Shown piece by piece: positions 1 through 64,000 of a stretch of DNA of 64,000 bases. How positions within the stretch are numbered: position 1 is the stretch's first letter; every line of letters starts with the position of its first letter. The position numbers and the translations under genes are program-made. The DNA is from an uncultured Rhodospirillaceae bacterium (GTDB lineage: Bacteria; Pseudomonadota; Alphaproteobacteria; Dongiales; Dongiaceae), in the NCBI GenBank assembly GCA_902826565.1, contig CADEFF010000002.1, forward strand, positions 62,001 to 126,000, given 5' to 3'. The notes under the pieces were generated by a model. It was given only the letters and a program-made list of their open reading frames with translations. It was not told where the DNA came from and made no database searches.

Positions 1-1920
1 ATGGCCTGGTTCACCGACAGGTTCCATCTCCTGTTTCGCGCCCTCGCCGCCCTCATCCGGGCGCCGCTGGAAGCGCTCCGCGCGCTGCTCGGCTGGCTCC
101 CCTGGCTGACCGTGACCGTGGCGGCCGCGCTTATCGCCCACACGGCCGGTGGGGGGCGGCTCGCTCTGCTCGCCATCAGCACCTGCCTCTATATCGTGCT
201 GTTCGGCTTCTGGGCGCCGACCATGAACACGCTCTCCCTCGTGGGGGTGGCCGTGCCGATCGCAGTCCTGCTCGGGCTCCTGCTCGGCGTTCTCGCCTTC
301 CGCCATCCCCGCTTTCGCCGATTGCTGCTGCCGTCGCTCGACGTGATGCAGACGATCCCGGCCCTCGCCTATCTCATCCCCTTCGTGCTGCTGTTCGGCT
401 ATGGGCCGGTCGTGGGGCTGGTGGCGAGCGTGATCTATGCCTGCCCGCCGATGATCCGCAACGTGATGCTGGGACTGGAGCGGGTGCCTGCCGATGTGGT
501 CGAATCCGGCGTCATGGCCGGCTGCACGCGGCGACAGCATCTCTTCTGGGTGCGCCTCCCCGCCGCCATGCCGAGCGTCCTCGTCGGCATCAACCAGGCG
601 ATCATGACCACCCTTTCGATGGTGATCCTTGCCGCCATCGTCGGCGGCTACAGCGACATCGGCTGGCAGTTGCTGAGCACGCTTCGCAAGTCGCTCTTCG
701 GCCAGAGCCTTCTCGCGGGCCTCGTCATCGCCCTCATTGCGATCCTGTTCGACCGTGTGGGCCAGGCCTTCGTCGAGGGCGGCAGGGCCCGGCGGGCGGC
801 GCAGCGGCGGCGGAGCGGGCGCGGCCGGACGATGGCGGTAGCGCTGGCGATGCTGGCGGGGAGCCTGCTTCTCGCGGCGCTGCTGCCGCCACTCTGGGTC
901 TACCCGTCCGGCTGGTATCTCGATCCCGGGCCGCTGCTCAACGATGCCGTGACCTGGTTCACGGTGAACTACTTCTTCCTCACCGATGCGATCAAGAACG
1001 CGGCCCTCTTCTTCGTGCTGTTCCCGCTCAAGATCGGCCTCGAAGGCGCGGTGCGGCCCGGCTTCTGGGGTTTCTCCCTGACGCCTCTGGTATCGGCGAT
1101 CTATGCAGGGCTGATCGCGTCGCTCGCGCTGCTCGCCTATCGTTTCTGGCGCTGGCGCGGCTTCGGCGCCGTGCTTGGCTTCGGCTGCCTTTACTATTTC
1201 GGCACCACGGGCACACCCTGGCCGCTCTTCACGGCCGTGATCGTCGCGCTCGCCTGGCAGACCGGCGGGCCGCGTCTCGCCCTCTTTGCACTTGCCGGCA
1301 TGGCGTTCATCCTGATCGCCGGTCTCTGGCACCGGGCGATGCTGACCGTGCAGCTCTGCGGTGCCGCGGTCATCGTCTCCTTCCTGATCGGCTCCGCCAT
1401 CGGCATCCTCGCGGCGCGCAGCGACCGGTTCTCCCGGCTCATCCGGCCGATCTGCGACGCGCTGCAGACCATGCCGCAATTCGTGTTCCTGATCCCGATC
1501 ATGATGGTTTTCCTGGCCGGCGAGTTTTCCGCCATGCTGGCGGTCGTGCTCTACGCGATCGTGCCGCCGATCCGCTACATGGAGAACGGTCTTCGCGGCG
1601 TGCCGGCGCAATCCATCGAGGCCGCGCGCGCGCTCGGCTGCAGCCGACGCCAACTGCTCTGGCAGGTGCAGATCCCGCTCGCCATGCCGGAAATCATGCT
1701 CGGGCTCAACCAGACCATCGTCATGGCGCTTTACATGGTGGTGGTGGCGGCGCTGGTGGGCGATGTCGGTCTCGGCCAGCTCGTCTATCAGGGCGTCGGC
1801 ACGGCGAGCTTCGGCGAAGGCGCTATCGCCGGCCTCGGCATCGCGATCATCGCCATGATCGCCGACGGCATCCTGCAATCCTGGAGCCGACGCCAGGCGG
1901 CGGCGCGCGGCCGGCGATGA
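1..1920 (+). CDS. proW: ProW-type ABC permease, two fused permease domains (possibly 5'-truncated)
   Basis: Inner-membrane permease of a glycine betaine/proline/choline-type importer. The 639 residues hold two copies of the binding-protein-dependent permease domain, roughly residues 75-255 and 445-630. Each copy has its EAA-type loop: RLPAAMPSVLVGINQA near residue 185 and IPLAMPEIMLGLNQ near residue 560. About six hydrophobic segments separate the two, so this is the fused form. The frame is open from base 1, and double-domain relatives usually carry more N-terminal sequence, so the true start may lie upstream. The cognate ATPase and binding protein are not in the window. The amidohydrolase and BetI-like regulator that follow suit quaternary-amine use, but the substrate is inferred. 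Confidence 0.85.
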   Translation: MAWFTDRFHLLFRALAALIRAPLEALRALLGWLPWLTVTVAAALIAHTAGGGRLALLAISTCLYIVLFGFWAPTMNTLSLVGVAVPIAVLLGLLLGVLAFRHPRFRRLLLPSLDVMQTIPALAYLIPFVLLFGYGPVVGLVASVIYACPPMIRNVMLGLERVPADVVESGVMAGCTRRQHLFWVRLPAAMPSVLVGINQAIMTTLSMVILAAIVGGYSDIGWQLLSTLRKSLFGQSLLAGLVIALIAILFDRVGQAFVEGGRARRAAQRRRSGRGRTMAVALAMLAGSLLLAALLPPLWVYPSGWYLDPGPLLNDAVTWFTVNYFFLTDAIKNAALFFVLFPLKIGLEGAVRPGFWGFSLTPLVSAIYAGLIASLALLAYRFWRWRGFGAVLGFGCLYYFGTTGTPWPLFTAVIVALAWQTGGPRLALFALAGMAFILIAGLWHRAMLTVQLCGAAVIVSFLIGSAIGILAARSDRFSRLIRPICDALQTMPQFVFLIPIMMVFLAGEFSAMLAVVLYAIVPPIRYMENGLRGVPAQSIEAARALGCSRRQLLWQVQIPLAMPEIMLGLNQTIVMALYMVVVAALVGDVGLGQLVYQGVGTASFGEGAIAGLGIAIIAMIADGILQSWSRRQAAARGRR

Positions 1921-1945
1921 ACGCAGCATCAAGGAGCGGACAGGC

Positions 1946-3145
1946 ATGATCTGGCTTACCGGTGGCAATGTGTATGACGTCGCACAAGGTAAATTCGAGC
2001 AAAAGGCGATTGGCATCCGGGACGGGCGCATCGAAGCCCTGACCGCCGGTCCGACGCCGGCGACAGGCGATCGCGTGATCGACATGTCCGGGTCGTGGCT
2101 GTTGCCGGGGCTGATCGATTGCCATGTCCATCTGACCCTCAATCCCGACGTCACCGGCACGGCTGCCTTCGGCGCGCGGAGCCGCGAGCGGATCCGGCAA
2201 GATACCGCCGACGCGGCCGCCCGCACGCTCGAGGGCGGCATCACCACGGTGCGCGATTGCGGCGGCTGGGACTATCTCGAGATGGAGGTACGCGACGAAG
2301 TCCGGGCCGGCACGCTTCCGGGCCCGCGCATGTTCCTTTCGGGCCGGCTCATTTCGATCGAGACGCCAGGCGCCGCCGATTATTGGGGCATGTACGACTT
2401 CGCGCAGACGGCCGAGGAGCTGAAGGCCGCCGCCGAGCGCCAGATGGCGAAGGGCGCCGACTTCATCAAGATCATGGTGACCGGCATGTTCCTCGCACCG
2501 GAAACCGAGCGCGCCGAGGATTGCTATTACAGCAATGACGAGCTTTCGGCGCTGGTCCACCATTCGCACGATCACGGCCGCCACGTCGCCTGCCACGCCC
2601 ATGCGATCGAAGGCATCCGTCTCGCCATCGCCGCCGGGGTGGACAGCCTCGAGCATGGCACCTATGCCGACCGCGGCGCCCTTGCCGCCATGGCAAAGGC
2701 CGGCATCGTGCTGGTGCCGACCTGCACCGTCATGTCGGCGATGATCGAGAACCCGACGATCCGCGCAAAGATGCCGGACTATCTCATCGCCCGCTACGAG
2801 AACGCGCGGACGCTGCATCGCGAAGCGATGATCGCGGCGTGCGCCGAGGGCGTGCCGCTGGTGATGGGCACGGACGCCGGCGCGCCCGGCAACCATCACG
2901 GCGCCAACGCCCAGGAATGCGTGCGGATGGTGCGCGACGTGGGGATGACGCCCGCGGAGGCGATCCGGGCGGCAACGCTGGGCGGGGCCGCCCTGCTCGG
3001 GCAGGCCGATTCGCTCGGCAGCCTCGAGCCCGGCAAGTTCGCCGATATCGTCGCCGCCCGCAGCAACCCGCTCGACGACATCGCGGCGTTGCAGCGGCTT
3101 CATTTCGTCATGAAGGACGGCGCGATCGTTCGCCACGACGCCTGA
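1946..3145 (+). CDS. Metal-dependent amidohydrolase (imidazolonepropionase-like)
   Basis: Cytoplasmic amidohydrolase-superfamily enzyme of 399 residues. Visible metal and catalytic positions are H60 and H62 in PGLIDCHVHL, K175 in DFIKIMVTG (the usual bridging lysine), H217 or H219 in CHAHA, H237 in SLEHGTY, and D310 in MGTDAGAPG. The N- and C-terminal parts form the usual small beta-sandwich around the barrel. The start is supported by AAGGAG upstream of ATG 1946. It begins 25 bases after the ProW-like permease, so the two are probably cotranscribed and the imported compound may be its substrate. Relatives include imidazolonepropionase-like and prolidase-like hydrolases; the exact reaction is unknown. 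Confidence 0.85.
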   Translation: MIWLTGGNVYDVAQGKFEQKAIGIRDGRIEALTAGPTPATGDRVIDMSGSWLLPGLIDCHVHLTLNPDVTGTAAFGARSRERIRQDTADAAARTLEGGITTVRDCGGWDYLEMEVRDEVRAGTLPGPRMFLSGRLISIETPGAADYWGMYDFAQTAEELKAAAERQMAKGADFIKIMVTGMFLAPETERAEDCYYSNDELSALVHHSHDHGRHVACHAHAIEGIRLAIAAGVDSLEHGTYADRGALAAMAKAGIVLVPTCTVMSAMIENPTIRAKMPDYLIARYENARTLHREAMIAACAEGVPLVMGTDAGAPGNHHGANAQECVRMVRDVGMTPAEAIRAATLGGAALLGQADSLGSLEPGKFADIVAARSNPLDDIAALQRLHFVMKDGAIVRHDA

Positions 3146-3252
3146 TATCGCCGGCGCCGCACCGGGCGGAATCCGCGAAACGCATGCGGAGCCGGTTCTT
3201 GCGGGCCGGCTTCTTCGCTAAACTTCCGGCGCGAGCGATCTGAGGAGAGGAT

Positions 3253-3906
3253 ATGGCGGCCAGCCTGAAACGCCCGGCGCGGCAGACGGAGATCCGCGCC
3301 TTCCGCCGGGAGGCGCTGATCCGCGGTGTGCTCAACTCGATCGCCGATCACGGCATGGCCGGGACCACGGTCGAAACCATCGCCGAGGCCGCCGGCGTCT
3401 CGCGCGGACTGCTCGGCCACTACTTCAAGAGCAAGGATCATCTGCTGGTCGAGAGCTATCGCCGTCTGGCGGAGAACTGGGCCGAGGAGGTCGGCCGCCA
3501 AGCGCGCGCGGCGGGACGCGACGCCGATCTCCGGCTGAAGGCCATGGCCGAGGCGTTGATGACGCCGCCGGTGTTCGAGAAGCGCATCCTCGCCGCTTAT
3601 CTCGCCTTCTGGAACGCGGCACGGAACTCGAAGCCGATCCGCGTGGTGAACCGCCGCTACAACAGCAACTACCGCAAGACCATCGCGCGCCTCTTCGCGC
3701 GCGCGGCGAAGGAGAAGGGCATCGAGATCGATGCCGAGGATGCCGCGATCGGGCTGCTTGCAATCTTCGACGGGCTCTGGCTGTCGCTCGCCGTCGATCC
3801 GAAATCCTATGCGCCGGCCCGTGCCATCAAGGTCTGCCACACCTTCATCGACCGCATGCTGGGCGCGCCCGGCGCCGGCGGTGCAAAACCCTCGACCGGG
3901 AACTGA
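3253..3906 (+). CDS. TetR-family regulator, BetI-like
   Basis: Transcriptional regulator of 217 residues. The N-terminal helix-turn-helix spans about residues 38-62 (TTVETIAEAAGVSRGLLGHY), followed by the SKDHLL segment typical of the BetI subgroup, then an all-helical ligand domain. GAGGAG lies directly upstream of ATG 3253. BetI represses choline-to-glycine-betaine genes; placement after a ProW permease and an amidohydrolase fits control of quaternary-amine transport, but the ligand is inferred. It converges on the diol dehydratase operon with only 36 bases between them. Confidence 0.8.
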   Translation: MAASLKRPARQTEIRAFRREALIRGVLNSIADHGMAGTTVETIAEAAGVSRGLLGHYFKSKDHLLVESYRRLAENWAEEVGRQARAAGRDADLRLKAMAEALMTPPVFEKRILAAYLAFWNAARNSKPIRVVNRRYNSNYRKTIARLFARAAKEKGIEIDAEDAAIGLLAIFDGLWLSLAVDPKSYAPARAIKVCHTFIDRMLGAPGAGGAKPSTGN

Positions 3907-3942
3907 GGACCGAATCGGCCGGCAATCGGACGGTTCGATGGT

Positions 3943-4368
3943 TCAATAGCGCGGGCGAAAGAGCCCGCGCCGTTCATAGACCGCCGCGGCCTCCTCCAGC
4001 ATCGCCGCGATCCGCTCGGCGCCGTATTCGCGCCTGAGGAAATCGGCCTTTTCCCGCAGCGCCGCCTCGCTTGCCAGTCTGCCGGGGCGAAGCCATTCAT
4101 AGATTTCCATGACAGTCTCCTGCGGAATATCCACGAGCTCCGCGGCGCGCTCGAAATTGCGCGCGACCGATTCCCGTCCTGCGGCGCGCGCCACTTCCGC
4201 CTGCAGATGCAACGCCTTCGCGGTGATGGCGAACTCGCCTTGATCGAGCGTGCCGTCAGCGACCGCTTCGAAGGAGAGCGCCGCGAAGGGTCGTCCGCTC
4301 CGGCTCAGAAGCTTCTCCGGCTGCTTCTCGTCGAGCGGATAGAGCGCGTCGAGCTTCTTGCGGGTCAC
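3943..4368 (-). CDS. pduE: Diol/glycerol dehydratase small subunit
   Basis: Gamma subunit of an adenosylcobalamin-dependent diol dehydratase, 141 residues. Family pattern is clear: YPLDEKQPEKL near the N terminus, LHLQAEVARAAGR and NFERAAELVDIP in the middle, IYEWLRPGR, and a C-terminal AAAVYERRGLF. It is the last gene of the leftward operon and its ATG overlaps the stop of the fused large/medium subunit by four bases, suggesting translational coupling. The complex would convert a vicinal diol (1,2-propanediol, glycerol or 2,3-butanediol in known members) to an aldehyde or ketone. Confidence 0.88.
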   Translation of the reverse strand: MTRKKLDALYPLDEKQPEKLLSRSGRPFAALSFEAVADGTLDQGEFAITAKALHLQAEVARAAGRESVARNFERAAELVDIPQETVMEIYEWLRPGRLASEAALREKADFLRREYGAERIAAMLEEAAAVYERRGLFRPRY

Positions 4369-6629
4369 AGGTACCTCGCCTCGAGCTCGACCGGCGGTGC
4401 ATTGGGATCGATCGCGGCCGTCTCGATGCCGTAGAGGATGGCGGTGCGCACATAGAAGCGGGAACCGAGCGATTCGCCCTCATAGGGCACCCGCACCGGC
4501 TCGGGCCGCTCGCCGGCGGCGTAGCGCGCGGCATTGCGCCCGAGCGCCCGATACTGGTCGAGCGTCACCATCGGTGCCATGGAGAAGAGCTCGAGATTCA
4601 TGTGCGGCAGCCGGTCCCGCTGATGCAGCACGGCCGTGCCTTTGGCCTGAATGCCGATCCCGAAGCCCGAGCCCGCGAGCCGCGCGGCGGTCAAGGCGAG
4701 GAAGGAGGTATCGGCGCTGTGTCGGACCCGCACCAGCCGCGGCTTCCCCCCGCCAGCCTCGATCCCCTCCATCAACGCACGCAGCACCGCGGAGAGCGGA
4801 TGGTTCCCCGTCGTCTTGAAGAGCGCGAGGTTCCAGGCGGGACTGAGGGCAATCACGACCTCCTGCGGATCCGTGCCGGCGGCGGCGGCGCCGCGCTCCG
4901 TCAGCAGATAGCGCCGCTGCTCCTCGCGCTGCAGCGCGCCTTCCTGTGCCAGGATCTCGGCCCGGCCGGCCGCATCCCGGAAACGGCTGATCTCGGCACG
5001 CCGCTCCGGCGACATGACATAGCCGGTGCCGGGGCCGCGGTATTCGTTCGGATCGTTGATCGCGCTCACGACGCGGCCGTTGCGGATCGTCGCAGCGGTC
5101 TGGAGATAGTCGCCCGAGACGCGGCGCTTCAGCATGCCATAGAGATTACGCGCCTCCGGCTCGAAGCCGCGCCGCAGCAGCGCCTTCACCGCATCGATCC
5201 CGGTGACGCCACGATCCTTGATGGCGTCGCTGATCCGGCCCACCTCGCCCAGCGAGAAGGTTTCGGTCTCGTCGGAGCCGCTGGCGGCGACCACGCTCTC
5301 CCGCATGATCGGCGTGACGCTCGCGAGCTGCAGCTCCTCCAGCACCGCCGAGATCGCGCCCACCGCACGCGCGCGCACCGCCCAGGCCTCGCCCGGCTCG
5401 ATCGACCGCAGGCCGCCTTCGACGAGATAGTCCCGCTGCAACGCCAGGAAATCCTCGATCTCCTCGCCGTTATAGAGCGAGGCACCGAAGGAATTGTCAT
5501 AGCGCTGGATGGCGCCGAAGCCGGAGGTGACGAGGTCGGTGCCGGCCATCAGGGTCGGCATGATCTTGGCGCCGACACGGATCTCGGATTCGCTCATCCG
5601 CGCATCGTTGCCGGACGCGCATTCGAGATCGAGCAGGGCCGCGAGCAGGTTCTCGCCGATGATCTCGCGCCCGCCGCCCGGCACCGAATGGGCGAGCGGC
5701 GCGCCGTCGATGCCGCCATTCTGCACGCCCTGTACCCCCATGCCGCGCTCGGCGCAGAGGCAGCGCGCCTCGAGATAGAGCATGGATTTGCCGCTGTGGA
5801 AGCCCATCAGAAGCTCGGAACCCGCACCCGAGGTGGTCCGCATCTTGATGCCGCGCGAGGCATAGGCGGCGACCAGAAATGCCTTCGACCAGGGCGTGTC
5901 GTCGCCGTCGACGAAGCTCTGCTCGGTGCCATAAACCGACACGGTCTCGGCATAGGAGGTAAAGCCCGCCATGCCGATGCGGAGCTCCTCGGCTTCCTCG
6001 ATCGAGCATTGGAAGAGCGCGTCGCCGCTGCCGACCGCGGCGCCGACTGCGCAGCCGAGGGCCGCCGCCCAGCAGTTCTTCGCGACGCGGAGCGTGGTCT
6101 CGACCTCGTTGAAGCCGAGCAGCGCGGCGATCGCAGAATCGGCGGCGAGCTGCAGCGGACAATCCTTGGCATTGGTCACATGCGCCTGGTTGCCGGGCTG
6201 GCGTCGTGCCCGCAGCTTCGCCTGGGCGAAGGTGATCTCGACCGTGCTCAGCATGCCGACGATCTCGGCGAGCTTCGCCGGGGTCATGCCGCGGGCGAGC
6301 CGGACGAGCTTGGCGCGCGGCACGCCGATATCGACGAGATCGCGGGCGAAGGCTGCGGAATCGACCGCCATCGCCTCGGGCGCGACCGCGAGGTCGAGAT
6401 GATGGCTGGCGATGAACGCGTCGAGCATGTCGAAATCGGCGGCGGCGACGCCGTCCATCTCGACGACGCGACCGTCCGCGACGGTCAGCGACGGCGCAGG
6501 GTCATTGGGCCCCGCCATGGCGGAGAAGCCGTTCGCCGCATCCTCGAGCGCGAATTTGTCGAGCCGGAGCGGCCGCTCGTCCCAGAGGTCGAAGCGGCGC
6601 CATCGATTGACGCTTCGCGGATCGCGCAT
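4365..6629 (-). CDS. pduCD: B12-dependent diol dehydratase, fused large and medium subunits
   Basis: Residues 1 to about 545 match the large subunit and about 570-754 the medium subunit, joined by a charged linker. Numbered from ATG 6629, the active-site residues of the Klebsiella enzyme are all present at one constant offset of +7: Q148 and H150 (NQAHVTN), E177 (NEVETT), E228 (SYAETVSVYGTE), Q303 (GVQGVQNG), D342 (CASGNDA) and S369 (VTSGFGA). The medium part carries SGSGIGI-like ARLAGSGFGIGIQAKG and LHQRD. Most characterised diol dehydratases encode these subunits separately. An upstream in-frame GTG (6653) lacks a good ribosome site, so ATG 6629 is preferred. No reactivating-factor gene is seen nearby. 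Substrate is not determined. Confidence 0.9.
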   Translation of the reverse strand: MRDPRSVNRWRRFDLWDERPLRLDKFALEDAANGFSAMAGPNDPAPSLTVADGRVVEMDGVAAADFDMLDAFIASHHLDLAVAPEAMAVDSAAFARDLVDIGVPRAKLVRLARGMTPAKLAEIVGMLSTVEITFAQAKLRARRQPGNQAHVTNAKDCPLQLAADSAIAALLGFNEVETTLRVAKNCWAAALGCAVGAAVGSGDALFQCSIEEAEELRIGMAGFTSYAETVSVYGTEQSFVDGDDTPWSKAFLVAAYASRGIKMRTTSGAGSELLMGFHSGKSMLYLEARCLCAERGMGVQGVQNGGIDGAPLAHSVPGGGREIIGENLLAALLDLECASGNDARMSESEIRVGAKIMPTLMAGTDLVTSGFGAIQRYDNSFGASLYNGEEIEDFLALQRDYLVEGGLRSIEPGEAWAVRARAVGAISAVLEELQLASVTPIMRESVVAASGSDETETFSLGEVGRISDAIKDRGVTGIDAVKALLRRGFEPEARNLYGMLKRRVSGDYLQTAATIRNGRVVSAINDPNEYRGPGTGYVMSPERRAEISRFRDAAGRAEILAQEGALQREEQRRYLLTERGAAAAGTDPQEVVIALSPAWNLALFKTTGNHPLSAVLRALMEGIEAGGGKPRLVRVRHSADTSFLALTAARLAGSGFGIGIQAKGTAVLHQRDRLPHMNLELFSMAPMVTLDQYRALGRNAARYAAGERPEPVRVPYEGESLGSRFYVRTAILYGIETAAIDPNAPPVELEARYL

Positions 6630-6674
6630 GCCACCAAACTCCCGGGTTCCCACGCGGAGGGCCGGCTTCGCGCC

Positions 6675-7784
6675 TCAGCCGTTCGCGGCGCAGAACTCGC
6701 CGATCAGGCGGTTCACCTCCGCATAGGCCTCGGCATGCACCATATGCCCCGCCGCGGGGAAGATCTCCTTCCTCGCCCCGGTAATCTTATCGGCATGGGA
6801 AGCCGGCACAATGCGGTCCTTGCCGCCCCAGATCACCAGCGTCGGCACCGCATCCGGGAACGGGGCGGCGACGTCCTCGGCCTGTCGCCCCTGGGCGAAG
6901 CTGCGGGCGGCGATCCGGCGCATCGCCTCGGTTACCCCGTCGATCCGCTTGATGCGCAGCATGTCCTCGACGAGCTTCCGCGTCACCAACGCCGGATCGG
7001 CGAACAGCATCTGCGCCACGCCGGTCATCTCCTTGCGCCGCTCGGCCGCCGTGAAATCCGCAATGAAGCCACCATCGATCTCGGGCCCGAGCCCTGCGCT
7101 CGCAACGAGAACGAGCGATGCAACCTGCTGCGGCCGCGCCCCGGCGATGGCGAGCGCCACGGCACCGCCGAGGGAATGGCCCGCGAGGTGATAGCGGGCG
7201 AGGCCGAGCGCATCGATCGCCGTACCGATCGCCGCGGCGAGGCCCGCGACCGATCCGTCGCCCACATCCTTCTGCGACCCGCCATGGCCCGGCAGATCGA
7301 TGGCGATGACCCGCCGTGCCTCGGCGAGCGCCGGCTGGTTGAACATCCAGCTACCGAGATCGCCGCCGAAGCCGTGGATCAGGACCAGCGGCGGCTCGCC
7401 GGCGCCCTGATCGAGGTAAGCGAAGCGGCGTCCGCCGGCCTCGATCGAGGCGACGCTCGGGCCGGCGGCGGCGCCGCCCTCGCCCGCCGGCGTGACATAG
7501 CCCTTCACGAAGGCGTCGATATCCGCCTCCGGCACCTCGGCGCCGGCGATCACGCCGAGCAGCCCGCCCACCGGCAGCACGTCGCCCAGCGCCGCGACCC
7601 GGCGGCGCAGGAGCCCGCCCTGCTTCGCCTCGATCGCATTGGCGATCTTCGGCGATTCGACATCGACCACTTCCTGGCCTTCCGTCACGGCGGCGCCTTC
7701 TTCCGCATGCCAGGCGACGACGGTCCCTTCCTCCATTGCCATGCCCCATTTCGGCATGACGATTGCGGCGATCTTCTCGCTCAT
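6675..7784 (-). CDS. acoC: Acetoin dehydrogenase E2-type protein: lipoyl domain plus alpha/beta hydrolase
   Basis: Of 369 residues, about 1-80 form a biotinyl/lipoyl domain with the lipoylation lysine K46 in DVESPKIAN. From residue 115 an alpha/beta hydrolase fold replaces the usual acyltransferase core: HGFGGDLGSW oxyanion loop, nucleophile S204 in GHSLGG, D323 in WGGKDRIVP, and H347 in AAGHMVH. This is the AcoC architecture of Ralstonia and Pseudomonas acetoin dehydrogenases. It lacks an obvious E3-binding domain. It ends 4 bases short of the E1beta gene and precedes the diol dehydratase gene by about 45 bases. It should transfer the acetyl group from cleaved acetoin or a related acyloin to CoA. 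Confidence 0.9.
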   Translation of the reverse strand: MSEKIAAIVMPKWGMAMEEGTVVAWHAEEGAAVTEGQEVVDVESPKIANAIEAKQGGLLRRRVAALGDVLPVGGLLGVIAGAEVPEADIDAFVKGYVTPAGEGGAAAGPSVASIEAGGRRFAYLDQGAGEPPLVLIHGFGGDLGSWMFNQPALAEARRVIAIDLPGHGGSQKDVGDGSVAGLAAAIGTAIDALGLARYHLAGHSLGGAVALAIAGARPQQVASLVLVASAGLGPEIDGGFIADFTAAERRKEMTGVAQMLFADPALVTRKLVEDMLRIKRIDGVTEAMRRIAARSFAQGRQAEDVAAPFPDAVPTLVIWGGKDRIVPASHADKITGARKEIFPAAGHMVHAEAYAEVNRLIGEFCAANG

Positions 7785-7788
7785 GGGA

Positions 7789-8799
7789 TCAGGCCATCAC
7801 GGTGCGAGCGGCGGCGGCGACCGCCATATCGCTCGGGATGAAGGCGTCCTCCAGCACCGGCGAGAAGGGCACGGGCGTATGGGGGGCGGTCACGCACTTG
7901 ACCGGCGCCTTCAGCGACTTGAAGGCCTTGTCGGCAACGAGCGCCGCGATGTCCGCCGCCATGCCGCAGCGAGGATGCGCCTCGTCCACCACGACGAGCC
8001 GGCCCGTCTTCTCGACGCTTTCGAGGATCGAATCCTCGTCGAGCGGCGAAATGGTGCGCGGATCGATGAGCTCGACCTCGATCTTCTCCTGGGCGAGCTT
8101 GTCGGCGGCGCGCTTTGCGACATGCACCATGCGGCCGATCGCGACGATCGTCACGTCCTCGCCTTCGCGCACGAAGTTCGCCTCGCCGAAGGGGATGGCA
8201 TAGGGCGCTTCCGGCACATGATCGCGCGCCTCGTCATAGAGGACCTTGTGCTCGAAGAAGACGACAGGGTCGTCGTCACGCACGGAGCTGATGAGAAGGC
8301 CCTTGGCATCGTAGGCCGTGGACGGGATCACGACCTTGAGCCCGGGCACATGGGCGAAGAGCGGGTAGAGCGACTGCGAATGCTGCGCCGCCGTGCGGTA
8401 GCCCGCGCCGTACTGGGTGCGGATCACGACAGGGGTCTTCGCCTTGCCGCCGAACATGTAGCGGAACTTGGCGCCCTGGTTCAGGAGCTGATCGAAGCAG
8501 ACGCCCATGAAATCGACGAACATGAGCTCGGCGATCGGCCGCAATCCGCAGGTCGCCGCCCCGACCGCGGCGCCGATATAAGCCGATTCGCTGATCGGCG
8601 TGTCGAGAATGCGTTCCGGGCCGAACTGGCCGAAGAGGCCCTTGGTCACGCCCATGTCGCCGCCCCAGGCGTCGAGTTCGCCCGGTGCGCCGAGGCCGCC
8701 GGCGATATCCTCGCCCATCACGATGACGGTGGGATCTTCCTCCAGCACCTGCCGCAGCGCTTCGCGCAGCGCCTCCCGGTAGGTCAGAATGCGCGCCAT
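7789..8799 (-). CDS. acoB: Acetoin/2-oxoacid dehydrogenase E1 beta subunit
   Basis: Transketolase-like E1 beta subunit of 336 residues. It has the MGEDIA segment near residue 28, the DTPISESAYIGAAVGAA stretch around residue 66, the RTQYGAGYRTAAQHSQSL loop, and a C-terminal swivel domain with LVVVDEAHPRCG. With the alpha subunit immediately upstream it forms the thiamine-diphosphate heterotetramer that cleaves acetoin (or a pyruvate-like substrate). Acetoin rather than pyruvate is favoured by the adjacent AcoC-type E2. The gene lies 17 bases after the alpha gene. Confidence 0.88.
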   Translation of the reverse strand: MARILTYREALREALRQVLEEDPTVIVMGEDIAGGLGAPGELDAWGGDMGVTKGLFGQFGPERILDTPISESAYIGAAVGAATCGLRPIAELMFVDFMGVCFDQLLNQGAKFRYMFGGKAKTPVVIRTQYGAGYRTAAQHSQSLYPLFAHVPGLKVVIPSTAYDAKGLLISSVRDDDPVVFFEHKVLYDEARDHVPEAPYAIPFGEANFVREGEDVTIVAIGRMVHVAKRAADKLAQEKIEVELIDPRTISPLDEDSILESVEKTGRLVVVDEAHPRCGMAADIAALVADKAFKSLKAPVKCVTAPHTPVPFSPVLEDAFIPSDMAVAAAARTVMA

Positions 8800-8816
8800 C
8801 TAGAGCATCCTCCCGG

Positions 8817-9788
8817 TCAATAGCGGATATAGACGTCTGTCAGCAGATCGACCTTCGGATCCGGCATCGGCGATTTGCGGGCGAGCGCCACCGAACCCTC
8901 GATCAGCGTCTCGATCTCCGCATCGATCGCATCGAGATCGGCAGCCGTCAGCAGCGCCGCGCTCGTAACCCGCTTGCGGAACCCGGCGAGCGGGTCCTTC
9001 TCCGCCTTCAGCTTCGCCACCTCGCCTTTCGCGCGGTAGGTCTGCGCGTCGCCCTCGTGATGACCGTAGAAGCGGCCGAACTTGATCTCGAGGAGCGTGG
9101 GCCCCTCACCCCGCCGCGCCCGCTCGACCGCCTCGCCCGCCGCCTCATGGACGGCGAAGAAATCGAACCCGTCCACCTGGACGCCCGGCATGTTGAAAGC
9201 CGGCGCCCGACGCACGATGTCGCCGCCCGCGACGGACCATCCCGAGCCGGTCGATTCCGCATAGCCGTTGTTCTCGAAGACGAAGATCAGCGGCAGCTTC
9301 CAGACCGAGGCGAGGTTGAGGCTCTCGAAGGTCGTGCCCTGGTTCGAGCCGCCATCGCCCGTGAAGGTCACGGCGACCTTGCCGGTCTTCAGCGTCTTCG
9401 CCGCGAGCGCCGCTCCGCAGGCAAGCGGGGGGCCGCCGCCCACGATCGCGTTCGCCCCCATCATGCCCTTGGAGAGATCGGCGATGTGCATCGAGCCGCC
9501 CTTGCCGCCGCAAACGCCGTCGCGCCGTCCGAAGAGCTCCAGCATCATGCCTTCGACGTCGCAGCCCTTGGCGATGCAGTGGCCGTGACCGCGATGGGTG
9601 GAGATGATGCGGTCCTCGTCGTCGAGATGCGCGCAGACACCGACGGCGGACGCTTCCTCGCCCGCATAGAGATGCACGAAACCGGGAAGCTCGCCGGTCT
9701 CGAACAGGTCATGGACCTTGTCCTCGAAGGTCCGGATCGTCCGCATCTTGCGATAGGCTTCGAGCAACGCGGTTCGGCTGAGCTGCAT
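8817..9788 (-). CDS. acoA: Acetoin/2-oxoacid dehydrogenase E1 alpha subunit
   Basis: Thiamine-diphosphate E1 alpha subunit of about 323 residues. The cofactor motif GDGGSNQG is followed about 25 residues later by FENNGYAES; HRGHGH and GGKGGSMH, typical of AcoA/PdhA-type proteins, are also present. GAGGGG abuts an ATG at 9794 and lies six bases before the ATG at 9788, so 9788 is the likelier start; they differ by two residues. It is the promoter-proximal gene of the operon E1alpha-E1beta-E2-diol dehydratase. No dihydrolipoamide dehydrogenase gene is in the window, so E3 must come from elsewhere. Confidence 0.88.
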   Translation of the reverse strand: MQLSRTALLEAYRKMRTIRTFEDKVHDLFETGELPGFVHLYAGEEASAVGVCAHLDDEDRIISTHRGHGHCIAKGCDVEGMMLELFGRRDGVCGGKGGSMHIADLSKGMMGANAIVGGGPPLACGAALAAKTLKTGKVAVTFTGDGGSNQGTTFESLNLASVWKLPLIFVFENNGYAESTGSGWSVAGGDIVRRAPAFNMPGVQVDGFDFFAVHEAAGEAVERARRGEGPTLLEIKFGRFYGHHEGDAQTYRAKGEVAKLKAEKDPLAGFRKRVTSAALLTAADLDAIDAEIETLIEGSVALARKSPMPDPKVDLLTDVYIRY

Positions 9789-9900
9789 CTTCATCCCCTC
9801 GGGGGGGGCGCGCGCAACCGGCGCGTGCCCATTGCCACGATGTTTATATTCGGGACCCGGTCCAGCGAGATTTTTTTGCCCCGCGGTCTAGGTGCGTTTG

Positions 9901-9937
9901 CCCGTCCGTGGGCACGCAGGAAGCCGCCGCGGACGGG
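9901..9937 (-). terminator. Stem-loop after the M24 gene
   Basis: An 8-bp perfect inverted repeat (CCCGTCCG at 9901-9908, CGGACGGG at 9930-9937) with a 21-base loop begins 16 bases past the leftward M24 stop codon. No U-run follows on the transcribed strand, so termination would be weak or Rho-assisted. The T7 run at 9871-9877 is on the wrong side to serve this hairpin. It would separate the transporter/M24 operon from the aco operon. Confidence 0.35.
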
Positions 9938-9952
9938 TCGAGCGCCGCCGTC

Positions 9953-11143
9953 TCACCACCAGATCATCGGCGCCTTGGTGATCACTTCCGCACCTTTCTC
10001 CGTCACGATCAGGTTCTGCTCGAAACCCGCCGCACCCACGCCTGCGCGCCCCAGAAAGGCTTCGACGCCGAACACCATGTTCGGCTGGACGGTATCGGAC
10101 TCCTTGCACATCTGGGTGCCGATATAGGGGTCCTCCCAGAAGAGACCGAGGCAGTGACCATAGAGCGGCCATTGCGCCGAGGTCTGGTCCTCGCCGCCGC
10201 CGGCCTCCCTGGTCAGGCGCTCGCCGATCCTCGCGAGATCCATGACCTTCACCCCCGGCTTTATCGCGGCGATGACCTGCTCGACGATATTCGCCGTCGC
10301 CTCGATGAGGGACTTCTGGTCGGCATTGGGCCTGCTGCCGCAGACGGCCGTGCGGCCGGGATCGAGGTAATAGCCCTGATAGACGGGACCCAGCAGCCAG
10401 CTGCGCACGATATCGCCCTTCTCCGGCGCATCCGTGCTGTAGCCGGTCAGGGGCTGGCGCAGCCAGTAATCCAAGGTCTTGCCGTGATTGCAGGGCAGCA
10501 TGAGGAAGCCGCCGCCGCTTTTCATGATCTCGGTCGCCGCCTTCGCCGCCGCATCGCATTCGCGCTGGCCGCCGATGAGATTCTCCATGAAGGCCGTGAT
10601 GGCCCGCGTCGCCACCTCGCCGCCTTCGCGATAGCACTGGATCTCGCGCGGGCTCTTGATGCGGCGGACGGCCGCGACGAGATCCTCCTCCTCGACCCAT
10701 TCGATGCCCGGCGTCTGGGCAAAGAGCTGCTTCGCATATTTGTGGGGCAGAACGTCGCCGCCGACGAGAGCGACCCGCCCGCCGATCTTGCGCCGCTTCA
10801 GCGCCTCCGCCGTGCCCTTGATCGGATCGTAGTGATCCTCGATGCGGTCGATCGCGTAGAGGTCGGGCCGCCGGCCGGGCATATCGATATGGAGCTCGGG
10901 CTCTTTGCCCACTTCCATGATGAGCGCGCAGAAGGACCGCGCATTGAGCAGCGCATTGTCCGGCTCCTGGCCGGAGGCGCCGGAGTAGTAGTTGGTAAGA
11001 TAGAGCGTGTCCTGGCCGCGTTCGTGGAATCCGCCGCCGCGCCCCCAGATCACCGCCGCCGCATAGCCGCGACGGGCGAGCTCTTTCTCGACCTTGGCCC
11101 GACGGTCCTCATATTCGCCGATCGGGAAATAGCGCTCAGTCAT
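9953..11143 (-). CDS. M24-family (creatinase / Xaa-Pro peptidase fold) protein with an incomplete metal site
   Basis: A 396-residue pita-bread-fold protein with a creatinase N-terminal domain (about 1-150) and an M24 domain. Of the five usual metal ligands, the second Asp (YYLDPGRT), the His (YGHCLGL) and both Glu (FGVEAFLG and GFEQNLIVTE) are recognisable. The first Asp, expected 11 residues before the second, is Leu in RSWLLGPVYQGYYLD. Creatinase itself lacks the metal site, so a C-N hydrolase of a small nitrogen compound is as likely as a peptidase. It sits 49 bases downstream of the PotC-like permease and probably acts on the imported substrate. Confidence 0.8.
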   Translation of the reverse strand: MTERYFPIGEYEDRRAKVEKELARRGYAAAVIWGRGGGFHERGQDTLYLTNYYSGASGQEPDNALLNARSFCALIMEVGKEPELHIDMPGRRPDLYAIDRIEDHYDPIKGTAEALKRRKIGGRVALVGGDVLPHKYAKQLFAQTPGIEWVEEEDLVAAVRRIKSPREIQCYREGGEVATRAITAFMENLIGGQRECDAAAKAATEIMKSGGGFLMLPCNHGKTLDYWLRQPLTGYSTDAPEKGDIVRSWLLGPVYQGYYLDPGRTAVCGSRPNADQKSLIEATANIVEQVIAAIKPGVKVMDLARIGERLTREAGGGEDQTSAQWPLYGHCLGLFWEDPYIGTQMCKESDTVQPNMVFGVEAFLGRAGVGAAGFEQNLIVTEKGAEVITKAPMIWW

Positions 11144-11192
11144 TTGGTCATATCCCCTGATTGTCGTCGCAATTCCGTCGATGGCAACCCGC

Positions 11193-11984
11193 TCAACCGC
11201 GATAGCGCGTGACCACCATAGCGACGATAGAGAGCCCGACCGTCAAGCCCACGAGCAACGTTGCGATGGCATTGATCGTCGGATCCGTTTGCGTGCGGAT
11301 CATACCCCAAATGAAGGTCGGCAAGGTATTGCCGCCGGCGATCGTAAAGAAGGTGATGATGAAATCGTCCAGCGACAGCGCCATGGCGATGAGGGCGGCG
11401 CCGATGACGGTCGGCCGAATGAACGGCAACGTGACCGTGAAGAACGCCTTGAGCGGCGAAGCGCCGAGGTCGCGGGCGCTTTCGACCGTCGCATAGTTGA
11501 ACCCGACCATGCGGGCATAGACGATCAGGATCACGAAAGGCTGCGTGAAGACCAGGTGGCTGAGAATCACGGTGAAAAGGCTGAGTTGAAGGCCGACCTT
11601 CACGTAGAACACCATCAGCGCGATGCCCACCATGAGAGGCGGCACCATGACCGGCACGGAGAGCAGCATCATGCTCGGCCCCGCAATGCTTTCATGCAGC
11701 CGCGCGAGCGCCATCGCCGCCATTGTCCCGAACACCGTGGAGACGAAACCGACGGCGCCGGCGACGATCAGGCTGTTGGTGAGCGCGTCCCAGAAATAGA
11801 TGTTCTCGGTCAGCGCCACGTACCATTTGAGGGAGACACCCTGCATCGGGAACGTGGTCACCACCGTGTTGGCGAAGGAGAACAGCACTACCAGCGCCAG
11901 CGGCCCGAGCATGAAGACGAAGATCAATGCACCAAGGCCGCGCCAGAGCCATGCATAGAAGCGATTGGCGGAGATCGCTCTCAT
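11193..11984 (-). CDS. potC: PotC-like ABC permease (polyamine/opine/spermidine family)
   Basis: Inner-membrane permease of 263 residues with about six hydrophobic segments. The conserved cytoplasmic loop is ESARDLGASPLKAFF, followed by TLPFIRPTVIGAALIAMALS and DDFIITFFTIAGG, hallmarks of PotC-type subunits; the protein also carries LPTFIWGMIR. Its ATG overlaps the PotB stop by four bases. It is paralogous to the product of 21145-21921, with the same gene order around it. No ATPase gene accompanies it. Confidence 0.88.
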   Translation of the reverse strand: MRAISANRFYAWLWRGLGALIFVFMLGPLALVVLFSFANTVVTTFPMQGVSLKWYVALTENIYFWDALTNSLIVAGAVGFVSTVFGTMAAMALARLHESIAGPSMMLLSVPVMVPPLMVGIALMVFYVKVGLQLSLFTVILSHLVFTQPFVILIVYARMVGFNYATVESARDLGASPLKAFFTVTLPFIRPTVIGAALIAMALSLDDFIITFFTIAGGNTLPTFIWGMIRTQTDPTINAIATLLVGLTVGLSIVAMVVTRYRG

Positions 11985-12835
11985 TTGCGCCGCACCGTCG
12001 CAAGGAGCCGATTCGCGATCAGAAGGATCGCAACGCAGCCGAAGAGCGTCGAGAAGGACATGGCCGAGCCGAGCGGCCAATCGAAGCGGAAGCCGAAGAG
12101 GCTTTCGATATAGTTGCCGATCATCGTCGTGCTCGAACCGCCGACCAGGCGCGGCGTCACATAGTCGCCAGCGGCGATCAGAAAGGAAAAGGCGAAGGAC
12201 GCGAAGATGCCGGAGCGGCACTGCGGCAGGATGATGTAGAGGAAGGCTTCCCAGGGGCTCGAGCCGAGGTCGCGGGCGGCATCGATCGTGAGATCGTTGA
12301 CGCCGCGCAAGGCGCCATAGATCGGCAGGATCGCAAGCGGCAGCAGATAGTGGGTGAGCGTCACCACCATCGCGCCCGGATTGTAGATGAAGGCGGTAAT
12401 GGGCTGTTCGATCAGGCCAAGGTTGAGGAGCGTGGTGTTCAGGATTCCGTTGGTGCCCAGAATCGTCTTCCAGGCATAGACCTTGGCGAGATAGCCGCCG
12501 AACAGCGAGACGATCGCGCCGAACAGCAGGATGGTGCCGAACCGTCCCGCCTTGAAGCGCACGACATAGGCGAAGGCGAAGGCGAGAACGGTCGTCGCCG
12601 TCGCGATGATCCCGGCCATCAGAAAAGTGTAGGCGCCAACCTCGAGATACTCCTCATAGGTGCGGAGATAGTTGTCGAGCGTGAAGGTCGGCTCCAGATC
12701 GAACAGGCTGACCCGCCAGAAGCTGACCACGAAAAAGAAGAGCGTGGGCGCCAGGAACACCCCGACGAACACCGCGAGCGAGGGAACGAGCAGCAGGCTG
12801 CGGCTGCGGCCGAACGCCGCCAGCCAGAGGATCAT
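11981..12835 (-). CDS. potB: PotB-like ABC permease
   Basis: First permease of the importer, about 284 residues from ATG 12835. It has a membrane segment near the N terminus, the loop DAARDLGSSPWEAFLYIILP, and GDYVTPRLVGGSS, typical of PotB-type subunits. AGGGG lies a few bases upstream of ATG 12835; a longer in-frame reading to 12883 would start inside a strong inverted repeat, so the shorter start is preferred. It couples to the PotC gene by a 4-base overlap. Confidence 0.88.
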   Translation of the reverse strand: MILWLAAFGRSRSLLLVPSLAVFVGVFLAPTLFFFVVSFWRVSLFDLEPTFTLDNYLRTYEEYLEVGAYTFLMAGIIATATTVLAFAFAYVVRFKAGRFGTILLFGAIVSLFGGYLAKVYAWKTILGTNGILNTTLLNLGLIEQPITAFIYNPGAMVVTLTHYLLPLAILPIYGALRGVNDLTIDAARDLGSSPWEAFLYIILPQCRSGIFASFAFSFLIAAGDYVTPRLVGGSSTTMIGNYIESLFGFRFDWPLGSAMSFSTLFGCVAILLIANRLLATVRRK

Positions 12836-12860
12836 CGGGCGGCCCCTGCGACGACAGAGG

Positions 12861-12894
12861 GCGCGGCGCGCGCGATCCGGCATGCGCGCCGCGC
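12861..12894 (-). promoter_or_regulatory. Intercistronic stem-loop between binding-protein and permease genes
   Basis: An 11-bp perfect inverted repeat (12861-12871 with 12884-12894, loop 12 bases) lies 15 bases past the stop of the binding-protein gene and before the PotB start. Its position suits an attenuator or an mRNA 3'-end stabiliser giving more binding protein than permease. No U-tract follows, so it is not a complete intrinsic terminator. Confidence 0.5.
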
Positions 12895-12908
12895 GGGGAG
12901 CCTTGTCC

Positions 12909-14066
12909 TCATGCCTTCAGGAACCGTTCGTATCCTTCGAGCCACTGGTTGTAGGTCGCATGCTTCCCGTCGTCCTCGAACGGCGGCAAGGGGATGAGCG
13001 GCGCATGGGCGTTGAACGAGGCCATGTCGCCATAGGGGTAGATGGCGGCGGAGGCCGGCGCCATCAAAGGAACGGCCGAGGGATTGACGGCACCGCAGAA
13101 GATCTGGTCGCCGACCACGACCTGCGCCTCGGTGCCGATGGCGTGGTTCAGCAACCCATAGGTTTCATCGAGATAGGGCGCGTCCTTGGGAATGCAGAGC
13201 GTATCCATCCAGCCGTAGGATTTCTCGCTCGGGTATATCCAGTCGAGCTCGACGCCCTTCTCGCGCGCCCAGGAGGCCATCGGCTCCCAGCCCTGTGCTG
13301 CGATCTGGACCTCGCCGCGGATCAGCGCATCTAGCCCCTCGCCATAGCTCATGGCGAGCATACGCGCATGCTCCTTCTTGATCTTGATCATGTAGGCGAT
13401 GGTGTCGTCGAGCTGCTTCGGCGTGATCATGGTCGCGACATCGACGCCGGTCACCGTGTAGACCCAGTGGAACATGGTCGAGGTCGTGTCGTGGATGAGG
13501 CAGAACTGGTTCTTGTACTCGGGCTTCTCGAGGTCTGCCCAGTTCTGCGGCACCGGAAGCGCGGTGTCCTTGCGATAGACCAGCGGCAGCCCGCCCCAGA
13601 GATAGGGAACGAGGTACCGCTCGCCCTTGTAAAGATTGCCTTCGAAACTCTGCCAGAACGGATCCAGTTGCTGGAAATTCGACAACCTGTCCTTGTCGAT
13701 TTCCTGCAGCACGCCCGATTCCTGGAAGAGCGATACATAGTTCCAGGTCGGCATCACCAGGCCCATGGTGCCGAGCCCGCCGCCGCGAAGCTTGGTCAGG
13801 ATCGATTCGATGCTCGAGGCGAAGGTGCCTTCGAGCTCGATCTGGTTGTCCTGGATGTAGGACCCGGCGCGTAGCGGATAGCCATACTCCTCCCAGCCCA
13901 TCCATCCGATGGTCGCGGCGGCGTGCGCCTCGCGTCCGCTCAGACCAACCGCCGTCAAGCACGCCGTCGCCGCCGCTCCCTGCAGAAATCTGCGACGCGG
14001 CAGGCCAGCTTCCGTCGACCTCATCAACGAACGAAGAAGCCTTTCCGAATGGCTCGAAGGAATCAT
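12909..14066 (-). CDS. potD: Periplasmic substrate-binding protein, PotD-like, Tat signal
   Basis: Extracytoplasmic binding protein of 385 residues. The N terminus carries a twin-arginine type signal (LPRRRFLQGAAATACL) and a cleavage-like region at REAHAAA. The mature part follows the spermidine/putrescine-binding pattern, including IGWMGWEEYG, VYTVTGVDVA and MASWAREKGVELDWIYP. It is first in the operon binding protein-PotB-PotC-M24. The ligand is unknown. The paralogue at 22912-24087 has the same organisation, so the two importers may take related compounds. Confidence 0.85.
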   Translation of the reverse strand: MIPSSHSERLLRSLMRSTEAGLPRRRFLQGAAATACLTAVGLSGREAHAAATIGWMGWEEYGYPLRAGSYIQDNQIELEGTFASSIESILTKLRGGGLGTMGLVMPTWNYVSLFQESGVLQEIDKDRLSNFQQLDPFWQSFEGNLYKGERYLVPYLWGGLPLVYRKDTALPVPQNWADLEKPEYKNQFCLIHDTTSTMFHWVYTVTGVDVATMITPKQLDDTIAYMIKIKKEHARMLAMSYGEGLDALIRGEVQIAAQGWEPMASWAREKGVELDWIYPSEKSYGWMDTLCIPKDAPYLDETYGLLNHAIGTEAQVVVGDQIFCGAVNPSAVPLMAPASAAIYPYGDMASFNAHAPLIPLPPFEDDGKHATYNQWLEGYERFLKA

Positions 14067-14431
14067 GGTGGGTTGCCTCCGTTAGATGATCGTTTCGCTC
14101 CCTTGGTCTTCGTTATTCTCGTTCTCGAGCCTGCCGCTTCGAACGCCGCAGGTCGATGCCGGCGCACGCAGGCGCCGACAGCGGAAAGCATGAAGCAATC
14201 GCCTGCGGCAGGCAATCGACTCTGCCGGGTCGACCGCGACGTCGTGAGAGTGCCGCAAGAATTACTTACCGCGGCATTTAGATGCGTTTGCCCGGATGCT
14301 CGCGGGCGGCAGTCGGTCGCTTGATCGATTGGCGCAGATGTCGAGGCTGTCTATTATCCGCGGCTCGCAGGGCCGTCACTGCCCGGATGCGGTGCGGTCG
14401 ATCCATCGCCTAATAGGGAAACAAGCCAACC
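14067..14431 (+). other. Divergent intergenic region, 365 bases
   Basis: Gap between the leftward binding-protein gene and a rightward short-chain dehydrogenase gene; it should hold both promoters. Two dyads are visible: GCCTG-CGG-CAGGC at 14201-14213, and 6-bp arms TGCCGC (14251-14256) and GCGGCA (14271-14276) around an AT-richer 14-base centre. Either could be an operator. No coding sequence is evident and no promoter could be assigned confidently. Confidence 0.4.
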
Positions 14432-15187
14432 ATGTTGAACGGGAAAATTGTCCTAGTGACTGGCGCCACCTCCGGCATCGGGGCCGCCACCGCCCGCCGG
14501 GTCGCGAAGGCGGGCGCCACCGTGGCGCTGCTCGGCCGCGACGAGGCGCGCGGGAAGGCGCTCGAGAAGGAATTGGGCGCCGGCAAGTCCGCCTTCTTCT
14601 CCGTCGAGGTCACGGATTTCGCCTCCTGCGAGAAGGCCGTCGCGGCCGTCGTCAAGCGCTTCGGGCGCATCGACGCGCTGGTGAACGGCGCCGGCGTGTT
14701 CTTCTACGGCACCGCCATCGACCAGCAGCTCGATCATTGGCGTACGACAATGTCGGTGAATGTGGACGGCGTTTTCCATATGAGCCGGGCGGCGCTGCCC
14801 GGCATGATCGCCCAGGGCAAGGGCAATATCGTGAATGTCGCCTCCGACTGGGGGCTCGTCGGTGGGACACGCGCCTTTGCCTATTGCGCGAGCAAGGGTG
14901 CCGTCGTGCAGATGACCCGCTGCATGGCCCTCGACCACATCAAGCAGGGCATCCGCGTGAACGTGGTGTGCCCGGGCGAGACCAACACGCCGATGCTGAT
15001 GGAAGAATATGCCGCCCGCGGCCTTTCCGCGGCCGAAGGGTTCAAGGAAAGCGGCAACAACACGCCCATCGGTCGGGTCTGCCAGCCGGAGGAGGTGGCG
15101 GAAGCCATCCTGTTCCTGCTGTCCGACGCGTCGGGCTACATCAACGGCGCGGCCCTGCCGATCGACGGCGGCAACACCGCCGCCTGA
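14432..15187 (+). CDS. Short-chain dehydrogenase/reductase
   Basis: Classical SDR of 251 residues. It has TGATSGIG at residues 10-17 for NAD(P), NGAG at 85-88 in place of the usual NNAG, and the S138, Y151, K155 triad (YCASK). The C terminus has the usual INGAALPIDGG. R36 and D37 follow beta-2 (LLGRDEAR), slightly favouring NADP. It is divergent from the transporter operon and convergent with the NitT-type ATPase gene. The alcohol or ketone substrate cannot be assigned. Confidence 0.88.
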   Translation: MLNGKIVLVTGATSGIGAATARRVAKAGATVALLGRDEARGKALEKELGAGKSAFFSVEVTDFASCEKAVAAVVKRFGRIDALVNGAGVFFYGTAIDQQLDHWRTTMSVNVDGVFHMSRAALPGMIAQGKGNIVNVASDWGLVGGTRAFAYCASKGAVVQMTRCMALDHIKQGIRVNVVCPGETNTPMLMEEYAARGLSAAEGFKESGNNTPIGRVCQPEEVAEAILFLLSDASGYINGAALPIDGGNTAA

Positions 15188-15274
15188 GGCGGAAAGGGGC
15201 ATGAGCGGCCTCGGCCGGGACCGGGCGGGCGCGGGAAGGACACCCCGCGCGAGCCACGCATCGGCGATCCCGAC

Positions 15275-16123
15275 TCAGCGCCGCCGGGCCGCGACCCGGA
15301 GCATCTCTTCCTCGGTCCGCCGGGCCTGGGTCCGGATCACCGCCTGGATACGGTTGCGGAGATGGAGGAACTGCTCGGAGTCCTTGACCTTCAGGTCGCG
15401 CTTGGCCGGCAGGGTCTCGCTGACGCGAATCTCCTCGATGATGGTGGCCGGGCGCGCGCTGAAGATGAACACGCGTTCCGCGAGAAACACGGCCTCATCC
15501 ACGTCATGCGTCACGAAGACGATGGTCTTGCGTTCCCGCTCGCGGATATCGAGGAGCTGGACCTGCAGGAACTCCCGGTTCTGCGCATCGAGCGCGCCGA
15601 AGGGTTCGTCCATCAGAAGGATGTCCGGATCGGCCGCCAACGTGCGCGCGAGCGCCAGACGCTGCCGCATTCCGCCGGAGATCTTGTTCACGTAGAAGGA
15701 CTCGAACCCGACCAGCCCGACCAGGTCCACATAATGGCGGGCGATCTCGTCCTTCTCCCTTGCGGAAAGCCCATCGCGGAAGCGGAGCCCGAACTTCACG
15801 TTGTCGAGCACGTTGAGCCAGGGGAAAGAGGAATAGGACTGGAACACCACGCCCTTGCGCCGGTCCGGTCCCTTGACCGCCTCGCCGCCGAGCATCACCG
15901 TTCCGCTGGTCGGCTGGTCGAGCCCGCCCACGATGCGCATCAGGGTCGTCTTGCCGCAGCCCGACGGGCCGACGAAGACGGCGAGTTCCCCCTTCTCGAT
16001 GGTCATCGAGACATCGTCGATCACCTGCATGCCCGCATGCCGGTCGGCGCCGCCGAACCACTTGCTCACATGGTCGATCCGCAGGAAGTTCGCGTCGTCC
16101 GTGCTCGCCTCATGCTGCGTCAT
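15275..16123 (-). CDS. ssuB: NitT/TauT-type ABC transporter ATPase
   Basis: ATP-binding subunit of 282 residues in the nitrate/sulfonate/bicarbonate family. Walker A is GPSGCGKTT near residue 54, Q-loop VVFQSYSSFPWLNV, signature ISGGMRQR, Walker B ILLMDEPFGALD and H-loop VTHDVDEAVFLAER. It is the last gene of a complete importer operon (binding protein, permease, ATPase). Sulfonates, taurine, nitrate and pyrimidine precursors are all transported by this family, so the gene symbol marks the family only. Confidence 0.88.
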   Translation of the reverse strand: MTQHEASTDDANFLRIDHVSKWFGGADRHAGMQVIDDVSMTIEKGELAVFVGPSGCGKTTLMRIVGGLDQPTSGTVMLGGEAVKGPDRRKGVVFQSYSSFPWLNVLDNVKFGLRFRDGLSAREKDEIARHYVDLVGLVGFESFYVNKISGGMRQRLALARTLAADPDILLMDEPFGALDAQNREFLQVQLLDIRERERKTIVFVTHDVDEAVFLAERVFIFSARPATIIEEIRVSETLPAKRDLKVKDSEQFLHLRNRIQAVIRTQARRTEEEMLRVAARRR

Positions 16124-16175
16124 TCGCCGCCACCTTCGCTTTCGATCCCGTTCATGCCGCAGCCCCTCGCCCGCC

Positions 16176-16991
16176 TTACCGCAGATAGGGGAAGAGCTTC
16201 TTGCTGGCGAGCCGAATGAGCTGGTCGCTCAGCAGGCCGATGAGGCCGATGGTGAGCACGCCCGCCATGACCTCCGGCGTCTTGCCGAAGCGTCGCGAGG
16301 CCCAGATCACCTGACCGATCCCCTCGTTCGAGGCGACGATCTCGGCCAGGATCACATAGCTCCAGCACCAGCCGAGCGTGATGCGGAGATTGTCCACCAT
16401 GGTCGGCAGGATGCTGCGCAGGATCACCAGGCCCAGCACGTGACGCTGCTTGGCACCGAGCGTGTAGGCCGTCTCGACATATTCCTGCGGCACGCGCTTC
16501 GCGTCGTCGGCGATCAGGAGAACGAGCTGGAAGAAGGTACCCATCCAGAGCAGCGCGATCTTCGAGCCCTCGCCGATCCCAAGCCAGATAACCGTGAGCG
16601 GCACGAGCGCCGGGACCGGCAAATAGCGGATGAGATCGATGACCGGCTCGCCCAGCGCACCGAAGACACGGTAGCTGCCCATCAGGATTCCGATCGGAAT
16701 GGCCATGACCGCCGCGATCGCGAAGGCGATCGCGACCCGGACCACGCTGATATAGATGTCCGCGGCGAAGTTGAAGTCGACGAACAGGCTGTAGAGCGCC
16801 TCGCCGATCGAGAGCAGCGAGGGCATGTATTGCGGCTTGATCGAGCTCGTGGCCACCACGATCGCCCAGACCGCCAGCAGGAAAACGAAGGCGAGAACGC
16901 CGAGTCCGATTTCGGTCGGACGGCTCAGCCGGGAGCGCAGTGTGAAGAGTCGCTTCCACAGGCCGGGTTCGCCGCCGGGATTGCGGGACAT
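16176..16991 (-). CDS. ssuC: NitT/TauT-type ABC permease
   Basis: Permease of about 271 residues with six hydrophobic segments and the loop ETAYTLGAKQRHVLGLVILR followed by SILPTMVDNLRI, the SsuC/TauC pattern. GGAAGGA six bases before ATG 16991 selects this start over upstream in-frame ATGs at 16997 and 17030. It follows the binding-protein gene, with a strong stem-loop in the gap, and precedes the ATPase gene. Confidence 0.87.
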   Translation of the reverse strand: MSRNPGGEPGLWKRLFTLRSRLSRPTEIGLGVLAFVFLLAVWAIVVATSSIKPQYMPSLLSIGEALYSLFVDFNFAADIYISVVRVAIAFAIAAVMAIPIGILMGSYRVFGALGEPVIDLIRYLPVPALVPLTVIWLGIGEGSKIALLWMGTFFQLVLLIADDAKRVPQEYVETAYTLGAKQRHVLGLVILRSILPTMVDNLRITLGWCWSYVILAEIVASNEGIGQVIWASRRFGKTPEVMAGVLTIGLIGLLSDQLIRLASKKLFPYLR

Positions 16992-17037
16992 CAGCATTCC
17001 TTCCGATCGGGCAAGAAAGTCATTCTGCACAAACGAA

Positions 17038-17069
17038 CCGGGAGGGCACGCCGGAGCGCGCCCTCCCGG
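17038..17069 (-). promoter_or_regulatory. Intercistronic stem-loop after the NitT-type binding-protein gene
   Basis: A 10-bp perfect inverted repeat (17038-17047, CCGGGAGGGC, with 17060-17069) and a 12-base loop starts 15 bases past the binding-protein stop and ends before the permease start. Placement suggests attenuation or 3'-end protection, lowering permease and ATPase relative to binding protein. There is no U-tract. Confidence 0.5.
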
Positions 17070-17084
17070 GTGATCGACCCCTGC

Positions 17085-18101
17085 TCAGCGGGTGTGGCCT
17101 TCGAACAGATTGCCGAGGAAAGAGGCGTCGACCTGATTGCCGTATTTCAGCGGCTCGTCGGCGACGCCCTGCTCGACATTGAGCTGCATCACCGTGTCGA
17201 AGATCCCCTGGAAGCGACCCGGTGCCTCATTCGTCCCGAATAGATCGACCGACTCTTCGTAGGTCGCGAGCTTGAGGCCCGCCATCGCCTCCTTCATCTC
17301 GGCCGGCGTGAGGTTGAAGGCCGGCGCCATGATCTCGAGCGCCTTGTCCGTCTCCTTGAAATAATAATCGGCGGCCCGATAGACGGCGCGCAGCATCCCG
17401 CGCACGAGCTCCGGATTCTTCTCCAGCAGCTCCTCGTGCAGGAAGATGATGTCGACGATCAGCTCCGGATAGTCTGCCGAATCCACGAGCTTGTAGGCGC
17501 CCGGCCGGACGTTCGCCGCCAGGATCTGGCTGAGCAGCGGCTCGTAGGATTCAATCACGTCGACCTTCGGATCCGCGAACACGGCGAGCCCGTCGGCCGT
17601 CGCGATATGCAGGATGTTGAGGTCGTTCAGCGTCATGCCGCACTTCTCCCGAAGCTCGATCTGGAGCAGGAGATTGGCCGGCAGTGTCGGCTCCATCGCG
17701 AAGGTCTTGCCCTTGAGATCGCAGACATCCTTGATGTCGCCACTGGCGATCACGCCGTCGCCGCCGCGCGAGAAATCCATGGCCGCGACGACCTTGCCCT
17801 TGGTCTCGGCGTTGCGCGGGCGGCTCAAATACTCGCCGATGGTGCGCGAGTTGCAGTTGATGTGGCCCGCCTCCATCGCTTCGGTCTGGATCTGGATGTC
17901 GTCCTCCTGGACGAACTCCATCTGCACGCCCTCTTCCTGGAAGTAGCCGAGCTTGTCGGCCAGGATGTAGACGCCCTGGCCCGGCCAGAAGGTGAAGGCG
18001 CAGACGAACTTGTCCGTATCGACCGCCTTGGCGGGCGATGCGGTTCCCGCCATCAGCGCAAAGCCGCCGATCGCCAGGCAACAGGCAATGAGTCGTTTCA
18101 T
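17085..18101 (-). CDS. ssuA: NitT/TauT-type periplasmic binding protein
   Basis: Secreted binding protein of about 338 residues beginning MKRLIACCLAIGG, with a Sec signal ending near TASPAKAVD. The mature chain has the SsuA/TauA/NMT1-like pattern: PGQGVYILADKLGYFQEEGV, then GDIKDVCDLKGKTFAM and ATADGLAVFADPKVDVI. AGGGA six bases before ATG 18101 supports this start over longer readings. First gene of the importer operon. The ligand is not evident. Confidence 0.87.
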   Translation of the reverse strand: MKRLIACCLAIGGFALMAGTASPAKAVDTDKFVCAFTFWPGQGVYILADKLGYFQEEGVQMEFVQEDDIQIQTEAMEAGHINCNSRTIGEYLSRPRNAETKGKVVAAMDFSRGGDGVIASGDIKDVCDLKGKTFAMEPTLPANLLLQIELREKCGMTLNDLNILHIATADGLAVFADPKVDVIESYEPLLSQILAANVRPGAYKLVDSADYPELIVDIIFLHEELLEKNPELVRGMLRAVYRAADYYFKETDKALEIMAPAFNLTPAEMKEAMAGLKLATYEESVDLFGTNEAPGRFQGIFDTVMQLNVEQGVADEPLKYGNQVDASFLGNLFEGHTR

Positions 18102-18126
18102 CGAGTTCCCTCCCATGGGTGTTATG

Positions 18127-18155
18127 CCGCCCGGCGATGCGACGCTGCCGGGCGG
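18127..18155 (-). promoter_or_regulatory. Stem-loop in the leader of the NitT-type operon
   Basis: A 9-bp perfect inverted repeat (CCGCCCGGC at 18127-18135, GCCGGGCGG at 18147-18155) with an 11-base loop lies 26 bases upstream of the binding-protein start and about 97 bases past the stop of the leftward SDR gene. It could end SDR transcription or structure the 5' leader; it has no U-tract. Confidence 0.35.
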
Positions 18156-18252
18156 GTCCGTTTGAACGCGATCATAGGCGAAATGGCATCGAGCCGAAAT
18201 CCGAATGCGCCGTAGCGCCCCGGCCATGAAACCTTCGCCATGCGGCGGCGCA

Positions 18253-19014
18253 TCACAGCGCGGTCGATCCTGCGGTCACACCGCCATCGACCATCAGTGC
18301 CGTGCCCGTGATGAAGGCCGCATCCTCGGATGCCAGAAAGAGAATTGCCCGCGCGATCTCCGCCGGCTTGCCGAGTCGTTTCATGGGCGTGTAGTTGCGA
18401 AGCGCCGCGCGATAGGCGTCGGCATCGGGCAGCGCCGCGGCGGTATCGTCGAAGATCCGGGTATCGGTGGGGGCCGGACAGACGCACGTCACCCGCACGG
18501 CGTTCACCAGCTCCATGGCGAGCGCCCGGGTGAGACCGACAATGCCGGCCTTTGACGCGGCATAGGCACCGACGTTCGGCGTGCCGATCACGCCCGCTTC
18601 CGAGGCGAGATTGACGATCACGCCGCGGCTCACCCGCAGATGCGGGACGGCGGCGCGGCTCGCGAAGAAGGTCCCCTTCAGATTGACGTCTATGATGCGG
18701 TCCCAGAGCGGCTCGTCCGTCGCTTCGATCGACGCCTCGCGATAGATCCCGGCATTGTTGACGAGCACGTCGAGACCGCCGAGCCCCTCGACGGCGCGAC
18801 GGACGATGGCCTCGCAATCGGCGACGGAGCCGACCGAACCGGGCGCTGCGACAAGGCTTTTGCCGCCAAGGGCGGCGATCGCGGCATCGACGGCGCCGCC
18901 GCCCAGGTCATTGACCGCGACCGTCGCGCCTTCCTGGAGAAAGGCCTCGACCGTCGCCCGGCCGATACCGCGCGCAGCGCCGGTGACGAGCACCCGCTTG
19001 CCTGCAAATCTCAC
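18253..19014 (-). CDS. Short-chain dehydrogenase/reductase
   Basis: Classical SDR of 253 residues starting at GTG 19014, which follows GAGGGGGCTGGG. Motifs are TGAARGIG (residues 11-18), NNAG (86-89), N111 in DVNLKG, and the triad S138, Y151, K155 (YAASK). D36 at the end of beta-2 (VNDLGG) favours NAD. The C terminus has GTALMVDGG. The gene is divergent from the LysR-type regulator, a classic regulator-target arrangement. Substrate unknown. Confidence 0.87.
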   Translation of the reverse strand: MRFAGKRVLVTGAARGIGRATVEAFLQEGATVAVNDLGGGAVDAAIAALGGKSLVAAPGSVGSVADCEAIVRRAVEGLGGLDVLVNNAGIYREASIEATDEPLWDRIIDVNLKGTFFASRAAVPHLRVSRGVIVNLASEAGVIGTPNVGAYAASKAGIVGLTRALAMELVNAVRVTCVCPAPTDTRIFDDTAAALPDADAYRAALRNYTPMKRLGKPAEIARAILFLASEDAAFITGTALMVDGGVTAGSTAL

Positions 19015-19174
19015 CCCAGCCCCCTCGCTCGACCGGAATTCGTTCCAAGCCGTTCCGGCGGCCCTGCCGGACCCGATCGTGACAGGAAACGCCCGCCAGA
19101 CGGCAGCTTTCCTTGCCGGAAACGAGGCGGACGGCATTTCCGCGCTGTCACGGTCCGGCAAGAACGTCTCACAT

Positions 19175-19192
19175 ACAATTGAATATTTCTGG
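19175..19192 (+). promoter_or_regulatory. Candidate LysR-linked element, copy 1
   Basis: ACAATTGAATATTTCTGG in the SDR/LysR divergent gap resembles ACAATCGAGAAATTCTGG (29258-29275) upstream of the acetone-carboxylase-type operon: 14 of 18 positions agree, and agreement continues more weakly downstream (25 of 40 overall). Both copies lie in relatively AT-rich promoter gaps. It may be a binding site for the adjacent LysR protein or a shared promoter element. This is a by-eye comparison only. Confidence 0.35.
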
Positions 19193-19258
19193 CGTTCTCT
19201 GTAAATAATGTTTGCGGGTCGGCAAGGCCCGCACGTCGATCCGAGGCTCCGCCTTCCC

Positions 19259-20158
19259 ATGCCGATCCGCCGCCAGAATCTGCCGCTGAATGCGCTCCGC
19301 ACCTTCGAAGTGCTGGGGCGCCACGGCCATATGCAGCGCGCCGCCGAGGAACTCGGCGTGACCCACGCAGCGGTCAGCCACCAGCTTCGGCTGCTCGAGG
19401 ATCTCGTCGGCATCACGCTCTTCCGGCGCAAGGGCGGGCTTCGCCTGACGCCGGAGGGGAGTCGCCTGCTGCCGATCCTCTCCGCCTCCTTCGACAAGAT
19501 GGAGGCGGCGCTCAATTTCATGAATCCGCTGTCGATGACGGGGCAGATCACCGTCGCCTCGACGACGACGCTCTGCGCGACCTGGCTCGCGCCGCATCTG
19601 CATCGCTTCCTAAACCGCCATCCGGAGATCGACATCCACCTCATCCCGACCGGCATTCCGGATACCGAGCAGCCGATGGAGGGAATTCCCGAGGCCGACC
19701 TCACCATCAATTACGGCGAGACCTTCGGACCGGGGCGGCGTACGGTGCTGCTCTCCAAGGTCGAGTTCTTTCCCGTCTGCAGCCCGAAGCTGCTCGCCTC
19801 GTCGCGGCCGCGCCGGCCCGCCGACCTGGTGAATTACGATCTCCTCTACGGCGAGTCGGACGAAGACTGGGAATGGTGGTTCACCCATGTCGGCCAGCCG
19901 CAGGTGCAACCGGCGCGGAAACTCATGCTGCGCGACACCCATATTGCGCTCGAATATGCGCGATCCGGCCATGGCGTCGCGATGGGCGACCAGCTCACCG
20001 CCAAGGTGGGGCTCGAGGACGGATCGCTGGTGCCGCTGTTCGACTACCGCATTCCCGCTCCGCACGACGTCTACATCATCACGCACAACGAGGCGGAGAT
20101 GTCGATCCGGACCAAGGAATTCGAGAACTGGCTGCGCAGCGACCTGCTGGCGCAATAG
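19259..20158 (+). CDS. LysR-family regulator, GcvA-like
   Basis: Regulator of 299 residues from ATG 19259. The helix-turn-helix covers about residues 18-42 (LRTFEVLGRHGHMQRAAEEL, then VTHAAVSHQLRLLED), the GcvA subgroup pattern, followed by the substrate-binding domain. An upstream in-frame ATG (19208) lacks a ribosome site; GAGG precedes 19259 at a rather long distance, so the start is uncertain. It is divergent from an SDR gene, probably a target, and convergent with the VOC gene. Confidence 0.82.
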   Translation: MPIRRQNLPLNALRTFEVLGRHGHMQRAAEELGVTHAAVSHQLRLLEDLVGITLFRRKGGLRLTPEGSRLLPILSASFDKMEAALNFMNPLSMTGQITVASTTTLCATWLAPHLHRFLNRHPEIDIHLIPTGIPDTEQPMEGIPEADLTINYGETFGPGRRTVLLSKVEFFPVCSPKLLASSRPRRPADLVNYDLLYGESDEDWEWWFTHVGQPQVQPARKLMLRDTHIALEYARSGHGVAMGDQLTAKVGLEDGSLVPLFDYRIPAPHDVYIITHNEAEMSIRTKEFENWLRSDLLAQ

Positions 20159-20171
20159 CCAGGCAGGTCGT

Positions 20172-21119
20172 TCAGCCGGGGTAGCGGGTTCCCGCGGGGG
20201 AGATGCCCGGTTCGCGTTCGAAGAACTTCAGTCTGACGCCAAGGATGTCTTCCGTCGCCAGGTAGGCGGCATGGCCGTTGGCGCCGTCCGCGGGCGCTAT
20301 ATCGATGTGGCGCGCCCGCAACTGTGCCAGGGCTCCCTCGTAGTCACCGCCGCTCACGCCGATGGAATGGGCGCTTGCGCCCTTGGCGTCGAGACGCTCG
20401 CGATAGGCGGAAGCCCCCTTGCCCGGCTCGACCAGCTCCCAGAGATAGCGGCCGATCCGCGCGGTGGCACGGCGCGCGATCGCCGGCGAAACGCGCTCCT
20501 CGACCGACCAGGGACCGATGCCGAGCTCGCCTGCATAGAGGGCGAGGCTCCGGGAGAGATCGCCCGTGACGAGGCCGGCCGAGACTGTCCGGTCGAAGAG
20601 CGGCGCGGCATCCGCTCCGTCGCTCTCCCCAGGGAAGCGGTAAAGCCTGTCGAGCATGGTTGCGTCGTGATCCTCGATCAGCTCGAAGATCAGATGCGCC
20701 CGCTCGCGGGTGTCGAGATAACAGAAGCGGCCGCAATAGTTGCCCTTCTGCACGACCGCATAGCCGCGGCGGCCGAACTCGCGAATGCAGTCCGCATAGC
20801 TCAACGGCTCATGCAGGAAGGCGACATGATGCAGGCCGGGCCCGCGCCGTTTCAGGAAATCCGCATAGATCGAGGCTCCCCCGGTCGGCTCCAGCAGTGA
20901 CCAGCCCATGCCGCCGACGGTGCTGAAGGCCACCCGCATCCGGTAGGGCGCGGGCGCGCCGGAAATCTCGGTGTCGAAGAGCCGGGGCGGCGCGAAGTCG
21001 TAGACGTCCCAGGGACCGATCCCCAGTTCCGTCGCGCAGCGCCGCACTGTCCGGTCGAGATCCGCGCAGACGAAGCAGAGCAGCGACAGGTCGGTAAGAA
21101 AGCCGTTCTCGAGGGTCAC
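20172..21119 (-). CDS. Double VOC-domain protein (glyoxalase/epimerase fold)
   Basis: Protein of 315 residues with two vicinal-oxygen-chelate halves, about 10-155 and 175-305. The first has GLHHVAF (H97, H98) and FELIE, resembling methylmalonyl-CoA epimerase and dioxygenase-type metal ligands. The second, beginning SAGLVTGDLSRSLALYAGEL, repeats the opening motif and has SAHSIGVSG and RLKFFE. GIGPW occurs in both halves, supporting internal duplication. It lies 25 bases after the PotC-like gene, so it is the fourth gene of that operon. Epimerase, isomerase or ring-cleavage roles are all possible. Confidence 0.78.
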   Translation of the reverse strand: MTLENGFLTDLSLLCFVCADLDRTVRRCATELGIGPWDVYDFAPPRLFDTEISGAPAPYRMRVAFSTVGGMGWSLLEPTGGASIYADFLKRRGPGLHHVAFLHEPLSYADCIREFGRRGYAVVQKGNYCGRFCYLDTRERAHLIFELIEDHDATMLDRLYRFPGESDGADAAPLFDRTVSAGLVTGDLSRSLALYAGELGIGPWSVEERVSPAIARRATARIGRYLWELVEPGKGASAYRERLDAKGASAHSIGVSGGDYEGALAQLRARHIDIAPADGANGHAAYLATEDILGVRLKFFEREPGISPAGTRYPG

Positions 21120-21144
21120 GGGGATGTGCGAGCTCCGCTGGCCG

Positions 21145-21921
21145 TTAGTTGCGATAGCGAATGAAGCGCATGCTGAGAACGCTCACGCTGACAGTCACCG
21201 CCATCAGGATCAGCGCCACGGCGTTGATCGAGGGGTTCATCCCTTTGCGCAGCATGCCCCAGAGGAAGGTGGGCAAGGTGTTGCCGCCGCCGATGGTGAA
21301 GAAGGTGATGATGAAATCGTCGACCGAGAGCGCCATGGCGACAAGCGCGGCGCCGATCACGGTCGGACCGATGATCGGCAGCGTCACCTGGAAGAAGGCC
21401 TGCAGCGGCGTGGCGCCCAGGTCGCGCGCGCTGTGGATCACCGCCTCGTCGAATTTCTCGAGCCGGGCATAGACGATGAGGATCACGATCGGCTGCGTGA
21501 AAACGACATGGCTCAGAATGACCGTGATGAGGTCGAGCTTGATGCCGAGCGTGACAAAGTAGGTCAGAAGCCCGATGCCGAGCACCAGCGGCGGCAGCAT
21601 CAGCGGCACCATGAGCGCGCCGCGGAGCGCAGAGCCGGTGCGCGGGCCCGCCCGCGTGAGCGCGATCGCCGACATGGTGCCGAGCACGGTCGAGACGACG
21701 CCGACGCTGCCGGTGATGACGAGGCTGTTGGAGAAGGCGCCCCAGAACTCGCGATCCTCGAAGAGCCTGTCGAACCAGGCGAGCGTCAGGCCCGTGATCG
21801 GGAAGGAGAGTGTGCTCCCCTCGCTGAAGGCAAACAGCGTCAGGATCACGAAGGGCGACGCGATGAAGACGAGCACCGCGAGGGTAAGAACGCCGAAGAC
21901 AGGTCCGGCCGGATGCTTCAT
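21145..21921 (-). CDS. potC: PotC-like ABC permease (second importer)
   Basis: Permease of 258 residues with six hydrophobic segments. It shares HSARDLGATPLQAFFQVTLP, PTVIGAALVAMALSVDDFI and LPTFLWGMLR with the permease at 11193-11984, showing the two importers are paralogous. Its ATG overlaps the PotB stop by four bases. No ATPase gene is present in this operon. Confidence 0.88.
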   Translation of the reverse strand: MKHPAGPVFGVLTLAVLVFIASPFVILTLFAFSEGSTLSFPITGLTLAWFDRLFEDREFWGAFSNSLVITGSVGVVSTVLGTMSAIALTRAGPRTGSALRGALMVPLMLPPLVLGIGLLTYFVTLGIKLDLITVILSHVVFTQPIVILIVYARLEKFDEAVIHSARDLGATPLQAFFQVTLPIIGPTVIGAALVAMALSVDDFIITFFTIGGGNTLPTFLWGMLRKGMNPSINAVALILMAVTVSVSVLSMRFIRYRN

Positions 21922-22769
21922 CGCGGCCTCGCGATGCGGGTGAGCAGCAGCACCGCGAACCCGATGACGAGCGCGGAGAGCGCGATGATCGAGAAGGACA
22001 TGGCGGCGCCGAGCGGCGGGTTGAAGCGGCTGCCGAACTGGTTCTGGATGAAGACGCCCATCATGGAGGTGACCGGACCTCCCACCAGGCGCGGCGTCAC
22101 ATAGTCCCCGACGGTAAAGAGGAAGGCCAAGGTGAAGCTGACCACGAGCCCGGTCCGGCATTGCGGCAGGATGATGTCGAAGAAGCTGCGCCAGCGGCGC
22201 GCGCCGAGATCGCAGGCGGCTTCGACCGATTGATCCCCGATCGAGCGCAACGAGCCATAGAGCGGCAGGATCGAGAGCGGCAGCAGGTAGTGCGTGAGGG
22301 CAACGACCACCGCGACCGGGCTATAGAGGAACATGTCGATCGGCTGCTCGATCGCGCCCGTCGCGATCAGTGCCGAATTGATGGCGCCGCTCGGGCCGAG
22401 GATCGTCTTCCAGGCATAGATCTTTGTGAGATAGCCGCCGAAGAGCGTGAACATCACCAGCGCCAGCATCAGATTGCCCCAGCGCGGTACCACGAACCGT
22501 GCGCTATAGGCGAAGAAGAAGGCGACGGCGGTGGTGGTGAGGGCGATGACGATCGCCATCCCGAAGGTGACGAGGATCGAATCCCAATAGCCGGTGAAGA
22601 CCTCGATGTAGTTCTCGAGGGTGAAATCGTGAGCGAGCTTGTAGGAGCGCATCTGCCAGAAGCTGGTGAGGAGCAGATGCAGCGCCGGCGCCACGAAGAA
22701 AACGAGGAAAAAGACCGCCGATGGCGCGGCGAGCGCGGTGTGGGCCGGGCGGCGGAGTGCAAGCGCCAT
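21918..22769 (-). CDS. potB: PotB-like ABC permease (second importer)
   Basis: Permease of 283 residues. It carries EAACDLGARRWRSFFDIILP and VGDYVTPRLVGGP, parallel to EAF-type and GDYVTPRLVGG segments in the 11981-12835 protein; LFGGYLTKIYAWKTILGPSG also has a close counterpart there. It forms a translationally coupled pair with the PotC gene. The gap to the upstream binding-protein gene is 142 bases and contains several inverted repeats. Confidence 0.88.
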   Translation of the reverse strand: MALALRRPAHTALAAPSAVFFLVFFVAPALHLLLTSFWQMRSYKLAHDFTLENYIEVFTGYWDSILVTFGMAIVIALTTTAVAFFFAYSARFVVPRWGNLMLALVMFTLFGGYLTKIYAWKTILGPSGAINSALIATGAIEQPIDMFLYSPVAVVVALTHYLLPLSILPLYGSLRSIGDQSVEAACDLGARRWRSFFDIILPQCRTGLVVSFTLAFLFTVGDYVTPRLVGGPVTSMMGVFIQNQFGSRFNPPLGAAMSFSIIALSALVIGFAVLLLTRIARPR

Positions 22770-22783
22770 GACGCTCAGGCCTC

Positions 22784-22859
22784 CCCCCGCCGGCGGAGCC
22801 GAACTGTCAGCGCGGCGTACCGCCTTCCGCTTTCCCGGCGGGGGATCGCGAAAGGCGGT
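22784..22859 (-). promoter_or_regulatory. Two interleaved inverted repeats in the second binding-protein/permease gap
   Basis: Arms CCCCCGCCGG (22784-22793) and CCGGCGGGGG (22835-22844) form a perfect 10-bp pair. Arms ACCGCCTT (22819-22826) and AAGGCGGT (22852-22859) form a perfect 8-bp pair. The pairs interleave, so they could form a pseudoknot or alternative hairpins. They lie between the terminator-like stem and the PotB start. Confidence 0.4.
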
Positions 22860-22874
22860 TGTGCGGATCGGTCG

Positions 22875-22893
22875 CGACGGCAGGAGGCCGTCG
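22875..22893 (-). terminator. Stem-loop after the second binding-protein gene
   Basis: A 7-bp perfect stem (CGACGGC at 22875-22881, GCCGTCG at 22887-22893) with a 5-base loop starts 18 bases past the binding-protein stop. This matches the position of stems in the other two importers and suggests partial termination or mRNA 3'-end protection. No U-tract is seen. Confidence 0.45.
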
Positions 22894-22911
22894 GCGGGAG
22901 CGTTCGAGCCA

Positions 22912-24087
22912 TCACGCCCGCTGGAACTTCTCCCAGCCGTCCAGGACCTGGTCGTAGGTCACGTGCGTCCCATCCGATTCGATCGGATAGAGGCGGGTCG
23001 CGCCGCCGGAGGCCTCGAAGTAGCTCGGGATGTCGCCATAGGGATAGAGCGCCTGTTGCTCAGGCGTGAGCAGCGGCACGGCATCGGCGGTGATCACGCC
23101 GAACGCCTCGTTTGCATTGGCCGCCTGCGCTTCCGGGGCGAGCGACTGATTGAGGATCAGATAGTCGGCATCGACGTTGGGCGCGTCGCGAACCATGGCG
23201 AAGCAGCCGACGAAATTGATGGCGCCTTCCTTCGGCACCGCCCATTTGATGTTCTTCGCATCGGCGCCGCCCCAGATGCTGCAAGGTTCCCAGCCGATCG
23301 CGATGACGATCTCCTCGTTCGCGAACATCGAAGCGAGGTCGCCCCAGCTCGGCGCGATGGTGAGGGCCTGCTCCTTCTTGAACTTGATGAGCAGGTCGAT
23401 CGTCTTGTCGAGTTCTTCCTGGGTCAGGTTGTAGACGTCCGAGCGGCCGGTCGCCGCCATGGCGAAGCTCATGGTGGCAGCGATCACGTCCTCGACGATC
23501 GCGGTCTTGCCCTTGAATTCGGGGCGGAACAGGTCGTGCCAGGAGTCGGGCGTGCCCTGCACCAGGTCGGCGTTCCACATCAGCGGGCAGGAACCCCAAT
23601 AGTTCGGCAGCGCAAAATATTTGCCGTCCTTGGAGATCCCGGGCGAGTTCTGGAACTGCGGGAAGACATTGGCGAAGTTCGGAATGCGGCTGAGGTCGAG
23701 CTCCTGCAGCAAGTCGCCCGCGAGATAGGCCGGCAGGAAATAGGCATCCGGCGTCACGATATCCATCTGACCGATGCCGCCCGCCTGCGCCGCCGCGATG
23801 ATCTCTTCGTTCGAGTTGATGTAGGTGGCCTGCAGCGTGATGTCGTTCTTCGCGAGCCAGCCGCCGGCATCGACGCTCGCGTCGAGCCCCTGCCATCCGT
23901 TGTAGCGCACCTCGGTCGCCGCCGCGGCCGGGCGAGCGCCGAAGCCGAGCGCGCCGGCCGCGCCTGCGGCCAGCATGCCCTTGCCGAAGCTGCGTCGCGT
24001 CATCGGCACGGGCACGCGGAAATGCACGAGGCCGCTGCCGGCCTTCGGCAGGATTCTATCGTTCGCTCGGTTGCGTTCGGCGGTCAT
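22912..24087 (-). CDS. potD: Periplasmic substrate-binding protein, PotD-like, Tat signal (second importer)
   Basis: Binding protein of 391 residues. The signal has PMTRRSFGKGMLAAGAAG, a twin-arginine form, with a likely cleavage region at ARPAAAAT. The mature chain begins EVRYNGWQGLDASV and ends DQVLDGWEKFQRA, similar in layout to the 12909-14066 protein. GGAGG five bases before ATG 24087 supports the start. It heads the operon binding protein-PotB-PotC-VOC and lies downstream of the acetone-carboxylase-type genes, all leftward. Confidence 0.85.
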   Translation of the reverse strand: MTAERNRANDRILPKAGSGLVHFRVPVPMTRRSFGKGMLAAGAAGALGFGARPAAAATEVRYNGWQGLDASVDAGGWLAKNDITLQATYINSNEEIIAAAQAGGIGQMDIVTPDAYFLPAYLAGDLLQELDLSRIPNFANVFPQFQNSPGISKDGKYFALPNYWGSCPLMWNADLVQGTPDSWHDLFRPEFKGKTAIVEDVIAATMSFAMAATGRSDVYNLTQEELDKTIDLLIKFKKEQALTIAPSWGDLASMFANEEIVIAIGWEPCSIWGGADAKNIKWAVPKEGAINFVGCFAMVRDAPNVDADYLILNQSLAPEAQAANANEAFGVITADAVPLLTPEQQALYPYGDIPSYFEASGGATRLYPIESDGTHVTYDQVLDGWEKFQRA

Positions 24088-24217
24088 CGGATCCTCCCTG
24101 TCGATGATCGAGAGAATCCATCCCTGGAAGCCCTCTTGATGAAACCATTCGCCGTCGGATGCAAGGCAGCTCGATCAGCGCTCAGATACGGTCCCTATCG
24201 CTAGCAACCGGCGGCGT

Positions 24218-24727
24218 TCATGTCGAGGCCCCCGTTGGCAGCTTGCGACCGAGCCACTGCTCGTAGAACGCCTCAAGGTCCGGCTGGAAGTCGAACAGGA
24301 TCGGATAGCCGGGCGGCACCGCTTCCACTTCCAGCAGCGTCTTGCAGCCGGGACAGATGAATTCCCGGAGTTGCATCCATTCCGCGTTCGCGGCCATCAT
24401 CTTCGGATAGAGTTCCTCGATCTCGGCCTGGCTCGAACGGACGCGGATCAGCGCTTCGAGCTTCCAGTTCTGCCGGTAGTCGCCGAATTCCTGGCCGCAG
24501 GCGCATTTGACGACGCGCCGCGCGTCGGCCGTCTGCACGATGTAGAGGTTCTCCCCGTAGGGCAGGAGGATGCGGTCCTGCCACGTCACCCGGCTCTGGT
24601 GGATCTCCAGCATCTTGTCGAACCGATCGGGATCCTTGAAGGCCGACATGATGCCGTGCACCTCCGACCAGGGCAGCTTGCCCTCGAGGAGGTCGCGCAA
24701 GGTAGCGCTGTCGTAGCTGGGGATCAT
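24218..24727 (-). CDS. acxC: Acetone carboxylase-type gamma subunit
   Basis: Small subunit of 169 residues, the length of AcxC. It has two cysteine pairs, KCACGQEF and FICPGCKTL, that could bind zinc, between which runs YRQNWKLEALIRVR, and the C-terminal FQPDLEAFYEQWLGRKLP typical of the family. This subunit separates acetone/acetophenone-carboxylase-type complexes from plain hydantoinases, which lack it. It ends the operon beta-alpha-gamma. The complex should carboxylate a ketone with ATP; which ketone is unknown. Confidence 0.85.
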   Translation of the reverse strand: MIPSYDSATLRDLLEGKLPWSEVHGIMSAFKDPDRFDKMLEIHQSRVTWQDRILLPYGENLYIVQTADARRVVKCACGQEFGDYRQNWKLEALIRVRSSQAEIEELYPKMMAANAEWMQLREFICPGCKTLLEVEAVPPGYPILFDFQPDLEAFYEQWLGRKLPTGAST

Positions 24728-24761
24728 CCGGCCGTTTCCTTCCTTGCTCGCCCGCGCCCGC

Positions 24762-26972
24762 TCAAACCTGGTAGCTGTCCGGCAGGCTCCAGAAGGCGCG
24801 GTAGCGCGCCGCCCAGGCCGGGGAAAGCTTCATCGACGAGCGATACATGTCGGCGACAGGCGCCGAGAAATCCTTCGCCATGACGCGAACCTCGCGCTCC
24901 CTCGCGAGCCATGCGCGCACCGGCACCGCCTTCGCGGCCCGGTCCTCGCGCAGCGCCTTCTTCCGCGCCGCTGTGGCCGCCTCGTCCACGCTGCCGCCGG
25001 ATTTCTCGAGCACCACGCCATAGGTCCGCTCGGCCATTTCGGCGGAAACCACCTCCTCTCGCACATCGACGGCGACGTCGGTCGCGATGCGCGCGAGGGG
25101 ATCGCCGACGCCGGGCCCGCCCCGCATGAAGGAGAGATAGAGGTCGCGCTCGCGGAAGGGCGCCGGCAGGTCGGTCGCGCGCTTGTCCAGTACCACGTCG
25201 CCGCGGACGAGATCGGTCGCCTGCCTGCCGTCCGAATGACGGTCGCCGGTCGGATAGGGCGCGCGGCGCGCGAAGACGTCCTCGAGGTCGTTGTTCTTGA
25301 GCGCGAAGCGATAACCGGAGGAGCCCGGATAGCCGCCGAAGATTCCCGGATAGGAAAAGACCGCGCCGTCGCCGACGAACTGCAGCTCGTATGTCTCCGT
25401 GTGCCAGAGCATCCGCATACACTCGTAACCGGATCCGCCACGGCGGCGGCCGGCTCCCGCGCTGTTGGTCTTCACGCTGCGACCGAGATAGAGCAGCGGC
25501 TCCACCATTTCCCAGGCCTCGACGTCGCCCATGTCGCCTTCCGGGTTCCACATCACCGAGGCATGATCGAGACCGTCCCGGATGGTTCCCGCGCCGCCGC
25601 CGATGCAGGACATCTCGAAGTTCGAAACCGCGGATTCGTTGCCGTGATGGTCGATTCCCCCACCCTGGAGGATGTTGCCGTCATGGCCGTAGCCGGCGAT
25701 CACCTCCTCCACATAGCCGCGCGCATAGAAGGCGCGCCCGAGCGAGCGGAACATTCCCCCGAAGGACGGCACCAGATAGTACCAGGCATTGCCGTGGGCC
25801 GTTGTCGATGTATCGGGGTTGACCCAGGAACCGCGCGGGCAATGGAGGCCGGTCGCGAAATGCGCCCCGTCATTGACCTTGTCGTTCGGCATGATCGTCT
25901 GGGTCAGCGCCACCCAGAGCGCGCCCGCCATGGCGCTCGGCGTGCAGTTGAAGCTATGCAGGCCCCATTTTCCCGCACCCTCGAAATCGACATCGAGCCG
26001 GCCGGCGGCACCGATGCTGAGGGTGAAGGGCGAATGCATGAGGATGTCCTTGCGCGTCTCGGCCGGAAGCCGCGCCTCGTCCGCGAACTGCGCGTCGATG
26101 AAGGCCGGCGCCTCGTAGCGGCCGGGAATGAGGAGCTGCTTCACGCGCTCGACGAAGGAACGACGGCTGTCCTCGAGCACTTCGCGAATGAACTGCTTGT
26201 AGCTGTCGATGCCTTCCTCGCGAATCAGCGCCTGCACGGCGGCGCGGATCATGTGACAGCCGGCGAGCCGAGTCTTCTCGTCCAGCGACCAGTACATCGG
26301 CGTGCGAACGGCGCGCTCGCATCGCTTCACATGGTCCTGGAACAGCCGGTCGTTGGCGCCGCATTTCACGCAAGGCAGATAGAGCCCGTCCTCGTAGCGC
26401 GTCGTCGGCCCGACCGCATTGCTGCCGGGCGTATTGGAGCCGATATCCATCACATGGGTGACGCCGCCGGCCCAGCCGACGACTTCGCCTTCCCAATAGA
26501 TCGGCACCAGGGTCTGCACGTCCGCCGTATGGACGTTGCCGATATGGGGATCGTTGTTGACGAAGATGTCGCCGTCGTTGATTCCCGGATTGTCCTCATA
26601 GTCGTTGCGAAGCATGTATTTGATCGCTTCGCTCATGGTGTGGACATGCACCAGGATGCCGGTGGAAAGCGTGATCGAATCGCCTTCGGGGCTGTAGAGG
26701 CAGAAGCAGAGCTCGCCCAGCTCCTTGACGATCGGGCTCGCGGAGATGTTGAGCGCCGTCTCGCGCGCATTGACGAGCGAGCCGCGCAGCCGCGAGAAGA
26801 TCTTCTCGAAACGGATCGGGTCGGCTTCCTTGAGGGGAAGCCGGTCGAGCCCGAAGCAGCGGCCGGACTTCGCGAAGGCCGCCTCGGAATCGTCCAGCAT
26901 CTGGTGCAGCGTGCGGCCGTCCCAGCCGGCGGTCTTCGGCGCGGTATCCATCACGTTGGCAACGCGGTTCAT
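24762..26972 (-). CDS. acxB: Acetone carboxylase-type alpha subunit (hydantoinase B fold)
   Basis: HyuB-superfamily protein of 736 residues. It carries FVNNDPHIGNVHTADVQT, WAGGVTHVMDIG and GPTTRYEDGLYLP, segments that hold the metal site in acetone carboxylase, and ends SPAWAARYRAFWSLPDSY. It starts 19 bases after the beta-subunit gene and is followed by the gamma gene, the acxABC order. Because acetone-, acetophenone- and hydantoin-acting enzymes share the fold, the assignment rests mainly on the gamma subunit next door. Confidence 0.83.
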   Translation of the reverse strand: MNRVANVMDTAPKTAGWDGRTLHQMLDDSEAAFAKSGRCFGLDRLPLKEADPIRFEKIFSRLRGSLVNARETALNISASPIVKELGELCFCLYSPEGDSITLSTGILVHVHTMSEAIKYMLRNDYEDNPGINDGDIFVNNDPHIGNVHTADVQTLVPIYWEGEVVGWAGGVTHVMDIGSNTPGSNAVGPTTRYEDGLYLPCVKCGANDRLFQDHVKRCERAVRTPMYWSLDEKTRLAGCHMIRAAVQALIREEGIDSYKQFIREVLEDSRRSFVERVKQLLIPGRYEAPAFIDAQFADEARLPAETRKDILMHSPFTLSIGAAGRLDVDFEGAGKWGLHSFNCTPSAMAGALWVALTQTIMPNDKVNDGAHFATGLHCPRGSWVNPDTSTTAHGNAWYYLVPSFGGMFRSLGRAFYARGYVEEVIAGYGHDGNILQGGGIDHHGNESAVSNFEMSCIGGGAGTIRDGLDHASVMWNPEGDMGDVEAWEMVEPLLYLGRSVKTNSAGAGRRRGGSGYECMRMLWHTETYELQFVGDGAVFSYPGIFGGYPGSSGYRFALKNNDLEDVFARRAPYPTGDRHSDGRQATDLVRGDVVLDKRATDLPAPFRERDLYLSFMRGGPGVGDPLARIATDVAVDVREEVVSAEMAERTYGVVLEKSGGSVDEAATAARKKALREDRAAKAVPVRAWLAREREVRVMAKDFSAPVADMYRSSMKLSPAWAARYRAFWSLPDSYQV

Positions 26973-26991
26973 GTGCGGGCCCGTTTCGGTG

Positions 26992-29148
26992 TCACGAGAG
27001 ATGAAAGATGCGATGGGCGTCGAGGCGTGCGCGACGTCCCGGCGGCACCACGAAGGTCGTGGCCGGCGACTCGACCACGGCGAGCCCCTCGATCACGTTG
27101 CCGGCGCGCAGCTCCTCCATCTGGTAGATGCGCGCATCGATGGTCTGCGTGCGCCAGAAGATCTTGCGCACGGCCTTGAAGGCCGAGTCCGACGGCGTCT
27201 CGCCGGCGAGCGCATCGTTCGGCAAGGCCGGCTTCTCGCAATCGACGATGCCGGTCGCCACGAGGCGCGTCACGAAATAGCCGAGCTCGGGCGAGCGGGC
27301 CGAGCGCGCATAGACCCGGTCGTAGGTTTCCTCGAAAGCTTCGATGATCTTCTCGAAATCGCCGGTCTGCCGGATACGATCGACCGGGCTCGCCACCTCG
27401 AGGTCGTTGAGCTGCCCCATATATTGCAGCCGGACATAGGGCTTGATGCGGACCTGGCTGCGCGCGATGCCGCTCTTGGCAAACTCGGCATGGACCTCGT
27501 CCGACAGCACGCCCCACGCCTCGTTGATGCGCTGGCCGAGGCTATGCCGCTCCTCGGCCGAGCTCTTCGGCGGAATGGCGAGATCCATCTGCCGCTCGAA
27601 GCGGTATTCGTAATCCGCACAGGCGCAGCCGAAGGCGGAGAAGCCGGCAGCCCAGGCTGGCACCAGCACGTCGCGGAACGGGATGCCTTCGGTATAGCCG
27701 CCGACATGGAGCGGCCCGCCGCCGCCATAGCTGCAGAGCGAGTAGCTTACGGGCTCGAAGCCGCGGCCGAGCACCTTGGTGATGACCGCCTGCCGCAACG
27801 ACTCCTCGAAGAGCTCGATCACGCCGCTCGCCGCCCGCTCGACGCTGAGCTTCAGCGGCTCGGCGATCTGCTTGCGCACGCCTTCGATCGCCTTGTCGCG
27901 ATCGATCTTGATCTCGCCGCCGAGGAAATAGTCGGGGTTGATGGTGCCGAGCACGACGTTGCAGTCGGTGATCGAGACCGTGTCGACCTTGCCTTCGGCG
28001 TAGCAGAGCCCGATGCGCGATCCGGCGCTGTCCGGCCCGATCTCGATGCGCTGCGAGAGCGGGTTGATGCGCACGAAGCTGCCGGTGCCCGCCCCCACCG
28101 AATCCAGCTCGAGCAGCGGCAGATTGAGCTTGAAATGTTCGATGCTCGGGTCGTTCTTGAGCGCGTATTCGCCGCCGGTGATGAGAGCGAGATCGAAGCT
28201 CGTCCCGCCGATGTCCGAACAGACGATGTTGTCGATGCCGATCTTGTCGGCAAGATACTTCACGCCGACCACGCCGCCGATCGGGCCGGAAACCAGCGTC
28301 TTCACGAGTTGGCCCGCCTCCATCGAGATGGTCCCGCCATGGCTCGCCATGATGCGCGGCTCGAAGGAAGCGCCGAGATCGCGGAACTTCTCGCGCACGC
28401 GGAAGAGCTGACGCCGGCTGGGTTCGGCCGCGTACGCCTCGATGACCACCGTGTTGAGGCGCGGAAAATCGAGCCGCGTCGGGCAGATCACCGAGGAGAG
28501 CATGACCGGCACGCGCTGGCCGCGCTCGGCCATCACCTCTTCGGCGATGCGGCCGACCGCCTGCTCATGCGACGGGTTCCGGTAGGAAAAGACGAGGCTC
28601 ACGCAGATTGCCTCGACCTTCTCGTCGAGCAGGTCGTGAACCGCCTTGCGCGCATCCTCCTCATAGACCGGGATGGCCTCGTTGCCGAACATGTCGACCC
28701 GGCCGCCCACGCCGCGGATGCGCGATTTCGGCACCAGCGGGACGCTATGCCGGTGCGTCACCACATGCAGCCGGTCGGAATAGCTGAGGCCGAGATGGGT
28801 CTGCACCCCCCGCTCGAGCTTGAAATAGTCCTCCATGCCCCGGGTGACGATGACGCCGACGCGCTGGCCGCGGCGCTCGAGAAGGCGGTTCAGCATGGCC
28901 GTGCCCGAATAGACGCCGGCGACCACGGAGCCCATGCCGTCGCGGAGCGGCAGCTTCCAGTAATCGAACGCGTCTTCAGCGGACCTTGCGATGGCGATCG
29001 ATTCGTCTTCCGGCGTGGTCTGTGCCTTGCCGATCACGAAATCGCCGCTGCGGTCGATGATGATCGTGTCGGTCATCGTGCCGCCGGCATCGATCGCCAG
29101 AATTCTCGGCTCCCGGACCGCCCGATCCGCCGCCATGCCGCCTTCCAT
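26992..29148 (-). CDS. acxA: Acetone carboxylase-type beta subunit (hydantoinase A/oxoprolinase fold)
   Basis: ASKHA-fold ATP-using subunit of about 718 residues. Phosphate 1 motif is LAIDAGGTMTDTIII at the N terminus and phosphate 2 is CSDIGGTSFDLAL mid-protein; TRGMEDYFKLERG and SYGGGGPLHVGG are typical of the HyuA/AcxA family. Starts at 29148 (AGGGG upstream) and 29136 (GGAAGG upstream) both fit; the frame stays open further upstream, but that part is not family-like. It heads the operon, with a 241-base gap before it holding a motif shared with the LysR/SDR gap. Confidence 0.83.
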   Translation of the reverse strand: MEGGMAADRAVREPRILAIDAGGTMTDTIIIDRSGDFVIGKAQTTPEDESIAIARSAEDAFDYWKLPLRDGMGSVVAGVYSGTAMLNRLLERRGQRVGVIVTRGMEDYFKLERGVQTHLGLSYSDRLHVVTHRHSVPLVPKSRIRGVGGRVDMFGNEAIPVYEEDARKAVHDLLDEKVEAICVSLVFSYRNPSHEQAVGRIAEEVMAERGQRVPVMLSSVICPTRLDFPRLNTVVIEAYAAEPSRRQLFRVREKFRDLGASFEPRIMASHGGTISMEAGQLVKTLVSGPIGGVVGVKYLADKIGIDNIVCSDIGGTSFDLALITGGEYALKNDPSIEHFKLNLPLLELDSVGAGTGSFVRINPLSQRIEIGPDSAGSRIGLCYAEGKVDTVSITDCNVVLGTINPDYFLGGEIKIDRDKAIEGVRKQIAEPLKLSVERAASGVIELFEESLRQAVITKVLGRGFEPVSYSLCSYGGGGPLHVGGYTEGIPFRDVLVPAWAAGFSAFGCACADYEYRFERQMDLAIPPKSSAEERHSLGQRINEAWGVLSDEVHAEFAKSGIARSQVRIKPYVRLQYMGQLNDLEVASPVDRIRQTGDFEKIIEAFEETYDRVYARSARSPELGYFVTRLVATGIVDCEKPALPNDALAGETPSDSAFKAVRKIFWRTQTIDARIYQMEELRAGNVIEGLAVVESPATTFVVPPGRRARLDAHRIFHLS

Positions 29149-29257
29149 GCAACCCCTCGCGCCCAAACCGTCGAGACGGCGACGGCAAAGGGTGCCGATC
29201 AATCGTCTTCTTCGGAATTCAACTCTGCCTGTAGGGTTCTGCAAAAACTGTTCGCTG

Positions 29258-29275
29258 ACAATCGAGAAATTCTGG
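29258..29275 (+). promoter_or_regulatory. Candidate LysR-linked element, copy 2
   Basis: ACAATCGAGAAATTCTGG lies 110 bases upstream of the acetone-carboxylase-type operon. It resembles the element at 19175-19192 in the SDR/LysR gap and keeps the same orientation relative to the leftward gene on its left. The rest of the 29149-29389 gap is AT-richer than average and should contain the operon promoter, but no sigma-70 hexamers could be chosen with confidence. Confidence 0.35.
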
Positions 29276-29389
29276 GAAGATCGGCAAGTTTGGTTTGATA
29301 CTATCGCGACTTGACGTAAAGGCGAGTCGTCATCACCCATAGAATAAGGATGGGCGCTTCGCGCAGCTGTGGCTGGCAGCTCGATCCGA

Positions 29390-30811
29390 TCAGCCGGGAA
29401 GTCTCGGCGGAACATACCCGCCCAGCCGCTCTTCGACAGCACGCGCCGCGGCCAGAGCGACATGCTCGCGCCAGGGGCCGGCGACGATTTGCACGCCGAC
29501 GGGAAGACTTTCCGCCGTGGCACCGGCACGAACCACCACGGCCGGCCAGCCGGTCACGTTGAACGCCGTCTGGAAGACCCAATCCTCATAGGTCGATTTC
29601 TCCAGCCGCTCGTAGCTCTGCGCCGCATCGGGCGCCGGCGGGCATAGCAGGATGTCGAACGCGCCCATGAATTGCAGCATGGCGCTGCGGAGCTGCTGGG
29701 TGCGCTCGACCAGCGCCGAAACGCCCGGCCCGTCGAGCGGCCTTGCCCGCGCAAAGCGCGCCTTGACGCGGTCCGTCAGCTCCGTCGTGCCGCAGCGCTC
29801 CAGCAGCCGGGCGATGCAGCTCGCGCCATCGGCGTCGCGCAATCGCGCATAGATTTCCTCGATCTCGATGAAGGGCGGCGGAATCGATTCGACGACCGCG
29901 GCGCCCGCGTCCTGCAGGGCCGCCGCCGCGGCGCGGGTGACAGCGGCGACATCCGGCGCCGCCGAAACCCGGCCATTGCCGACGAACCAGCCGACGCGGA
30001 GCCCCGCGACCGGGACCGGCTGGAAGCGATCGAGAGCGACGGGGGCGACCAAGGGATCGACGCCGTCCGGCCCCGCGATGACGGCGAGCGCGATCGCCAG
30101 ATCTTCCACGCAGCGGGCGAGCGGGCCTACCTGCGTCAGCGAGTCGAGAAAGCCGAAATCGAACGAGATGATATGACCGGTGAGCGGCACCCGGCCGGCC
30201 GTCGGCTTCAGGCCCGCAATGCCGCAGACATGGGCCGGGTTGCGGATGCTGCCGCCCGTATCGCTGCCGAGCTCGAGCGCCGCGCCGCCCGCCGCGACGA
30301 TGGCGGCAGCGCCGCCGCTGCTGCCCGCGGGCGCCAGCGAAAGGTCGTAGGGATTGAGCGTCCGGCCGTGGATCAGGTTTTCCGTGCCGCTGCCCATGGT
30401 GAGCTCGGGCGTGTTGGTCTTGCCGATGAGGATCGCGCCCGCTTCCCGCAGCCGGCGCACTGCCGTCGCGTCGCGCGAGGGCACGTGACCGCGCCGCCCG
30501 GTCGTCCCCGCGGTCGAGATCAGGCCTTCCGTATCGAAGGAGTCCTTGACCGTGATCGGCACGCCATGAAGCGGCCCGAGGCTTTCGCCCCGCACGACGC
30601 GGCGATCGGCGTCCGCGGCTTCGCGCAGCGCGCGCTCGGGATCAAGGGCAACAACGGCGTTTATGGCGCCGTTGACGGCCCCGATCCGCGCGAGATGGGC
30701 CTGCATGACCTCGACGCAGGAAAGCTCCCGCTGCGCGATCCAGCCGGCGATCTTCGCGGCGGAGGCCGAGAGGATATCTCCCGGCCTCTCCTTCGGCGGC
30801 GAGCCGACCAA
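29390..30811 (-). CDS. Amidase-signature family amidohydrolase
   Basis: Amidase-signature enzyme of 473 residues. The Ser-cisSer-Lys triad is K89 (ITVKDSFD), S164 (PAGSSGGAAA) and S188 (GSDTGGSIRNPA), spaced as in fatty acid amide hydrolase. The only reasonable start is TTG 30811, three bases after the RidA stop, since the first ATG would remove part of the family N terminus; expression may depend on coupling to RidA. It is last in the GntR-controlled operon. GatA-like function is unlikely with no GatB or GatC nearby; it probably hydrolyses a small amide. Confidence 0.85.
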   Translation of the reverse strand: MVGSPPKERPGDILSASAAKIAGWIAQRELSCVEVMQAHLARIGAVNGAINAVVALDPERALREAADADRRVVRGESLGPLHGVPITVKDSFDTEGLISTAGTTGRRGHVPSRDATAVRRLREAGAILIGKTNTPELTMGSGTENLIHGRTLNPYDLSLAPAGSSGGAAAIVAAGGAALELGSDTGGSIRNPAHVCGIAGLKPTAGRVPLTGHIISFDFGFLDSLTQVGPLARCVEDLAIALAVIAGPDGVDPLVAPVALDRFQPVPVAGLRVGWFVGNGRVSAAPDVAAVTRAAAAALQDAGAAVVESIPPPFIEIEEIYARLRDADGASCIARLLERCGTTELTDRVKARFARARPLDGPGVSALVERTQQLRSAMLQFMGAFDILLCPPAPDAAQSYERLEKSTYEDWVFQTAFNVTGWPAVVVRAGATAESLPVGVQIVAGPWREHVALAAARAVEERLGGYVPPRLPG

Positions 30812-30814
30812 CGG

Positions 30815-31225
30815 CTATTTCTCGGGCACGATCGCGATCACATCGATCTCGACGCGGGCGCTCGGCGGCACGAGACCGGTGATCACGCCGGTGCTGGCGA
30901 CAGGGCTCGGGAAGTAGCGCTCCAGAACCTCGTAGATCTTCGGATACTCGGCATTGTTGGTGATATAGACGTTGCGCTTTACCACGTTGTCGAGCGTTGT
31001 GCCGGCCTGTTCGAGGATCGCCTTGACGTTCTCCATGACCTGCACGGTCTGCTCCTCGATCGAGCCGAGCTCGACGATCTCGTGCGGCGTGCCGGCCGGC
31101 GCCGTGCCCGGCTTGTTGCCGATCTGCCCGGTGACGAAGACGAAGCCGCCGGCCCTGGTGCCATGGACCGTCGTCTTGGAGTAGGAGCCGCCGATCTTCG
31201 GCGAGCGGATGATTTCCTTCTTCAT
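30815..31225 (-). CDS. ridA: RidA family (YjgF/YER057c/UK114) protein
   Basis: RidA-type protein of about 136 residues from ATG 31225, preceded by GGGAG. Family features include FVFVTGQIG, MENVKAILEQAG, VKRNVYIT and the C-terminal PSARVEIDVIAIVPE, which contains the arginine that binds carboxylates in RidA. RidA proteins hydrolyse reactive enamine/imine intermediates, or act as aminoacrylate-type deaminases in catabolic operons. Here it lies between a class III aminotransferase/GntR pair and an amidase, fitting breakdown of an amino or amide compound. Confidence 0.87.
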   Translation of the reverse strand: MKKEIIRSPKIGGSYSKTTVHGTRAGGFVFVTGQIGNKPGTAPAGTPHEIVELGSIEEQTVQVMENVKAILEQAGTTLDNVVKRNVYITNNAEYPKIYEVLERYFPSPVASTGVITGLVPPSARVEIDVIAIVPEK

Positions 31226-31295
31226 GGATGTCTCCCTTGCGATTGACGGCTGGCCCCGACGAACCGGCCGCGATTTCCCCCTCACGGGACTGGAA

Positions 31296-32021
31296 CTAGA
31301 GCGGCATCATCTGCAGCCGGAGCGATTCGGCGTTGCGGATATGGGCGCGCGCAGCGACCTCGGCGGCATCCGGATCGCCGACGGCGATCGCGTCGACGAT
31401 CGTCTTGTGCTCGATATCGGCGCTGGCCGGCCGGCCCTTGACCGAAAAGGTGGTGCCCTGGAGCAGCGCGAGCGCGTCGCCGAGCTGCTGCAGCGACTGC
31501 ATCATGTAGCGGTTATGGGCGGCATCGCAGATCGCCTCATGCAGGGCGCGGTTGATGGCGGCATGGCGCGTCGCATCCCTGGTCCGGCGAAATTCCTCGA
31601 GCAGGTGACGCATATAGGCAACCTCCGCCGGCGTCGCATGCTGCGCCGCAAGTCTGGCCGCCGCCCCTTCGAGCAGCGCGCGCATCGCATAGAGCTCAAG
31701 CACCTGCGGCCGATCGAGCGCGACGACGCCGAGCCCGCGCCCCGCCGCGACGTCGAGGAGCCCGTGGCTCTGTAGCTGCCGCAGGGCCTCGCGCACGGGT
31801 GTCCGGCTCACCCCCAGCGTGCGCGCCACGTCCTCTTCCCGAACCCGGTCGCCCTGCCGGAAATGCCCGTCGCGGATCGCCTGGCGCATTTGCCGATAGA
31901 CATAGTCCGCGCGCGAGGCATCGCGGAACGGATCCTCCGCCTCGGCATGGTCTTCCCCGCGACCCTTCCAGGGATCCCGTGTCGCCGGCGTTTCCTTCCG
32001 TCTGACGCGCTGTGCCGACAT
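31296..32021 (-). CDS. GntR-family regulator, FCD-type
   Basis: Regulator of 241 residues with an unusual charged N-terminal extension (about 35 residues), a winged helix around residues 40-105 (VREEDVARTLGVSRTPVREA) and an FCD ligand domain with the expected metal-site Asp/His positions, such as NRALHEAICDAAHN. AGGAGCG precedes ATG 32021. It lies inside the operon it probably controls. Members of this subfamily often bind TTGTATACAA-like palindromes, and ATTGTATACATT is found before the operon's first gene. Confidence 0.85.
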   Translation of the reverse strand: MSAQRVRRKETPATRDPWKGRGEDHAEAEDPFRDASRADYVYRQMRQAIRDGHFRQGDRVREEDVARTLGVSRTPVREALRQLQSHGLLDVAAGRGLGVVALDRPQVLELYAMRALLEGAAARLAAQHATPAEVAYMRHLLEEFRRTRDATRHAAINRALHEAICDAAHNRYMMQSLQQLGDALALLQGTTFSVKGRPASADIEHKTIVDAIAVGDPDAAEVAARAHIRNAESLRLQMMPL

Positions 32022-32055
32022 CGTCCGCGCTCCTATGCCTCTTCCGCTCCGTGCT

Positions 32056-33375
32056 TCATCGCGCGAGCTTCGCGCAGATATCGGTGAAGAGGGCGAGCAC
32101 CTCCTCCGCCTGCGCTTCGGTCATGACGAGCGGCGGGGTGATGCGGAGCACGCAGCCATAATTGCCGGTGAGCCCGATGATCACACCGCGATCGCGCATC
32201 TCGGCCTGGATGCGCTTCGCCAGCGCCGTCGCCGGCTTGCGGCTCGCGCGGTCCTCGACCAGCTCGACCCCGATCATCAGCCCGAGGCCGCGCACGTCGC
32301 CGATGAAGTCGAAGCGCGTCATCGCCTTGCGGAAACCCTCCATGAGGAGATTTCCGATGGTCTCGGCGCGCTTCGGCAGATTCTCGTCGGCGATCACGTC
32401 GAGCACGGCATGGCCGGCGGCAATGCCCACCTGGTTGTTGGCGCCGAAGGTCGTGAAATGGTCGCCATCCTCGAAGGTACTGGCGAGCTTGTCGGTCGCG
32501 ATGAAACCGCCGAGCGGGATGCCGCCGCCGATCGCCTTGGCGAAGGTGACGACGTCGGGCTGCACGTCCCAGTGCTGGTGGCCGAACATCTTTCCGGTCC
32601 GGCCGAATCCCGTGAACACCTCGTCATGGATCAGGATGATGTTATGGCGGCGAAGAATCGCCTGCACCTTCGGCCAGTAATCTGCCGGCGGCACGATGAT
32701 CCCGCCGACGCCAAGAATCGGCTCGGCGATCATGATGGCGGCCTCGCCGGGCACCTTCGTCTTCATCGCCTCCTCGATCTCGGTCGCGCAGCGCGTGCCG
32801 CAGCTCGAGGGTTCCAGCCCCAGCGGGCAGCGATAGCAGTAGGGCGCCGAGAGATGGACGACCCCCGGGAACGAGGCATAGGGGCCGAAGCCTTTCTTGC
32901 GCGCCGCCATGCCGGTCAGCGACAAGGCGAGCGACAGCCGGCCGTGGAAGGAATGTTCGAGCGTGAAAATCCCGAAGCCGCGCTTGCCCGTCGCCATCGC
33001 ATGTTTCAGCGAGATCTTGATGGCGCCGTCATTTGCCTCGGCACCGCTGTTGGCGAAGAAGACGCGCTTCAGCCGGTCCTGCAGCAGGGCCGCGATGCGC
33101 CTGGCGAGCTTCAGGGTGAGCGGGCTGTGGAACCGGCCGGGGCTCTGCAGAAGCTGCTCGGCCTGCGTCTTGATCGCCTCCACGATGCGCGGATGGCAAT
33201 GGCCGACCGAAACCACGCCCGGCCCCGCCTCGAGGTCGAGAAAACGGTTGCCGTCCGCATCCCACACTTCGGCGCCCGCGCCCTTGACCACGACCGGCGT
33301 CGAGTTCGCGTTCGGCACCATATAGTCGAACAGCTCTTCGACCTCGGAGATGTTTCGCGTTGCCTGGCTGGTCAT
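32056..33375 (-). CDS. Class III PLP-dependent aminotransferase
   Basis: Fold-type I aminotransferase of 439 residues. It has NSGAEANDGAIK for phosphate binding, HSFHGR, the D251-E252 pair of IHDEVFTGFGR, and the Schiff-base lysine K280 in TFAKAIGGGIPLGG. Relatives include GABA, beta-alanine, taurine and glutamate-1-semialdehyde aminotransferases. The operon pairs it with an aldehyde dehydrogenase, so an omega-amino acid or amine converted to a semialdehyde and then an acid is the simplest reading. The donor amine is unknown. Confidence 0.87.
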   Translation of the reverse strand: MTSQATRNISEVEELFDYMVPNANSTPVVVKGAGAEVWDADGNRFLDLEAGPGVVSVGHCHPRIVEAIKTQAEQLLQSPGRFHSPLTLKLARRIAALLQDRLKRVFFANSGAEANDGAIKISLKHAMATGKRGFGIFTLEHSFHGRLSLALSLTGMAARKKGFGPYASFPGVVHLSAPYCYRCPLGLEPSSCGTRCATEIEEAMKTKVPGEAAIMIAEPILGVGGIIVPPADYWPKVQAILRRHNIILIHDEVFTGFGRTGKMFGHQHWDVQPDVVTFAKAIGGGIPLGGFIATDKLASTFEDGDHFTTFGANNQVGIAAGHAVLDVIADENLPKRAETIGNLLMEGFRKAMTRFDFIGDVRGLGLMIGVELVEDRASRKPATALAKRIQAEMRDRGVIIGLTGNYGCVLRITPPLVMTEAQAEEVLALFTDICAKLAR

Positions 33376-33401
33376 CGACGATCCTCTCGCAAGCAGGTCG
33401 G

Positions 33402-34895
33402 TCAGGGGTTGATGGTGACGAGGCGCTCTTCGGTCACCTCGCGGATGGCGTACTGCGGCCCCTCGCGGCCGAAGCCGCTTTCCTTGACGCCGCCGAACGG
33501 CATGGCGTCGCCCCGCGCGCTCGACGCCTCGTTGATATGGACCGCGCCGAAGCGAAGCGCTTTCGCGGCCCGCATGGCGGCGTTGATATCGCGGGTGAAA
33601 ATGCCGGCGGAAAGGCCGTAGGGCGTCGCGTTGGCGCCCGCCACCGCTTCGGAAAGCTCGTCGAAGGGCAGGATCGAGAGCACCGGCGCGAAGATTTCCT
33701 GATCGAGCACCCGCATGCCGGACCGCAGCCCGCCGAGCAGCGTCGGCTCCATCACCGCGCCGGCGCGATTGCCGCCTGTGAGAAGCCGCGCCTGGCTGCC
33801 GGTCGCCTCGGCGACCCAGGCGACGGTGCGCTCTGCCGCGGCCTCCGTGATCATCGGCCCGATCCGGGTCTCGGATTTCCAGGGATTTCCAGCCGGCATC
33901 CGGCGCGCCTCGGCGACGACCCGCGCCGCGACGTCCTCAGCCACGCCACGCTCGGCATAGAGGCGCTGCACCGACGTGCAGACCTGTCCCGCCTTGCGAA
34001 AGGCTGCGTTCGCGATCTTCGCCGCGGCACGGTCGAGGTCGGCATCGGCACAAACGATGGTGCTGGCGATGCTGCCGAGCTCGAGCTGCGTCCGGCGCAG
34101 GCCCGCCGCCTGCTGCACGATTCGGCCGACGCGCGTCGAGCCGGTGAAGGCATAGAAGGCGATCGCCGGTTCCTCGAGCAGATACCGGCCGACGGTATCG
34201 CCCGCCCCTTGCAGCAATCCCAGAAGGGCCGGCGGCAATCCCGCCTCGAGAAAAAGCTCGCAAAGCAGCGCCGGGGTGAGCGGCGTGAGGTTCGAGGGCT
34301 TGAGAAGCACCGCATTGCCGGCGGCGAGTGCCGGCGTGATCTTGTGGAGCACGGTATTGAGCGGCGAGTTGAAGGGCGTGATCGCGCAAACCACGCCGAC
34401 CGGCACGCGCAGGGTAAAGCCGATGCGATCCTGCTGCCCTGGCGAGGCGCCGAACGGCACCATCTCGCCTGCTATGCGCGTGGCCTCCTCCGCGGAGAGC
34501 TGCAGGGTCACGATCGAGCGGTCGATCTCCATGGCGGCGTCGGCCTGGGTGAAGCCCGTCTCGGCGACGATGAGCGCGGCGAAGCGGGCGCGATCCCGGT
34601 CCAGCAGCGCGCCGACGCGGCGCAGGATCTTTGCGCGTTCATGAGGCGGCGGCGCGCCCGTCTCGAAGGCCCGTTGCGCGACCCGCACCGCGTCGGCGAC
34701 CTGGGCGCGGGAGGCTTCGGAGAGCCGTGCCACGGGCGCCCGGGTGAATTTCTCCAGCACCTCGAACTCGGTTTCGCCCGTCACGGCCTTGCCATCGACG
34801 AGCGAGGTCAGGAACGGCAACCGGAGCGTCGGCACGCCGGCGGCCTCGAGCGCCTGACGCATCGCCGGCGAAGGGATCGGGGCCCCCGATGTCAT
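33402..34895 (-). CDS. Aldehyde dehydrogenase
   Basis: NAD(P)-dependent aldehyde dehydrogenase of 497 residues. N176 (ITPFNSPLN), FTGSTRVG for cofactor binding, the general base E272 (LELGS) and the nucleophile C306 (AGQVCTSVQR) are all in place, as is the FGGVKESGFGREG segment near the C terminus. Its ATG overlaps the stop of the FAD-dependent gene by four bases. It probably oxidises the aldehyde made by the neighbouring aminotransferase or dehydrogenase. Benzaldehyde- and lactaldehyde-type relatives cannot be told apart here. Confidence 0.88.
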   Translation of the reverse strand: MTSGAPIPSPAMRQALEAAGVPTLRLPFLTSLVDGKAVTGETEFEVLEKFTRAPVARLSEASRAQVADAVRVAQRAFETGAPPPHERAKILRRVGALLDRDRARFAALIVAETGFTQADAAMEIDRSIVTLQLSAEEATRIAGEMVPFGASPGQQDRIGFTLRVPVGVVCAITPFNSPLNTVLHKITPALAAGNAVLLKPSNLTPLTPALLCELFLEAGLPPALLGLLQGAGDTVGRYLLEEPAIAFYAFTGSTRVGRIVQQAAGLRRTQLELGSIASTIVCADADLDRAAAKIANAAFRKAGQVCTSVQRLYAERGVAEDVAARVVAEARRMPAGNPWKSETRIGPMITEAAAERTVAWVAEATGSQARLLTGGNRAGAVMEPTLLGGLRSGMRVLDQEIFAPVLSILPFDELSEAVAGANATPYGLSAGIFTRDINAAMRAAKALRFGAVHINEASSARGDAMPFGGVKESGFGREGPQYAIREVTEERLVTINP

Positions 34896-36400
34896 GCCGT
34901 CCTCGCCTTCTGGCCCGCGAGTGCGGCAGCCGCGCCCTCGCCCGCGGTCTTGCCGAACACGGCGCCGGACATCAGGCCGGTGCCGCCCGGATAGTTGAAG
35001 TAAAAGAGCCCGCCGACCAGTTCGCCCGCGGCATAGAGGCCGGGGATGGGAGCGAGGTCGCTGTCGCGCACCTGCCCGCTCTCGGCCACGAGCCGGAGAC
35101 CGCCGAAGGTGAAGGTGATGCCGCAGCCGATCTGATAGGCCTCGAAGGGCGGCTCGTCGATGCGGTTTGCCCAGTTCGACTTCGGCACAGCGAGGCCCTC
35201 GGTCGAGCGCCCGTCCTTGATGTTGGGATTGAAGGGAATCTCAGTTCGAACCGCCGCATTGTAGGCGCGCAGCTCCGCCAGGAAAGCCGCCGGCTCGACG
35301 CCCTCGAGCTTTTCGGCAAGCCCCTCGAGCGTATCGGCCGCGACCTTCGTCACGCGCTTGATGCGATACTCGCCGCGCAGCAGATGCAGTACCTTCGCGT
35401 CGAAAATCTGCCAGCCGAACTGGTCGGGCTGCTCCAGCACGGCACGGCCGTATTTCGCGTAGGTGTAATTCCGGAAATCGGCGCCTTCGTCGACGAAGCG
35501 GCGGCCCTTGGCGTTGACGATGATGCCGAAGGGATAGGAGTGTTTCTGGAAATTGTCGCCGACCGCGAGGTCGCCGAACTCCGGTGCGTTGTAGTCCCAA
35601 CCGACCGCGTGACAGCCGGACCAGTTGCCGTAGGGCATGGCGCCAATCTTCAGCGCCATGTCGATCCCGTCACCCATGTTGAAGCGCGTGCCGCGCACCT
35701 TGGCGAGCTCCCAGCCCGGTCCGAGATAGCGCGTGCGCCATTCCGAATTGGCTTCGAACCCGCCGCAGGCGAGGATCACGGCCTCGCCGCGGATCTCCTC
35801 GAGCCCGCGCGGCCCCTTCACCTGCACGCCGCCGACCGCCGTTCCGTCCCAGAGCAGCGACAGGACGCGGCTGTCGTAGCGGATCTCAATTCCCTCGCGC
35901 CGCGCGATATCGGTGAATTGGGCGATCATGCCGGGCCCGCCGCCAGCCACCTCGACGGTCAGCCCGCCCCAGAATTTGAACCTGCCGCCGAGCTTGAACG
36001 CCTGGCGCCCATAGATCGGCGCGAAGCGGATGCCCTTCTTCCGCAGCCAGAACATGGTGTCGAAGGAGCGCGTGACGAGGCGTTCGCAGAGCTCGGGATC
36101 GGTCCGGTAGCGTGTGACCCGGAACATGTCGTCGAAGAACTGGTCGGTGGTGTAGCTGCCGAAATCGGTTTCGGCGATCTCCCGCGCCGTGAGATCGGGC
36201 ATGAGCGCGCGAAGATCGTCGACGCCGCTATAGGCGAAACGCATGGCGCCGGCCGTGAAGCGGGTATTGCCGCCGCTCTCGGCCTCGGGCGCGCGCTCCA
36301 GCATGAGGACGCGGCAGCCCCGCTCCCGCGCCGCCAGCGCGGCGCAGAAGGCGGCGTTGCCGGCGCCGACCACGATAACCTCCTGGCTCGCTCTCCCCAT
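34892..36400 (-). CDS. FAD-dependent dehydrogenase, TcuA/fumarate-reductase-like
   Basis: Flavoprotein of 502 residues. The Rossmann motif VIVVGAGNAAFCAALAARE matches the tricarballylate dehydrogenase (TcuA) subgroup, followed by ESGGNTRFTAGAMRF. The C-terminal FAD part has PIPGLYAAGELVGG. Fumarate reductase-type substrate elements are present but the heme part is absent. No TcuB partner is encoded nearby. It is the first gene of the GntR-linked operon, 53 bases downstream of a GntR-type palindrome. Substrate is unknown; tricarballylate is only the name of the nearest subgroup. Confidence 0.82.
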   Translation of the reverse strand: MGRASQEVIVVGAGNAAFCAALAARERGCRVLMLERAPEAESGGNTRFTAGAMRFAYSGVDDLRALMPDLTAREIAETDFGSYTTDQFFDDMFRVTRYRTDPELCERLVTRSFDTMFWLRKKGIRFAPIYGRQAFKLGGRFKFWGGLTVEVAGGGPGMIAQFTDIARREGIEIRYDSRVLSLLWDGTAVGGVQVKGPRGLEEIRGEAVILACGGFEANSEWRTRYLGPGWELAKVRGTRFNMGDGIDMALKIGAMPYGNWSGCHAVGWDYNAPEFGDLAVGDNFQKHSYPFGIIVNAKGRRFVDEGADFRNYTYAKYGRAVLEQPDQFGWQIFDAKVLHLLRGEYRIKRVTKVAADTLEGLAEKLEGVEPAAFLAELRAYNAAVRTEIPFNPNIKDGRSTEGLAVPKSNWANRIDEPPFEAYQIGCGITFTFGGLRLVAESGQVRDSDLAPIPGLYAAGELVGGLFYFNYPGGTGLMSGAVFGKTAGEGAAAALAGQKARTA

Positions 36401-36748
36401 GCCGCACCGTTCGTCGGAACCGCCCGAGATCGCCGATCAACCTCAATGCACGATTGTATACATTCGCATGAAAAATACACCTCCCTTTTCCGGTCGCCGC
36501 CGCCCGCCAGGCCTGCGTGCCGCTCCCCCCGCCGGCGACGAGAGTCGCAACTTTCGCGTCCGGAACCGCGCGGCCGATCGCAGATCTGCTTATCTTCCTA
36601 GGATTGCTTGCCGCATGACCCGCAACCCTTGCGGCGGGCGGCCTCGTAAGACATTGTTAACTATTCTGAAGCCAAATCGGACCTGCCAGACAGGTTGTTG
36701 CGATCGGCGTGGAATACTGCCCGGTAATGCGTTGATGCACCGGGAAAG
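36401..36748 (+). other. Divergent intergenic region, 348 bases
   Basis: Separates the leftward GntR-linked operon from the rightward chemosensory operon. It contains the GntR-type palindrome at 36453-36464, an AT-rich patch around 36650-36680 (lower GC than its surroundings) and a small dyad ACCTG-CCAGA-CAGGT at 36681-36695 about 55 bases before the first cheW codon. No flagellar-type (sigma-28) promoter pattern was found. No gene is evident. Confidence 0.5.
36453..36464. promoter_or_regulatory. Candidate GntR (FCD) operator
   Basis: ATTGTATACATT has an exact GTATAC core with symmetric flanks (TGTATACA), the form bound by several FCD-type GntR regulators such as VanR-like proteins. It lies 53 bases upstream of the FAD-dependent dehydrogenase start, at the head of the operon that encodes an FCD-type GntR, so autoregulation is likely. 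It is the only such site I noticed here; binding is inferred. Confidence 0.55.
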
Positions 36749-37234
36749 TTGAACGGAATATCGGCTTCTGCGGGGAAGGCCGTGGATATTCTCTTATTCA
36801 CCCTTGGCGAAGGTCGCTACGCCTTGCCGGCGATCGTCCTGCGCCAGGTCGTCCGCGCCGTTTCCCTCGCACCCCTGCCCAAGGCGCCCGGCATCGTCGA
36901 GGGCGCCATCGACTATCACGGCACGGTCGTTCCCGTCCTCGATATCCGTGCGCGACTGGGCCTCGCACCGAAGCCGCTTGCGGCCTCCGACCATTTTCTG
37001 ATCGCCGCGACGCGGGGCCGGCTCGTGGGCCTGCGGGTCGACGGAGCGAACGCGCTCATCGCGATCGATCCGAAGACGATCGAGCGGCCCGACCGCTTTG
37101 CACCGAAGGACCGACTCTTCGCCGGCCTTGCCAAGCTTCCGGACGGGCTGGTCCTCATCCAGGACCTCGACGCCTTTCTCTCCGAAGCCGAAGCAGCCGC
37201 AATCGCGACGGCGATGCCGGAGACCGCCGCGTGA
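36749..37234 (+). CDS. cheW: CheW-like coupling protein
   Basis: Single CheW domain, 161 residues: FTLGEGRYALPAIVLRQVVR near the N terminus, GAIDYHGTVVPVLDIRARLG in the middle, and LVLIQDLDAFL at the end. It would link the receptor to CheA. The start is uncertain: TTG 36749 gives a short N-terminal lead, while GTG 36782, behind GGGGAAGG, begins at the domain edge. Its stop overlaps the cheR GTG (GTGA). It is the first gene of the chemosensory operon and corresponds to WspB in a Wsp-type comparison. Confidence 0.82.
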   Translation: MNGISASAGKAVDILLFTLGEGRYALPAIVLRQVVRAVSLAPLPKAPGIVEGAIDYHGTVVPVLDIRARLGLAPKPLAASDHFLIAATRGRLVGLRVDGANALIAIDPKTIERPDRFAPKDRLFAGLAKLPDGLVLIQDLDAFLSEAEAAAIATAMPETAA

Positions 37235-38688
37235 TCGCCGAAAGCTGGACCGATCCCACTTATGCGGAGATCGCGTCCTGGATTCACGCCCGCACCGGCC
37301 TCACTCTTGCGCCGCATCGCTATCCCGATGCCGAGCGCCGGATCCGGCGCGTCATGGCCAAGGCCGGCGCGCGGGAGCTGGAAAACTGCCGCAGGATGCT
37401 CGAAGGCGAGCGCATGCCGCTCGACGAGCTCGTCGCCGAGCTCACGGTGGGCGAGACCTATTTCTTCCGCGATCCCGCGCAGTTCCGGTACATCCGCACC
37501 GAGCTCCTGCCGCGGCTCCGGAAACGCCACGGCGCCGATCATCCGGTCCGCGCCTGGAGCGCCGGGTGCGCCTCCGGCGAGGAAGCCTATTCGCTCGCGA
37601 TCCTCTTCGAAGAGGAAGCTGTCGATCGCGGGGCTAGCATCCTGGCGACGGACATCTCGCGCCCTGCTCTCTCCCGCGCACGCCAGGCGCTCTACGGCAA
37701 CTGGTCGATGCGAGGCGACGACGGCAGCCTTGCCCGCCGATATTTCCGGCCGCGCGGTGTGCAGCTTCAGCTCGAGGACCGGATCCGCCGGCGCGTCGAC
37801 TTCCAGTATCTCAATCTGGCGCTCGATCGTTACCCCTCGCTTGCGAGCGGCGTCTGGGGCATGGACATCGTGCTCTGCCGCAATGTCCTCATCTACTTCG
37901 ATCATGCGACCGTCCGGCGCGTGATCCGCTCGCTGATCGAAAGCCTTGCCGAAGGCGGCGTGCTGATCACCGGCGCGTCCGACCCCGTCTATCAGGAGGA
38001 CGGGCCCTTCGAGATCCTGGTTACCCCGGCCGGCGTCTTCTATCAGCGAACGAGCGGTGCCCAATTCGTCACCCGCAGCGTCTCCAGCCCGATGCCCGCG
38101 CCGCGACCTGTCGAGGCGAGGCGGCCGGCGGTCGCCGCTCCCGCTCGTGCCATACCGACGCGCCAGATCGAGCCCGCGCCGGCGCGCGACACGGCCGCCC
38201 TTGTCGACCAGGCGGCGGCTGCAGGCGACCATCGCGCCGTCCTGCGGCTGACCGAAGGCCGCACGCAAGATCCCGAGACGATGCTGCTTCGGCTGAAGGC
38301 GCTCGCGAACCTCGGCGAGCTCGTCCGCGCCGAACGCGAAGCCGCAAGGCTGGTTGCCGCTAGCCCGCTCGTCCCCAGCCTGCATTTCACGCGCGCCATG
38401 CTGCTCATGGCACTCGACCGCCACGAGGATGCGGAGCGGTCGCTGCTCAACACGCTCTATCTCGATCGTTCACTGGTGGCGGCGTATCTGGCGCTGGGGC
38501 ATCTGCTGCTGCGCCGCGGCGATTCGACCGGGGCGCAGCGCGCCTACCGTGTCGGCCGCGATCTCGCGGCCATGCAGCGACCCGATGAGCTGCTGCCGCT
38601 GGCCGAGGGCGAGACGGCGGGCCGGATGGTGGCCGCGGCCGAAACCCAGCTCGCCTTGCTTCTGGCCCCGGCAGGAGAGCTGGCATGA
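37231..38688 (+). CDS. cheR: CheR methyltransferase with C-terminal TPR region
   Basis: Of 485 residues, about 1-275 form a CheR SAM-dependent receptor methyltransferase: TVGETYFFRDPAQF, AWSAGCASGEEAYSLAIL for SAM, ILATDIS, and DIVLCRNVLIYFD. A Pro/Ala/Arg-rich linker follows, then helical repeats from about 320 to 470 of TPR type (LHFTRAMLLMALDRHEDAER). CheR-TPR fusions are typical of alternative chemosensory systems (WspC, FrzF). It starts at GTG 37231, coupled to cheW, and its stop overlaps the next cheW ATG. Confidence 0.9.
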   Translation: MIAESWTDPTYAEIASWIHARTGLTLAPHRYPDAERRIRRVMAKAGARELENCRRMLEGERMPLDELVAELTVGETYFFRDPAQFRYIRTELLPRLRKRHGADHPVRAWSAGCASGEEAYSLAILFEEEAVDRGASILATDISRPALSRARQALYGNWSMRGDDGSLARRYFRPRGVQLQLEDRIRRRVDFQYLNLALDRYPSLASGVWGMDIVLCRNVLIYFDHATVRRVIRSLIESLAEGGVLITGASDPVYQEDGPFEILVTPAGVFYQRTSGAQFVTRSVSSPMPAPRPVEARRPAVAAPARAIPTRQIEPAPARDTAALVDQAAAAGDHRAVLRLTEGRTQDPETMLLRLKALANLGELVRAEREAARLVAASPLVPSLHFTRAMLLMALDRHEDAERSLLNTLYLDRSLVAAYLALGHLLLRRGDSTGAQRAYRVGRDLAAMQRPDELLPLAEGETAGRMVAAAETQLALLLAPAGELA

Positions 38689-39308
38689 CCGGCGTCCGAC
38701 AAAAGGCCGCGATCGATTGGGCTGACGTCCGCCGGCGCATGGCCCGCGCGATCGAGGCGACCGACCAGGCGCTGCGCCAGGATGCCGAACAGACGGCACG
38801 TCTCATGGAGGCGCGGACAAGAACGCTCGCACGGCCTCTCGAGCGAGAGAACACAGGCGAGAAGATCGCGCTGCTGCAGTTCCGCGTCGCGAACACGCGC
38901 TACGCGATCGAAACGCGCTATGTGCGGGAGATCTTTTCGCTGCACGACGTGACCCCCATTCCGCTGGCGCCCTCGCCCTTCATCGGCCTCGCCAACCTGC
39001 GCGGCGAGAGCCTGCCGCTCGTCGATGCCGCGCACCTGGCCGGAAGCGCCTCCGGCACGTCGGAAACGCCCTTTGCCGTCGCGCTTGGCCGGGGCGCCAT
39101 CGAGCTTGCGATCGCCGTCACGGCAGTGGACGAGGCGGCCGATCTGCCCGTCGCCTCGATCGTGCGGCCGGACGAGCTGCTCGGCGGCACGATCGCCGAG
39201 TGGCAACGCGGGGTAACGGCAGATGCCGTCATCGTTCTGGATGGGGCGGCGCTGCTGGCGGATCGGCGCCTCGCATGCGGGACGAACTCGAATCAATCTG
39301 CGGGATAG
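38685..39308 (+). CDS. cheW: CheW-like coupling protein with N-terminal extension
   Basis: Protein of 207 residues: about 55 residues of charged helical sequence, then a CheW domain (LLQFRVANTRYAIETRYVRE, GLANLRGESLPLVDAAHL). The N-terminal extension resembles WspD-type CheW proteins, where the second CheW of an operon is longer. It is coupled to cheR by a 4-base overlap and precedes the receptor gene by 9 bases. Confidence 0.85.
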   Translation: MTGVRQKAAIDWADVRRRMARAIEATDQALRQDAEQTARLMEARTRTLARPLERENTGEKIALLQFRVANTRYAIETRYVREIFSLHDVTPIPLAPSPFIGLANLRGESLPLVDAAHLAGSASGTSETPFAVALGRGAIELAIAVTAVDEAADLPVASIVRPDELLGGTIAEWQRGVTADAVIVLDGAALLADRRLACGTNSNQSAG

Positions 39309-39317
39309 GAGTCAGAA

Positions 39318-40781
39318 ATGTTTAGTGGCATCTCCGTTCGGACGAAGCTGGTGCTGGGCTTCGGCATCGCGCTCCTCCTGCTCGTCGTTCTGGGAGGCGT
39401 CGCCTACGTCAATACGAATGCTTTGCTGGAGGTGCGCAGTGCCGCGCGCCATACGATCGAAGTCCAGCTCCAGATCGAACAACTGCAGATCCGGCTCCTC
39501 GATGCAGAAACCGGACAGCGCGGCTACCTGCTGACGGGCGAAGAATCCTACCTTCAGCCCTACCAGGCGGCGATCGACAACATTGAACGGTCGCTGTCGG
39601 AAGTCGTCACCATGACACAGGACAGTCCCGAGCAGCAGGCGAGGTTGCGGACCTTGTCTGACCTGGTTCGCAACAAGCTCGACGAACTGGCGCGGGTGAT
39701 CACGCTGCGCCGGCAAGGGACCGTCGAAGCCGCAATCCAGACAATTCGCGCCGGAGAAGGCAAGCGATACATGGAAGAAATCCGCTCGGTCGTCGACGCG
39801 ATGCTGGAGGCGGAAACCCGCCTCCAGGAAGAGCGCGAGCTCGTCGCGGACCGGACCACCGCCATGACTCTCGACAGCGCGCTCTATGGCACGATCGGCG
39901 GCGGCATACTGCTTACCATTATCGCCTTCCTGATCACCCAGAGCATCAACGCGCCGGTTTCCGGGGCGGTCCGCGATCTTACCGCCACCACCGCGGAAAT
40001 CCTGGCGGCCACCACCCAACTCGCCTCCGGGTCGCAGGAACAGGCGGCGGCCGTGACCGAGACCGTCAGCACGGTGGACGAGGTCACCCAGACCTCGGAG
40101 CAGGCCGCTCACCGTGCCCGCACGGTTTCCGAGGCGGCGCAGCGCTCCGCGGAGATCGGCAAGGCGGGCCGCCATGCCGTCGAGGAGACGGTGTCGGTGA
40201 TGGGCAAGGTCAAGGAGCAGTCCGAATCGATCGCGGAGAGCATCCTCGCGCTCGCCGAGCAGGCGCAATCCATCGCCGAGATCATCGCGGCGGTGAACGA
40301 GATCGCCGAACAGACGAACCTTCTCGCCCTCAATGCCGCGATCGAGGCTTCGCGCGCCGGCGAGCATGGCAAGGGTTTCGCCGTCGTCGCCGGCGAAGTG
40401 AAGGCGCTCGCCGACCAGTCCAAGAAGGCCACCGCGCAGGTTCGACAGATCCTCGGCGAGATCCAGAAAGCGACGAACGGCGCCGTCATCCGTACGGAGG
40501 AAGGCAGCCGCAGCGTCAACGAGGCGATCACGGTGGTGACCAAGGCCGGCGACACCATTCGCGCCCTCGCCGATACCATCACGGAGGCGGCGCAGCTCGC
40601 GGCCCAGATCTCGGCTTCGGCCGGCCAGCAGGCGACGGGCATGACGCAAATCCATCAGGCGATGAAGAACATCAACCAGGTCGCGACGCAGAACATGGTC
40701 TCGACGAAACAGACCGAGCGCGCCGCGCAGGATCTCGATTCGCTCAGCGCAAAACTGCGGCTGATGATCGCCGGGCGCTGA
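39318..40781 (+). CDS. Methyl-accepting chemotaxis protein with CHASE3 sensor
   Basis: Receptor of 487 residues. TM1 is about residues 8-30; a helical extracytoplasmic region (about 31-185) has the CHASE3 signature [21 protein letters not shown]2 is about 188-209. The signalling domain has the conserved hairpin tip [20 protein letters not shown]. The stretch between TM2 and the signalling helices is too short for a normal HAMP domain. There is no C-terminal NWETF-type pentapeptide for CheR binding. AGGAG precedes ATG 39318. A helical CHASE3 sensor suggests membrane or surface cues rather than a small-molecule pocket, but this is inference. Confidence 0.88.
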
Positions 40782-40784
40782 CGC

Positions 40785-43010
40785 GTGAACGACGACGCTC
40801 TCATCGCGCGCCTGATGCAGACGTTCCTCGGCGAAGCCGAGGAGCATGTCCGGGCGCTCAACAGCGGCCTTCTCGCGCTGGAGAAGCCGGGCGAAGGCGC
40901 CCAGCCGCCGGCGGCGATACTGAAGTCGCTGTTCCGCACGGCGCACAGTCTCAAAGGTGCGGCGCATGCGGTGAGGGCAACGGAAATCGAGACGGCCTGT
41001 CACAGGCTGGAGGAGTTGTTCGGCGCCGCTCAGGAAGGTCCGGGGATTGCGCCGGCGCATTTCCATACGCTCTTCAGGCTGGTGGACGAAATCCAGTCGG
41101 GCGTAACCGACCTCAGGGGCAGGCAGGCGCCTGCCGCAACCCCGCCGTCGGCGAAACCGGCCCGCCCCGAGCCGGCGCCCGCGGCGGCGACAAGGCAGGC
41201 GCCGGCGATGCGGACCGAAGGCGGCGCGGCCACGTCGGGCCAGGGCCCGCTCATCCGGCTATCGGCACAGAAGCTCGATACGCTGCTGGTCCATAGCGGC
41301 GAGATTACCCAGGCGCGGCGGCGCGCCGTCGCCAGGAGCGAGGACGCGGCGCGGCTCCAGGAGCTGTCGCGGCGATGGAAATCCGACTGGCGATCGATCG
41401 AGCGCATGATCGAGCGGCAGATGGATCCGGAGCGTGTGGCGACGGCGGCGGCCGGCAGCGGAACCGCCGAAAGCATCGTGCATCGCGAGCAGCGAGGCAC
41501 GGCGATTCTTCGGCATGTGATCGCCGAGTTCGCACGGTTCGAGCGCGATCTGCAGCGGCTGGTCGGCGATCTCGAGAACGACCATCGACAGCTCGGCCGC
41601 ACGGCGGCGTTGCTCGACAGCGAGGTGCGCCGGGCCCGCATGGTGCCCTTTGCCGAAGCCTGCGTCGGGCTCGACCGTGTGGTTCGCGATCTCGCCTCCG
41701 GCAGCGCCAAGCAGGTGAGCTTCGTCGTCACGGGTTCCGAGATTGAGCTCGACCGCTCGGTGTTGGAGGGGCTGAAGGACCCGCTGCTCCATCTCGTGCG
41801 TAACGCCTCCGACCACGGCATAGAGCCCGCGGAGCTCCGCCGTTCCCGCGGCAAACCCGCCGCCGGCCGCATTACGGTCGGGGCGCGTGTGCTTGGCGCG
41901 ATAGTCGAGGTGACCGTGGCCGACGACGGGGCGGGACTCGATCTCGACGCGATACGCGGCCGCTTGCGCCAGCTCCAGCTTCCGGAACCGGCGGACGACG
42001 AAGGTCTCGCCCGCAGCATTTTCCTTCCCACTTTCTCGACCGTGAAGCGCGTGACCGAGATCTCGGGGCGGGGCGTCGGCCTCGATGCGGTCCGCAGCCG
42101 GGTCGAAGCCATGCGCGGCAGCGTCGATGTCGCCTTCACGCCGGGCAACGGAGCCTGCTTCGTGATGCAGGTGCCGATGACCCTGCTCACCATCCGTGCG
42201 CTGGTGATCGAGGCCGGCGGACAATGCTTCGGGTTCGACGACACCGCCATCGAAAGACTGCTCAGGATCGATTCCGAGGAAATCCGGTCCATCGAGGGGC
42301 GCCGGGTCGTCGCGGTCGGCGAGGCGCCGGTACCGCTGCTCCGTCTCGCGCCCCTGCTCGATCTGCGTGAGGAGCCGGGCCCGACGGCAGCCGAGATGCT
42401 GACGATCATTCTGCTGCGGCATGGCGATCGTCGGGTCGCGATCGAGGTCGATCGGCTGGTTGCGGAGCAGGAGATCGTGCTGCGCAGCCTCGGCCCGCGG
42501 CTTTCCGGCCTCAAGCTCTATGCCGGCGGCTTCTCGTTGCCGAGCGGGAAGATCGCCCTGGTACTGAATGCGGCGGAACTGCTGGAGCGCGCGTTCAGCG
42601 GCAACATCGCGGAGCGGGCGAGCCCGCGCGAAACGGCCGTCGCGACCAGGCATCGGCTCATCGTCGCCGATGATTCGGTCACCACCCGCACGCTCGAGAA
42701 AAGCATCCTCGAGGCGGCTGGCTACGAAGTTCACGCCGCTTCGGACGGTGCCGAGGCCTGGCGGATCCTGCAGGAGACCGGCGCCGATCTGGTGGTCAGC
42801 GACGTGGAGATGCCCGGCATGAACGGCATCGAGCTGACGCGGACCATCCGGAACTCGGCGCGTTTCCGCCAGTTGCCGGTTATCCTCGTCACCGGCCGCG
42901 AGAGCGAGGCGGACAAGCTGCGCGGCCTCGAAGCCGGCGCCAACGCCTATCTGCCGAAGAGCGCCTTCGATCAGACGACACTGCTGACGACGATCCGACA
43001 GATTCTTTGA
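40785..43010 (+). CDS. cheA: CheA-type histidine kinase with C-terminal receiver (CheA-REC)
   Basis: Hybrid CheA of 741 residues. Order: Hpt domain with H54 (RTAHSLKGAA), a Pro/Ala-rich linker, dimerisation, HATPase (LVRNASDHGIEPAELRR, VADDGAGLDLDAI, GRGVGLDAVRSRV), CheW-like domain, and a receiver domain with phospho-acceptor D673 (LVVSDVEMPGMNG). A fused receiver replaces or competes with a free CheY, as in WspE, FrzE and R. centenum CheA3. The start is GTG 40785, three bases after the receptor stop, with a weak ribosome site, so coupling is likely. Confidence 0.9.
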   Translation: MNDDALIARLMQTFLGEAEEHVRALNSGLLALEKPGEGAQPPAAILKSLFRTAHSLKGAAHAVRATEIETACHRLEELFGAAQEGPGIAPAHFHTLFRLVDEIQSGVTDLRGRQAPAATPPSAKPARPEPAPAAATRQAPAMRTEGGAATSGQGPLIRLSAQKLDTLLVHSGEITQARRRAVARSEDAARLQELSRRWKSDWRSIERMIERQMDPERVATAAAGSGTAESIVHREQRGTAILRHVIAEFARFERDLQRLVGDLENDHRQLGRTAALLDSEVRRARMVPFAEACVGLDRVVRDLASGSAKQVSFVVTGSEIELDRSVLEGLKDPLLHLVRNASDHGIEPAELRRSRGKPAAGRITVGARVLGAIVEVTVADDGAGLDLDAIRGRLRQLQLPEPADDEGLARSIFLPTFSTVKRVTEISGRGVGLDAVRSRVEAMRGSVDVAFTPGNGACFVMQVPMTLLTIRALVIEAGGQCFGFDDTAIERLLRIDSEEIRSIEGRRVVAVGEAPVPLLRLAPLLDLREEPGPTAAEMLTIILLRHGDRRVAIEVDRLVAEQEIVLRSLGPRLSGLKLYAGGFSLPSGKIALVLNAAELLERAFSGNIAERASPRETAVATRHRLIVADDSVTTRTLEKSILEAAGYEVHAASDGAEAWRILQETGADLVVSDVEMPGMNGIELTRTIRNSARFRQLPVILVTGRESEADKLRGLEAGANAYLPKSAFDQTTLLTTIRQIL

Positions 43011-43020
43011 AGCAGAACGC

Positions 43021-44049
43021 ATGGTGCGCGTGGTCATTGCCGATGCTTCCGCTGCCGCGCGCCGGCTCCTTGCCGACATGCTGACGCTCGACCCGGCCTT
43101 CACCGTGGTCGGCGAGGCGAATGACGGCCCGACGGCCATCGCCGTCACGCGCCGCCTCCGCCCCGACGTCGTGCTCATGGATGTGGACATCGCCGGCAGC
43201 AGCGATTTCGCGGCGACCAAGCAGATCATGATCGAGATTCCGACGCCGATCGTGATCGTCTCCGCCGCCCCATCGGCGCGTCAGGCCGAAACCTCGATGC
43301 TGGCGCTGCGCACCGGCGCGCTCACCATCCTCAACAAGCCGGTCGGGCCGGTCGAAGCGGTCGATATCGAGGAACGGCGGCGCTTCGCGACCACCGTCAA
43401 GGCGATGTCGCAGGTCAAGGTGGTGCGGCACTGGCCGGCCCGCAACCGCAGTGGCGCAGAGCGTCCGGCCGGACCGCGCGCGGCGCCGCGGCGCAGGATC
43501 GTCGCCATTGCCGCGTCCACGGGCGGCCCGGCCGCCATCATGACGATCCTGGCGCAGCTCCCGGCCGATTTCCCGACGCCGATCATGGTCGTTCAGCATA
43601 TGGCGAGCGGTTTCATCGACGGTTTTGCGAAATGGCTCGATACCGGCTGCGCACTCCGGGTGAAGGTCGCCGAACATGGCGAGCCTCTCGTCGGTCATAC
43701 CGTCTTCATCGCACCCGACAACCGGCAGCTCGGCCTCTCGTCGGAGGGCAATGTCGAGCTTTCGAACCAGGCGCCGGTGGACGGCTTTCGGCCATCGGCC
43801 ACCTATCTCTTCAGATCCGTCGCGCGGCTTGCCAGCAGCTCGGCCATTGCCGTAATGCTGACCGGGATGGGGCGCGACGGGGTCGAAGGGCTCCGCGAGA
43901 TCCGCAGCAGCGGCGGGCTCGTGCTCGTTCAGGACGAGCAGAGTTCGGTGGTGTTCGGAATGCCGGCGGCCGCCATCTCGGCCGGTTGCGCGGATCATGT
44001 GCTGCCGCTGGCGGCGATGGCCCCAAGGCTCATGGAAACGATCGGATGA
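43021..44049 (+). CDS. cheB: CheB receptor methylesterase
   Basis: Protein of 342 residues: receiver domain with D54 (VLMDVDIAG), linker, then methylesterase domain with the catalytic triad S166 (AASTGGP), H193 (VQHMASGF) and D286 (GMGRDGVEG). It would remove methyl groups added by the CheR-TPR protein and give adaptation. It follows cheA by 10 bases. Equivalent to WspF in a Wsp-type operon. Confidence 0.9.
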   Translation: MVRVVIADASAAARRLLADMLTLDPAFTVVGEANDGPTAIAVTRRLRPDVVLMDVDIAGSSDFAATKQIMIEIPTPIVIVSAAPSARQAETSMLALRTGALTILNKPVGPVEAVDIEERRRFATTVKAMSQVKVVRHWPARNRSGAERPAGPRAAPRRRIVAIAASTGGPAAIMTILAQLPADFPTPIMVVQHMASGFIDGFAKWLDTGCALRVKVAEHGEPLVGHTVFIAPDNRQLGLSSEGNVELSNQAPVDGFRPSATYLFRSVARLASSSAIAVMLTGMGRDGVEGLREIRSSGGLVLVQDEQSSVVFGMPAAAISAGCADHVLPLAAMAPRLMETIG

Positions 44050-44062
44050 TTCGAGGTTACGC

Positions 44063-46231
44063 ATGTCCCGCATCCTGATTCTGGAAGACAGCCCGACCCA
44101 GGCGGCGCGGCTTCGGATGATTCTCGAAAGCGAAGGTTACGTCGTCGAGCATGCGCAGGATGCCGAATCAGGCCTCGCGATGGCGGCTGGAACCGCCTTC
44201 GATCTCGTCGTGTCCGATGTCGTGATGCCGGGGCAGTCGGGGTACGACTTCTGCCGTCAGGTGAAGCGCAACGGGCTTTCGGCCGGCGCACCGGTGATCC
44301 TCCTCACCTCGCTCGACGACCCCATGGCCATCATCGAGGGGCTGGCCTGCGGCGCCGACAACTTCCTGACCAAACCCTATGAGCCCGCCGAGATCGTCGC
44401 GCGCGTCGAGAAGCTGCTGCACAACCGCTCGCTTCGCGACGAGAACAAGGTGCGGCTCGGCGTCGAGGTGGCCTTCCTCGGCAAGCGCTTCACCATCACC
44501 TCCGACAAGGAGCAGATCGTCGATCTGCTGATCTCGACCTTCGAGGACGTGGTCCGCGCCAATGCGGAGCTGCAGCAGAGTCGATCCGAGCTGGCGGCCG
44601 CGAAGGCCGATCTCGAGCACCGCGTCCAGGAGCGCACCAAGGAGCTGCGCGGCACGAACGCGCTGCTCGAGCGCTCGCTTCTGGATCTGCGCGAAAGCGA
44701 GAGCCGCTTCCGGTCGATCGCCGACACCATGCCCGCCCTGCTCTGGATGTCGGACGAGCGGGGCGACTGTACCTTCGTCAATCAGCGCTGGACCGAATAT
44801 ACCGGCCGCTCGGTCGACCAGGAGCTCGGCCAGGGCTTTCTCGACAGCATCCACCCCTCCCATCGCGAAGAGTCCGGGAAGGCCGACCGGAAATTCGCAA
44901 AGATGCCGAGCTCCTTCGTCGGCGAGTATCAGCTCCGCGGCGGGGGCGGCGACTATCGCTGGTTCCTCGATACGTCGGTTCCCCGCTTCTCCGGAGACGG
45001 CCGCTATCTGGGGCATGTCGGCGTTCTCATCGACATCGACGACCGCCGCGGGCTCGAAGCGCAGCTACGCCAGGCGCAGAAGATGGAGGCGGTCGGCCAG
45101 CTCACCGGCGGCATCGCCCACGATTTCAACAATCTCCTCACCATCATCATCGGCTACACCGAGATCCTCGGCACCACGCCCGGCCTCAGCGACCAGGCGC
45201 GAAAGCAGATCGAGACGGTCGATGCCGCGGCGACGCGCGCCAGCGACCTGACGCGGCGGCTGCTCGCCTTCAGCCGGCGCCAGGCGCTTCTGCCGAAGAG
45301 GCTCAATCTCAACGAGCTGATGGAAGGCATCGAGACGCTGCTCGTCCGCACGCTCGGTGCATCGGTCGAGATCCAGTCGATCCGGGGTGTGGACCTCTGG
45401 AACTGCTTCGTCGATCCCGCGCAGGTCGAGGCAGCCATCATCAATCTCGCGGTGAATGCGCGCGACGCCATGCCGGAGGGCGGCAAGCTTACGATCGAGA
45501 CCGCGAATGTCCTGCTGGACGAGGACTATGCCGCCGTCAATGTCGACGTGCAGGCCGGCCCTTACGTGCTGATCTCCGTCACCGACACCGGCATTGGCAT
45601 GACGCCGGAAGTGCAGGCCCGGGTCTTCGAGCCCTTCTTCACGACCAAGGAAATCGGCAAGGGGACCGGTCTCGGCCTCAGCATGGTCTATGGCTTCGTC
45701 AAGCAGTCGAGCGGCCATATCAAGACCTACAGCGAGGTCGGCCACGGCACCTCGATCAAGCTCTATTTGCCCAGAATCGAACCGGCGGCCGACGAGACGA
45801 CCGCGACCACCACCGCCCGCAGCACGGCTCTGCCGACGGGCACCGAGAAGATCCTTGTGGTGGAGGACGACACGACGGTCCGGGAGTACATCGTCGTTCA
45901 GCTCGCTTCGCTCGGCTATGCAGTGGAGCAGGCGCCGAGCGGACAGGCTGCGCTGCAGATGTTGCCGACGATGCAACCGGTGGATCTCCTGCTGACCGAC
46001 ATGGTGATGCCGGGCGGCGTATCGGGACGACAGCTCGCCGACCATGCCACGCAGCGTTGGAAGGGGCTTAAGGTCCTGTTCGTCTCGGGCTATCCGGAGC
46101 ATTCCGCCGTTCAGCATGGCCGGCTCGATCCGGGTCTCGACCTCCTCGGCAAGCCCTTCAACAAACGGACGCTCGCGGTCCGCGTGCGAGCGGCGCTCGA
46201 CCGGACCCCTGCGGCCACTGCGGCAAAGTAG
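44063..46231 (+). CDS. Hybrid histidine kinase REC-PAS-HisKA-HATPase-REC (CheS3-like)
   Basis: Kinase of 722 residues with no membrane segment. Order: receiver with D52 ([13 protein letters not shown]), coiled coil about 160-210, PAS ([16 protein letters not shown]), histidine H353 ([11 protein letters not shown]), ATPase ([34 protein letters not shown]), and a second receiver with D646. GAGG precedes ATG 44063. It is last in the chemosensory operon, where Wsp systems place a diguanylate-cyclase response regulator. A kinase with an N-terminal receiver could be the target of CheA-REC, as proposed for R. centenum CheS3. Confidence 0.88.
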
Positions 46232-46283
46232 CGACGCCGCAGAAGCAGCGCCTCTGGGGGTTTCTGGTCTCGTCCGGCCGTCG

Positions 46284-46298
46284 GGTCCGTACCGGACC
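46284..46298 (+). terminator. Small intrinsic-terminator-like hairpin after the chemosensory operon
   Basis: A 6-bp perfect stem GGTCCG/CGGACC with a TAC loop, followed directly by TTT, lies 53 bases past the hybrid-kinase stop on the same strand. The stem is short and the U-run is only three, so efficiency is doubtful. The rest of 46232-46378 shows no gene. Confidence 0.4.
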
Positions 46299-46378
46299 TT
46301 TGCGACCGGGAACGAACCGGGGTCGCCTCCGTTTCTGAGAAGAAAGCCAGTCTCGGAGCAGGAGCGCCCAGGAGCGCC

Positions 46379-47467
46379 ATGGTCGGGAAAGCCGCGCCGG
46401 AACCTCGCAAGGGCATGCCGAGCCCTCAGTTGGAGGAAGCGGAGTTCAAGCGGCGCTTCAAATCCCAGTTCCAGGACGCGGCCTTCGAAAGCCTGCCGCA
46501 GGAGCTGGATCGCGTCGCCGACGCCGCCTGGACCGCCTATGACGAGGGCAACAAGAGTCCCCGTACCCGCAAGGCCGGTCCCGGCTTCGCCGACCCCGAA
46601 TACGAACTCTCGACCGACTGGCTGAAGGCGCGGGACGACATCCGCCGCGCGCAGCAGCGCCACGACGATCCCGACGGGCCTCTCCGCATCCTGCTCGTCA
46701 ACGGGTCGTCGCGCAGCGAGCATAGCTGCCCCGGCGAGATGTCGAAGAGCTGGCGCCTTCTGCAGATCGCGCGCGAGATCGTTGCGGCCGAGGCGGGTTT
46801 CGCGATCGAGTGCCTGGATCTTTCGCGTGTCGCGTCCGAGTACGGGCGGCGCATCCATCCCTGCAAGGCCTGCTTCTCGACGGCGGCTGCGCTCTGCCAC
46901 TGGCCCTGCTCCTGCTATCCCAACTACTCGCTCGGCCAGACCCAGGACTGGATGAACGAGATCTATCCGCTCTGGGTCGAAGCGCACGGGATCATGATCG
47001 TGACGCCGGTCAACTGGTACCAGGCCACCTCGCCGCTGAAGTTGATGATCGACCGGCTGGTCTGCGCCGACGGCGGCAATCCCGATCCCACCCGTACGCG
47101 CGGCAAGAATGCGACGCGCGCCAAGGAAATCGAGCTCGAGGGCTGGGGCTATCCCCGCCATCTGGAAGGCAGAATGTTCGGGCTTGTCGTGCATGGCGAC
47201 GCGGAGGGAGCGGAGCCGCTGCGTCACGCCCTCTCGGACTGGCTCCGCTCCATGCGCCTCTACTCCGCGGGTGAGAGTGCCGAGCTTCAACGCTATATCG
47301 GCTACTGGAAGCCCTACGCCACCAGCCACGACGAGCTCGATGCCGACCGCGACGTTCAGGAAGAAGTGCGCAATGTCGCCCGCACGCTGGTGGAGGCGGT
47401 CAAGGCGGACCGCGCCGGTCGGTTCGAAAAGCCCGGCGAAGCGCTGACCGGGCCCCGCGAGAAGTAG
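46379..47467 (+). CDS. Flavodoxin-fold NAD(P)H-dependent FMN reductase-like protein, cysteine-rich
   Basis: Protein of 362 residues: about 100 residues of polar N-terminal extension, then a flavodoxin-like fold beginning ILLVNGSSRSEHSCPGEMSK, a phosphate loop for FMN, and IVTPVNWYQATSPLKLMIDR. A compact cluster, C162, C165, C173, C177 and C179, follows the first half of the fold. Flavin reductases of the iron-sulfur flavoprotein type carry a similar cluster, so an Fe-S centre is possible. AGGAG precedes ATG 46379. Function unknown. It stands alone, convergent with the OsmC-family gene. Confidence 0.75.
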   Translation: MVGKAAPEPRKGMPSPQLEEAEFKRRFKSQFQDAAFESLPQELDRVADAAWTAYDEGNKSPRTRKAGPGFADPEYELSTDWLKARDDIRRAQQRHDDPDGPLRILLVNGSSRSEHSCPGEMSKSWRLLQIAREIVAAEAGFAIECLDLSRVASEYGRRIHPCKACFSTAAALCHWPCSCYPNYSLGQTQDWMNEIYPLWVEAHGIMIVTPVNWYQATSPLKLMIDRLVCADGGNPDPTRTRGKNATRAKEIELEGWGYPRHLEGRMFGLVVHGDAEGAEPLRHALSDWLRSMRLYSAGESAELQRYIGYWKPYATSHDELDADRDVQEEVRNVARTLVEAVKADRAGRFEKPGEALTGPREK

Positions 47468-47502
47468 GTCGCCGCTACCGACGGCGCAGGCAATCCGGCA
47501 TT

Positions 47503-47527
47503 CGGGGGCGGCCTGAGGCCGCCCCCG
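47503..47527. terminator. Bidirectional stem-loop terminator
   Basis: An 11-bp perfect stem (47503-47513 with 47517-47527) and a 3-base TGA loop lies between two convergent genes, 36 bases past the flavodoxin-family stop and 14 bases past the OsmC-family stop. No long U-run is present on either strand, but the position and stability make it the likely shared 3' end. Confidence 0.6.
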
Positions 47528-47540
47528 CACGATCGTCGTC

Positions 47541-48110
47541 TCAACCGATCCGAAGCTCGGCGTCGATCTTGATCGGTCGCGAGATGTTGAAATAGTTCGG
47601 TGAGGTCTTCATCACCGTTTCATGGATTTCGCGGAACTGTGCGGGCGTACCGTTCCCCTTGATGCGCACCACATAGCGGATCTTCTCATACCCCGGCGGC
47701 ACATTCGGATCGATGCCGAGGAACCCGCGCAGATCGAGCTCGCCATTGGTCTCGATCTCGAGCCCGTCGAGCGCGATGCCTTTGACCGCGGCACCGGCCA
47801 CATAGCCCACCATCACACAGGCATTGAGCGCGGCCATCAACGTCTCCTGCGGATTGGGCGCGGAGTTCTGGCCGAGCAGCTCGATCGGCTCGTCCACATC
47901 GATCGCGAACCGACGATCGACGCGCTGGCCGCCGATCGTGTACGACTCGATCCGCGTCCGGCTCTTGGTCTGGCCCTGCCACTGCGATGTCACGCTGAAG
48001 GCGACCATGCCCTTCCGCGGATCCGCCTCGATGTCGCGGATGACGCCGTGCAGGGCCGTCACGTCGAGGCCGTTCACGATGTTCGTCTCTTTGGCCTTCT
48101 CTGCAAGCAT
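47541..48110 (-). CDS. OsmC-family protein with a single conserved cysteine
   Basis: OsmC/Ohr-fold protein of 189 residues. The core NPQETLMAALNACVMVGYVA contains the family's first cysteine (C98). The second redox cysteine, usually near the C-terminal helix, appears replaced in VMKTSPNYFNIS, so classical two-cysteine hydroperoxide reductase activity is doubtful. AGGAG precedes ATG 48110. It lies 41 bases after the diiron ferritin-like gene and is the last gene of the DUF1127-ferritin-like-OsmC series. An oxidative-stress or sulfur-related role is plausible only from family and context. Confidence 0.78.
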   Translation of the reverse strand: MLAEKAKETNIVNGLDVTALHGVIRDIEADPRKGMVAFSVTSQWQGQTKSRTRIESYTIGGQRVDRRFAIDVDEPIELLGQNSAPNPQETLMAALNACVMVGYVAGAAVKGIALDGLEIETNGELDLRGFLGIDPNVPPGYEKIRYVVRIKGNGTPAQFREIHETVMKTSPNYFNISRPIKIDAELRIG

Positions 48111-48151
48111 GAGCTTTCTCCTGTGATTCGGGAAGATTGCGGTTCTGCGTC

Positions 48152-49108
48152 CTAGCTGAAGGCGAGGGCGGCCCTTTTCACGCGTTCCTCCACGCCCGGC
48201 CGCAGATCTCGAAGCGTGGCGAGGAAGTTGCGATGGCTCATGCCGGACCCGAGAAAGGTCCAGCGCTGCGCCTGATGCTGGATGGTCAGGAACTCGGCAC
48301 GCTCAGCCTCGGAAAAGCGCCGGCCGGTCGCCTGGCTCAGCGCTTCGCGGTCGAACAGCACCTGCTGCTTGAGGCCGCCGTCGATGAGCGCGCCGATCTC
48401 GAAATACTCCTCGACAGCATCCTCGATATCGGGACCGCTGCAGGCGGCAGCCAGCGTCTCGGTCATCAATGTGTCGAGCGTCGCGTGCTGTGCCTCCTCC
48501 ATCCAGTGATGCTTGAGGAGATTCTTGAACTGCGGATCGAGGTCCTCGTCGCCCTTGATGCTGTCGATGTAGTGACGCTGCGTCATCCATTCGATCTGAA
48601 GGATCGCCAGCGCCACGGCGAGCGGGTGGTGCGACAGCACGGCGTGCGCGATGTCGGCGGGCGGGCCGATTACCTGACATTCCGTGCCGAACCCGGCGCA
48701 GAATTCCTTGCGGAAGCGCTTGAAGAGGTCGATATGCTTCGCCTCTTCCGCCGCAAAGCCGAGGAAGGCGCGTGTCGAGAGATCGCCATCATGGAGCCGG
48801 TCGCGCACGTGATCCATGACGAAGGGAAGAATGAACTCCTCGACGAGGCCGAAAATATAGAGGTAGCCGTGGCCGCGGATCTGGTTCAGCGTCCGCTGCT
48901 GTTCGCTGTCGAGGAAGCGCAGCGATCCGGTCCGCGCCAAGGTCTCGGGCATGAAAGGCTTGGCGAAATCGAGCCGTTTGCCGTCGCCGATCAGGTCTTC
49001 GACCTGCCAGTTGATCTTCCGGGACGCCGCAAGGGCCTCCGCGTAGCTGTAGTGGTGATACATGACATTCCTCTTCGTGTCCGGGGGGAGGGGCAGGCGG
49101 CGGGTCAT
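48152..49108 (-). CDS. Ferritin-like diiron protein of unknown function
   Basis: All-helical protein of 318 residues with carboxylate-bridged diiron ligands: GLVEEFILPF, EEAKH in LGFAAEEAKHIDLFK, and EEAQH in KHHWMEEAQHATLD, two EXXH-type sites on separate helices, with HYIDSIKGDEDLD between them. This resembles diiron oxygenase or ferritin-like enzymes; it is not a bacterioferritin. ATG 49108 has AGGAGG at good spacing, but ATG 49063 also has GAGGA, so 15 residues are uncertain. Context with an OsmC-family protein hints at oxygen or peroxide chemistry. Substrate unknown. Confidence 0.72.
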   Translation of the reverse strand: MTRRLPLPPDTKRNVMYHHYSYAEALAASRKINWQVEDLIGDGKRLDFAKPFMPETLARTGSLRFLDSEQQRTLNQIRGHGYLYIFGLVEEFILPFVMDHVRDRLHDGDLSTRAFLGFAAEEAKHIDLFKRFRKEFCAGFGTECQVIGPPADIAHAVLSHHPLAVALAILQIEWMTQRHYIDSIKGDEDLDPQFKNLLKHHWMEEAQHATLDTLMTETLAAACSGPDIEDAVEEYFEIGALIDGGLKQQVLFDREALSQATGRRFSEAERAEFLTIQHQAQRWTFLGSGMSHRNFLATLRDLRPGVEERVKRAALAFS

Positions 49109-49137
49109 CGATCCGTCCTCCTGTCGCGGAAGTGTCG

Positions 49138-49407
49138 TCAGCGTTCGATGCGCCGGGGCACGCGCCTGCCGTCCGCCAACGCGTCGGCGACCGCGCGAAT
49201 GTCGGAGCGACGCAAGCCGATATCAGTGAGCGACGCGTCGCTGAGGAAACAAAGCGCACGCTCCGTACGATGGCGGCGATAGCCGGCGAAGAGCGCACGG
49301 AGGAGCGCGCGCATGGCGATCGCGAGGCGCCCCGGCACACGTGGCGGGCGTGTCAGCGAGAGAGTATCGACGAGGCCGATCGTCGGACCGGCGGTTTCGG
49401 GGTGCAT
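49138..49407 (-). CDS. Small DUF1127-domain protein
   Basis: Small basic protein of about 89 residues from ATG 49407. The C-terminal part has the DUF1127 pattern RALCFLSDASLTDIGLRRSD. Such proteins are abundant in Alphaproteobacteria and some affect small RNAs or phosphate metabolism, but function here is unknown. GGAGG lies about 11 bases upstream; a longer frame reaches 49497. It is the first gene of the leftward set and divergent from the BTAD regulator. Confidence 0.7.
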   Translation of the reverse strand: MHPETAGPTIGLVDTLSLTRPPRVPGRLAIAMRALLRALFAGYRRHRTERALCFLSDASLTDIGLRRSDIRAVADALADGRRVPRRIER

Positions 49408-49507
49408 GGTCACGAGATCCTCCGATCGAGAGCGGGAGGCCGCCTCCAGGCAGCCCCGAGCGACCGGAACTTCAGCGGAGGCCGTGGCATCCAGCATTTG
49501 AGCGAGC

Positions 49508-49539
49508 GTGGAATTTTGGGTGGCTGTCCCGTGGAATTT
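49508..49539. promoter_or_regulatory. 9-bp direct repeats in the divergent DUF1127/BTAD promoter gap
   Basis: GTGGAATTT occurs at 49508-49516 and 49531-49539, 23 bases start to start, about two helical turns. Regulators with the winged-helix/BTAD module (SARP group) bind tandem direct repeats spaced by 11 or about 22 bases, so this could be a site for the regulator encoded next to it. It lies about 100 bases upstream of GTG 49637 and of ATG 49407 alike. Confidence 0.45.
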
Positions 49540-49636
49540 CCCAGAAGTATCAAATAGATTGTTTGTCGGTTCGGGCTGCCGAGGCCGATTGGGTGGAGGC
49601 GGCGGGCTCGTAGGACGGGCACGAGCGAGGTCTCTG

Positions 49637-51622
49637 GTGCTATCCCTGCGATTCCTGGGTGAACCTCGGGTCGAGCGCGACGGGCGCGTGCTGGAGCTGC
49701 CGCCGTCCAGGAAGACCCGCGCCTTGCTCGCCTATCTCGCGATCACCGGCCGCCTGCATCGGCGCGAACGTCTTTGCGCCCTGCTTTGGGAAGTTCCGGA
49801 CGATCCGCGCGGCGCTCTCCGCTGGAGCCTCAGCAAGATCCGGGCGCTCGTGGACGAGCCGGGCATGCCGCGCATCGTCGCCGACCGCGAGGCGATCAAG
49901 TTCGACGCGAGAGGCGCCAGGGTCGACGTCCTCGATCTGCGCCGGGCGTCCGGCAGCGCTCTCGACAGGATGGCTACCCGCGATCTCGCGGAAATTGCGG
50001 GAACTACCGCGGGCGAGTTTCTCGAAGGCCACGATCTGCCTGAAAGCCACGAGTTCCATGCCTGGTGTATCGCCGAGCGGGAGGAAACGCGGAGCCTGCG
50101 CGCGCGGCTGCTCGCGACCCTGGTCGAGCGGCTGAAGGCGGAGCCCGAAGCGGCGCTGCCGCATGCCAGGGCGCTCGCGGGGCTGGAGTCGCACGACGAG
50201 GCGGCCTGGGCATCGTTCGTCCGGCTGCTGGCAGCTACCGGTCGGCGCCGCGAAGCGGAAGATCAATGCGATCTCGGCCGCCGGGTGCTCGCCGAAGCGG
50301 GCCTCGAGGCCAGCGGCCCGCTGCTCAAGGTCTGGCGAAATCTGCACAAGACGCGCAGTGCCGACGCCACGCCGAGGGCCGGGCGCGCCTCATCCGTGCC
50401 TGCGGCGGCCCGGCCCGCGATCCTGCCGCGCTATCCCTCGGTCGCCGTCCTTCCGTTCCGGGCGGTCGGAAGCGATTCCGCCATCGCGCATCTGGCCGAG
50501 GCGATCACCGAGGATCTCGTCACCAGCCTGTCGCGCGACCGCAGCATGGCGGTCATCGGCCATGGCGCCTTCCTCGGGATCGAGACCCTGCCCCTCGATC
50601 TGCGCGGCGCCGCGCAGCAGATCGGCGTCCAGTATCTGGTCGAGGGCAGCGTCCGCCGTGCCGGCGACACGCTGGTGCTCGCGGTCCGGCTCGTCGACGC
50701 GCGCGACGCCAAGCATATCTGGGCGGAGCGGAGCCATCGGAAGCTCGATGCAAGCCTCGCGCTCGACGAGCAGTTCACGCGAAAGATCGCCGCGGCCATT
50801 CGCGGCGAGATCGAATCGTCGGAAACCGCGAACGCCCAGGGCATCGACGCCGACCAGCTCGATATCCGGGCCTCCTACCATATGGGCCTTCGCGAAATGT
50901 ATCGCTTCACCCGCGCCGGCCTCGTCGCGGCGCAGGCGCATCTGGAGCGGGCGATACGGCTCGACCCGAACTACGCCGCCTCACATGCGCGGCTGTCCTA
51001 TGTGCATATCCAGCATTACTGGTACGGGTCTGGCGAAGCGCGCGAAACCGCGCTCGACGAGGCGCTCGCGTCCGCCCGGCGCGCGGTGGCGCTTGATCCC
51101 AAGGACGCGCTCGGCCATTTCTCGATGGGCCGCGTCCATGCGCTCCGCCGCCAGTTCGATCTGGCCATGCCCGCGCTCGAGACGGCGATCGGGCTCAATC
51201 CCAGCCTCGCACAGGCCTATTTCGGCCTCGGCCAGGCGTCCTGGTATGCCGGGCGGATCAGGGACGCGGTCGCGCTCCTCGGCACCGCGATCGAGCTCAA
51301 CCCGCATGACCCGCATCTCTGGTCGTTCTATCACGACCAGTCGGAAGCCTATTATGCGCTCGGGCAGTTTGCCGAGGCGGAGCGCAGCGCACGCGCGGCG
51401 GCGCGCCTGCCGAATGCAACCCATTGGCCATGGGTCACGCTGGCTTCGGTGCTCGGTGCCGCGAACAAGCCGGAGCCGGCCGCCGATGCCCTGCGCGAGC
51501 TGCTCCTGCGGCGACCGGACTACAGCCTCGCCCGCGCCGCGAACGACTTCGCTCACCTCTCCGACAACACTTTCGTTGCACAATATCTCGACGGGCTGAA
51601 GAAGGCCGGCCTGCCGGCGTGA
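49637..51622 (+). CDS. BTAD-type transcriptional regulator with TolB-like and TPR regions
   Basis: Protein of 661 residues from GTG 49637 (GAGG upstream). It begins with a winged-helix region (LPPSRKTRALLAYLAITGR, ERLCALLWEVPDDPRGAL), then a BTAD helical domain to about residue 240. A TolB-N-like segment starting SVAVLPFRAVGSDS and ending HIWAERS (about 275-385) follows, with TPR units to the C terminus (LERAIRLDPNYA, ARRAVALDPKDALGHF, ETAIGLNPSLAQAYFGLG). Members of this architecture are common and uncharacterised in Alphaproteobacteria. No membrane segment is evident. It is divergent from the DUF1127 gene. Confidence 0.82.
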   Translation: MLSLRFLGEPRVERDGRVLELPPSRKTRALLAYLAITGRLHRRERLCALLWEVPDDPRGALRWSLSKIRALVDEPGMPRIVADREAIKFDARGARVDVLDLRRASGSALDRMATRDLAEIAGTTAGEFLEGHDLPESHEFHAWCIAEREETRSLRARLLATLVERLKAEPEAALPHARALAGLESHDEAAWASFVRLLAATGRRREAEDQCDLGRRVLAEAGLEASGPLLKVWRNLHKTRSADATPRAGRASSVPAAARPAILPRYPSVAVLPFRAVGSDSAIAHLAEAITEDLVTSLSRDRSMAVIGHGAFLGIETLPLDLRGAAQQIGVQYLVEGSVRRAGDTLVLAVRLVDARDAKHIWAERSHRKLDASLALDEQFTRKIAAAIRGEIESSETANAQGIDADQLDIRASYHMGLREMYRFTRAGLVAAQAHLERAIRLDPNYAASHARLSYVHIQHYWYGSGEARETALDEALASARRAVALDPKDALGHFSMGRVHALRRQFDLAMPALETAIGLNPSLAQAYFGLGQASWYAGRIRDAVALLGTAIELNPHDPHLWSFYHDQSEAYYALGQFAEAERSARAAARLPNATHWPWVTLASVLGAANKPEPAADALRELLLRRPDYSLARAANDFAHLSDNTFVAQYLDGLKKAGLPA

Positions 51623-51650
51623 CGTCGCCGGCTCCCGAACCGGCGACGTC
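51621..51650. terminator. Bidirectional stem-loop terminator
   Basis: An 11-bp perfect stem (GACGTCGCCGG at 51621-51631, CCGGCGACGTC at 51640-51650) with an 8-base loop fills the whole 29-base gap between two convergent genes and overlaps the BTAD gene stop codon. It should end transcription from both sides. Confidence 0.65.
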
Positions 51651-51651
51651 C

Positions 51652-52725
51652 CTAAAGATTCGCCTTGCGGATCGCGTCGATCACGGCGTCGGTGACCTGC
51701 TCGGTCGTGGCGGTGCCGCCGACGTCCGGCGTGAGGATGCCGGCGCCGGTGACGCGCGTGACCGCGGCCATAAGCCGTGCGGCGGCCTCCGGCAGACCCA
51801 GATGCTCCAGCATCTGCGCCGCCGTCCAGAAGGACGCGACCGGATTGGCGATGCCCTTCCCCGCGATATCGAAGGCCGAGCCGTGAATCGGCTCGAACAT
51901 CGAGGGAAACCGGCGCTCAGGATCGATGTTCGCGGTCGGCGCGACGCCGATGCTGCCGGCGAGCGCGCCGGCGAGATCCGACAGGATATCGGCATGGAGG
52001 TTGGTGGCGACGATGGTATCCAGGCTCTGCGGCCGCAAGGTCATCCGGACGGTCATTGCATCGACCAGCATCCTGTCCCAGGCGACGTCGGGAAAATCGC
52101 GCGCGACCTCGGCAGCGATCTCGTCCCACATCACCAGGCCGTAACGCTGCGCGTTGGATTTGGTGACCACGGTCAGCAGCTTGCGCGGCCGTGACTGCGC
52201 AATCCCGAAGGCGTAGCGCATGATGCGGGTGACGCCCGCCCGCGTGAAGATGGCGACCTCGGTCGCGATCTCCTCCGGCAGGCCGCGATGCGCGCGGCCG
52301 CCATGGCCGGCATATTCCCCTTCCGAGTTTTCGCGGACGATGACCCAATCGAGATCTTCGGCCCGCACGCCGCGCAGCGGCGACGCGATGCCCGGCAGGA
52401 TCTTCGTCGGCCTCACATTGGCATATTGGTCGAAGGCCTGGCAGATCCGGAGACGCAGGCCCCAGAGCGTCACATCGTCCGGGATGTCGGGCGCGCCGAC
52501 GGCGCCGAAATAGATCGCATCGAAGCGCTTCAGCGTGTCGAGCCCGTCGGCCGGCATCATGACGCCGTGCCGGCGATAATGGGCCGAACCCCAGTCGAAA
52601 GTCTCGATGCGAAGCCGCAGATCGCCGAGCCGCTGCTCGAGCGCGCTCAGAACCCGCAAGCCCGCGCCGATGACCTCCGGCCCGATCCCGTCGGCCGGGA
52701 TGGCGGCAATCGCATATTCCTTCAT
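51652..52725 (-). CDS. Tartrate/D-malate-type decarboxylating dehydrogenase
   Basis: Isocitrate/isopropylmalate dehydrogenase-family enzyme of 357 residues. ENSEGEYAGHGGRAHRG is characteristic of the tartrate dehydrogenase (TtuC/DmlA) branch; YAFGIAQSRPRK, VTKSNAQRYG and the metal-binding DILSDLAG are also present, and GSAFDIAGKGIANPVA binds the cofactor. Start ATG 52725. It is the last gene of the GntR-led operon, 106 bases after the acyl-CoA dehydrogenase gene. Isopropylmalate dehydrogenase is less likely without leucine genes nearby. It should oxidise and decarboxylate a 2-hydroxy-acid. Confidence 0.85.
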   Translation of the reverse strand: MKEYAIAAIPADGIGPEVIGAGLRVLSALEQRLGDLRLRIETFDWGSAHYRRHGVMMPADGLDTLKRFDAIYFGAVGAPDIPDDVTLWGLRLRICQAFDQYANVRPTKILPGIASPLRGVRAEDLDWVIVRENSEGEYAGHGGRAHRGLPEEIATEVAIFTRAGVTRIMRYAFGIAQSRPRKLLTVVTKSNAQRYGLVMWDEIAAEVARDFPDVAWDRMLVDAMTVRMTLRPQSLDTIVATNLHADILSDLAGALAGSIGVAPTANIDPERRFPSMFEPIHGSAFDIAGKGIANPVASFWTAAQMLEHLGLPEAAARLMAAVTRVTGAGILTPDVGGTATTEQVTDAVIDAIRKANL

Positions 52726-52831
52726 CTCGGCCCCACCCTTCCGGCGACGATCGCGCCCACCGCCCTGGCGCCCGCGCGACCTCGAAGCGATGGTGCGCGA
52801 GCCCGCCGCCTTCATCAAGGAGAGGCTTCGC

Positions 52832-54613
52832 TCAGGCGTCCGGCCAGAAATAATCGGGCGGCGGCGTCATCATCGTTTCGGCGCCGGCCTGGAGCGACTG
52901 CCAGTGTCCTTCGGCCATCGGCAGCATGCGCCGATAGAAGAACCGCGCGGTCATGATCTTGCCGGCGAGGAATCCGTCGTCATTGCCGCGTTCGAGGCCG
53001 GCCTCGGCCACCCGCGCCATCTTCAGCCACTGCCAGGCGAACAGGGTCAGGCCGAACATGCGCTGAAAATCCGTGCCGGCCGCACCGGCCTCCGACGGAT
53101 CGGCCGCGCTGCGTTCCCTGATCCAGTCGGCGGCCTGCGCGAGACGCGCCCGCGCCTGGGCGAGGCCTGCCGCCAGGTCGGCGAGCGCCGGCGGTGCCGC
53201 CGCCGCCTCCGTTTCGAGCTCGGCGAGAAAGCGGCGCCAGAGCGCGCCGTCGTCCCGCGGGATCTGGCGGCGGATCAGGTCGAGCGCCAGCATCCCGTTG
53301 GCGCCTTCCTGGATCGGGTTCAACCGCACCTCGCGCAGGAGCTGCTCCACGCCGTTGGCGCGTATGTAGCCATGACCGCCCAGCACCTGCAGGCAGTCAT
53401 TCGTGCACCAGACGCCGAAATCGGCGAGCGTCGCCTTGGTGGTGGAGGTGAGGAAGCCGAGCCAGTCCGCCGCCGCCTTGCGACGCGCCGGGTCGGGATG
53501 GCGCTCGGCGATATCCACCTCGAGACCGAGCCCGAGATAGAGCGCACGGGCCGCCTCGATATAGCCGCGCACGCCGAGCAGCATGCGCCGCACATCGGGA
53601 TGGCAGAGGATCGGATCGGCCGGCAGTTCGGGATGCGCGGGCTTTCCCGGCGCGCGACCCTGCAGTCTTTGGCGGGCATAGGCGGCCGCGATCTGATAGG
53701 CGGCCTCCGTGGCGGCCATGCCCTGCGATCCCACCATGAGCCGTGCCGCGTTGACCATGTCGAACATGGCGGCGAGGCCCTTGCCGCGCTCGCCGATGAG
53801 CCAGGCCGTGGCGCCGTCGAACGCCATCTGGCAGGTGGCGGAGGCCGCATAGGCCATCTTGTCTTCGAGCGTCACCGCGACGAGACCGTTGCGCGCGCCG
53901 TCCGGCAGGATTTTCGGCGTGAGGAAGAGGCTGAGCCCGCGCGATCCCGGCGGGTCGCCGACCGCGCGCGCCAGCACCAGATGCACGATGTTCTCCGTCA
54001 AATCGTGCTCGCCCGCGGAGATGAAGATCTTGGTGCCGGTAAGCCGCCAGGAGCCGTCGGCCGTCGGCTCGGCGCGCGTTCGCGCCAGCCCGACGTCGGT
54101 GCCGCAATGCGGCTCGGTCATGCACATGGTGCCGCCGAACCGGCCGCTCGCGAGCCCCTCGGAATAGACGGCCTGCAGCGCCGGCGAGGCGTGGCGCTGC
54201 ACCATGTGATAGACCATGGCGAAGAGGCCGAAATAATCCGAGGCCGCGATCGAGGCCGCGCTGGTCAGCTCGTTGAGCACGAAGGCAAGCATCTGCGGCA
54301 GGCCCTGCCCGCCATGCTCCGGCCTGGCGCAGAGGCCGCTCCAACCGCCCGCGACGAAGGCCGCGTAGGCGGCGCGGATGCCGGGCGGCGTGGTGACCAC
54401 ACCCTTCTCCATCCGGCAGCCCTCCGCCTCGCTCGCCTGGTTCTGCGGCTGGATCTGCTCCGCCGCCATCTTGCCTGCTTCCTCCAGCACCTGGTCGATC
54501 AGGTCCCGGTCGACGCCCGGAAAGGCGCCGGTTTCGGCCAGCACCCGCTCGGTCTGCAGCAGATCGTGGACCACGAAGCGGATATCGCGCAGCGGTGGGC
54601 TATAGCTCGGCAT
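52832..54613 (-). CDS. Acyl-CoA dehydrogenase, DmdC-like long form
   Basis: FAD-dependent acyl-CoA dehydrogenase of 593 residues, longer than the typical 380-400. The N-terminal YSPPLRDIRFVVHDLL and GVVTTPPGIRAAYAAFVAGG match the DmdC (3-methylmercaptopropionyl-CoA dehydrogenase) group. TEPHCGTDVG and TGTKIFISAGEHDLTENI follow, and the base is expected in NPIQEGANGMLALDL. The C-terminal extension is about 130 residues. Such enzymes act on various acyl-CoAs, and the name does not prove sulfur chemistry. It is 27 bases after the preceding gene in a GntR-led operon. Confidence 0.83.
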   Translation of the reverse strand: MPSYSPPLRDIRFVVHDLLQTERVLAETGAFPGVDRDLIDQVLEEAGKMAAEQIQPQNQASEAEGCRMEKGVVTTPPGIRAAYAAFVAGGWSGLCARPEHGGQGLPQMLAFVLNELTSAASIAASDYFGLFAMVYHMVQRHASPALQAVYSEGLASGRFGGTMCMTEPHCGTDVGLARTRAEPTADGSWRLTGTKIFISAGEHDLTENIVHLVLARAVGDPPGSRGLSLFLTPKILPDGARNGLVAVTLEDKMAYAASATCQMAFDGATAWLIGERGKGLAAMFDMVNAARLMVGSQGMAATEAAYQIAAAYARQRLQGRAPGKPAHPELPADPILCHPDVRRMLLGVRGYIEAARALYLGLGLEVDIAERHPDPARRKAAADWLGFLTSTTKATLADFGVWCTNDCLQVLGGHGYIRANGVEQLLREVRLNPIQEGANGMLALDLIRRQIPRDDGALWRRFLAELETEAAAAPPALADLAAGLAQARARLAQAADWIRERSAADPSEAGAAGTDFQRMFGLTLFAWQWLKMARVAEAGLERGNDDGFLAGKIMTARFFYRRMLPMAEGHWQSLQAGAETMMTPPPDYFWPDA

Positions 54614-54640
54614 GGCCGGCCCTTTCTGAAGCTTCCCGCG

Positions 54641-55516
54641 TCATGGCTCGCTGCGTGGCCGGAGGAATTCGGGGAAACAGGCGGCGATCTCCCGGTCGCC
54701 CGCGCCATGCGCGATGGCGCTGGACATCAGCCCATGCACCTCCGCGAGGATCGGCACGGCGGCGCCGCTCCGGCGCGCCACCTCGAGAATCCCCGCGACC
54801 GCCTTGTGATGCACCGAGATGGAGGCCTCGCGGGCGGGCGCGAAGCGGCCGGTGGCGATCTCCTTGGCGGCGCGTTCGATGTTTCCGTAAAGCGGCCCCA
54901 GAAGGCTCATCGCGACCTCGGTATAGACCGTGGTGTCGAGCCCGGCCGCCCTGGCGAGCGCCGCCGCCTGGAGATAGGACATCATCCAGGCGTAGTTCCG
55001 CGCGAGCAGCACATTGTCGTAGGTCTTGGCGAGCCCCGGCGCCGTGCCGACATGACGGTGGCGCGGCCCGATCGGCGCGAGGTGCGGCAGGAGCTCGCGA
55101 TGCAGCGATTCGTCGCCCGAATGGACGAAGAGTACGCGGTCGCTGCCGATGTCCGAGGGGAAGCCCAGCACCGCGACATCGAGCGAACGCGCGGCCTCGC
55201 CCCGCGCCCAGGCGTCGAAAGCGATGGCGTCGTCGGGCAGGCCCGAGCAGAGCTGCACCAGGATCTTGCCTGTGAGCCGGCCGGCGAGCGGACGCAGCGC
55301 CTCCTCCGTGCTGGGATAGCTCAGCATGACCAGCAGCAGGAGGTCCGCTTCGGCCGCGGCCGTCTCGAGTTGCGGATGGACGGTGGCGCCGGCGGCCGAC
55401 AGCGCCGGGAAGTCGCGCGGGGTGCGATTCCACCCGACGACCTTGCGCCCTCCCTTCGCGAGGGCTGTCCCCAGCGCCTGCCCCATATTTCCGAGACCGA
55501 TAATACCGATGCGCAT
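54641..55516 (-). CDS. NAD(P)-dependent 3-hydroxyisobutyrate dehydrogenase/imine reductase-like enzyme
   Basis: Beta-hydroxyacid dehydrogenase-superfamily protein of 291 residues. GLGNMG near the N terminus binds NAD(P), with N30-R31 (VGWNRTP) favouring NADP. The catalytic-site segment TAPGLAKTYDNVLL has K164, as in hydroxyisobutyrate dehydrogenases, followed by YDN, as in imine reductases, so it may lie between the two. A C-terminal helical domain completes the fold. It is 67 bases downstream of the Gfo/Idh/MocA gene. Substrate unknown. Confidence 0.78.
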   Translation of the reverse strand: MRIGIIGLGNMGQALGTALAKGGRKVVGWNRTPRDFPALSAAGATVHPQLETAAAEADLLLLVMLSYPSTEEALRPLAGRLTGKILVQLCSGLPDDAIAFDAWARGEAARSLDVAVLGFPSDIGSDRVLFVHSGDESLHRELLPHLAPIGPRHRHVGTAPGLAKTYDNVLLARNYAWMMSYLQAAALARAAGLDTTVYTEVAMSLLGPLYGNIERAAKEIATGRFAPAREASISVHHKAVAGILEVARRSGAAVPILAEVHGLMSSAIAHGAGDREIAACFPEFLRPRSEP

Positions 55517-55583
55517 CGTGTTTTCCTTTCCGTATCGACCGCGCGCAGGGATCCGGCGCCATAGCCGCGCCGAGCCCGAGCGC

Positions 55584-56630
55584 CTAGCGATAGGCGATCA
55601 GAAGCGTTTCGAGCGTGGCAAGCCCGACCTCGCCCGGCGTGGTCGCCGGCCGATCGGCCTGCACATCCTCGATAAGGCACTGCATCTGCGCGCGGAAGTG
55701 ATCCGGGGCCGCCTTTCCCTGCAACGGGATCTGGCGCACGCCCTCGGGCCCGAACGCATAGAGCAGATTCGCATAGTGAAAGATGCGGAGCGCACCCGTG
55801 GATCCGTAGAAATGGATCGAGCTCGGATGCCTGATCCAGCCGCCCGCCTTCACATAGCCGTCCACGTCCCACCCGTCGCCGAGCGAGAAGAGCCCCTCGT
55901 TCGGCAGCTCCGTCGGAAAGGTGCATTCGTTGTAGATGAGCTCGGCGGCGGCCCCGTTGTCGTAGTCGAGATGGAGATGCTCGGTACGCATCGGCTGGCC
56001 CGACCGGTTGCCCCGGCCATGGCCGCCCACGACTTTCGCGCCGGAGAGCCAGGCGAATACGTCGATCAGATGGATGCCGTGATCGACCAGCCCCATCGGG
56101 AAGCCGCCCGGCCCCCCGACCGGATAGTGCGAAGGCGGCATCGGCCTGATGGCAGCCGTGCCCTTTCCGCCGAGCGCATGTTCCCGCATCAGGGCGATCT
56201 CGCCGATGGCGCCCGCCTGCAGCAGCTCTCGTGCCCGGCGGACCGCCGGGAGAAAGCGGTAGGTGGAGCCGTAGAAGAGCCGCACGCCCGCCTCGGCGCA
56301 GACGGCGATCATCCGGCGCGCGCTCTCGGGCGTGAGCGCGATCGGCTTTTCCACCAGCACCTGGATCTTCTTCGCGGCGGCGAGTTCGGTCAGCGCCTCG
56401 TGGCTTGCGGCGGGGGTCGCGATGCAGACGATGTCGAGACGCGCCTCCTCCAGCATCCTTCGCGCATCGGCATAGGTGACGATGCCGCGCGACGCATCGA
56501 GCGCCGACAAGGCATGGCTGTCGGAATCGGCGACCGCCACCAGCCGGCCGCCCGTCAGCTCGCGATAGGCCTCGGCATGGATCTTTCCCACGACGCCGAG
56601 CCCGATCAGTCCGATGCGCAATTCCGCCAT
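55584..56630 (-). CDS. Gfo/Idh/MocA-family oxidoreductase
   Basis: NAD(P)-dependent oxidoreductase of 348 residues. GLIGLGVVGKIHAEAY is the Rossmann motif, the catalytic lysine is in VLVEKPIALT, and VDHGIHLIDVFAWLSG carries the second-domain His. The family acts on sugars, inositols and similar polyols, or on imines. It starts three bases after the GntR stop, so the regulator and enzyme are cotranscribed. The nature of the substrate is unknown. Confidence 0.85.
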   Translation of the reverse strand: MAELRIGLIGLGVVGKIHAEAYRELTGGRLVAVADSDSHALSALDASRGIVTYADARRMLEEARLDIVCIATPAASHEALTELAAAKKIQVLVEKPIALTPESARRMIAVCAEAGVRLFYGSTYRFLPAVRRARELLQAGAIGEIALMREHALGGKGTAAIRPMPPSHYPVGGPGGFPMGLVDHGIHLIDVFAWLSGAKVVGGHGRGNRSGQPMRTEHLHLDYDNGAAAELIYNECTFPTELPNEGLFSLGDGWDVDGYVKAGGWIRHPSSIHFYGSTGALRIFHYANLLYAFGPEGVRQIPLQGKAAPDHFRAQMQCLIEDVQADRPATTPGEVGLATLETLLIAYR

Positions 56631-56633
56631 GGC

Positions 56634-57332
56634 CTACCCGTCCTCTGCCGCGAACGTCGCGACGCGCTTCAATATTTCGCCGGCCTTGTCGATATCGGCC
56701 GCCAGCGCCGCCTGGGCGGCGGCGGCATCCCCGCGCTTCAGCGCGACGATCACCGGCCGGTGCGTCGCATGCGTCACCTGCGGCCGTTCGCCATCGGGAA
56801 AGACGAAAGTCAGATAGGGACCGATCTGAAGCCAGAGCGATTCGATGATCGGCATCAGCACGGCCGACCCGGCGGCCTCGTAGATTGTGAAGTGAAATTC
56901 CTGGTTGAGCTCGATGAAGCGCTCGCGCCGGACCCGGCGCGACGCCGCCGCCATCTCCGCATCGATCTCCTCCAGGCGCAGGAGCGTCTCGCGATCGATG
57001 CGGCTCGCCGCTTCGGCGGCGGCGAACCCTTCGATCCGCATGCGGATCCGGCGGAGATCGTCGAACTGCGCCACCGTCATGAGGGGCGTGCCGAAGGAGC
57101 GGTTGGGCAGCATGGCGAGCGCACGTTCGGCCACGAGCTGGCGCAGCGCCTCGCGCACCGGCATGGCGCTGGTCTTCAGCGCCCCCGCAAGCGCGCGGAT
57201 GGTGAGCGAGCGGCCGGGTGGAAAGGCGCCGCGCATCAGCGCCTGGCGCAGCGCGCGATAGACGCGCTCCTGCAAATTCTCGCGCGACATCGGCGCGATT
57301 TCCCTGAGTTCCGCCTGAAGGGGCATCGCCAT
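56634..57332 (-). CDS. GntR-family regulator, FCD-type
   Basis: Regulator of about 232 residues from ATG 57332; ATG 57290 is a shorter alternative. The winged helix (RENLQERVYRALRQALMRG, IRALAGALKTSAMPVREALR) is followed by an FCD domain with NQEFHFTIYEAAGS and a C-terminal HATHRPVIVAL carrying metal-site histidines. It is the first gene of the leftward operon and divergent from the acyl-CoA synthetase. An exact TGTGATCACA palindrome lies 42 bases upstream of 57332, probably its operator. Confidence 0.83.
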   Translation of the reverse strand: MAMPLQAELREIAPMSRENLQERVYRALRQALMRGAFPPGRSLTIRALAGALKTSAMPVREALRQLVAERALAMLPNRSFGTPLMTVAQFDDLRRIRMRIEGFAAAEAASRIDRETLLRLEEIDAEMAAASRRVRRERFIELNQEFHFTIYEAAGSAVLMPIIESLWLQIGPYLTFVFPDGERPQVTHATHRPVIVALKRGDAAAAQAALAADIDKAGEILKRVATFAAEDG

Positions 57333-57373
57333 GCGGCCCGAGCTTAAGTCTCCGGCCTTGACATTACAAGTGT

Positions 57374-57383
57374 TGTGATCACA
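57374..57383. promoter_or_regulatory. Candidate GntR operator in a divergent promoter gap
   Basis: TGTGATCACA is an exact 10-base palindrome with a GT-N-AC layout compatible with GntR-family sites. It sits near the middle of the 100-base gap between the leftward gntR start and the rightward acyl-CoA synthetase start, so one site could control both directions. It also resembles a half-conserved CRP/FNR-type core, but no extended TGTGA-N6-TCACA match is present. Confidence 0.5.
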
Positions 57384-57432
57384 GCATATCGACCTCAGGC
57401 CGCGAGGACGGCAGGATCGGGCGGGACAAGGG

Positions 57433-59478
57433 ATGAACCTCGAGCGCTTGCTGCGGCCGAAGCGCGTGGCGATCCTCGGCGGAAGCTGGGTCGATCCGAT
57501 CGCGCCGCAATGCCGCAATCTGGGTTTCGCCGGCGAGATCTGGCGCGTGCATCCGACCCGGCCGAGCGGTCCCCGGGAGCGCTACTACCGCTCGCTCGCC
57601 GAGCTGCCCGCCGTGCCGGATTGCGTGGCGGTCGGCGTCTCGCGCGAGCTCACCGTCGCCGCCATGCCCGAGCTCGTCGCCGCCGGGGTGGGCGGCGCCG
57701 TCTGCTTCGCCTCCGGATTCGCCGAAGCGCCCGAGGCGGGCGGACGGGAGTTGAGCGAGGCGCTGCTCGAGGCGGCGGGCAACATGCCGTTCCTCGGGCC
57801 CAACTGCTACGGCTTCATCAATTATTTCGATCGCGTGGGGCTGTGGCCGGACCAGATCGGCGGCGAGCCGGTCGATCGCGGTGTGGCCCTCATCTGCCAG
57901 TCGGGCGCGATCTCCTTCACCCTGATGAGCCAGCAGCGCCAGCTCCCGATCGGCTATCTCATCACCATCGGCAACCAGGCGCGCATCCAGATCCATCACC
58001 TGATCCGCAGCCTTCTCGAGGACGGCCGCGTCTCCGTCATCGGGCTCTATGTCGAAGGTGTGAGCGACCTCGCCGCCTTCCAGGCCGCCGCCGAACAGGC
58101 CCGCGCCCAGGGCGTGCCGATCGCCCTCATCAAGTCCGGCCGCAGTGCCGCCGCGGCCAAGGCGGCGGCGAGCCATACCGCCTCGCTGAGCGGCGCGGAT
58201 CGACTTTATGACGCGCTCTTCCGTCGGCTCGGGATCGCGCGCTGCGACTCCCTCGCCGAGCTGGTCGAGACGCTGAAGCTGCTCCATGTGCATGGACCGC
58301 TCGCCACCCCGCGCGTGCTCGTCACCGGCTTCTCCGGCGGCGACATGGGCATGACCGCGGATCTCGCCGACGGGCTCCCGCTCGACTTCGCGCCGATCCC
58401 GCAACCCGTCAAAGACGATCTGGTGAAGGTGCTCGGCACCCGCGTCGCGCTCGACAATCCGTTCGATTTCCAGACTTTCATCTGGTTCAAGCGCGAACGG
58501 CTCGAAGCCATGTTCCGGGCCCTGAGCGCCGGCGGCTATTCCACGCTCGGCTTCGTCGTCGATCATCCCGATCCGGACTATTGCGACATCGCCCATTACG
58601 AAGTGCCGCTCCGCGTCTTCGTCGAAACCGCGCGCGCGGCGGGCCAGCCGGCGGCCGTCATCACCTCGCTGCCCGAGGCGCTGCCGAAGCGCATCCGGCG
58701 CTACTGCATGGCGCGCGGCGTGCCGCCGCTCCAGGGTCTGCCGGAGGCGCTCCGGGCACTGGCGCATGCGGCCGCGATCCGCACGGCATGGGACGCCGCC
58801 GCGCCCTTGCGCCTGCTGCCCGGCCCCGCCGAGGCGGCGCCGTCGCAGAGCCTGAGCGAGGCCGAGGCCAAGGCCGAGCTCGCGAAGGCGGGCATCGCCG
58901 TGCCGCGCGGCTGGCACGGTCCCGCCGCCGAGGCTGCGGTCGCCTCGGCGGGGCTTGCCTTCCCCCTGATCGCCAAGACCAGCGCCCCGACGATCCTGCA
59001 CAAGACCGAGGTCGGCGGCGTGCGGCCAAACCTGCAGGACGAAAAGGCCGTGGCCGTCGCCGCCTCGGCGCTTCGGTCCCTGGCGCCGGAGGTGCTCGTC
59101 GAGGAAATGGCGCAGGACATCGTGGCGGAACTGCTCCTCGGCGTGTCCGTCGACCGGCAGTTCGGCCCGACATTGCTGCTGGGTGCCGGTGGGACCCTGA
59201 CGGAGCTGCTCCGGGAGGTGCGCCCGCTGCTGTTCCCGGTGAGCGAGGCGCAGATCCTGGCGGCGCTGCGAAGCCTCGCGGTCTGGCCCCTGCTTCAGGG
59301 CTTTCGCGGGCGCCCGGTCGGCGATGTCGACGCGGTGGTCGAAACGGTGCTCGCGCTGGCGCGCTATGTCGAGGCCAATGCCGCGAACATCCTCGAGCTC
59401 GAGATCAATCCGCTCATGGTGCGGCCCCAGGGCCGCGGCGCGCTCGCGGGCGATGCCCTGCTGCGGCTGGCGAGGTGA
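57433..59478 (+). CDS. NDP-forming acyl-CoA synthetase, fused alpha and beta parts
   Basis: Protein of 681 residues: CoA-binding domain (LLRPKRVAILGGSWVDPIA), succinyl-CoA-ligase-like flavodoxin domain with ICQSGAISFT and the phospho-histidine region ASHTASLSG (H248), then an ATP-grasp domain (IAKTSAPTILHKTEVGGV, LLGAGGTLTELL, LELEINPLMV). This is the layout of ADP-forming acetyl-CoA synthetase/Pat-like proteins; there is no GNAT acetyltransferase domain. It is divergent from the GntR-led operon and may activate or release the acyl-CoA handled by the DmdC-like dehydrogenase. The ribosome site is weak. Confidence 0.85.
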   Translation: MNLERLLRPKRVAILGGSWVDPIAPQCRNLGFAGEIWRVHPTRPSGPRERYYRSLAELPAVPDCVAVGVSRELTVAAMPELVAAGVGGAVCFASGFAEAPEAGGRELSEALLEAAGNMPFLGPNCYGFINYFDRVGLWPDQIGGEPVDRGVALICQSGAISFTLMSQQRQLPIGYLITIGNQARIQIHHLIRSLLEDGRVSVIGLYVEGVSDLAAFQAAAEQARAQGVPIALIKSGRSAAAAKAAASHTASLSGADRLYDALFRRLGIARCDSLAELVETLKLLHVHGPLATPRVLVTGFSGGDMGMTADLADGLPLDFAPIPQPVKDDLVKVLGTRVALDNPFDFQTFIWFKRERLEAMFRALSAGGYSTLGFVVDHPDPDYCDIAHYEVPLRVFVETARAAGQPAAVITSLPEALPKRIRRYCMARGVPPLQGLPEALRALAHAAAIRTAWDAAAPLRLLPGPAEAAPSQSLSEAEAKAELAKAGIAVPRGWHGPAAEAAVASAGLAFPLIAKTSAPTILHKTEVGGVRPNLQDEKAVAVAASALRSLAPEVLVEEMAQDIVAELLLGVSVDRQFGPTLLLGAGGTLTELLREVRPLLFPVSEAQILAALRSLAVWPLLQGFRGRPVGDVDAVVETVLALARYVEANAANILELEINPLMVRPQGRGALAGDALLRLAR

Positions 59479-59517
59479 CACCGCTTACGGCGGCTCGGCC
59501 GTCGACCCCGGATATAT

Positions 59518-60147
59518 CTAGGCGCCGCCCTTCTCGATCGACTCCCAGAACTCCCTGGTCGAATTGACGCGCGGAAACGGCGTCGTCGGCACGGGAACGC
59601 CGAGGAAGGCGCATAGGGGCGCCCAGCCCTGCGCAACCTCGAACACGAGGAGCCGGTCCGGCGGCGCTGCGGCCTTGACCTCGGCATTGTGCCGCTCGAA
59701 GCAGGCCTTGATATGGTCCGGATCGTCGAGCCGGCCGTCGAAGGCGCGGTTGACGATGACATCCCGCGTCATGGCGAGAATCGCCCTGATCGTCGGGTCG
59801 GGGACATCGCGCACACCCAGCAGCTTCAGGATGGTCTGCGAGAAGCTCTCGTACCAGCGTTCCGTATCGCGCACGGTGAGCACGATCCTGGCAGCGGGGA
59901 ATTTTTCGGCGAGGTCGCTCCAGAACTGCGCCGAGGGCCAATCCACGGTGGAGCGGTAGCCGGCCAGAAGCTCGGCCCAATCGACCGCCTCGCCCCGACC
60001 CGCCGCATGCCAGGTCGGAATCTGCCCGGGATGCGCCATCACTTCTTCCATGTGATGGCAGGGACCGAACCCGAGCTGCTCGAGCGCCTGCTTGAGAGAC
60101 AGCGTGCCGGTCCGCCCGAGGCCGGCACCGATTACCGCAAGGGACAT
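59518..60147 (-). CDS. Sulfotransferase-family protein
   Basis: Protein of about 209 residues beginning MSLAVIGAGLGRTGTLSLKQ, where GLGRTGTLS matches the PAPS 5'-phosphosulfate loop of Sulfotransfer_4-type proteins. FPAARIVLTVRDTERWYESF supplies the 3'-phosphate binding segment, with R and S as expected. AGGATC precedes ATG 60147. Members of this family occur widely in Alphaproteobacteria without known substrate; it could alternatively be a phosphotransferase-like P-loop protein. It is convergent with the acyl-CoA synthetase gene. Confidence 0.75.
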   Translation of the reverse strand: MSLAVIGAGLGRTGTLSLKQALEQLGFGPCHHMEEVMAHPGQIPTWHAAGRGEAVDWAELLAGYRSTVDWPSAQFWSDLAEKFPAARIVLTVRDTERWYESFSQTILKLLGVRDVPDPTIRAILAMTRDVIVNRAFDGRLDDPDHIKACFERHNAEVKAAAPPDRLLVFEVAQGWAPLCAFLGVPVPTTPFPRVNSTREFWESIEKGGA

Positions 60148-60534
60148 CGACGGGGATCCTTGATCTTGAGCGCGACGTTGTCGAACTGGCAGAACCGCAT
60201 CGAGTCCATGGTACTTGCGGGCGTCGCGTATGGCCAGGAGCCCGGGGCAATTCCGTCGATCATCATTGACACGAGAACGATACTGACGCCGCCCAGCATC
60301 GTAAGGTTCATATCCTGACTTCCGATGCCTGTAGCACCAAGAGGCCAAATCCATTCCAAGGACTGGAACGACAGTCGATGTTCGTCCAGTATCCTCCGTC
60401 AGGGCGCAATTGACCGGCAGCCAGCTTGCCGCTCATTCTCGGTAGGGACAGGATCTCCGCCGCGTCCAGTTTGTCCAATGGCGAAATGGGCCGACGCAGC
60501 AACGAGTCAGCAATCGAACGGGGAGGATCTCAAA
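60148..60534 (+). other. Divergent intergenic region, 387 bases
   Basis: Separates the leftward sulfotransferase-family gene from the rightward PotDABC-type operon. GC is somewhat lower than in the flanking genes. On the minus strand, 60200-60177 reads MRFCQFDN, like the opening of fumarylacetoacetate-hydrolase-family proteins, but the similarity stops there, so it may be a remnant. GGGGAGG for the binding-protein gene is at the right end. No other gene or hairpin stands out. Confidence 0.35.
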
Positions 60535-61605
60535 ATGACGTGGTGGTGCTCGTTTCGGAACAGGTGGCCGAGCCTGCTGCTCGCGGGACTGGCGGCGTAC
60601 GTCCTGACGTTCGGCACCGCTCGCGCTGACACAGAACTGCGCATGCTGACCTGGGAGGGCTATACCGAGGATGCCATGGTTAAGGCGTTCGAGGAGGCGA
60701 ACGGCGTCACGGTCACGCGCACCTATGTCGGGTCCAATGACGAGTACATGGCCAAGCTTGCCGCCGGCGACGGCGATTACGATATCGTCACGATCGTCTC
60801 CTCGCTTGCGCAACGGGCGATCAATGCCGGTTTCGTCGAGCCCGTCGACCTCGCCGCTATCCCCAACTACAGCCAGCTTTTCAAGGATATCCAGCGCCTC
60901 CCCTTCAACGAGAAGGACGGCGAGGTATATGGCGTTCCCTTCGTGTGGGGCCTCATTCCCATCACGGTCAATGCCGAGGTGATTCCGGACCGCACCGATC
61001 GCGGCGTGCTCTTCGATCCGCAGTATGCCGGCAAGATCGCGATCTGGGACGACGTCAACGTGATCGGTGAAGTCGCAACCTATCTGGGATACGAGGACAT
61101 TTGGAACCTGACCGACGAGCAGCTCGAGGCCGTCAAGCAGAAGATGATCGAGCAGAAGCCTATGGTCCGCACCTATTTCACCAATGCGGGCGAGGCTGTC
61201 GACCTGTTCCTGAATGGCGAGATCGTGATCGCGCCGGGCTGGGACTACATTACCCAGGCGCTCCTGAAGGAAGGCTTCCCCGCGCGCCAGTTCTATCCCG
61301 ACAAGAACCCCATCGGGTTCGTGGACTCGAACTTCCTCGTCAAAGGCACGCAGCACCGGGAGCTCGCGCTGAAGCTGATGAACTATCTGATCGGCGCGCA
61401 GCCCCAGGCGACGATGGGCGAGCTTTCCGGCTGGACGCCCACCAATCCGGAATCGAAGGCCTATATGACGCCCGAGGTATGGAACAGATTGCTGATGGAC
61501 GAGCTGCCGACCTATCTCCGCACGGTGAAGTTCTGGGAGGACATCCCGCGGCGCGCCAAATATCTCGAGATCCTGAACGAGGTGAAGGCGGCGCCGGTTC
61601 AGTAG
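60535..61605 (+). CDS. potD: Periplasmic binding protein of a polyamine-type importer
   Basis: Binding protein of 356 residues beginning MTWWCSFRNRWPSLLLAGLA, a Sec-type signal ending near GTARADT, unlike the Tat-type signals of the two other PotD-like proteins here. The mature chain has LRMLTWEGYTEDAMVKAFEE, GDYDIVTIVS and VPFVWGLIPITVN, the spermidine/putrescine-binding pattern. GGGGAGG lies about eight bases before ATG 60535. It heads a complete PotD-A-B-C-like operon. The ligand is unknown. Confidence 0.87.
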   Translation: MTWWCSFRNRWPSLLLAGLAAYVLTFGTARADTELRMLTWEGYTEDAMVKAFEEANGVTVTRTYVGSNDEYMAKLAAGDGDYDIVTIVSSLAQRAINAGFVEPVDLAAIPNYSQLFKDIQRLPFNEKDGEVYGVPFVWGLIPITVNAEVIPDRTDRGVLFDPQYAGKIAIWDDVNVIGEVATYLGYEDIWNLTDEQLEAVKQKMIEQKPMVRTYFTNAGEAVDLFLNGEIVIAPGWDYITQALLKEGFPARQFYPDKNPIGFVDSNFLVKGTQHRELALKLMNYLIGAQPQATMGELSGWTPTNPESKAYMTPEVWNRLLMDELPTYLRTVKFWEDIPRRAKYLEILNEVKAAPVQ

Positions 61606-61647
61606 ACCGGGCTCCGGGTTCAGAAACGGGCTTCATTCGGAGCGGTC

Positions 61648-62745
61648 ATGGTCGCGTCCGTCCGGCTGACCAATGTCAGCAAGCGCTTCGACGAGCTCGA
61701 GGCGGTCAGGGAGCTGTCGCTCAGCGTCGAGGAGGGTGAATTCCTCACTCTCCTCGGCCCGAGCGGCTGCGGCAAGACGACCACCTTGCGCATCATCAGC
61801 GGCTTCGAGGTGCCGGACGAGGGGTCGGTGCTTATCGACGACAAGGTCGTCAATCACGTCCCCCCGTTCCGGCGCAACGTCAACACCGTCTTCCAGAACT
61901 ACGCTCTTTTCCCGCATATGACCGTATTCGAGAACGTGGCCTACGGTCTGTCGCTGAGGAAGGCGCCGCGCGGCCAGATCGCCAAAAAGGTCCACGAAAT
62001 GCTCGAACGCGTGGGGCTGGTAGCGAAGGCGAGGAACATGCCCCGCGAGCTCAGCGGCGGCGAGATGCAGCGGATCGCGCTCGTTCGGGCGCTCATCAAC
62101 GAGCCGAGGGTGCTGCTGCTCGACGAGCCTCTGGGGGCGCTCGATGCCAAGTTGCGCTATGCGATGCAGCTCGAGCTCAAGCATATGCACAAGAACCTCG
62201 GCATTACCTTCATCCTCGTCACGCACGACCAGGAGGAGGCGCTGGTGATGAGCGACCGGATCGGGGTGATGAAATCGGGCCGCATGCTCCAGCTCGACAC
62301 GCCGCGCGAGATCTTCGAGCGGCCTGGCAGCCGCTTCGTCGCCGAGTTCATCGGCACGGGCAACCTGCTGCAGGGAACGGTGAGCGCTCGCAGCGGGTCC
62401 GGCGGGAAAATCGCTCTTGGGGAGACGCGGGCCTGGGAGGCTGCTGCGATTCCGGACGAAATCCCGGTCGGCGCGCGCGTGGCGGTCGTGATGCGTCCGC
62501 AAAAGATCGGCCTCTATCTCGATCACCCGCCGCAACCGCCGGCCGGATGCAATGTCGTCCGGGCCTCGCTGCAGGAGATCTTCTATGCGGGTTCGATCGT
62601 TCGGTTCTTCGTCGATATCGGCGGCGCGACCTTGCTGGTCGAGAACATTCCGGAGAATCTCCCCTTCGACTATCTGTCAATTCGCCCGGGCGCTGCGTTG
62701 ACGCTGCATGTGCCGGCGTCTGCGCTCCTGATCTATCGCGATTGA
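61648..62745 (+). CDS. potA: PotA-like ABC transporter ATPase
   Basis: ATPase of 365 residues. Walker A LLGPSGCGKTTTLR, Q-loop FQNYALFPHMTV, signature ELSGGEMQR (GGEM in place of the usual GGQQ), Walker B VLLLDEPLGALDAK and H-loop VTHDQEEALV are present. A C-terminal TOBE-type domain (about 275-365) follows. This is the only PotA-type ATPase in the window and could in principle serve the two ATPase-less importers as well. It starts 42 bases after the binding-protein gene. Confidence 0.9.
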   Translation: MVASVRLTNVSKRFDELEAVRELSLSVEEGEFLTLLGPSGCGKTTTLRIISGFEVPDEGSVLIDDKVVNHVPPFRRNVNTVFQNYALFPHMTVFENVAYGLSLRKAPRGQIAKKVHEMLERVGLVAKARNMPRELSGGEMQRIALVRALINEPRVLLLDEPLGALDAKLRYAMQLELKHMHKNLGITFILVTHDQEEALVMSDRIGVMKSGRMLQLDTPREIFERPGSRFVAEFIGTGNLLQGTVSARSGSGGKIALGETRAWEAAAIPDEIPVGARVAVVMRPQKIGLYLDHPPQPPAGCNVVRASLQEIFYAGSIVRFFVDIGGATLLVENIPENLPFDYLSIRPGAALTLHVPASALLIYRD

Positions 62746-62750
62746 ACCCG

Positions 62751-63653
62751 GTGAACGGCTCTTCCGAAAGCGCCACGACCAGCTTCCAAGCCGAGCGGCG
62801 ACGGCAACGGCTGCTCTGGTTCCTGCTCTGCTTCGGGCCGCCCTTTCTCTATCTCCTCGTCTTCATGCTGCTGCCTTACGCGAACATTCTCCTCTACAGC
62901 TTCTGGAAGGTGGAGAACTACGCAATCGTCCACGACCTCAATATCGACAACTATCTCAAGTTCTTCGAGAACCCGCTCTATACGCGGGTGCTCTGGAACT
63001 CGCTCTTCGTCGCCACCGTCGTCACGACCTGCGCCATCCTCGTGGGATATCCGCTCGCCTTCTTCCTCGCGTTCGTCGCGGGCAAGCATCGGCGGCTACT
63101 TTATTTCCTGGTCATCGCACCGCTCTGGACCAGCTTTCTCCTGCGCGCCTTCATCTGGAAGCTGATCCTTGGCCGCGAAGGCATGATCAACGGACTGCTT
63201 CAGTATGTCGGGCTGACCGACGAACCGATTTCCCTCTTCCTTTACAACCAGTTCAGCGTCTGCCTGACGCTCACCTACATCTTCATCCCCTTCGTCACCC
63301 TGCCCGTCTTCACCGCGCTCGAGAAGATTCCGCGCGGCTATATCGAGGCGAGCATGGACCTTGGCGGCAATGGCTTGCAGACCTTCCGCCGCATCATCCT
63401 TCCGCTCAGCATTCCGGGGCTGGTGGCCGGCGGCATCTTCACCTTCGCGCTGAGCTTCGGCGATTTCGTCACGCCCACGCTGCTCGGGGGGCCGAGCAGC
63501 ATCATGATCTCGAACGTCGTCATGGGACAGTTCGGTGCGGCGTTCGACTGGCCTTTCGGCAGCGCCATTGTGGTCATCGTGATCGGCGTAATCCTCAGCG
63601 CCGTCATTCTTGCCTCATTGGCGGAACGGAGAAGCAGTGCCCCGGTCGTCTGA
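62751..63653 (+). CDS. potB: PotB-like ABC permease (third importer)
   Basis: Permease of about 300 residues, six hydrophobic segments. The start is GTG 62751, five bases after the potA stop. The loop EASMDLGGNGLQTFRRIILP and LSFGDFVTPTLLGGPSS are the PotB-type signatures, and LWTSFLLRAFIWKLILGREG precedes them. It is less like the other two PotB proteins here than they are like each other. Confidence 0.87.
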   Translation: MNGSSESATTSFQAERRRQRLLWFLLCFGPPFLYLLVFMLLPYANILLYSFWKVENYAIVHDLNIDNYLKFFENPLYTRVLWNSLFVATVVTTCAILVGYPLAFFLAFVAGKHRRLLYFLVIAPLWTSFLLRAFIWKLILGREGMINGLLQYVGLTDEPISLFLYNQFSVCLTLTYIFIPFVTLPVFTALEKIPRGYIEASMDLGGNGLQTFRRIILPLSIPGLVAGGIFTFALSFGDFVTPTLLGGPSSIMISNVVMGQFGAAFDWPFGSAIVVIVIGVILSAVILASLAERRSSAPVV

Positions 63654-64000
63654 GACAAGTGCGCACTTCGCCCGATTCTCATCGGGTCGGATGGCGCTGC
63701 GGATTTTCGCGGCCGCCGCCTTCGCGTTCCTCTATATCCCCATCATCACGCTCGTCGTCTATTCCTTCAGCGAGGCGCGCTACTTTACCTTTCCGCCGGT
63801 CGGTTTCTCGTTCAAATGGTATGTCACGCTGTTCGAGGATCGCGAGCTTCTGCAATCGGTCCGCAACAGCTTGATCGTCACCGGCATCGTGGTGCCGGCC
63901 ACGCTGGCGCTCGGCATCCCCGCCGCCTTCGCCATCGACCGGTTCGATTTTCCCGGCAAGGCGATCTTCGAGAGGGTGGTGCTGTTGCCGCTGATGGTGC
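63637..64000 (+). CDS. potC: PotC-like ABC permease, 3' end beyond the window
   Basis: N-terminal 121 residues of a PotC-type permease: a hydrophobic first segment (LRIFAAAAFAFLYIPIITL), FSEARYFTFPPVGFSFKWYV, NSLIVTGIVVPATLALGI and the beginning of the next membrane helix. GTG 63637 has GGAG six bases upstream and overlaps the PotB stop by 17 bases; ATG 63691 is a shorter alternative. The gene is cut off by the window end, not by a mutation. Confidence 0.83.
   Translation, partial: MPRSSETSAHFARFSSGRMALRIFAAAAFAFLYIPIITLVVYSFSEARYFTFPPVGFSFKWYVTLFEDRELLQSVRNSLIVTGIVVPATLALGIPAAFAIDRFDFPGKAIFERVVLLPLMV

Follow-up and report, generated by a model that had tools for sequence, protein, structure and literature searches.

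The two PotABCD-type importer operons described here have no PotA gene, and we put at about 0.55 the probability that their permeases are powered by a PotA of the same subfamily encoded elsewhere in the genome, in the C3 or the C62 system. Both lie in a window of 64,000 nucleotides from an uncultured Rhodospirillaceae bacterium (contig CADEFF010000002.1, positions 62,001 to 126,000). Judged from sequence comparison, sharing is the likeliest explanation for the missing ATPase genes. In the mechanism that we propose, the linked PotA has gone from operons 1 and 2, most simply by two separate losses, and a PotA dimer from another locus probably joins each PotB/PotC pair. Its source would be C3:64003-65046, the PotA of the C3 system, or C62:16624-17655, that of the C62 system. 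We infer that the permeases and a donor PotA do assemble, that a lasting match of coupling helix and ATPase groove within the subfamily made the losses tolerable, and that the donor PotAs are expressed whenever operons 1 and 2 are.

Two paralogous operons without a PotA gene

Both operons run leftward (operon 1, 14066-9953; operon 2, 24087-20172) in the order binding protein, PotB, PotC and enzyme, as the original prediction had it (Table 1). In each, PotC starts at an ATG in a 4-bp overlap with the PotB stop. The operons are paralogues with real four-gene homologous runs, for which chance is no issue, and share 55% identity in PotC, 48% in PotB and 33% in the binding protein. Neither contains a PotA gene, and the coordinates place only 25 bp (operon 1) and 142 bp (operon 2) between binding protein and PotB, which leaves no room for a relic ATPase gene. 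The lack of an ATPase gene could mean that the operons are decaying and that transport has been lost, but all frames are open (8/8) and the coupling helices retain the subfamily pattern, so that we give decay very little chance. The idea of a duplication followed by a change of enzyme fared less well than the absence itself: the operons are paralogous, but the C3 system and relatives form a group with operon 2 (100/99) that leaves out operon 1, and a tree forcing the two operons together as sister copies was rejected (p-AU 0.0103), which speaks against direct duplication.

Table 1. Coordinates of the features discussed (window positions unless a contig is given)
Feature	Position	Strand	Remark
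Operon 1 binding protein, SBP_bac_8, PotD-like	12909..14066	-	E171 of PotD lost
Operon 1 PotB-like permease	11981..12883	-	coupling-helix stretch DAARDLGSSPWEAF
Operon 1 PotC-like permease, 263 aa	11193..11984	-	coupling helix SARDLGA
Operon 1 M24-fold enzyme	9953..11143	-	Leu for first metal-ligand Asp
E1 alpha, acetoin/pyruvate dehydrogenase type	8817..9794	-	score under curated cut-off
E1 beta, acetoin/pyruvate dehydrogenase type	7789..8799	-	PRK09212.1, 347 bits (cut-off 321)
Acetoin dehydrogenase E2-like, lipoyl + alpha/beta hydrolase	6675..7784	-	PRK14875.1, 425 bits (cut-off 307)
Diol dehydratase large + medium subunits, single frame	4365..6653	-	in the leftward run after M24
Diol dehydratase small subunit	3943..4368	-	in the leftward run after M24
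SDR, divergent, adjoining operon 1	14432..15187	+	nearest named family meso-2,3-butanediol dehydrogenase, 252 bits (cut-off 270)
TauB/SsuB-like ATPase, between operons 1 and 2, not PotA	15275..16123	-	ATPase of a neighbouring importer
Operon 2 binding protein, SBP_bac_8, PotF/PotD-like	22912..24087	-	E36, E171 and D257 of PotD lost
Operon 2 PotB-like permease	21918..22769	-	coupling-helix stretch EAACDLGARRWRSF
Operon 2 PotC-like permease, 258 aa	21145..21921	-	coupling helix SARDLGA
Operon 2 enzyme, two VOC (Glyoxalase_4) stretches	20172..21119	-	follows PotC
HyuA-like (hydantoinase A/oxoprolinase)	26992..29529	-	same strand as operon 2
HyuB-like (hydantoinase B/oxoprolinase)	24762..26972	-	same strand as operon 2
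Acetone carboxylase gamma-like, upstream of operon 2	24218..24727	-	same strand as operon 2
PotA of third importer, outside subfamily PotA clade	61648..62745	+	open PotA-like frame
Orphan ATPase, 366 aa (row C32:11475)	C32:11346-12443		open frame

Permease and PotA subfamilies in the genome

The draft genome (162 contigs, 94.4% complete) holds 29 PotB/PotC pairs of this type, weaker matches such as C8:75658, C65, C83, C59, C4:65892 and others being omitted from the count. A PotA could be assigned to 26 of the pairs, the three exceptions being operon 1, operon 2 and C3:95954. The PotA-like proteins are the upper 29 of 113 genome matches; C83 and C8:74616 among them adjoin weaker permeases, and C32 is an orphan.

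Four of the genome's own PotBC systems belong to one subfamily (operon 1, operon 2, C3:62394 and C62:14958), and the last two have a PotA. Their PotBs (C3:63186 and C62:14958 with those of the two operons) form a single clade (100/100), and so do their PotCs (100/97). In a PotA tree of 56 rows, the genome's own C3:64003 and C62:16720 (the row for C62:16624-17655) form a clade (100/99) with 27 subfamily-linked PotAs of relatives, taken from about 35 distinct ones seen, and the remaining 27 own rows fall outside it. These two are the only PotAs of the subfamily lineage found in the draft genome, and each sits within another complete operon rather than as an unlinked ATPase gene. Operons without an ATPase gene are thus found together with a matching ATPase elsewhere, the match being one of tree position, score gap and motif. 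As to motif, the residue after FQ-x-Y is Gly in 29/29 PotAs of the clade, whereas the own rows outside it have Ala, Ser or Thr in the 26 of 27 that can be read; we take this position to be an interface residue, the counterpart of MalK A85. The PotC coupling helix reads SARDLGA in all four own subfamily members and in 0/25 other own PotCs. Neither motif is a strict marker: EAARDLGA stands beside a linked Gly-type PotA in L103, L125, L167 and L240, among others, and an ATPase of G402 outside the subfamily reads FQDYG (L188).

PotBC identity to operons 1 and 2 is 56 and 57% for the C3 system and 53 and 50% for the C62 system. For the 26 own systems with a linked PotA, distances between PotAs correlate with those between PotBCs (Mantel r 0.344; maximum over 2000 permutations 0.271). 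Where the nearest PotBC neighbour is at least 50% identical (12 systems), the PotA of that neighbour is the nearest PotA in nine cases and the second nearest in three; the rule is correct in 9/26 systems overall and in 0/14 where PotBC identity is below 50%. On these distances the matching of PotA to PotBC across the genome is loose overall, and operons 1 and 2 lie within the range of at least 50% identity to both the C3 and the C62 system.

Other candidate ATPases

The PotA at 61648 had been described as the only one in the window and proposed as the ATPase shared by all three importers. It is the sole PotA-type ATPase there, yet not the sole ABC ATPase, since a TauB/SsuB-like ATPase lies between the two operons, adjoined by its own permease (named by eye) and an NMT1-like binding protein. 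The PotA at 61648 is an open PotA-like frame on the same contig as operons 1 and 2, about 38 to 52 kb away, but it belongs to a different lineage and has Ala where the subfamily PotAs have Gly. In our trees the PotBC of its own importer is outside the subfamily. Its identity to the PotBCs of operons 1 and 2 is no more than 34-35%, which places it fifth and fourth, respectively, among 26 systems; the C3 system reaches 56-57% and the C62 system 50-53%. Trees, PotBC identity and motif together rule against it as the partner, and we regard one motor at 61648 for all three importers as most improbable.

The search for an orphan ATPase gene, which the original prediction had suggested, did turn one up on C32, but of another lineage. 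The 16 kb around its open frame contain no match to PotB, PotC or a binding protein, and it lies between genes that by eye resemble ScpB and TatB. It could serve as a common motor in the way of MsiK in actinomycetes; in G001 and G030 the C32-type ATPase also lies beside ScpB-/TatB-like genes and is equally free of permease matches within 1.5 kb. The protein, however, sits on a long branch far from the subfamily PotAs, has Ala in place of their Gly, and scores weakly against its nearest families (PhnT2, 270 bits with 458 needed; PotA, 244 with 356 needed). Of 11 loci examined in relatives, eight have a PotC-like permease beside the C32-type ATPase, so the gene belonged to another importer, and its use by operons 1 and 2 is unlikely.

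A third, unlinked subfamily PotA might lie in the unassembled part of the genome, given the completeness of 94.4% and the loose linkage in some relatives: PotA and PotBC are 15 kb apart in G004, and in five relatives' loci PotA is a separate opposite-strand gene 1.5-5 kb away. The 156-kb contig around both operons carries no such gene, however, and we consider this very unlikely. The C3 or C62 PotA stays our preferred donor.

Linked PotA kept or absent in relatives

A subfamily-type PotA was found within the examined stretch in 28/35 relatives' loci of one set and in 11/15 of another, in which five loci repeat contigs of the 35. A dedicated ATPase linked to these operons in relatives had been named in advance as contrary evidence to sharing; such linkage exists, but in this genome the two PotAs of that type sit in other complete operons. 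Among 12 searched genomes with subfamily operons, eight hold a subfamily PotA (at least 470 bits, the next match being at most 406), and four (G086, G398, G400 and G402) have the subfamily's permeases without its PotA. Secure ATPase-less operons occur in five genomes (G000, G004, G008, G178 and G398), four of which hold a subfamily PotA.

The absence of PotA is scattered over the trees. In the stricter tree, seven secure rows require seven changes, at least five of them forced, and 500/500 shuffles are equally low, so that the absence label is not clustered at all; in the wider tree, 11 rows without linked PotA require 10 changes, at least eight forced, and 324/500 shuffles are equally low. 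The wider tree omits contig repeats, L098, L121, L124, L127, L129 and loci without both permeases, and the stricter one additionally omits L172, L113, L114 and L235 (short contigs) and L125 (long branch).

Since G398, whose contigs reach 2 Mb, has no subfamily PotA, its two such operons, if working, can only be driven by an ATPase from a different lineage. The same genome has an unlinked C14-type PotA (L231:9074-10177; own C14:20534 is 62% identical). Permease genes occur in that 18-kb stretch only about 5 kb off, on the opposite strand and with their own PotA. A 19-kb stretch of G398 also holds a C14-type PotBC and contains no PotA. Together with G400, which likewise lacks a subfamily PotA, and with the MsmX-type ATPases that serve several importers as described in PMC7658222, these cases favour a largely interchangeable pool of PotA-like proteins, from which operons 1 and 2 would draw PotAs of several lineages. 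We hold this to be rather unlikely, as the own subfamily PotAs and PotCs carry lineage-specific letters and 8/12 genomes do have a subfamily PotA. Two PotAs of closed genomes from a single genus, G008 (3099658) and G003 (2176453), were also considered as orphans and rejected, as weak PotBC matches adjoin both; the PotAs of G003 and G008 were typed down to about 278 bits (34/54 and 35/52 matches).

Comparison with known systems

The sharing of ATPases is itself already known from other bacteria. The closest precedent to a C3 or C62 donor is p5pAB of Actinobacillus, described in PMC8427247 as an operon without an ATPase that takes its power from the ATPase of a complete paralogous system: supplying AfuC of that system, whose proteins are 54-60% identical, restored growth of E. 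coli. That case concerns a vitamin B6/hexose phosphate family, and sharing is experimental there and proposed from sequence here. MsiK, MsmK and MsmX are alike in that a single ATPase drives several importers (PMC7658222; for MsiK, PMC8427247), but they have been described for carbohydrate importers, mostly Gram-positive, with orphan ATPase genes, whereas the putative donors here are of PotA lineage in complete operons and the genome's relatives are alphaproteobacteria.

A wider reading, which we offer tentatively, is that PotABCD-type importers of this alphaproteobacterial family share a pool of PotAs, with repeated independent losses across permease subfamilies and with pairing set by lineage-specific coupling-helix and groove letters, not by operon membership. 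If so, about 29 importers would run on fewer motors, for which the uptake systems could compete. Annotation of ABC importers usually takes each operon by itself and labels one without an ATPase incomplete. A potA deletion should not be read as the loss of one importer alone. In this subfamily the ATPase gene is missing repeatedly and, it appears, independently, and is kept by other members; the named donor candidates and the one-residue difference at the presumed interface make the specificity of permease-ATPase pairing directly testable.

Binding proteins, enzymes and flanking genes

Both binding proteins contain a twin-arginine stretch, seen by eye, in keeping with the Tat-type label given to them. 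The acidic spermidine contacts of PotD are E36, D168, E171 and D257 as listed in PMC11414716. In our alignments, the operon 1 protein keeps W34, E36, Y37, D168, W229, W255 and D257 of PotD and has lost E171, and the operon 2 protein is without E36, E171 and D257, so that three and one of the four acidic contacts remain, short of the full PotD set. Operons 1 and 2 are thus like E. coli PotABCD in having a binding protein, PotB and PotC of the same families, and differ from it in the absence of PotA and in these residues, which speak against the usual specificity for polyamines, most of all in operon 2. The curated PotB, PotC and PotD models score below cut-off for both operons, a result that discriminates little because zero PotB/PotC of the whole genome reach those cut-offs.

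Xaa-Pro peptidases of family M24 bind metal through a D, D, H, E, E set. The operon 1 enzyme keeps four of the five ligands of Xaa-Pro dipeptidase, with Leu for the first Asp, and thus lacks the complete set. Related M24 proteins are found beside one relative's operon (L130, 46-47% identical) and about 4 kb from the own C4 system (50%), with weak matches in L100 and L258, and the operon 2 VOC query gave zero matches in the searched stretches around such importers; a conserved link to M24 or VOC is therefore rejected. An SDR immediately follows PotC in 20/42 subfamily operons (L097 and L172, where PotC has no downstream room, were set aside and five repeats or incomplete loci omitted), as scored with a model built partly from SDRs adjoining these very operons; 24 of the 25 other own PotCs were taken into the comparison.

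The enzyme gene was expected to be the last of each operon. It does follow PotC, but the M24 gene is not the end of the run on the operon 1 side: after a gap of 158 bp, leftward genes continue (9794-3943) with E1 alpha, E1 beta, E2 and diol dehydratase. Operon 2 is preceded by a same-strand run (29529-24218) of HyuA, HyuB and acetone-carboxylase-gamma-like genes.

Operons 1 and 2 contain no ATPase gene

As first noted, PotA is absent from both operon 1 and operon 2, two PotABCD-type importer operons of the window (C2:62001-126000), and the intergenic space is too small for one. In both, the PotB stop codon is the site of the PotC start; identity between the operons is 55% for PotC, 48% for PotB and 33% for the binding proteins. 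The ATPase gene between them (15275-16123) is TauB/SsuB-like and part of a neighbouring importer.

The genome is a draft (4.19 Mb, 162 contigs, C-numbers here; 94.4% complete), from which we compared the best 29 PotA-like proteins of 113 ABC ATPase matches (weaker and stronger) with 29 PotBC pairs. A PotA was assignable to 26 of the 29 pairs, mostly an adjoining one (3-7 kb off on the same strand for the C48, C66 and C3:54294 pairs). The three pairs without PotA are operon 1, operon 2 and C3:95954-97467; the last falls with C48 and C5, not with operons 1 and 2. Of the three PotA-like proteins left unassigned, C83 and C8:74616 adjoin weaker permease matches, and the other is the orphan on C32.

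Coordinates of the features discussed (window positions unless a contig, C, or fetched locus, L, is given)
Feature	Position	Remarks
Operon 1 (leftward from 14066), binding protein	12909-14066	
Operon 1, PotB	11981-12883	
Operon 1, PotC	11193-11984	
Operon 1, M24 enzyme	9953-11143	
Operon 2 (leftward from 24087), binding protein	22912-24087	
Operon 2, PotB	21918-22769	
Operon 2, PotC	21145-21921	
Operon 2, enzyme with two VOC stretches	20172-21119	
Permease, two BPD_transp_1 stretches in one frame	1-1920	at window edge; ABC ATPase just outside, C2:60961-61587
Diol dehydratase, large and medium subunits in one frame	3943-6653	adjoins acetoin-dehydrogenase-like genes
PotBC pair without PotA	C3:95954-97467 (L093, L045)	HyuA/HyuB matches nearby and a gene DUF1989-like by eye
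Orphan PhnT2/PotA-like ATPase	C32:11346-12443 (L029:1369-2469, L270)	366 aa; flanked by ScpB- and TatB-like genes (named by eye)
Unlinked C14-lineage PotA, genome G398	L231:9074-10177	subfamily importers there without matching PotA
Unlinked C14-lineage PotA, genome G400	L244:1786-2889	4.6-kb contig; subfamily importers there without matching PotA
C70-type PotBC and binding protein, closed genome G008	L267 (G008:C1:774000-792000)	closest PotA 353 kb off
SDR (one or two) directly after PotC	L104, L108, L109, L111, L113-L118, L124, L131, L158, L160-L162, L166, L170, L232, L240	

Candidate partner ATPases

In the own-genome trees, operons 1 and 2 cluster with the systems at C3:62394-63935 and C62:14958-16501 (PotB 100/100; PotC 100/97), both of which have a PotA (gene orders binding protein-PotA-PotB-PotC and binding protein-PotB-PotC-PotA). 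We refer to this lineage as the subfamily. A tree joining operons 1 and 2 as direct duplicates, the origin first proposed for them, was rejected (p-AU 0.0103). The PotAs C3:64003 and C62:16720 fall in a single clade (100/99) with 27 PotAs near the subfamily permeases of relatives; the other 27 own rows of the tree fall outside it, among them the window PotA (61648), which groups with C38:33914.

The residue after the FQ-x-Y motif is Gly in 29 of 29 PotAs of the subfamily clade vs 0 of the 26 readable among the 27 other own rows; it is also Gly in four further PotAs that lie close to subfamily operons or in genomes with such operons (L234, L237, L238, L240) and in L188, an ATPase outside the subfamily. 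We take this position to be that of MalK A85, at which mutations of the EAA loop can be suppressed. No statement of this equivalence was found in the portions of the literature searched, PMC3150292 included. The PotC coupling helix reads SARDLGA in 4 of 4 own subfamily members and 0 of 25 other own PotCs, and varies among subfamily relatives.

Across 26 linked own systems, the distances of PotA and PotBC show a modest correlation (r 0.344; permutation maximum 0.271). The rule 'nearest PotBC, nearest PotA' works only above 50% PotBC identity: the PotA of the nearest PotBC is the nearest PotA in 9 and the second nearest in 3 of the 12 systems with at least 50% PotBC identity, and the nearest in 0 of the other 14. 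Operons 1 and 2 are within the 50% range of the C3 and C62 PotBC, vs 34-35% identity to the third importer of the window. The proposal that the PotA of that importer drives them gives way to better candidates, the subfamily PotAs.

Repeated absence of a linked PotA in the subfamily

A search with an alignment of the four own subfamily PotBs gave 61 loci in named genomes, of which 35 (L097-L131, at least 39% identity) make up the subfamily in relatives. A PotA of the C3/C62 kind is in the stretch examined in 28 of the 35; the stretch is shorter than 11 kb for five of the seven without. Ten further matches of at least 333 bits are spread over eight of 61 genomes (own and relatives), and five of 385 genomes of the class, own included, have a match at E 1e-85. 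Among 15 such loci fetched (five repeating contigs of the 35-locus set), 11 have a subfamily PotA and 4 none (L158, L159, L169, L172); in L160, L161, L163, L164 and L166 it is a separate gene on the opposite strand, 1.5-5 kb off. At L159/L104 (genome G004), the stretch examined shows no PotA and no matching binding protein with the subfamily PotBC. HyuA and HyuB homologues (24-29% identical to those of operon 2) occur in the neighbourhood of subfamily operons in 5 of the 35 loci (L100, L103, L106, L112, L128).

Among the 40 rows of a PotB+PotC tree, seven securely lack a linked PotA: operons 1 and 2, L158 (from a closed genome), L104, L169 and two rows of G398. L104 was scored as unlinked, with the subfamily PotA of its genome 15 kb off on the same contig. 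Placing the absence label on this tree takes 7 changes, of which well supported branches force at least 5, and the label is unclustered (500 of 500 shuffles were as low). With four less secure cases added, 11 rows without linked PotA need 10 changes, at least 8 forced. As a PotA of the matching clade is present in most members, the changes would most simply be read as PotA losses.

Of the 27 PotCs in G008, a closed genome, 2 lack a PotA (at least about 278 bits) that starts within 10 kb, those of L158 and of the C70-type pair L267; in G003 this holds for 0 of 25, and the only PotA near its C70-type pair is a subfamily one. L269 (G008), a pair of the C3:95954 lineage, shows no dedicated PotA within the 8 kb examined and adjoins another complete system.

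We searched 12 genomes, picked for having subfamily operons, for the subfamily PotA, which stands out by score (at least 470 bits vs at most 406 for others). It is present in 8 (two each in the own genome and G397; one each in G003, G004, G008, G178, G399 and G401) and was not found in G086 (82% complete), G398, G400 and G402. In G398, PotA is missing from two subfamily operons and from one C14-type PotBC, and one C14-type PotA is unlinked, so that up to three importers would have to run on an ATPase of another lineage. This exception favours some freedom of pairing and keeps alive, beside lending by the subfamily PotAs, the rival explanation that importers draw on a common PotA pool.

An orphan ATPase and known shared ATPases

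The orphan ATPase on C32 has no PotB, PotC or binding-protein match in the 16 kb around it, and scores below both family cut-offs (best PhnT2, 270 bits, cut-off 458; PotA, 244, cut-off 356). A search of 41 genomes gave matches at E 1e-60 in 27, many being ordinary PotAs. In the best 11 loci of relatives a TatB-like gene always adjoins the ATPase (11 of 11), and in 8 a match to a PotC-like permease lies no more than 1.5 kb off (none in G030, G001 and G027); the ATPase therefore appears either to come from another importer, lost around it in some genomes including this one, or to be now free. It could be a shared motor, but nothing in its lineage points to operons 1 and 2.

Sugar importers are known to share ATPases, namely MsmX/MsmK (PMC7658222) and MsiK (as cited in PMC8427247). 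The closest precedent to operons 1 and 2 is p5pAB with AfuC (PMC8427247). Literature searches on shared or missing ATPases, and on orphan ATPases in rhizobia, brought up no PotABC system of this kind among the papers listed. That operons 1 and 2 are a case of an already known kind is well founded; the record of repeated PotA absences is unusual.

Enzymes and cargo

An SDR gene directly follows PotC in 20 of 42 subfamily operons with room for it (25 of 42 within 4 kb), vs 0 of 24 other own PotCs (4 of 24 within 4 kb). In the window this slot holds the M24 gene (operon 1) or the VOC gene (operon 2), with SDR genes within 4 kb; the divergent SDR by operon 1 resembles meso-2,3-butanediol dehydrogenase. 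Acetoin/pyruvate-dehydrogenase-like and diol-dehydratase genes lie 3' of operon 1 on the same strand.

Four acidic residues of PotD contact spermidine (PMC11414716). Aligned with PotD, the operon 1 binding protein keeps three of the four (phmmer aligns its D168 column differently) and that of operon 2 one; E171 is absent in 15 of 15 binding proteins aligned (operons 1 and 2, C3, C62, the third importer and ten relatives). Judged from these alignments, a common polyamine is an unlikely cargo for operons 1 and 2.

Of the five metal ligands, four are conserved in the M24 protein and likewise in the two nearest relatives compared. M24-fold proteins without the first metal-binding Asp, near PotABC-type genes, are that of operon 1, L130:985-2166 (47% identical to it) and L263 near 12546 (50%).
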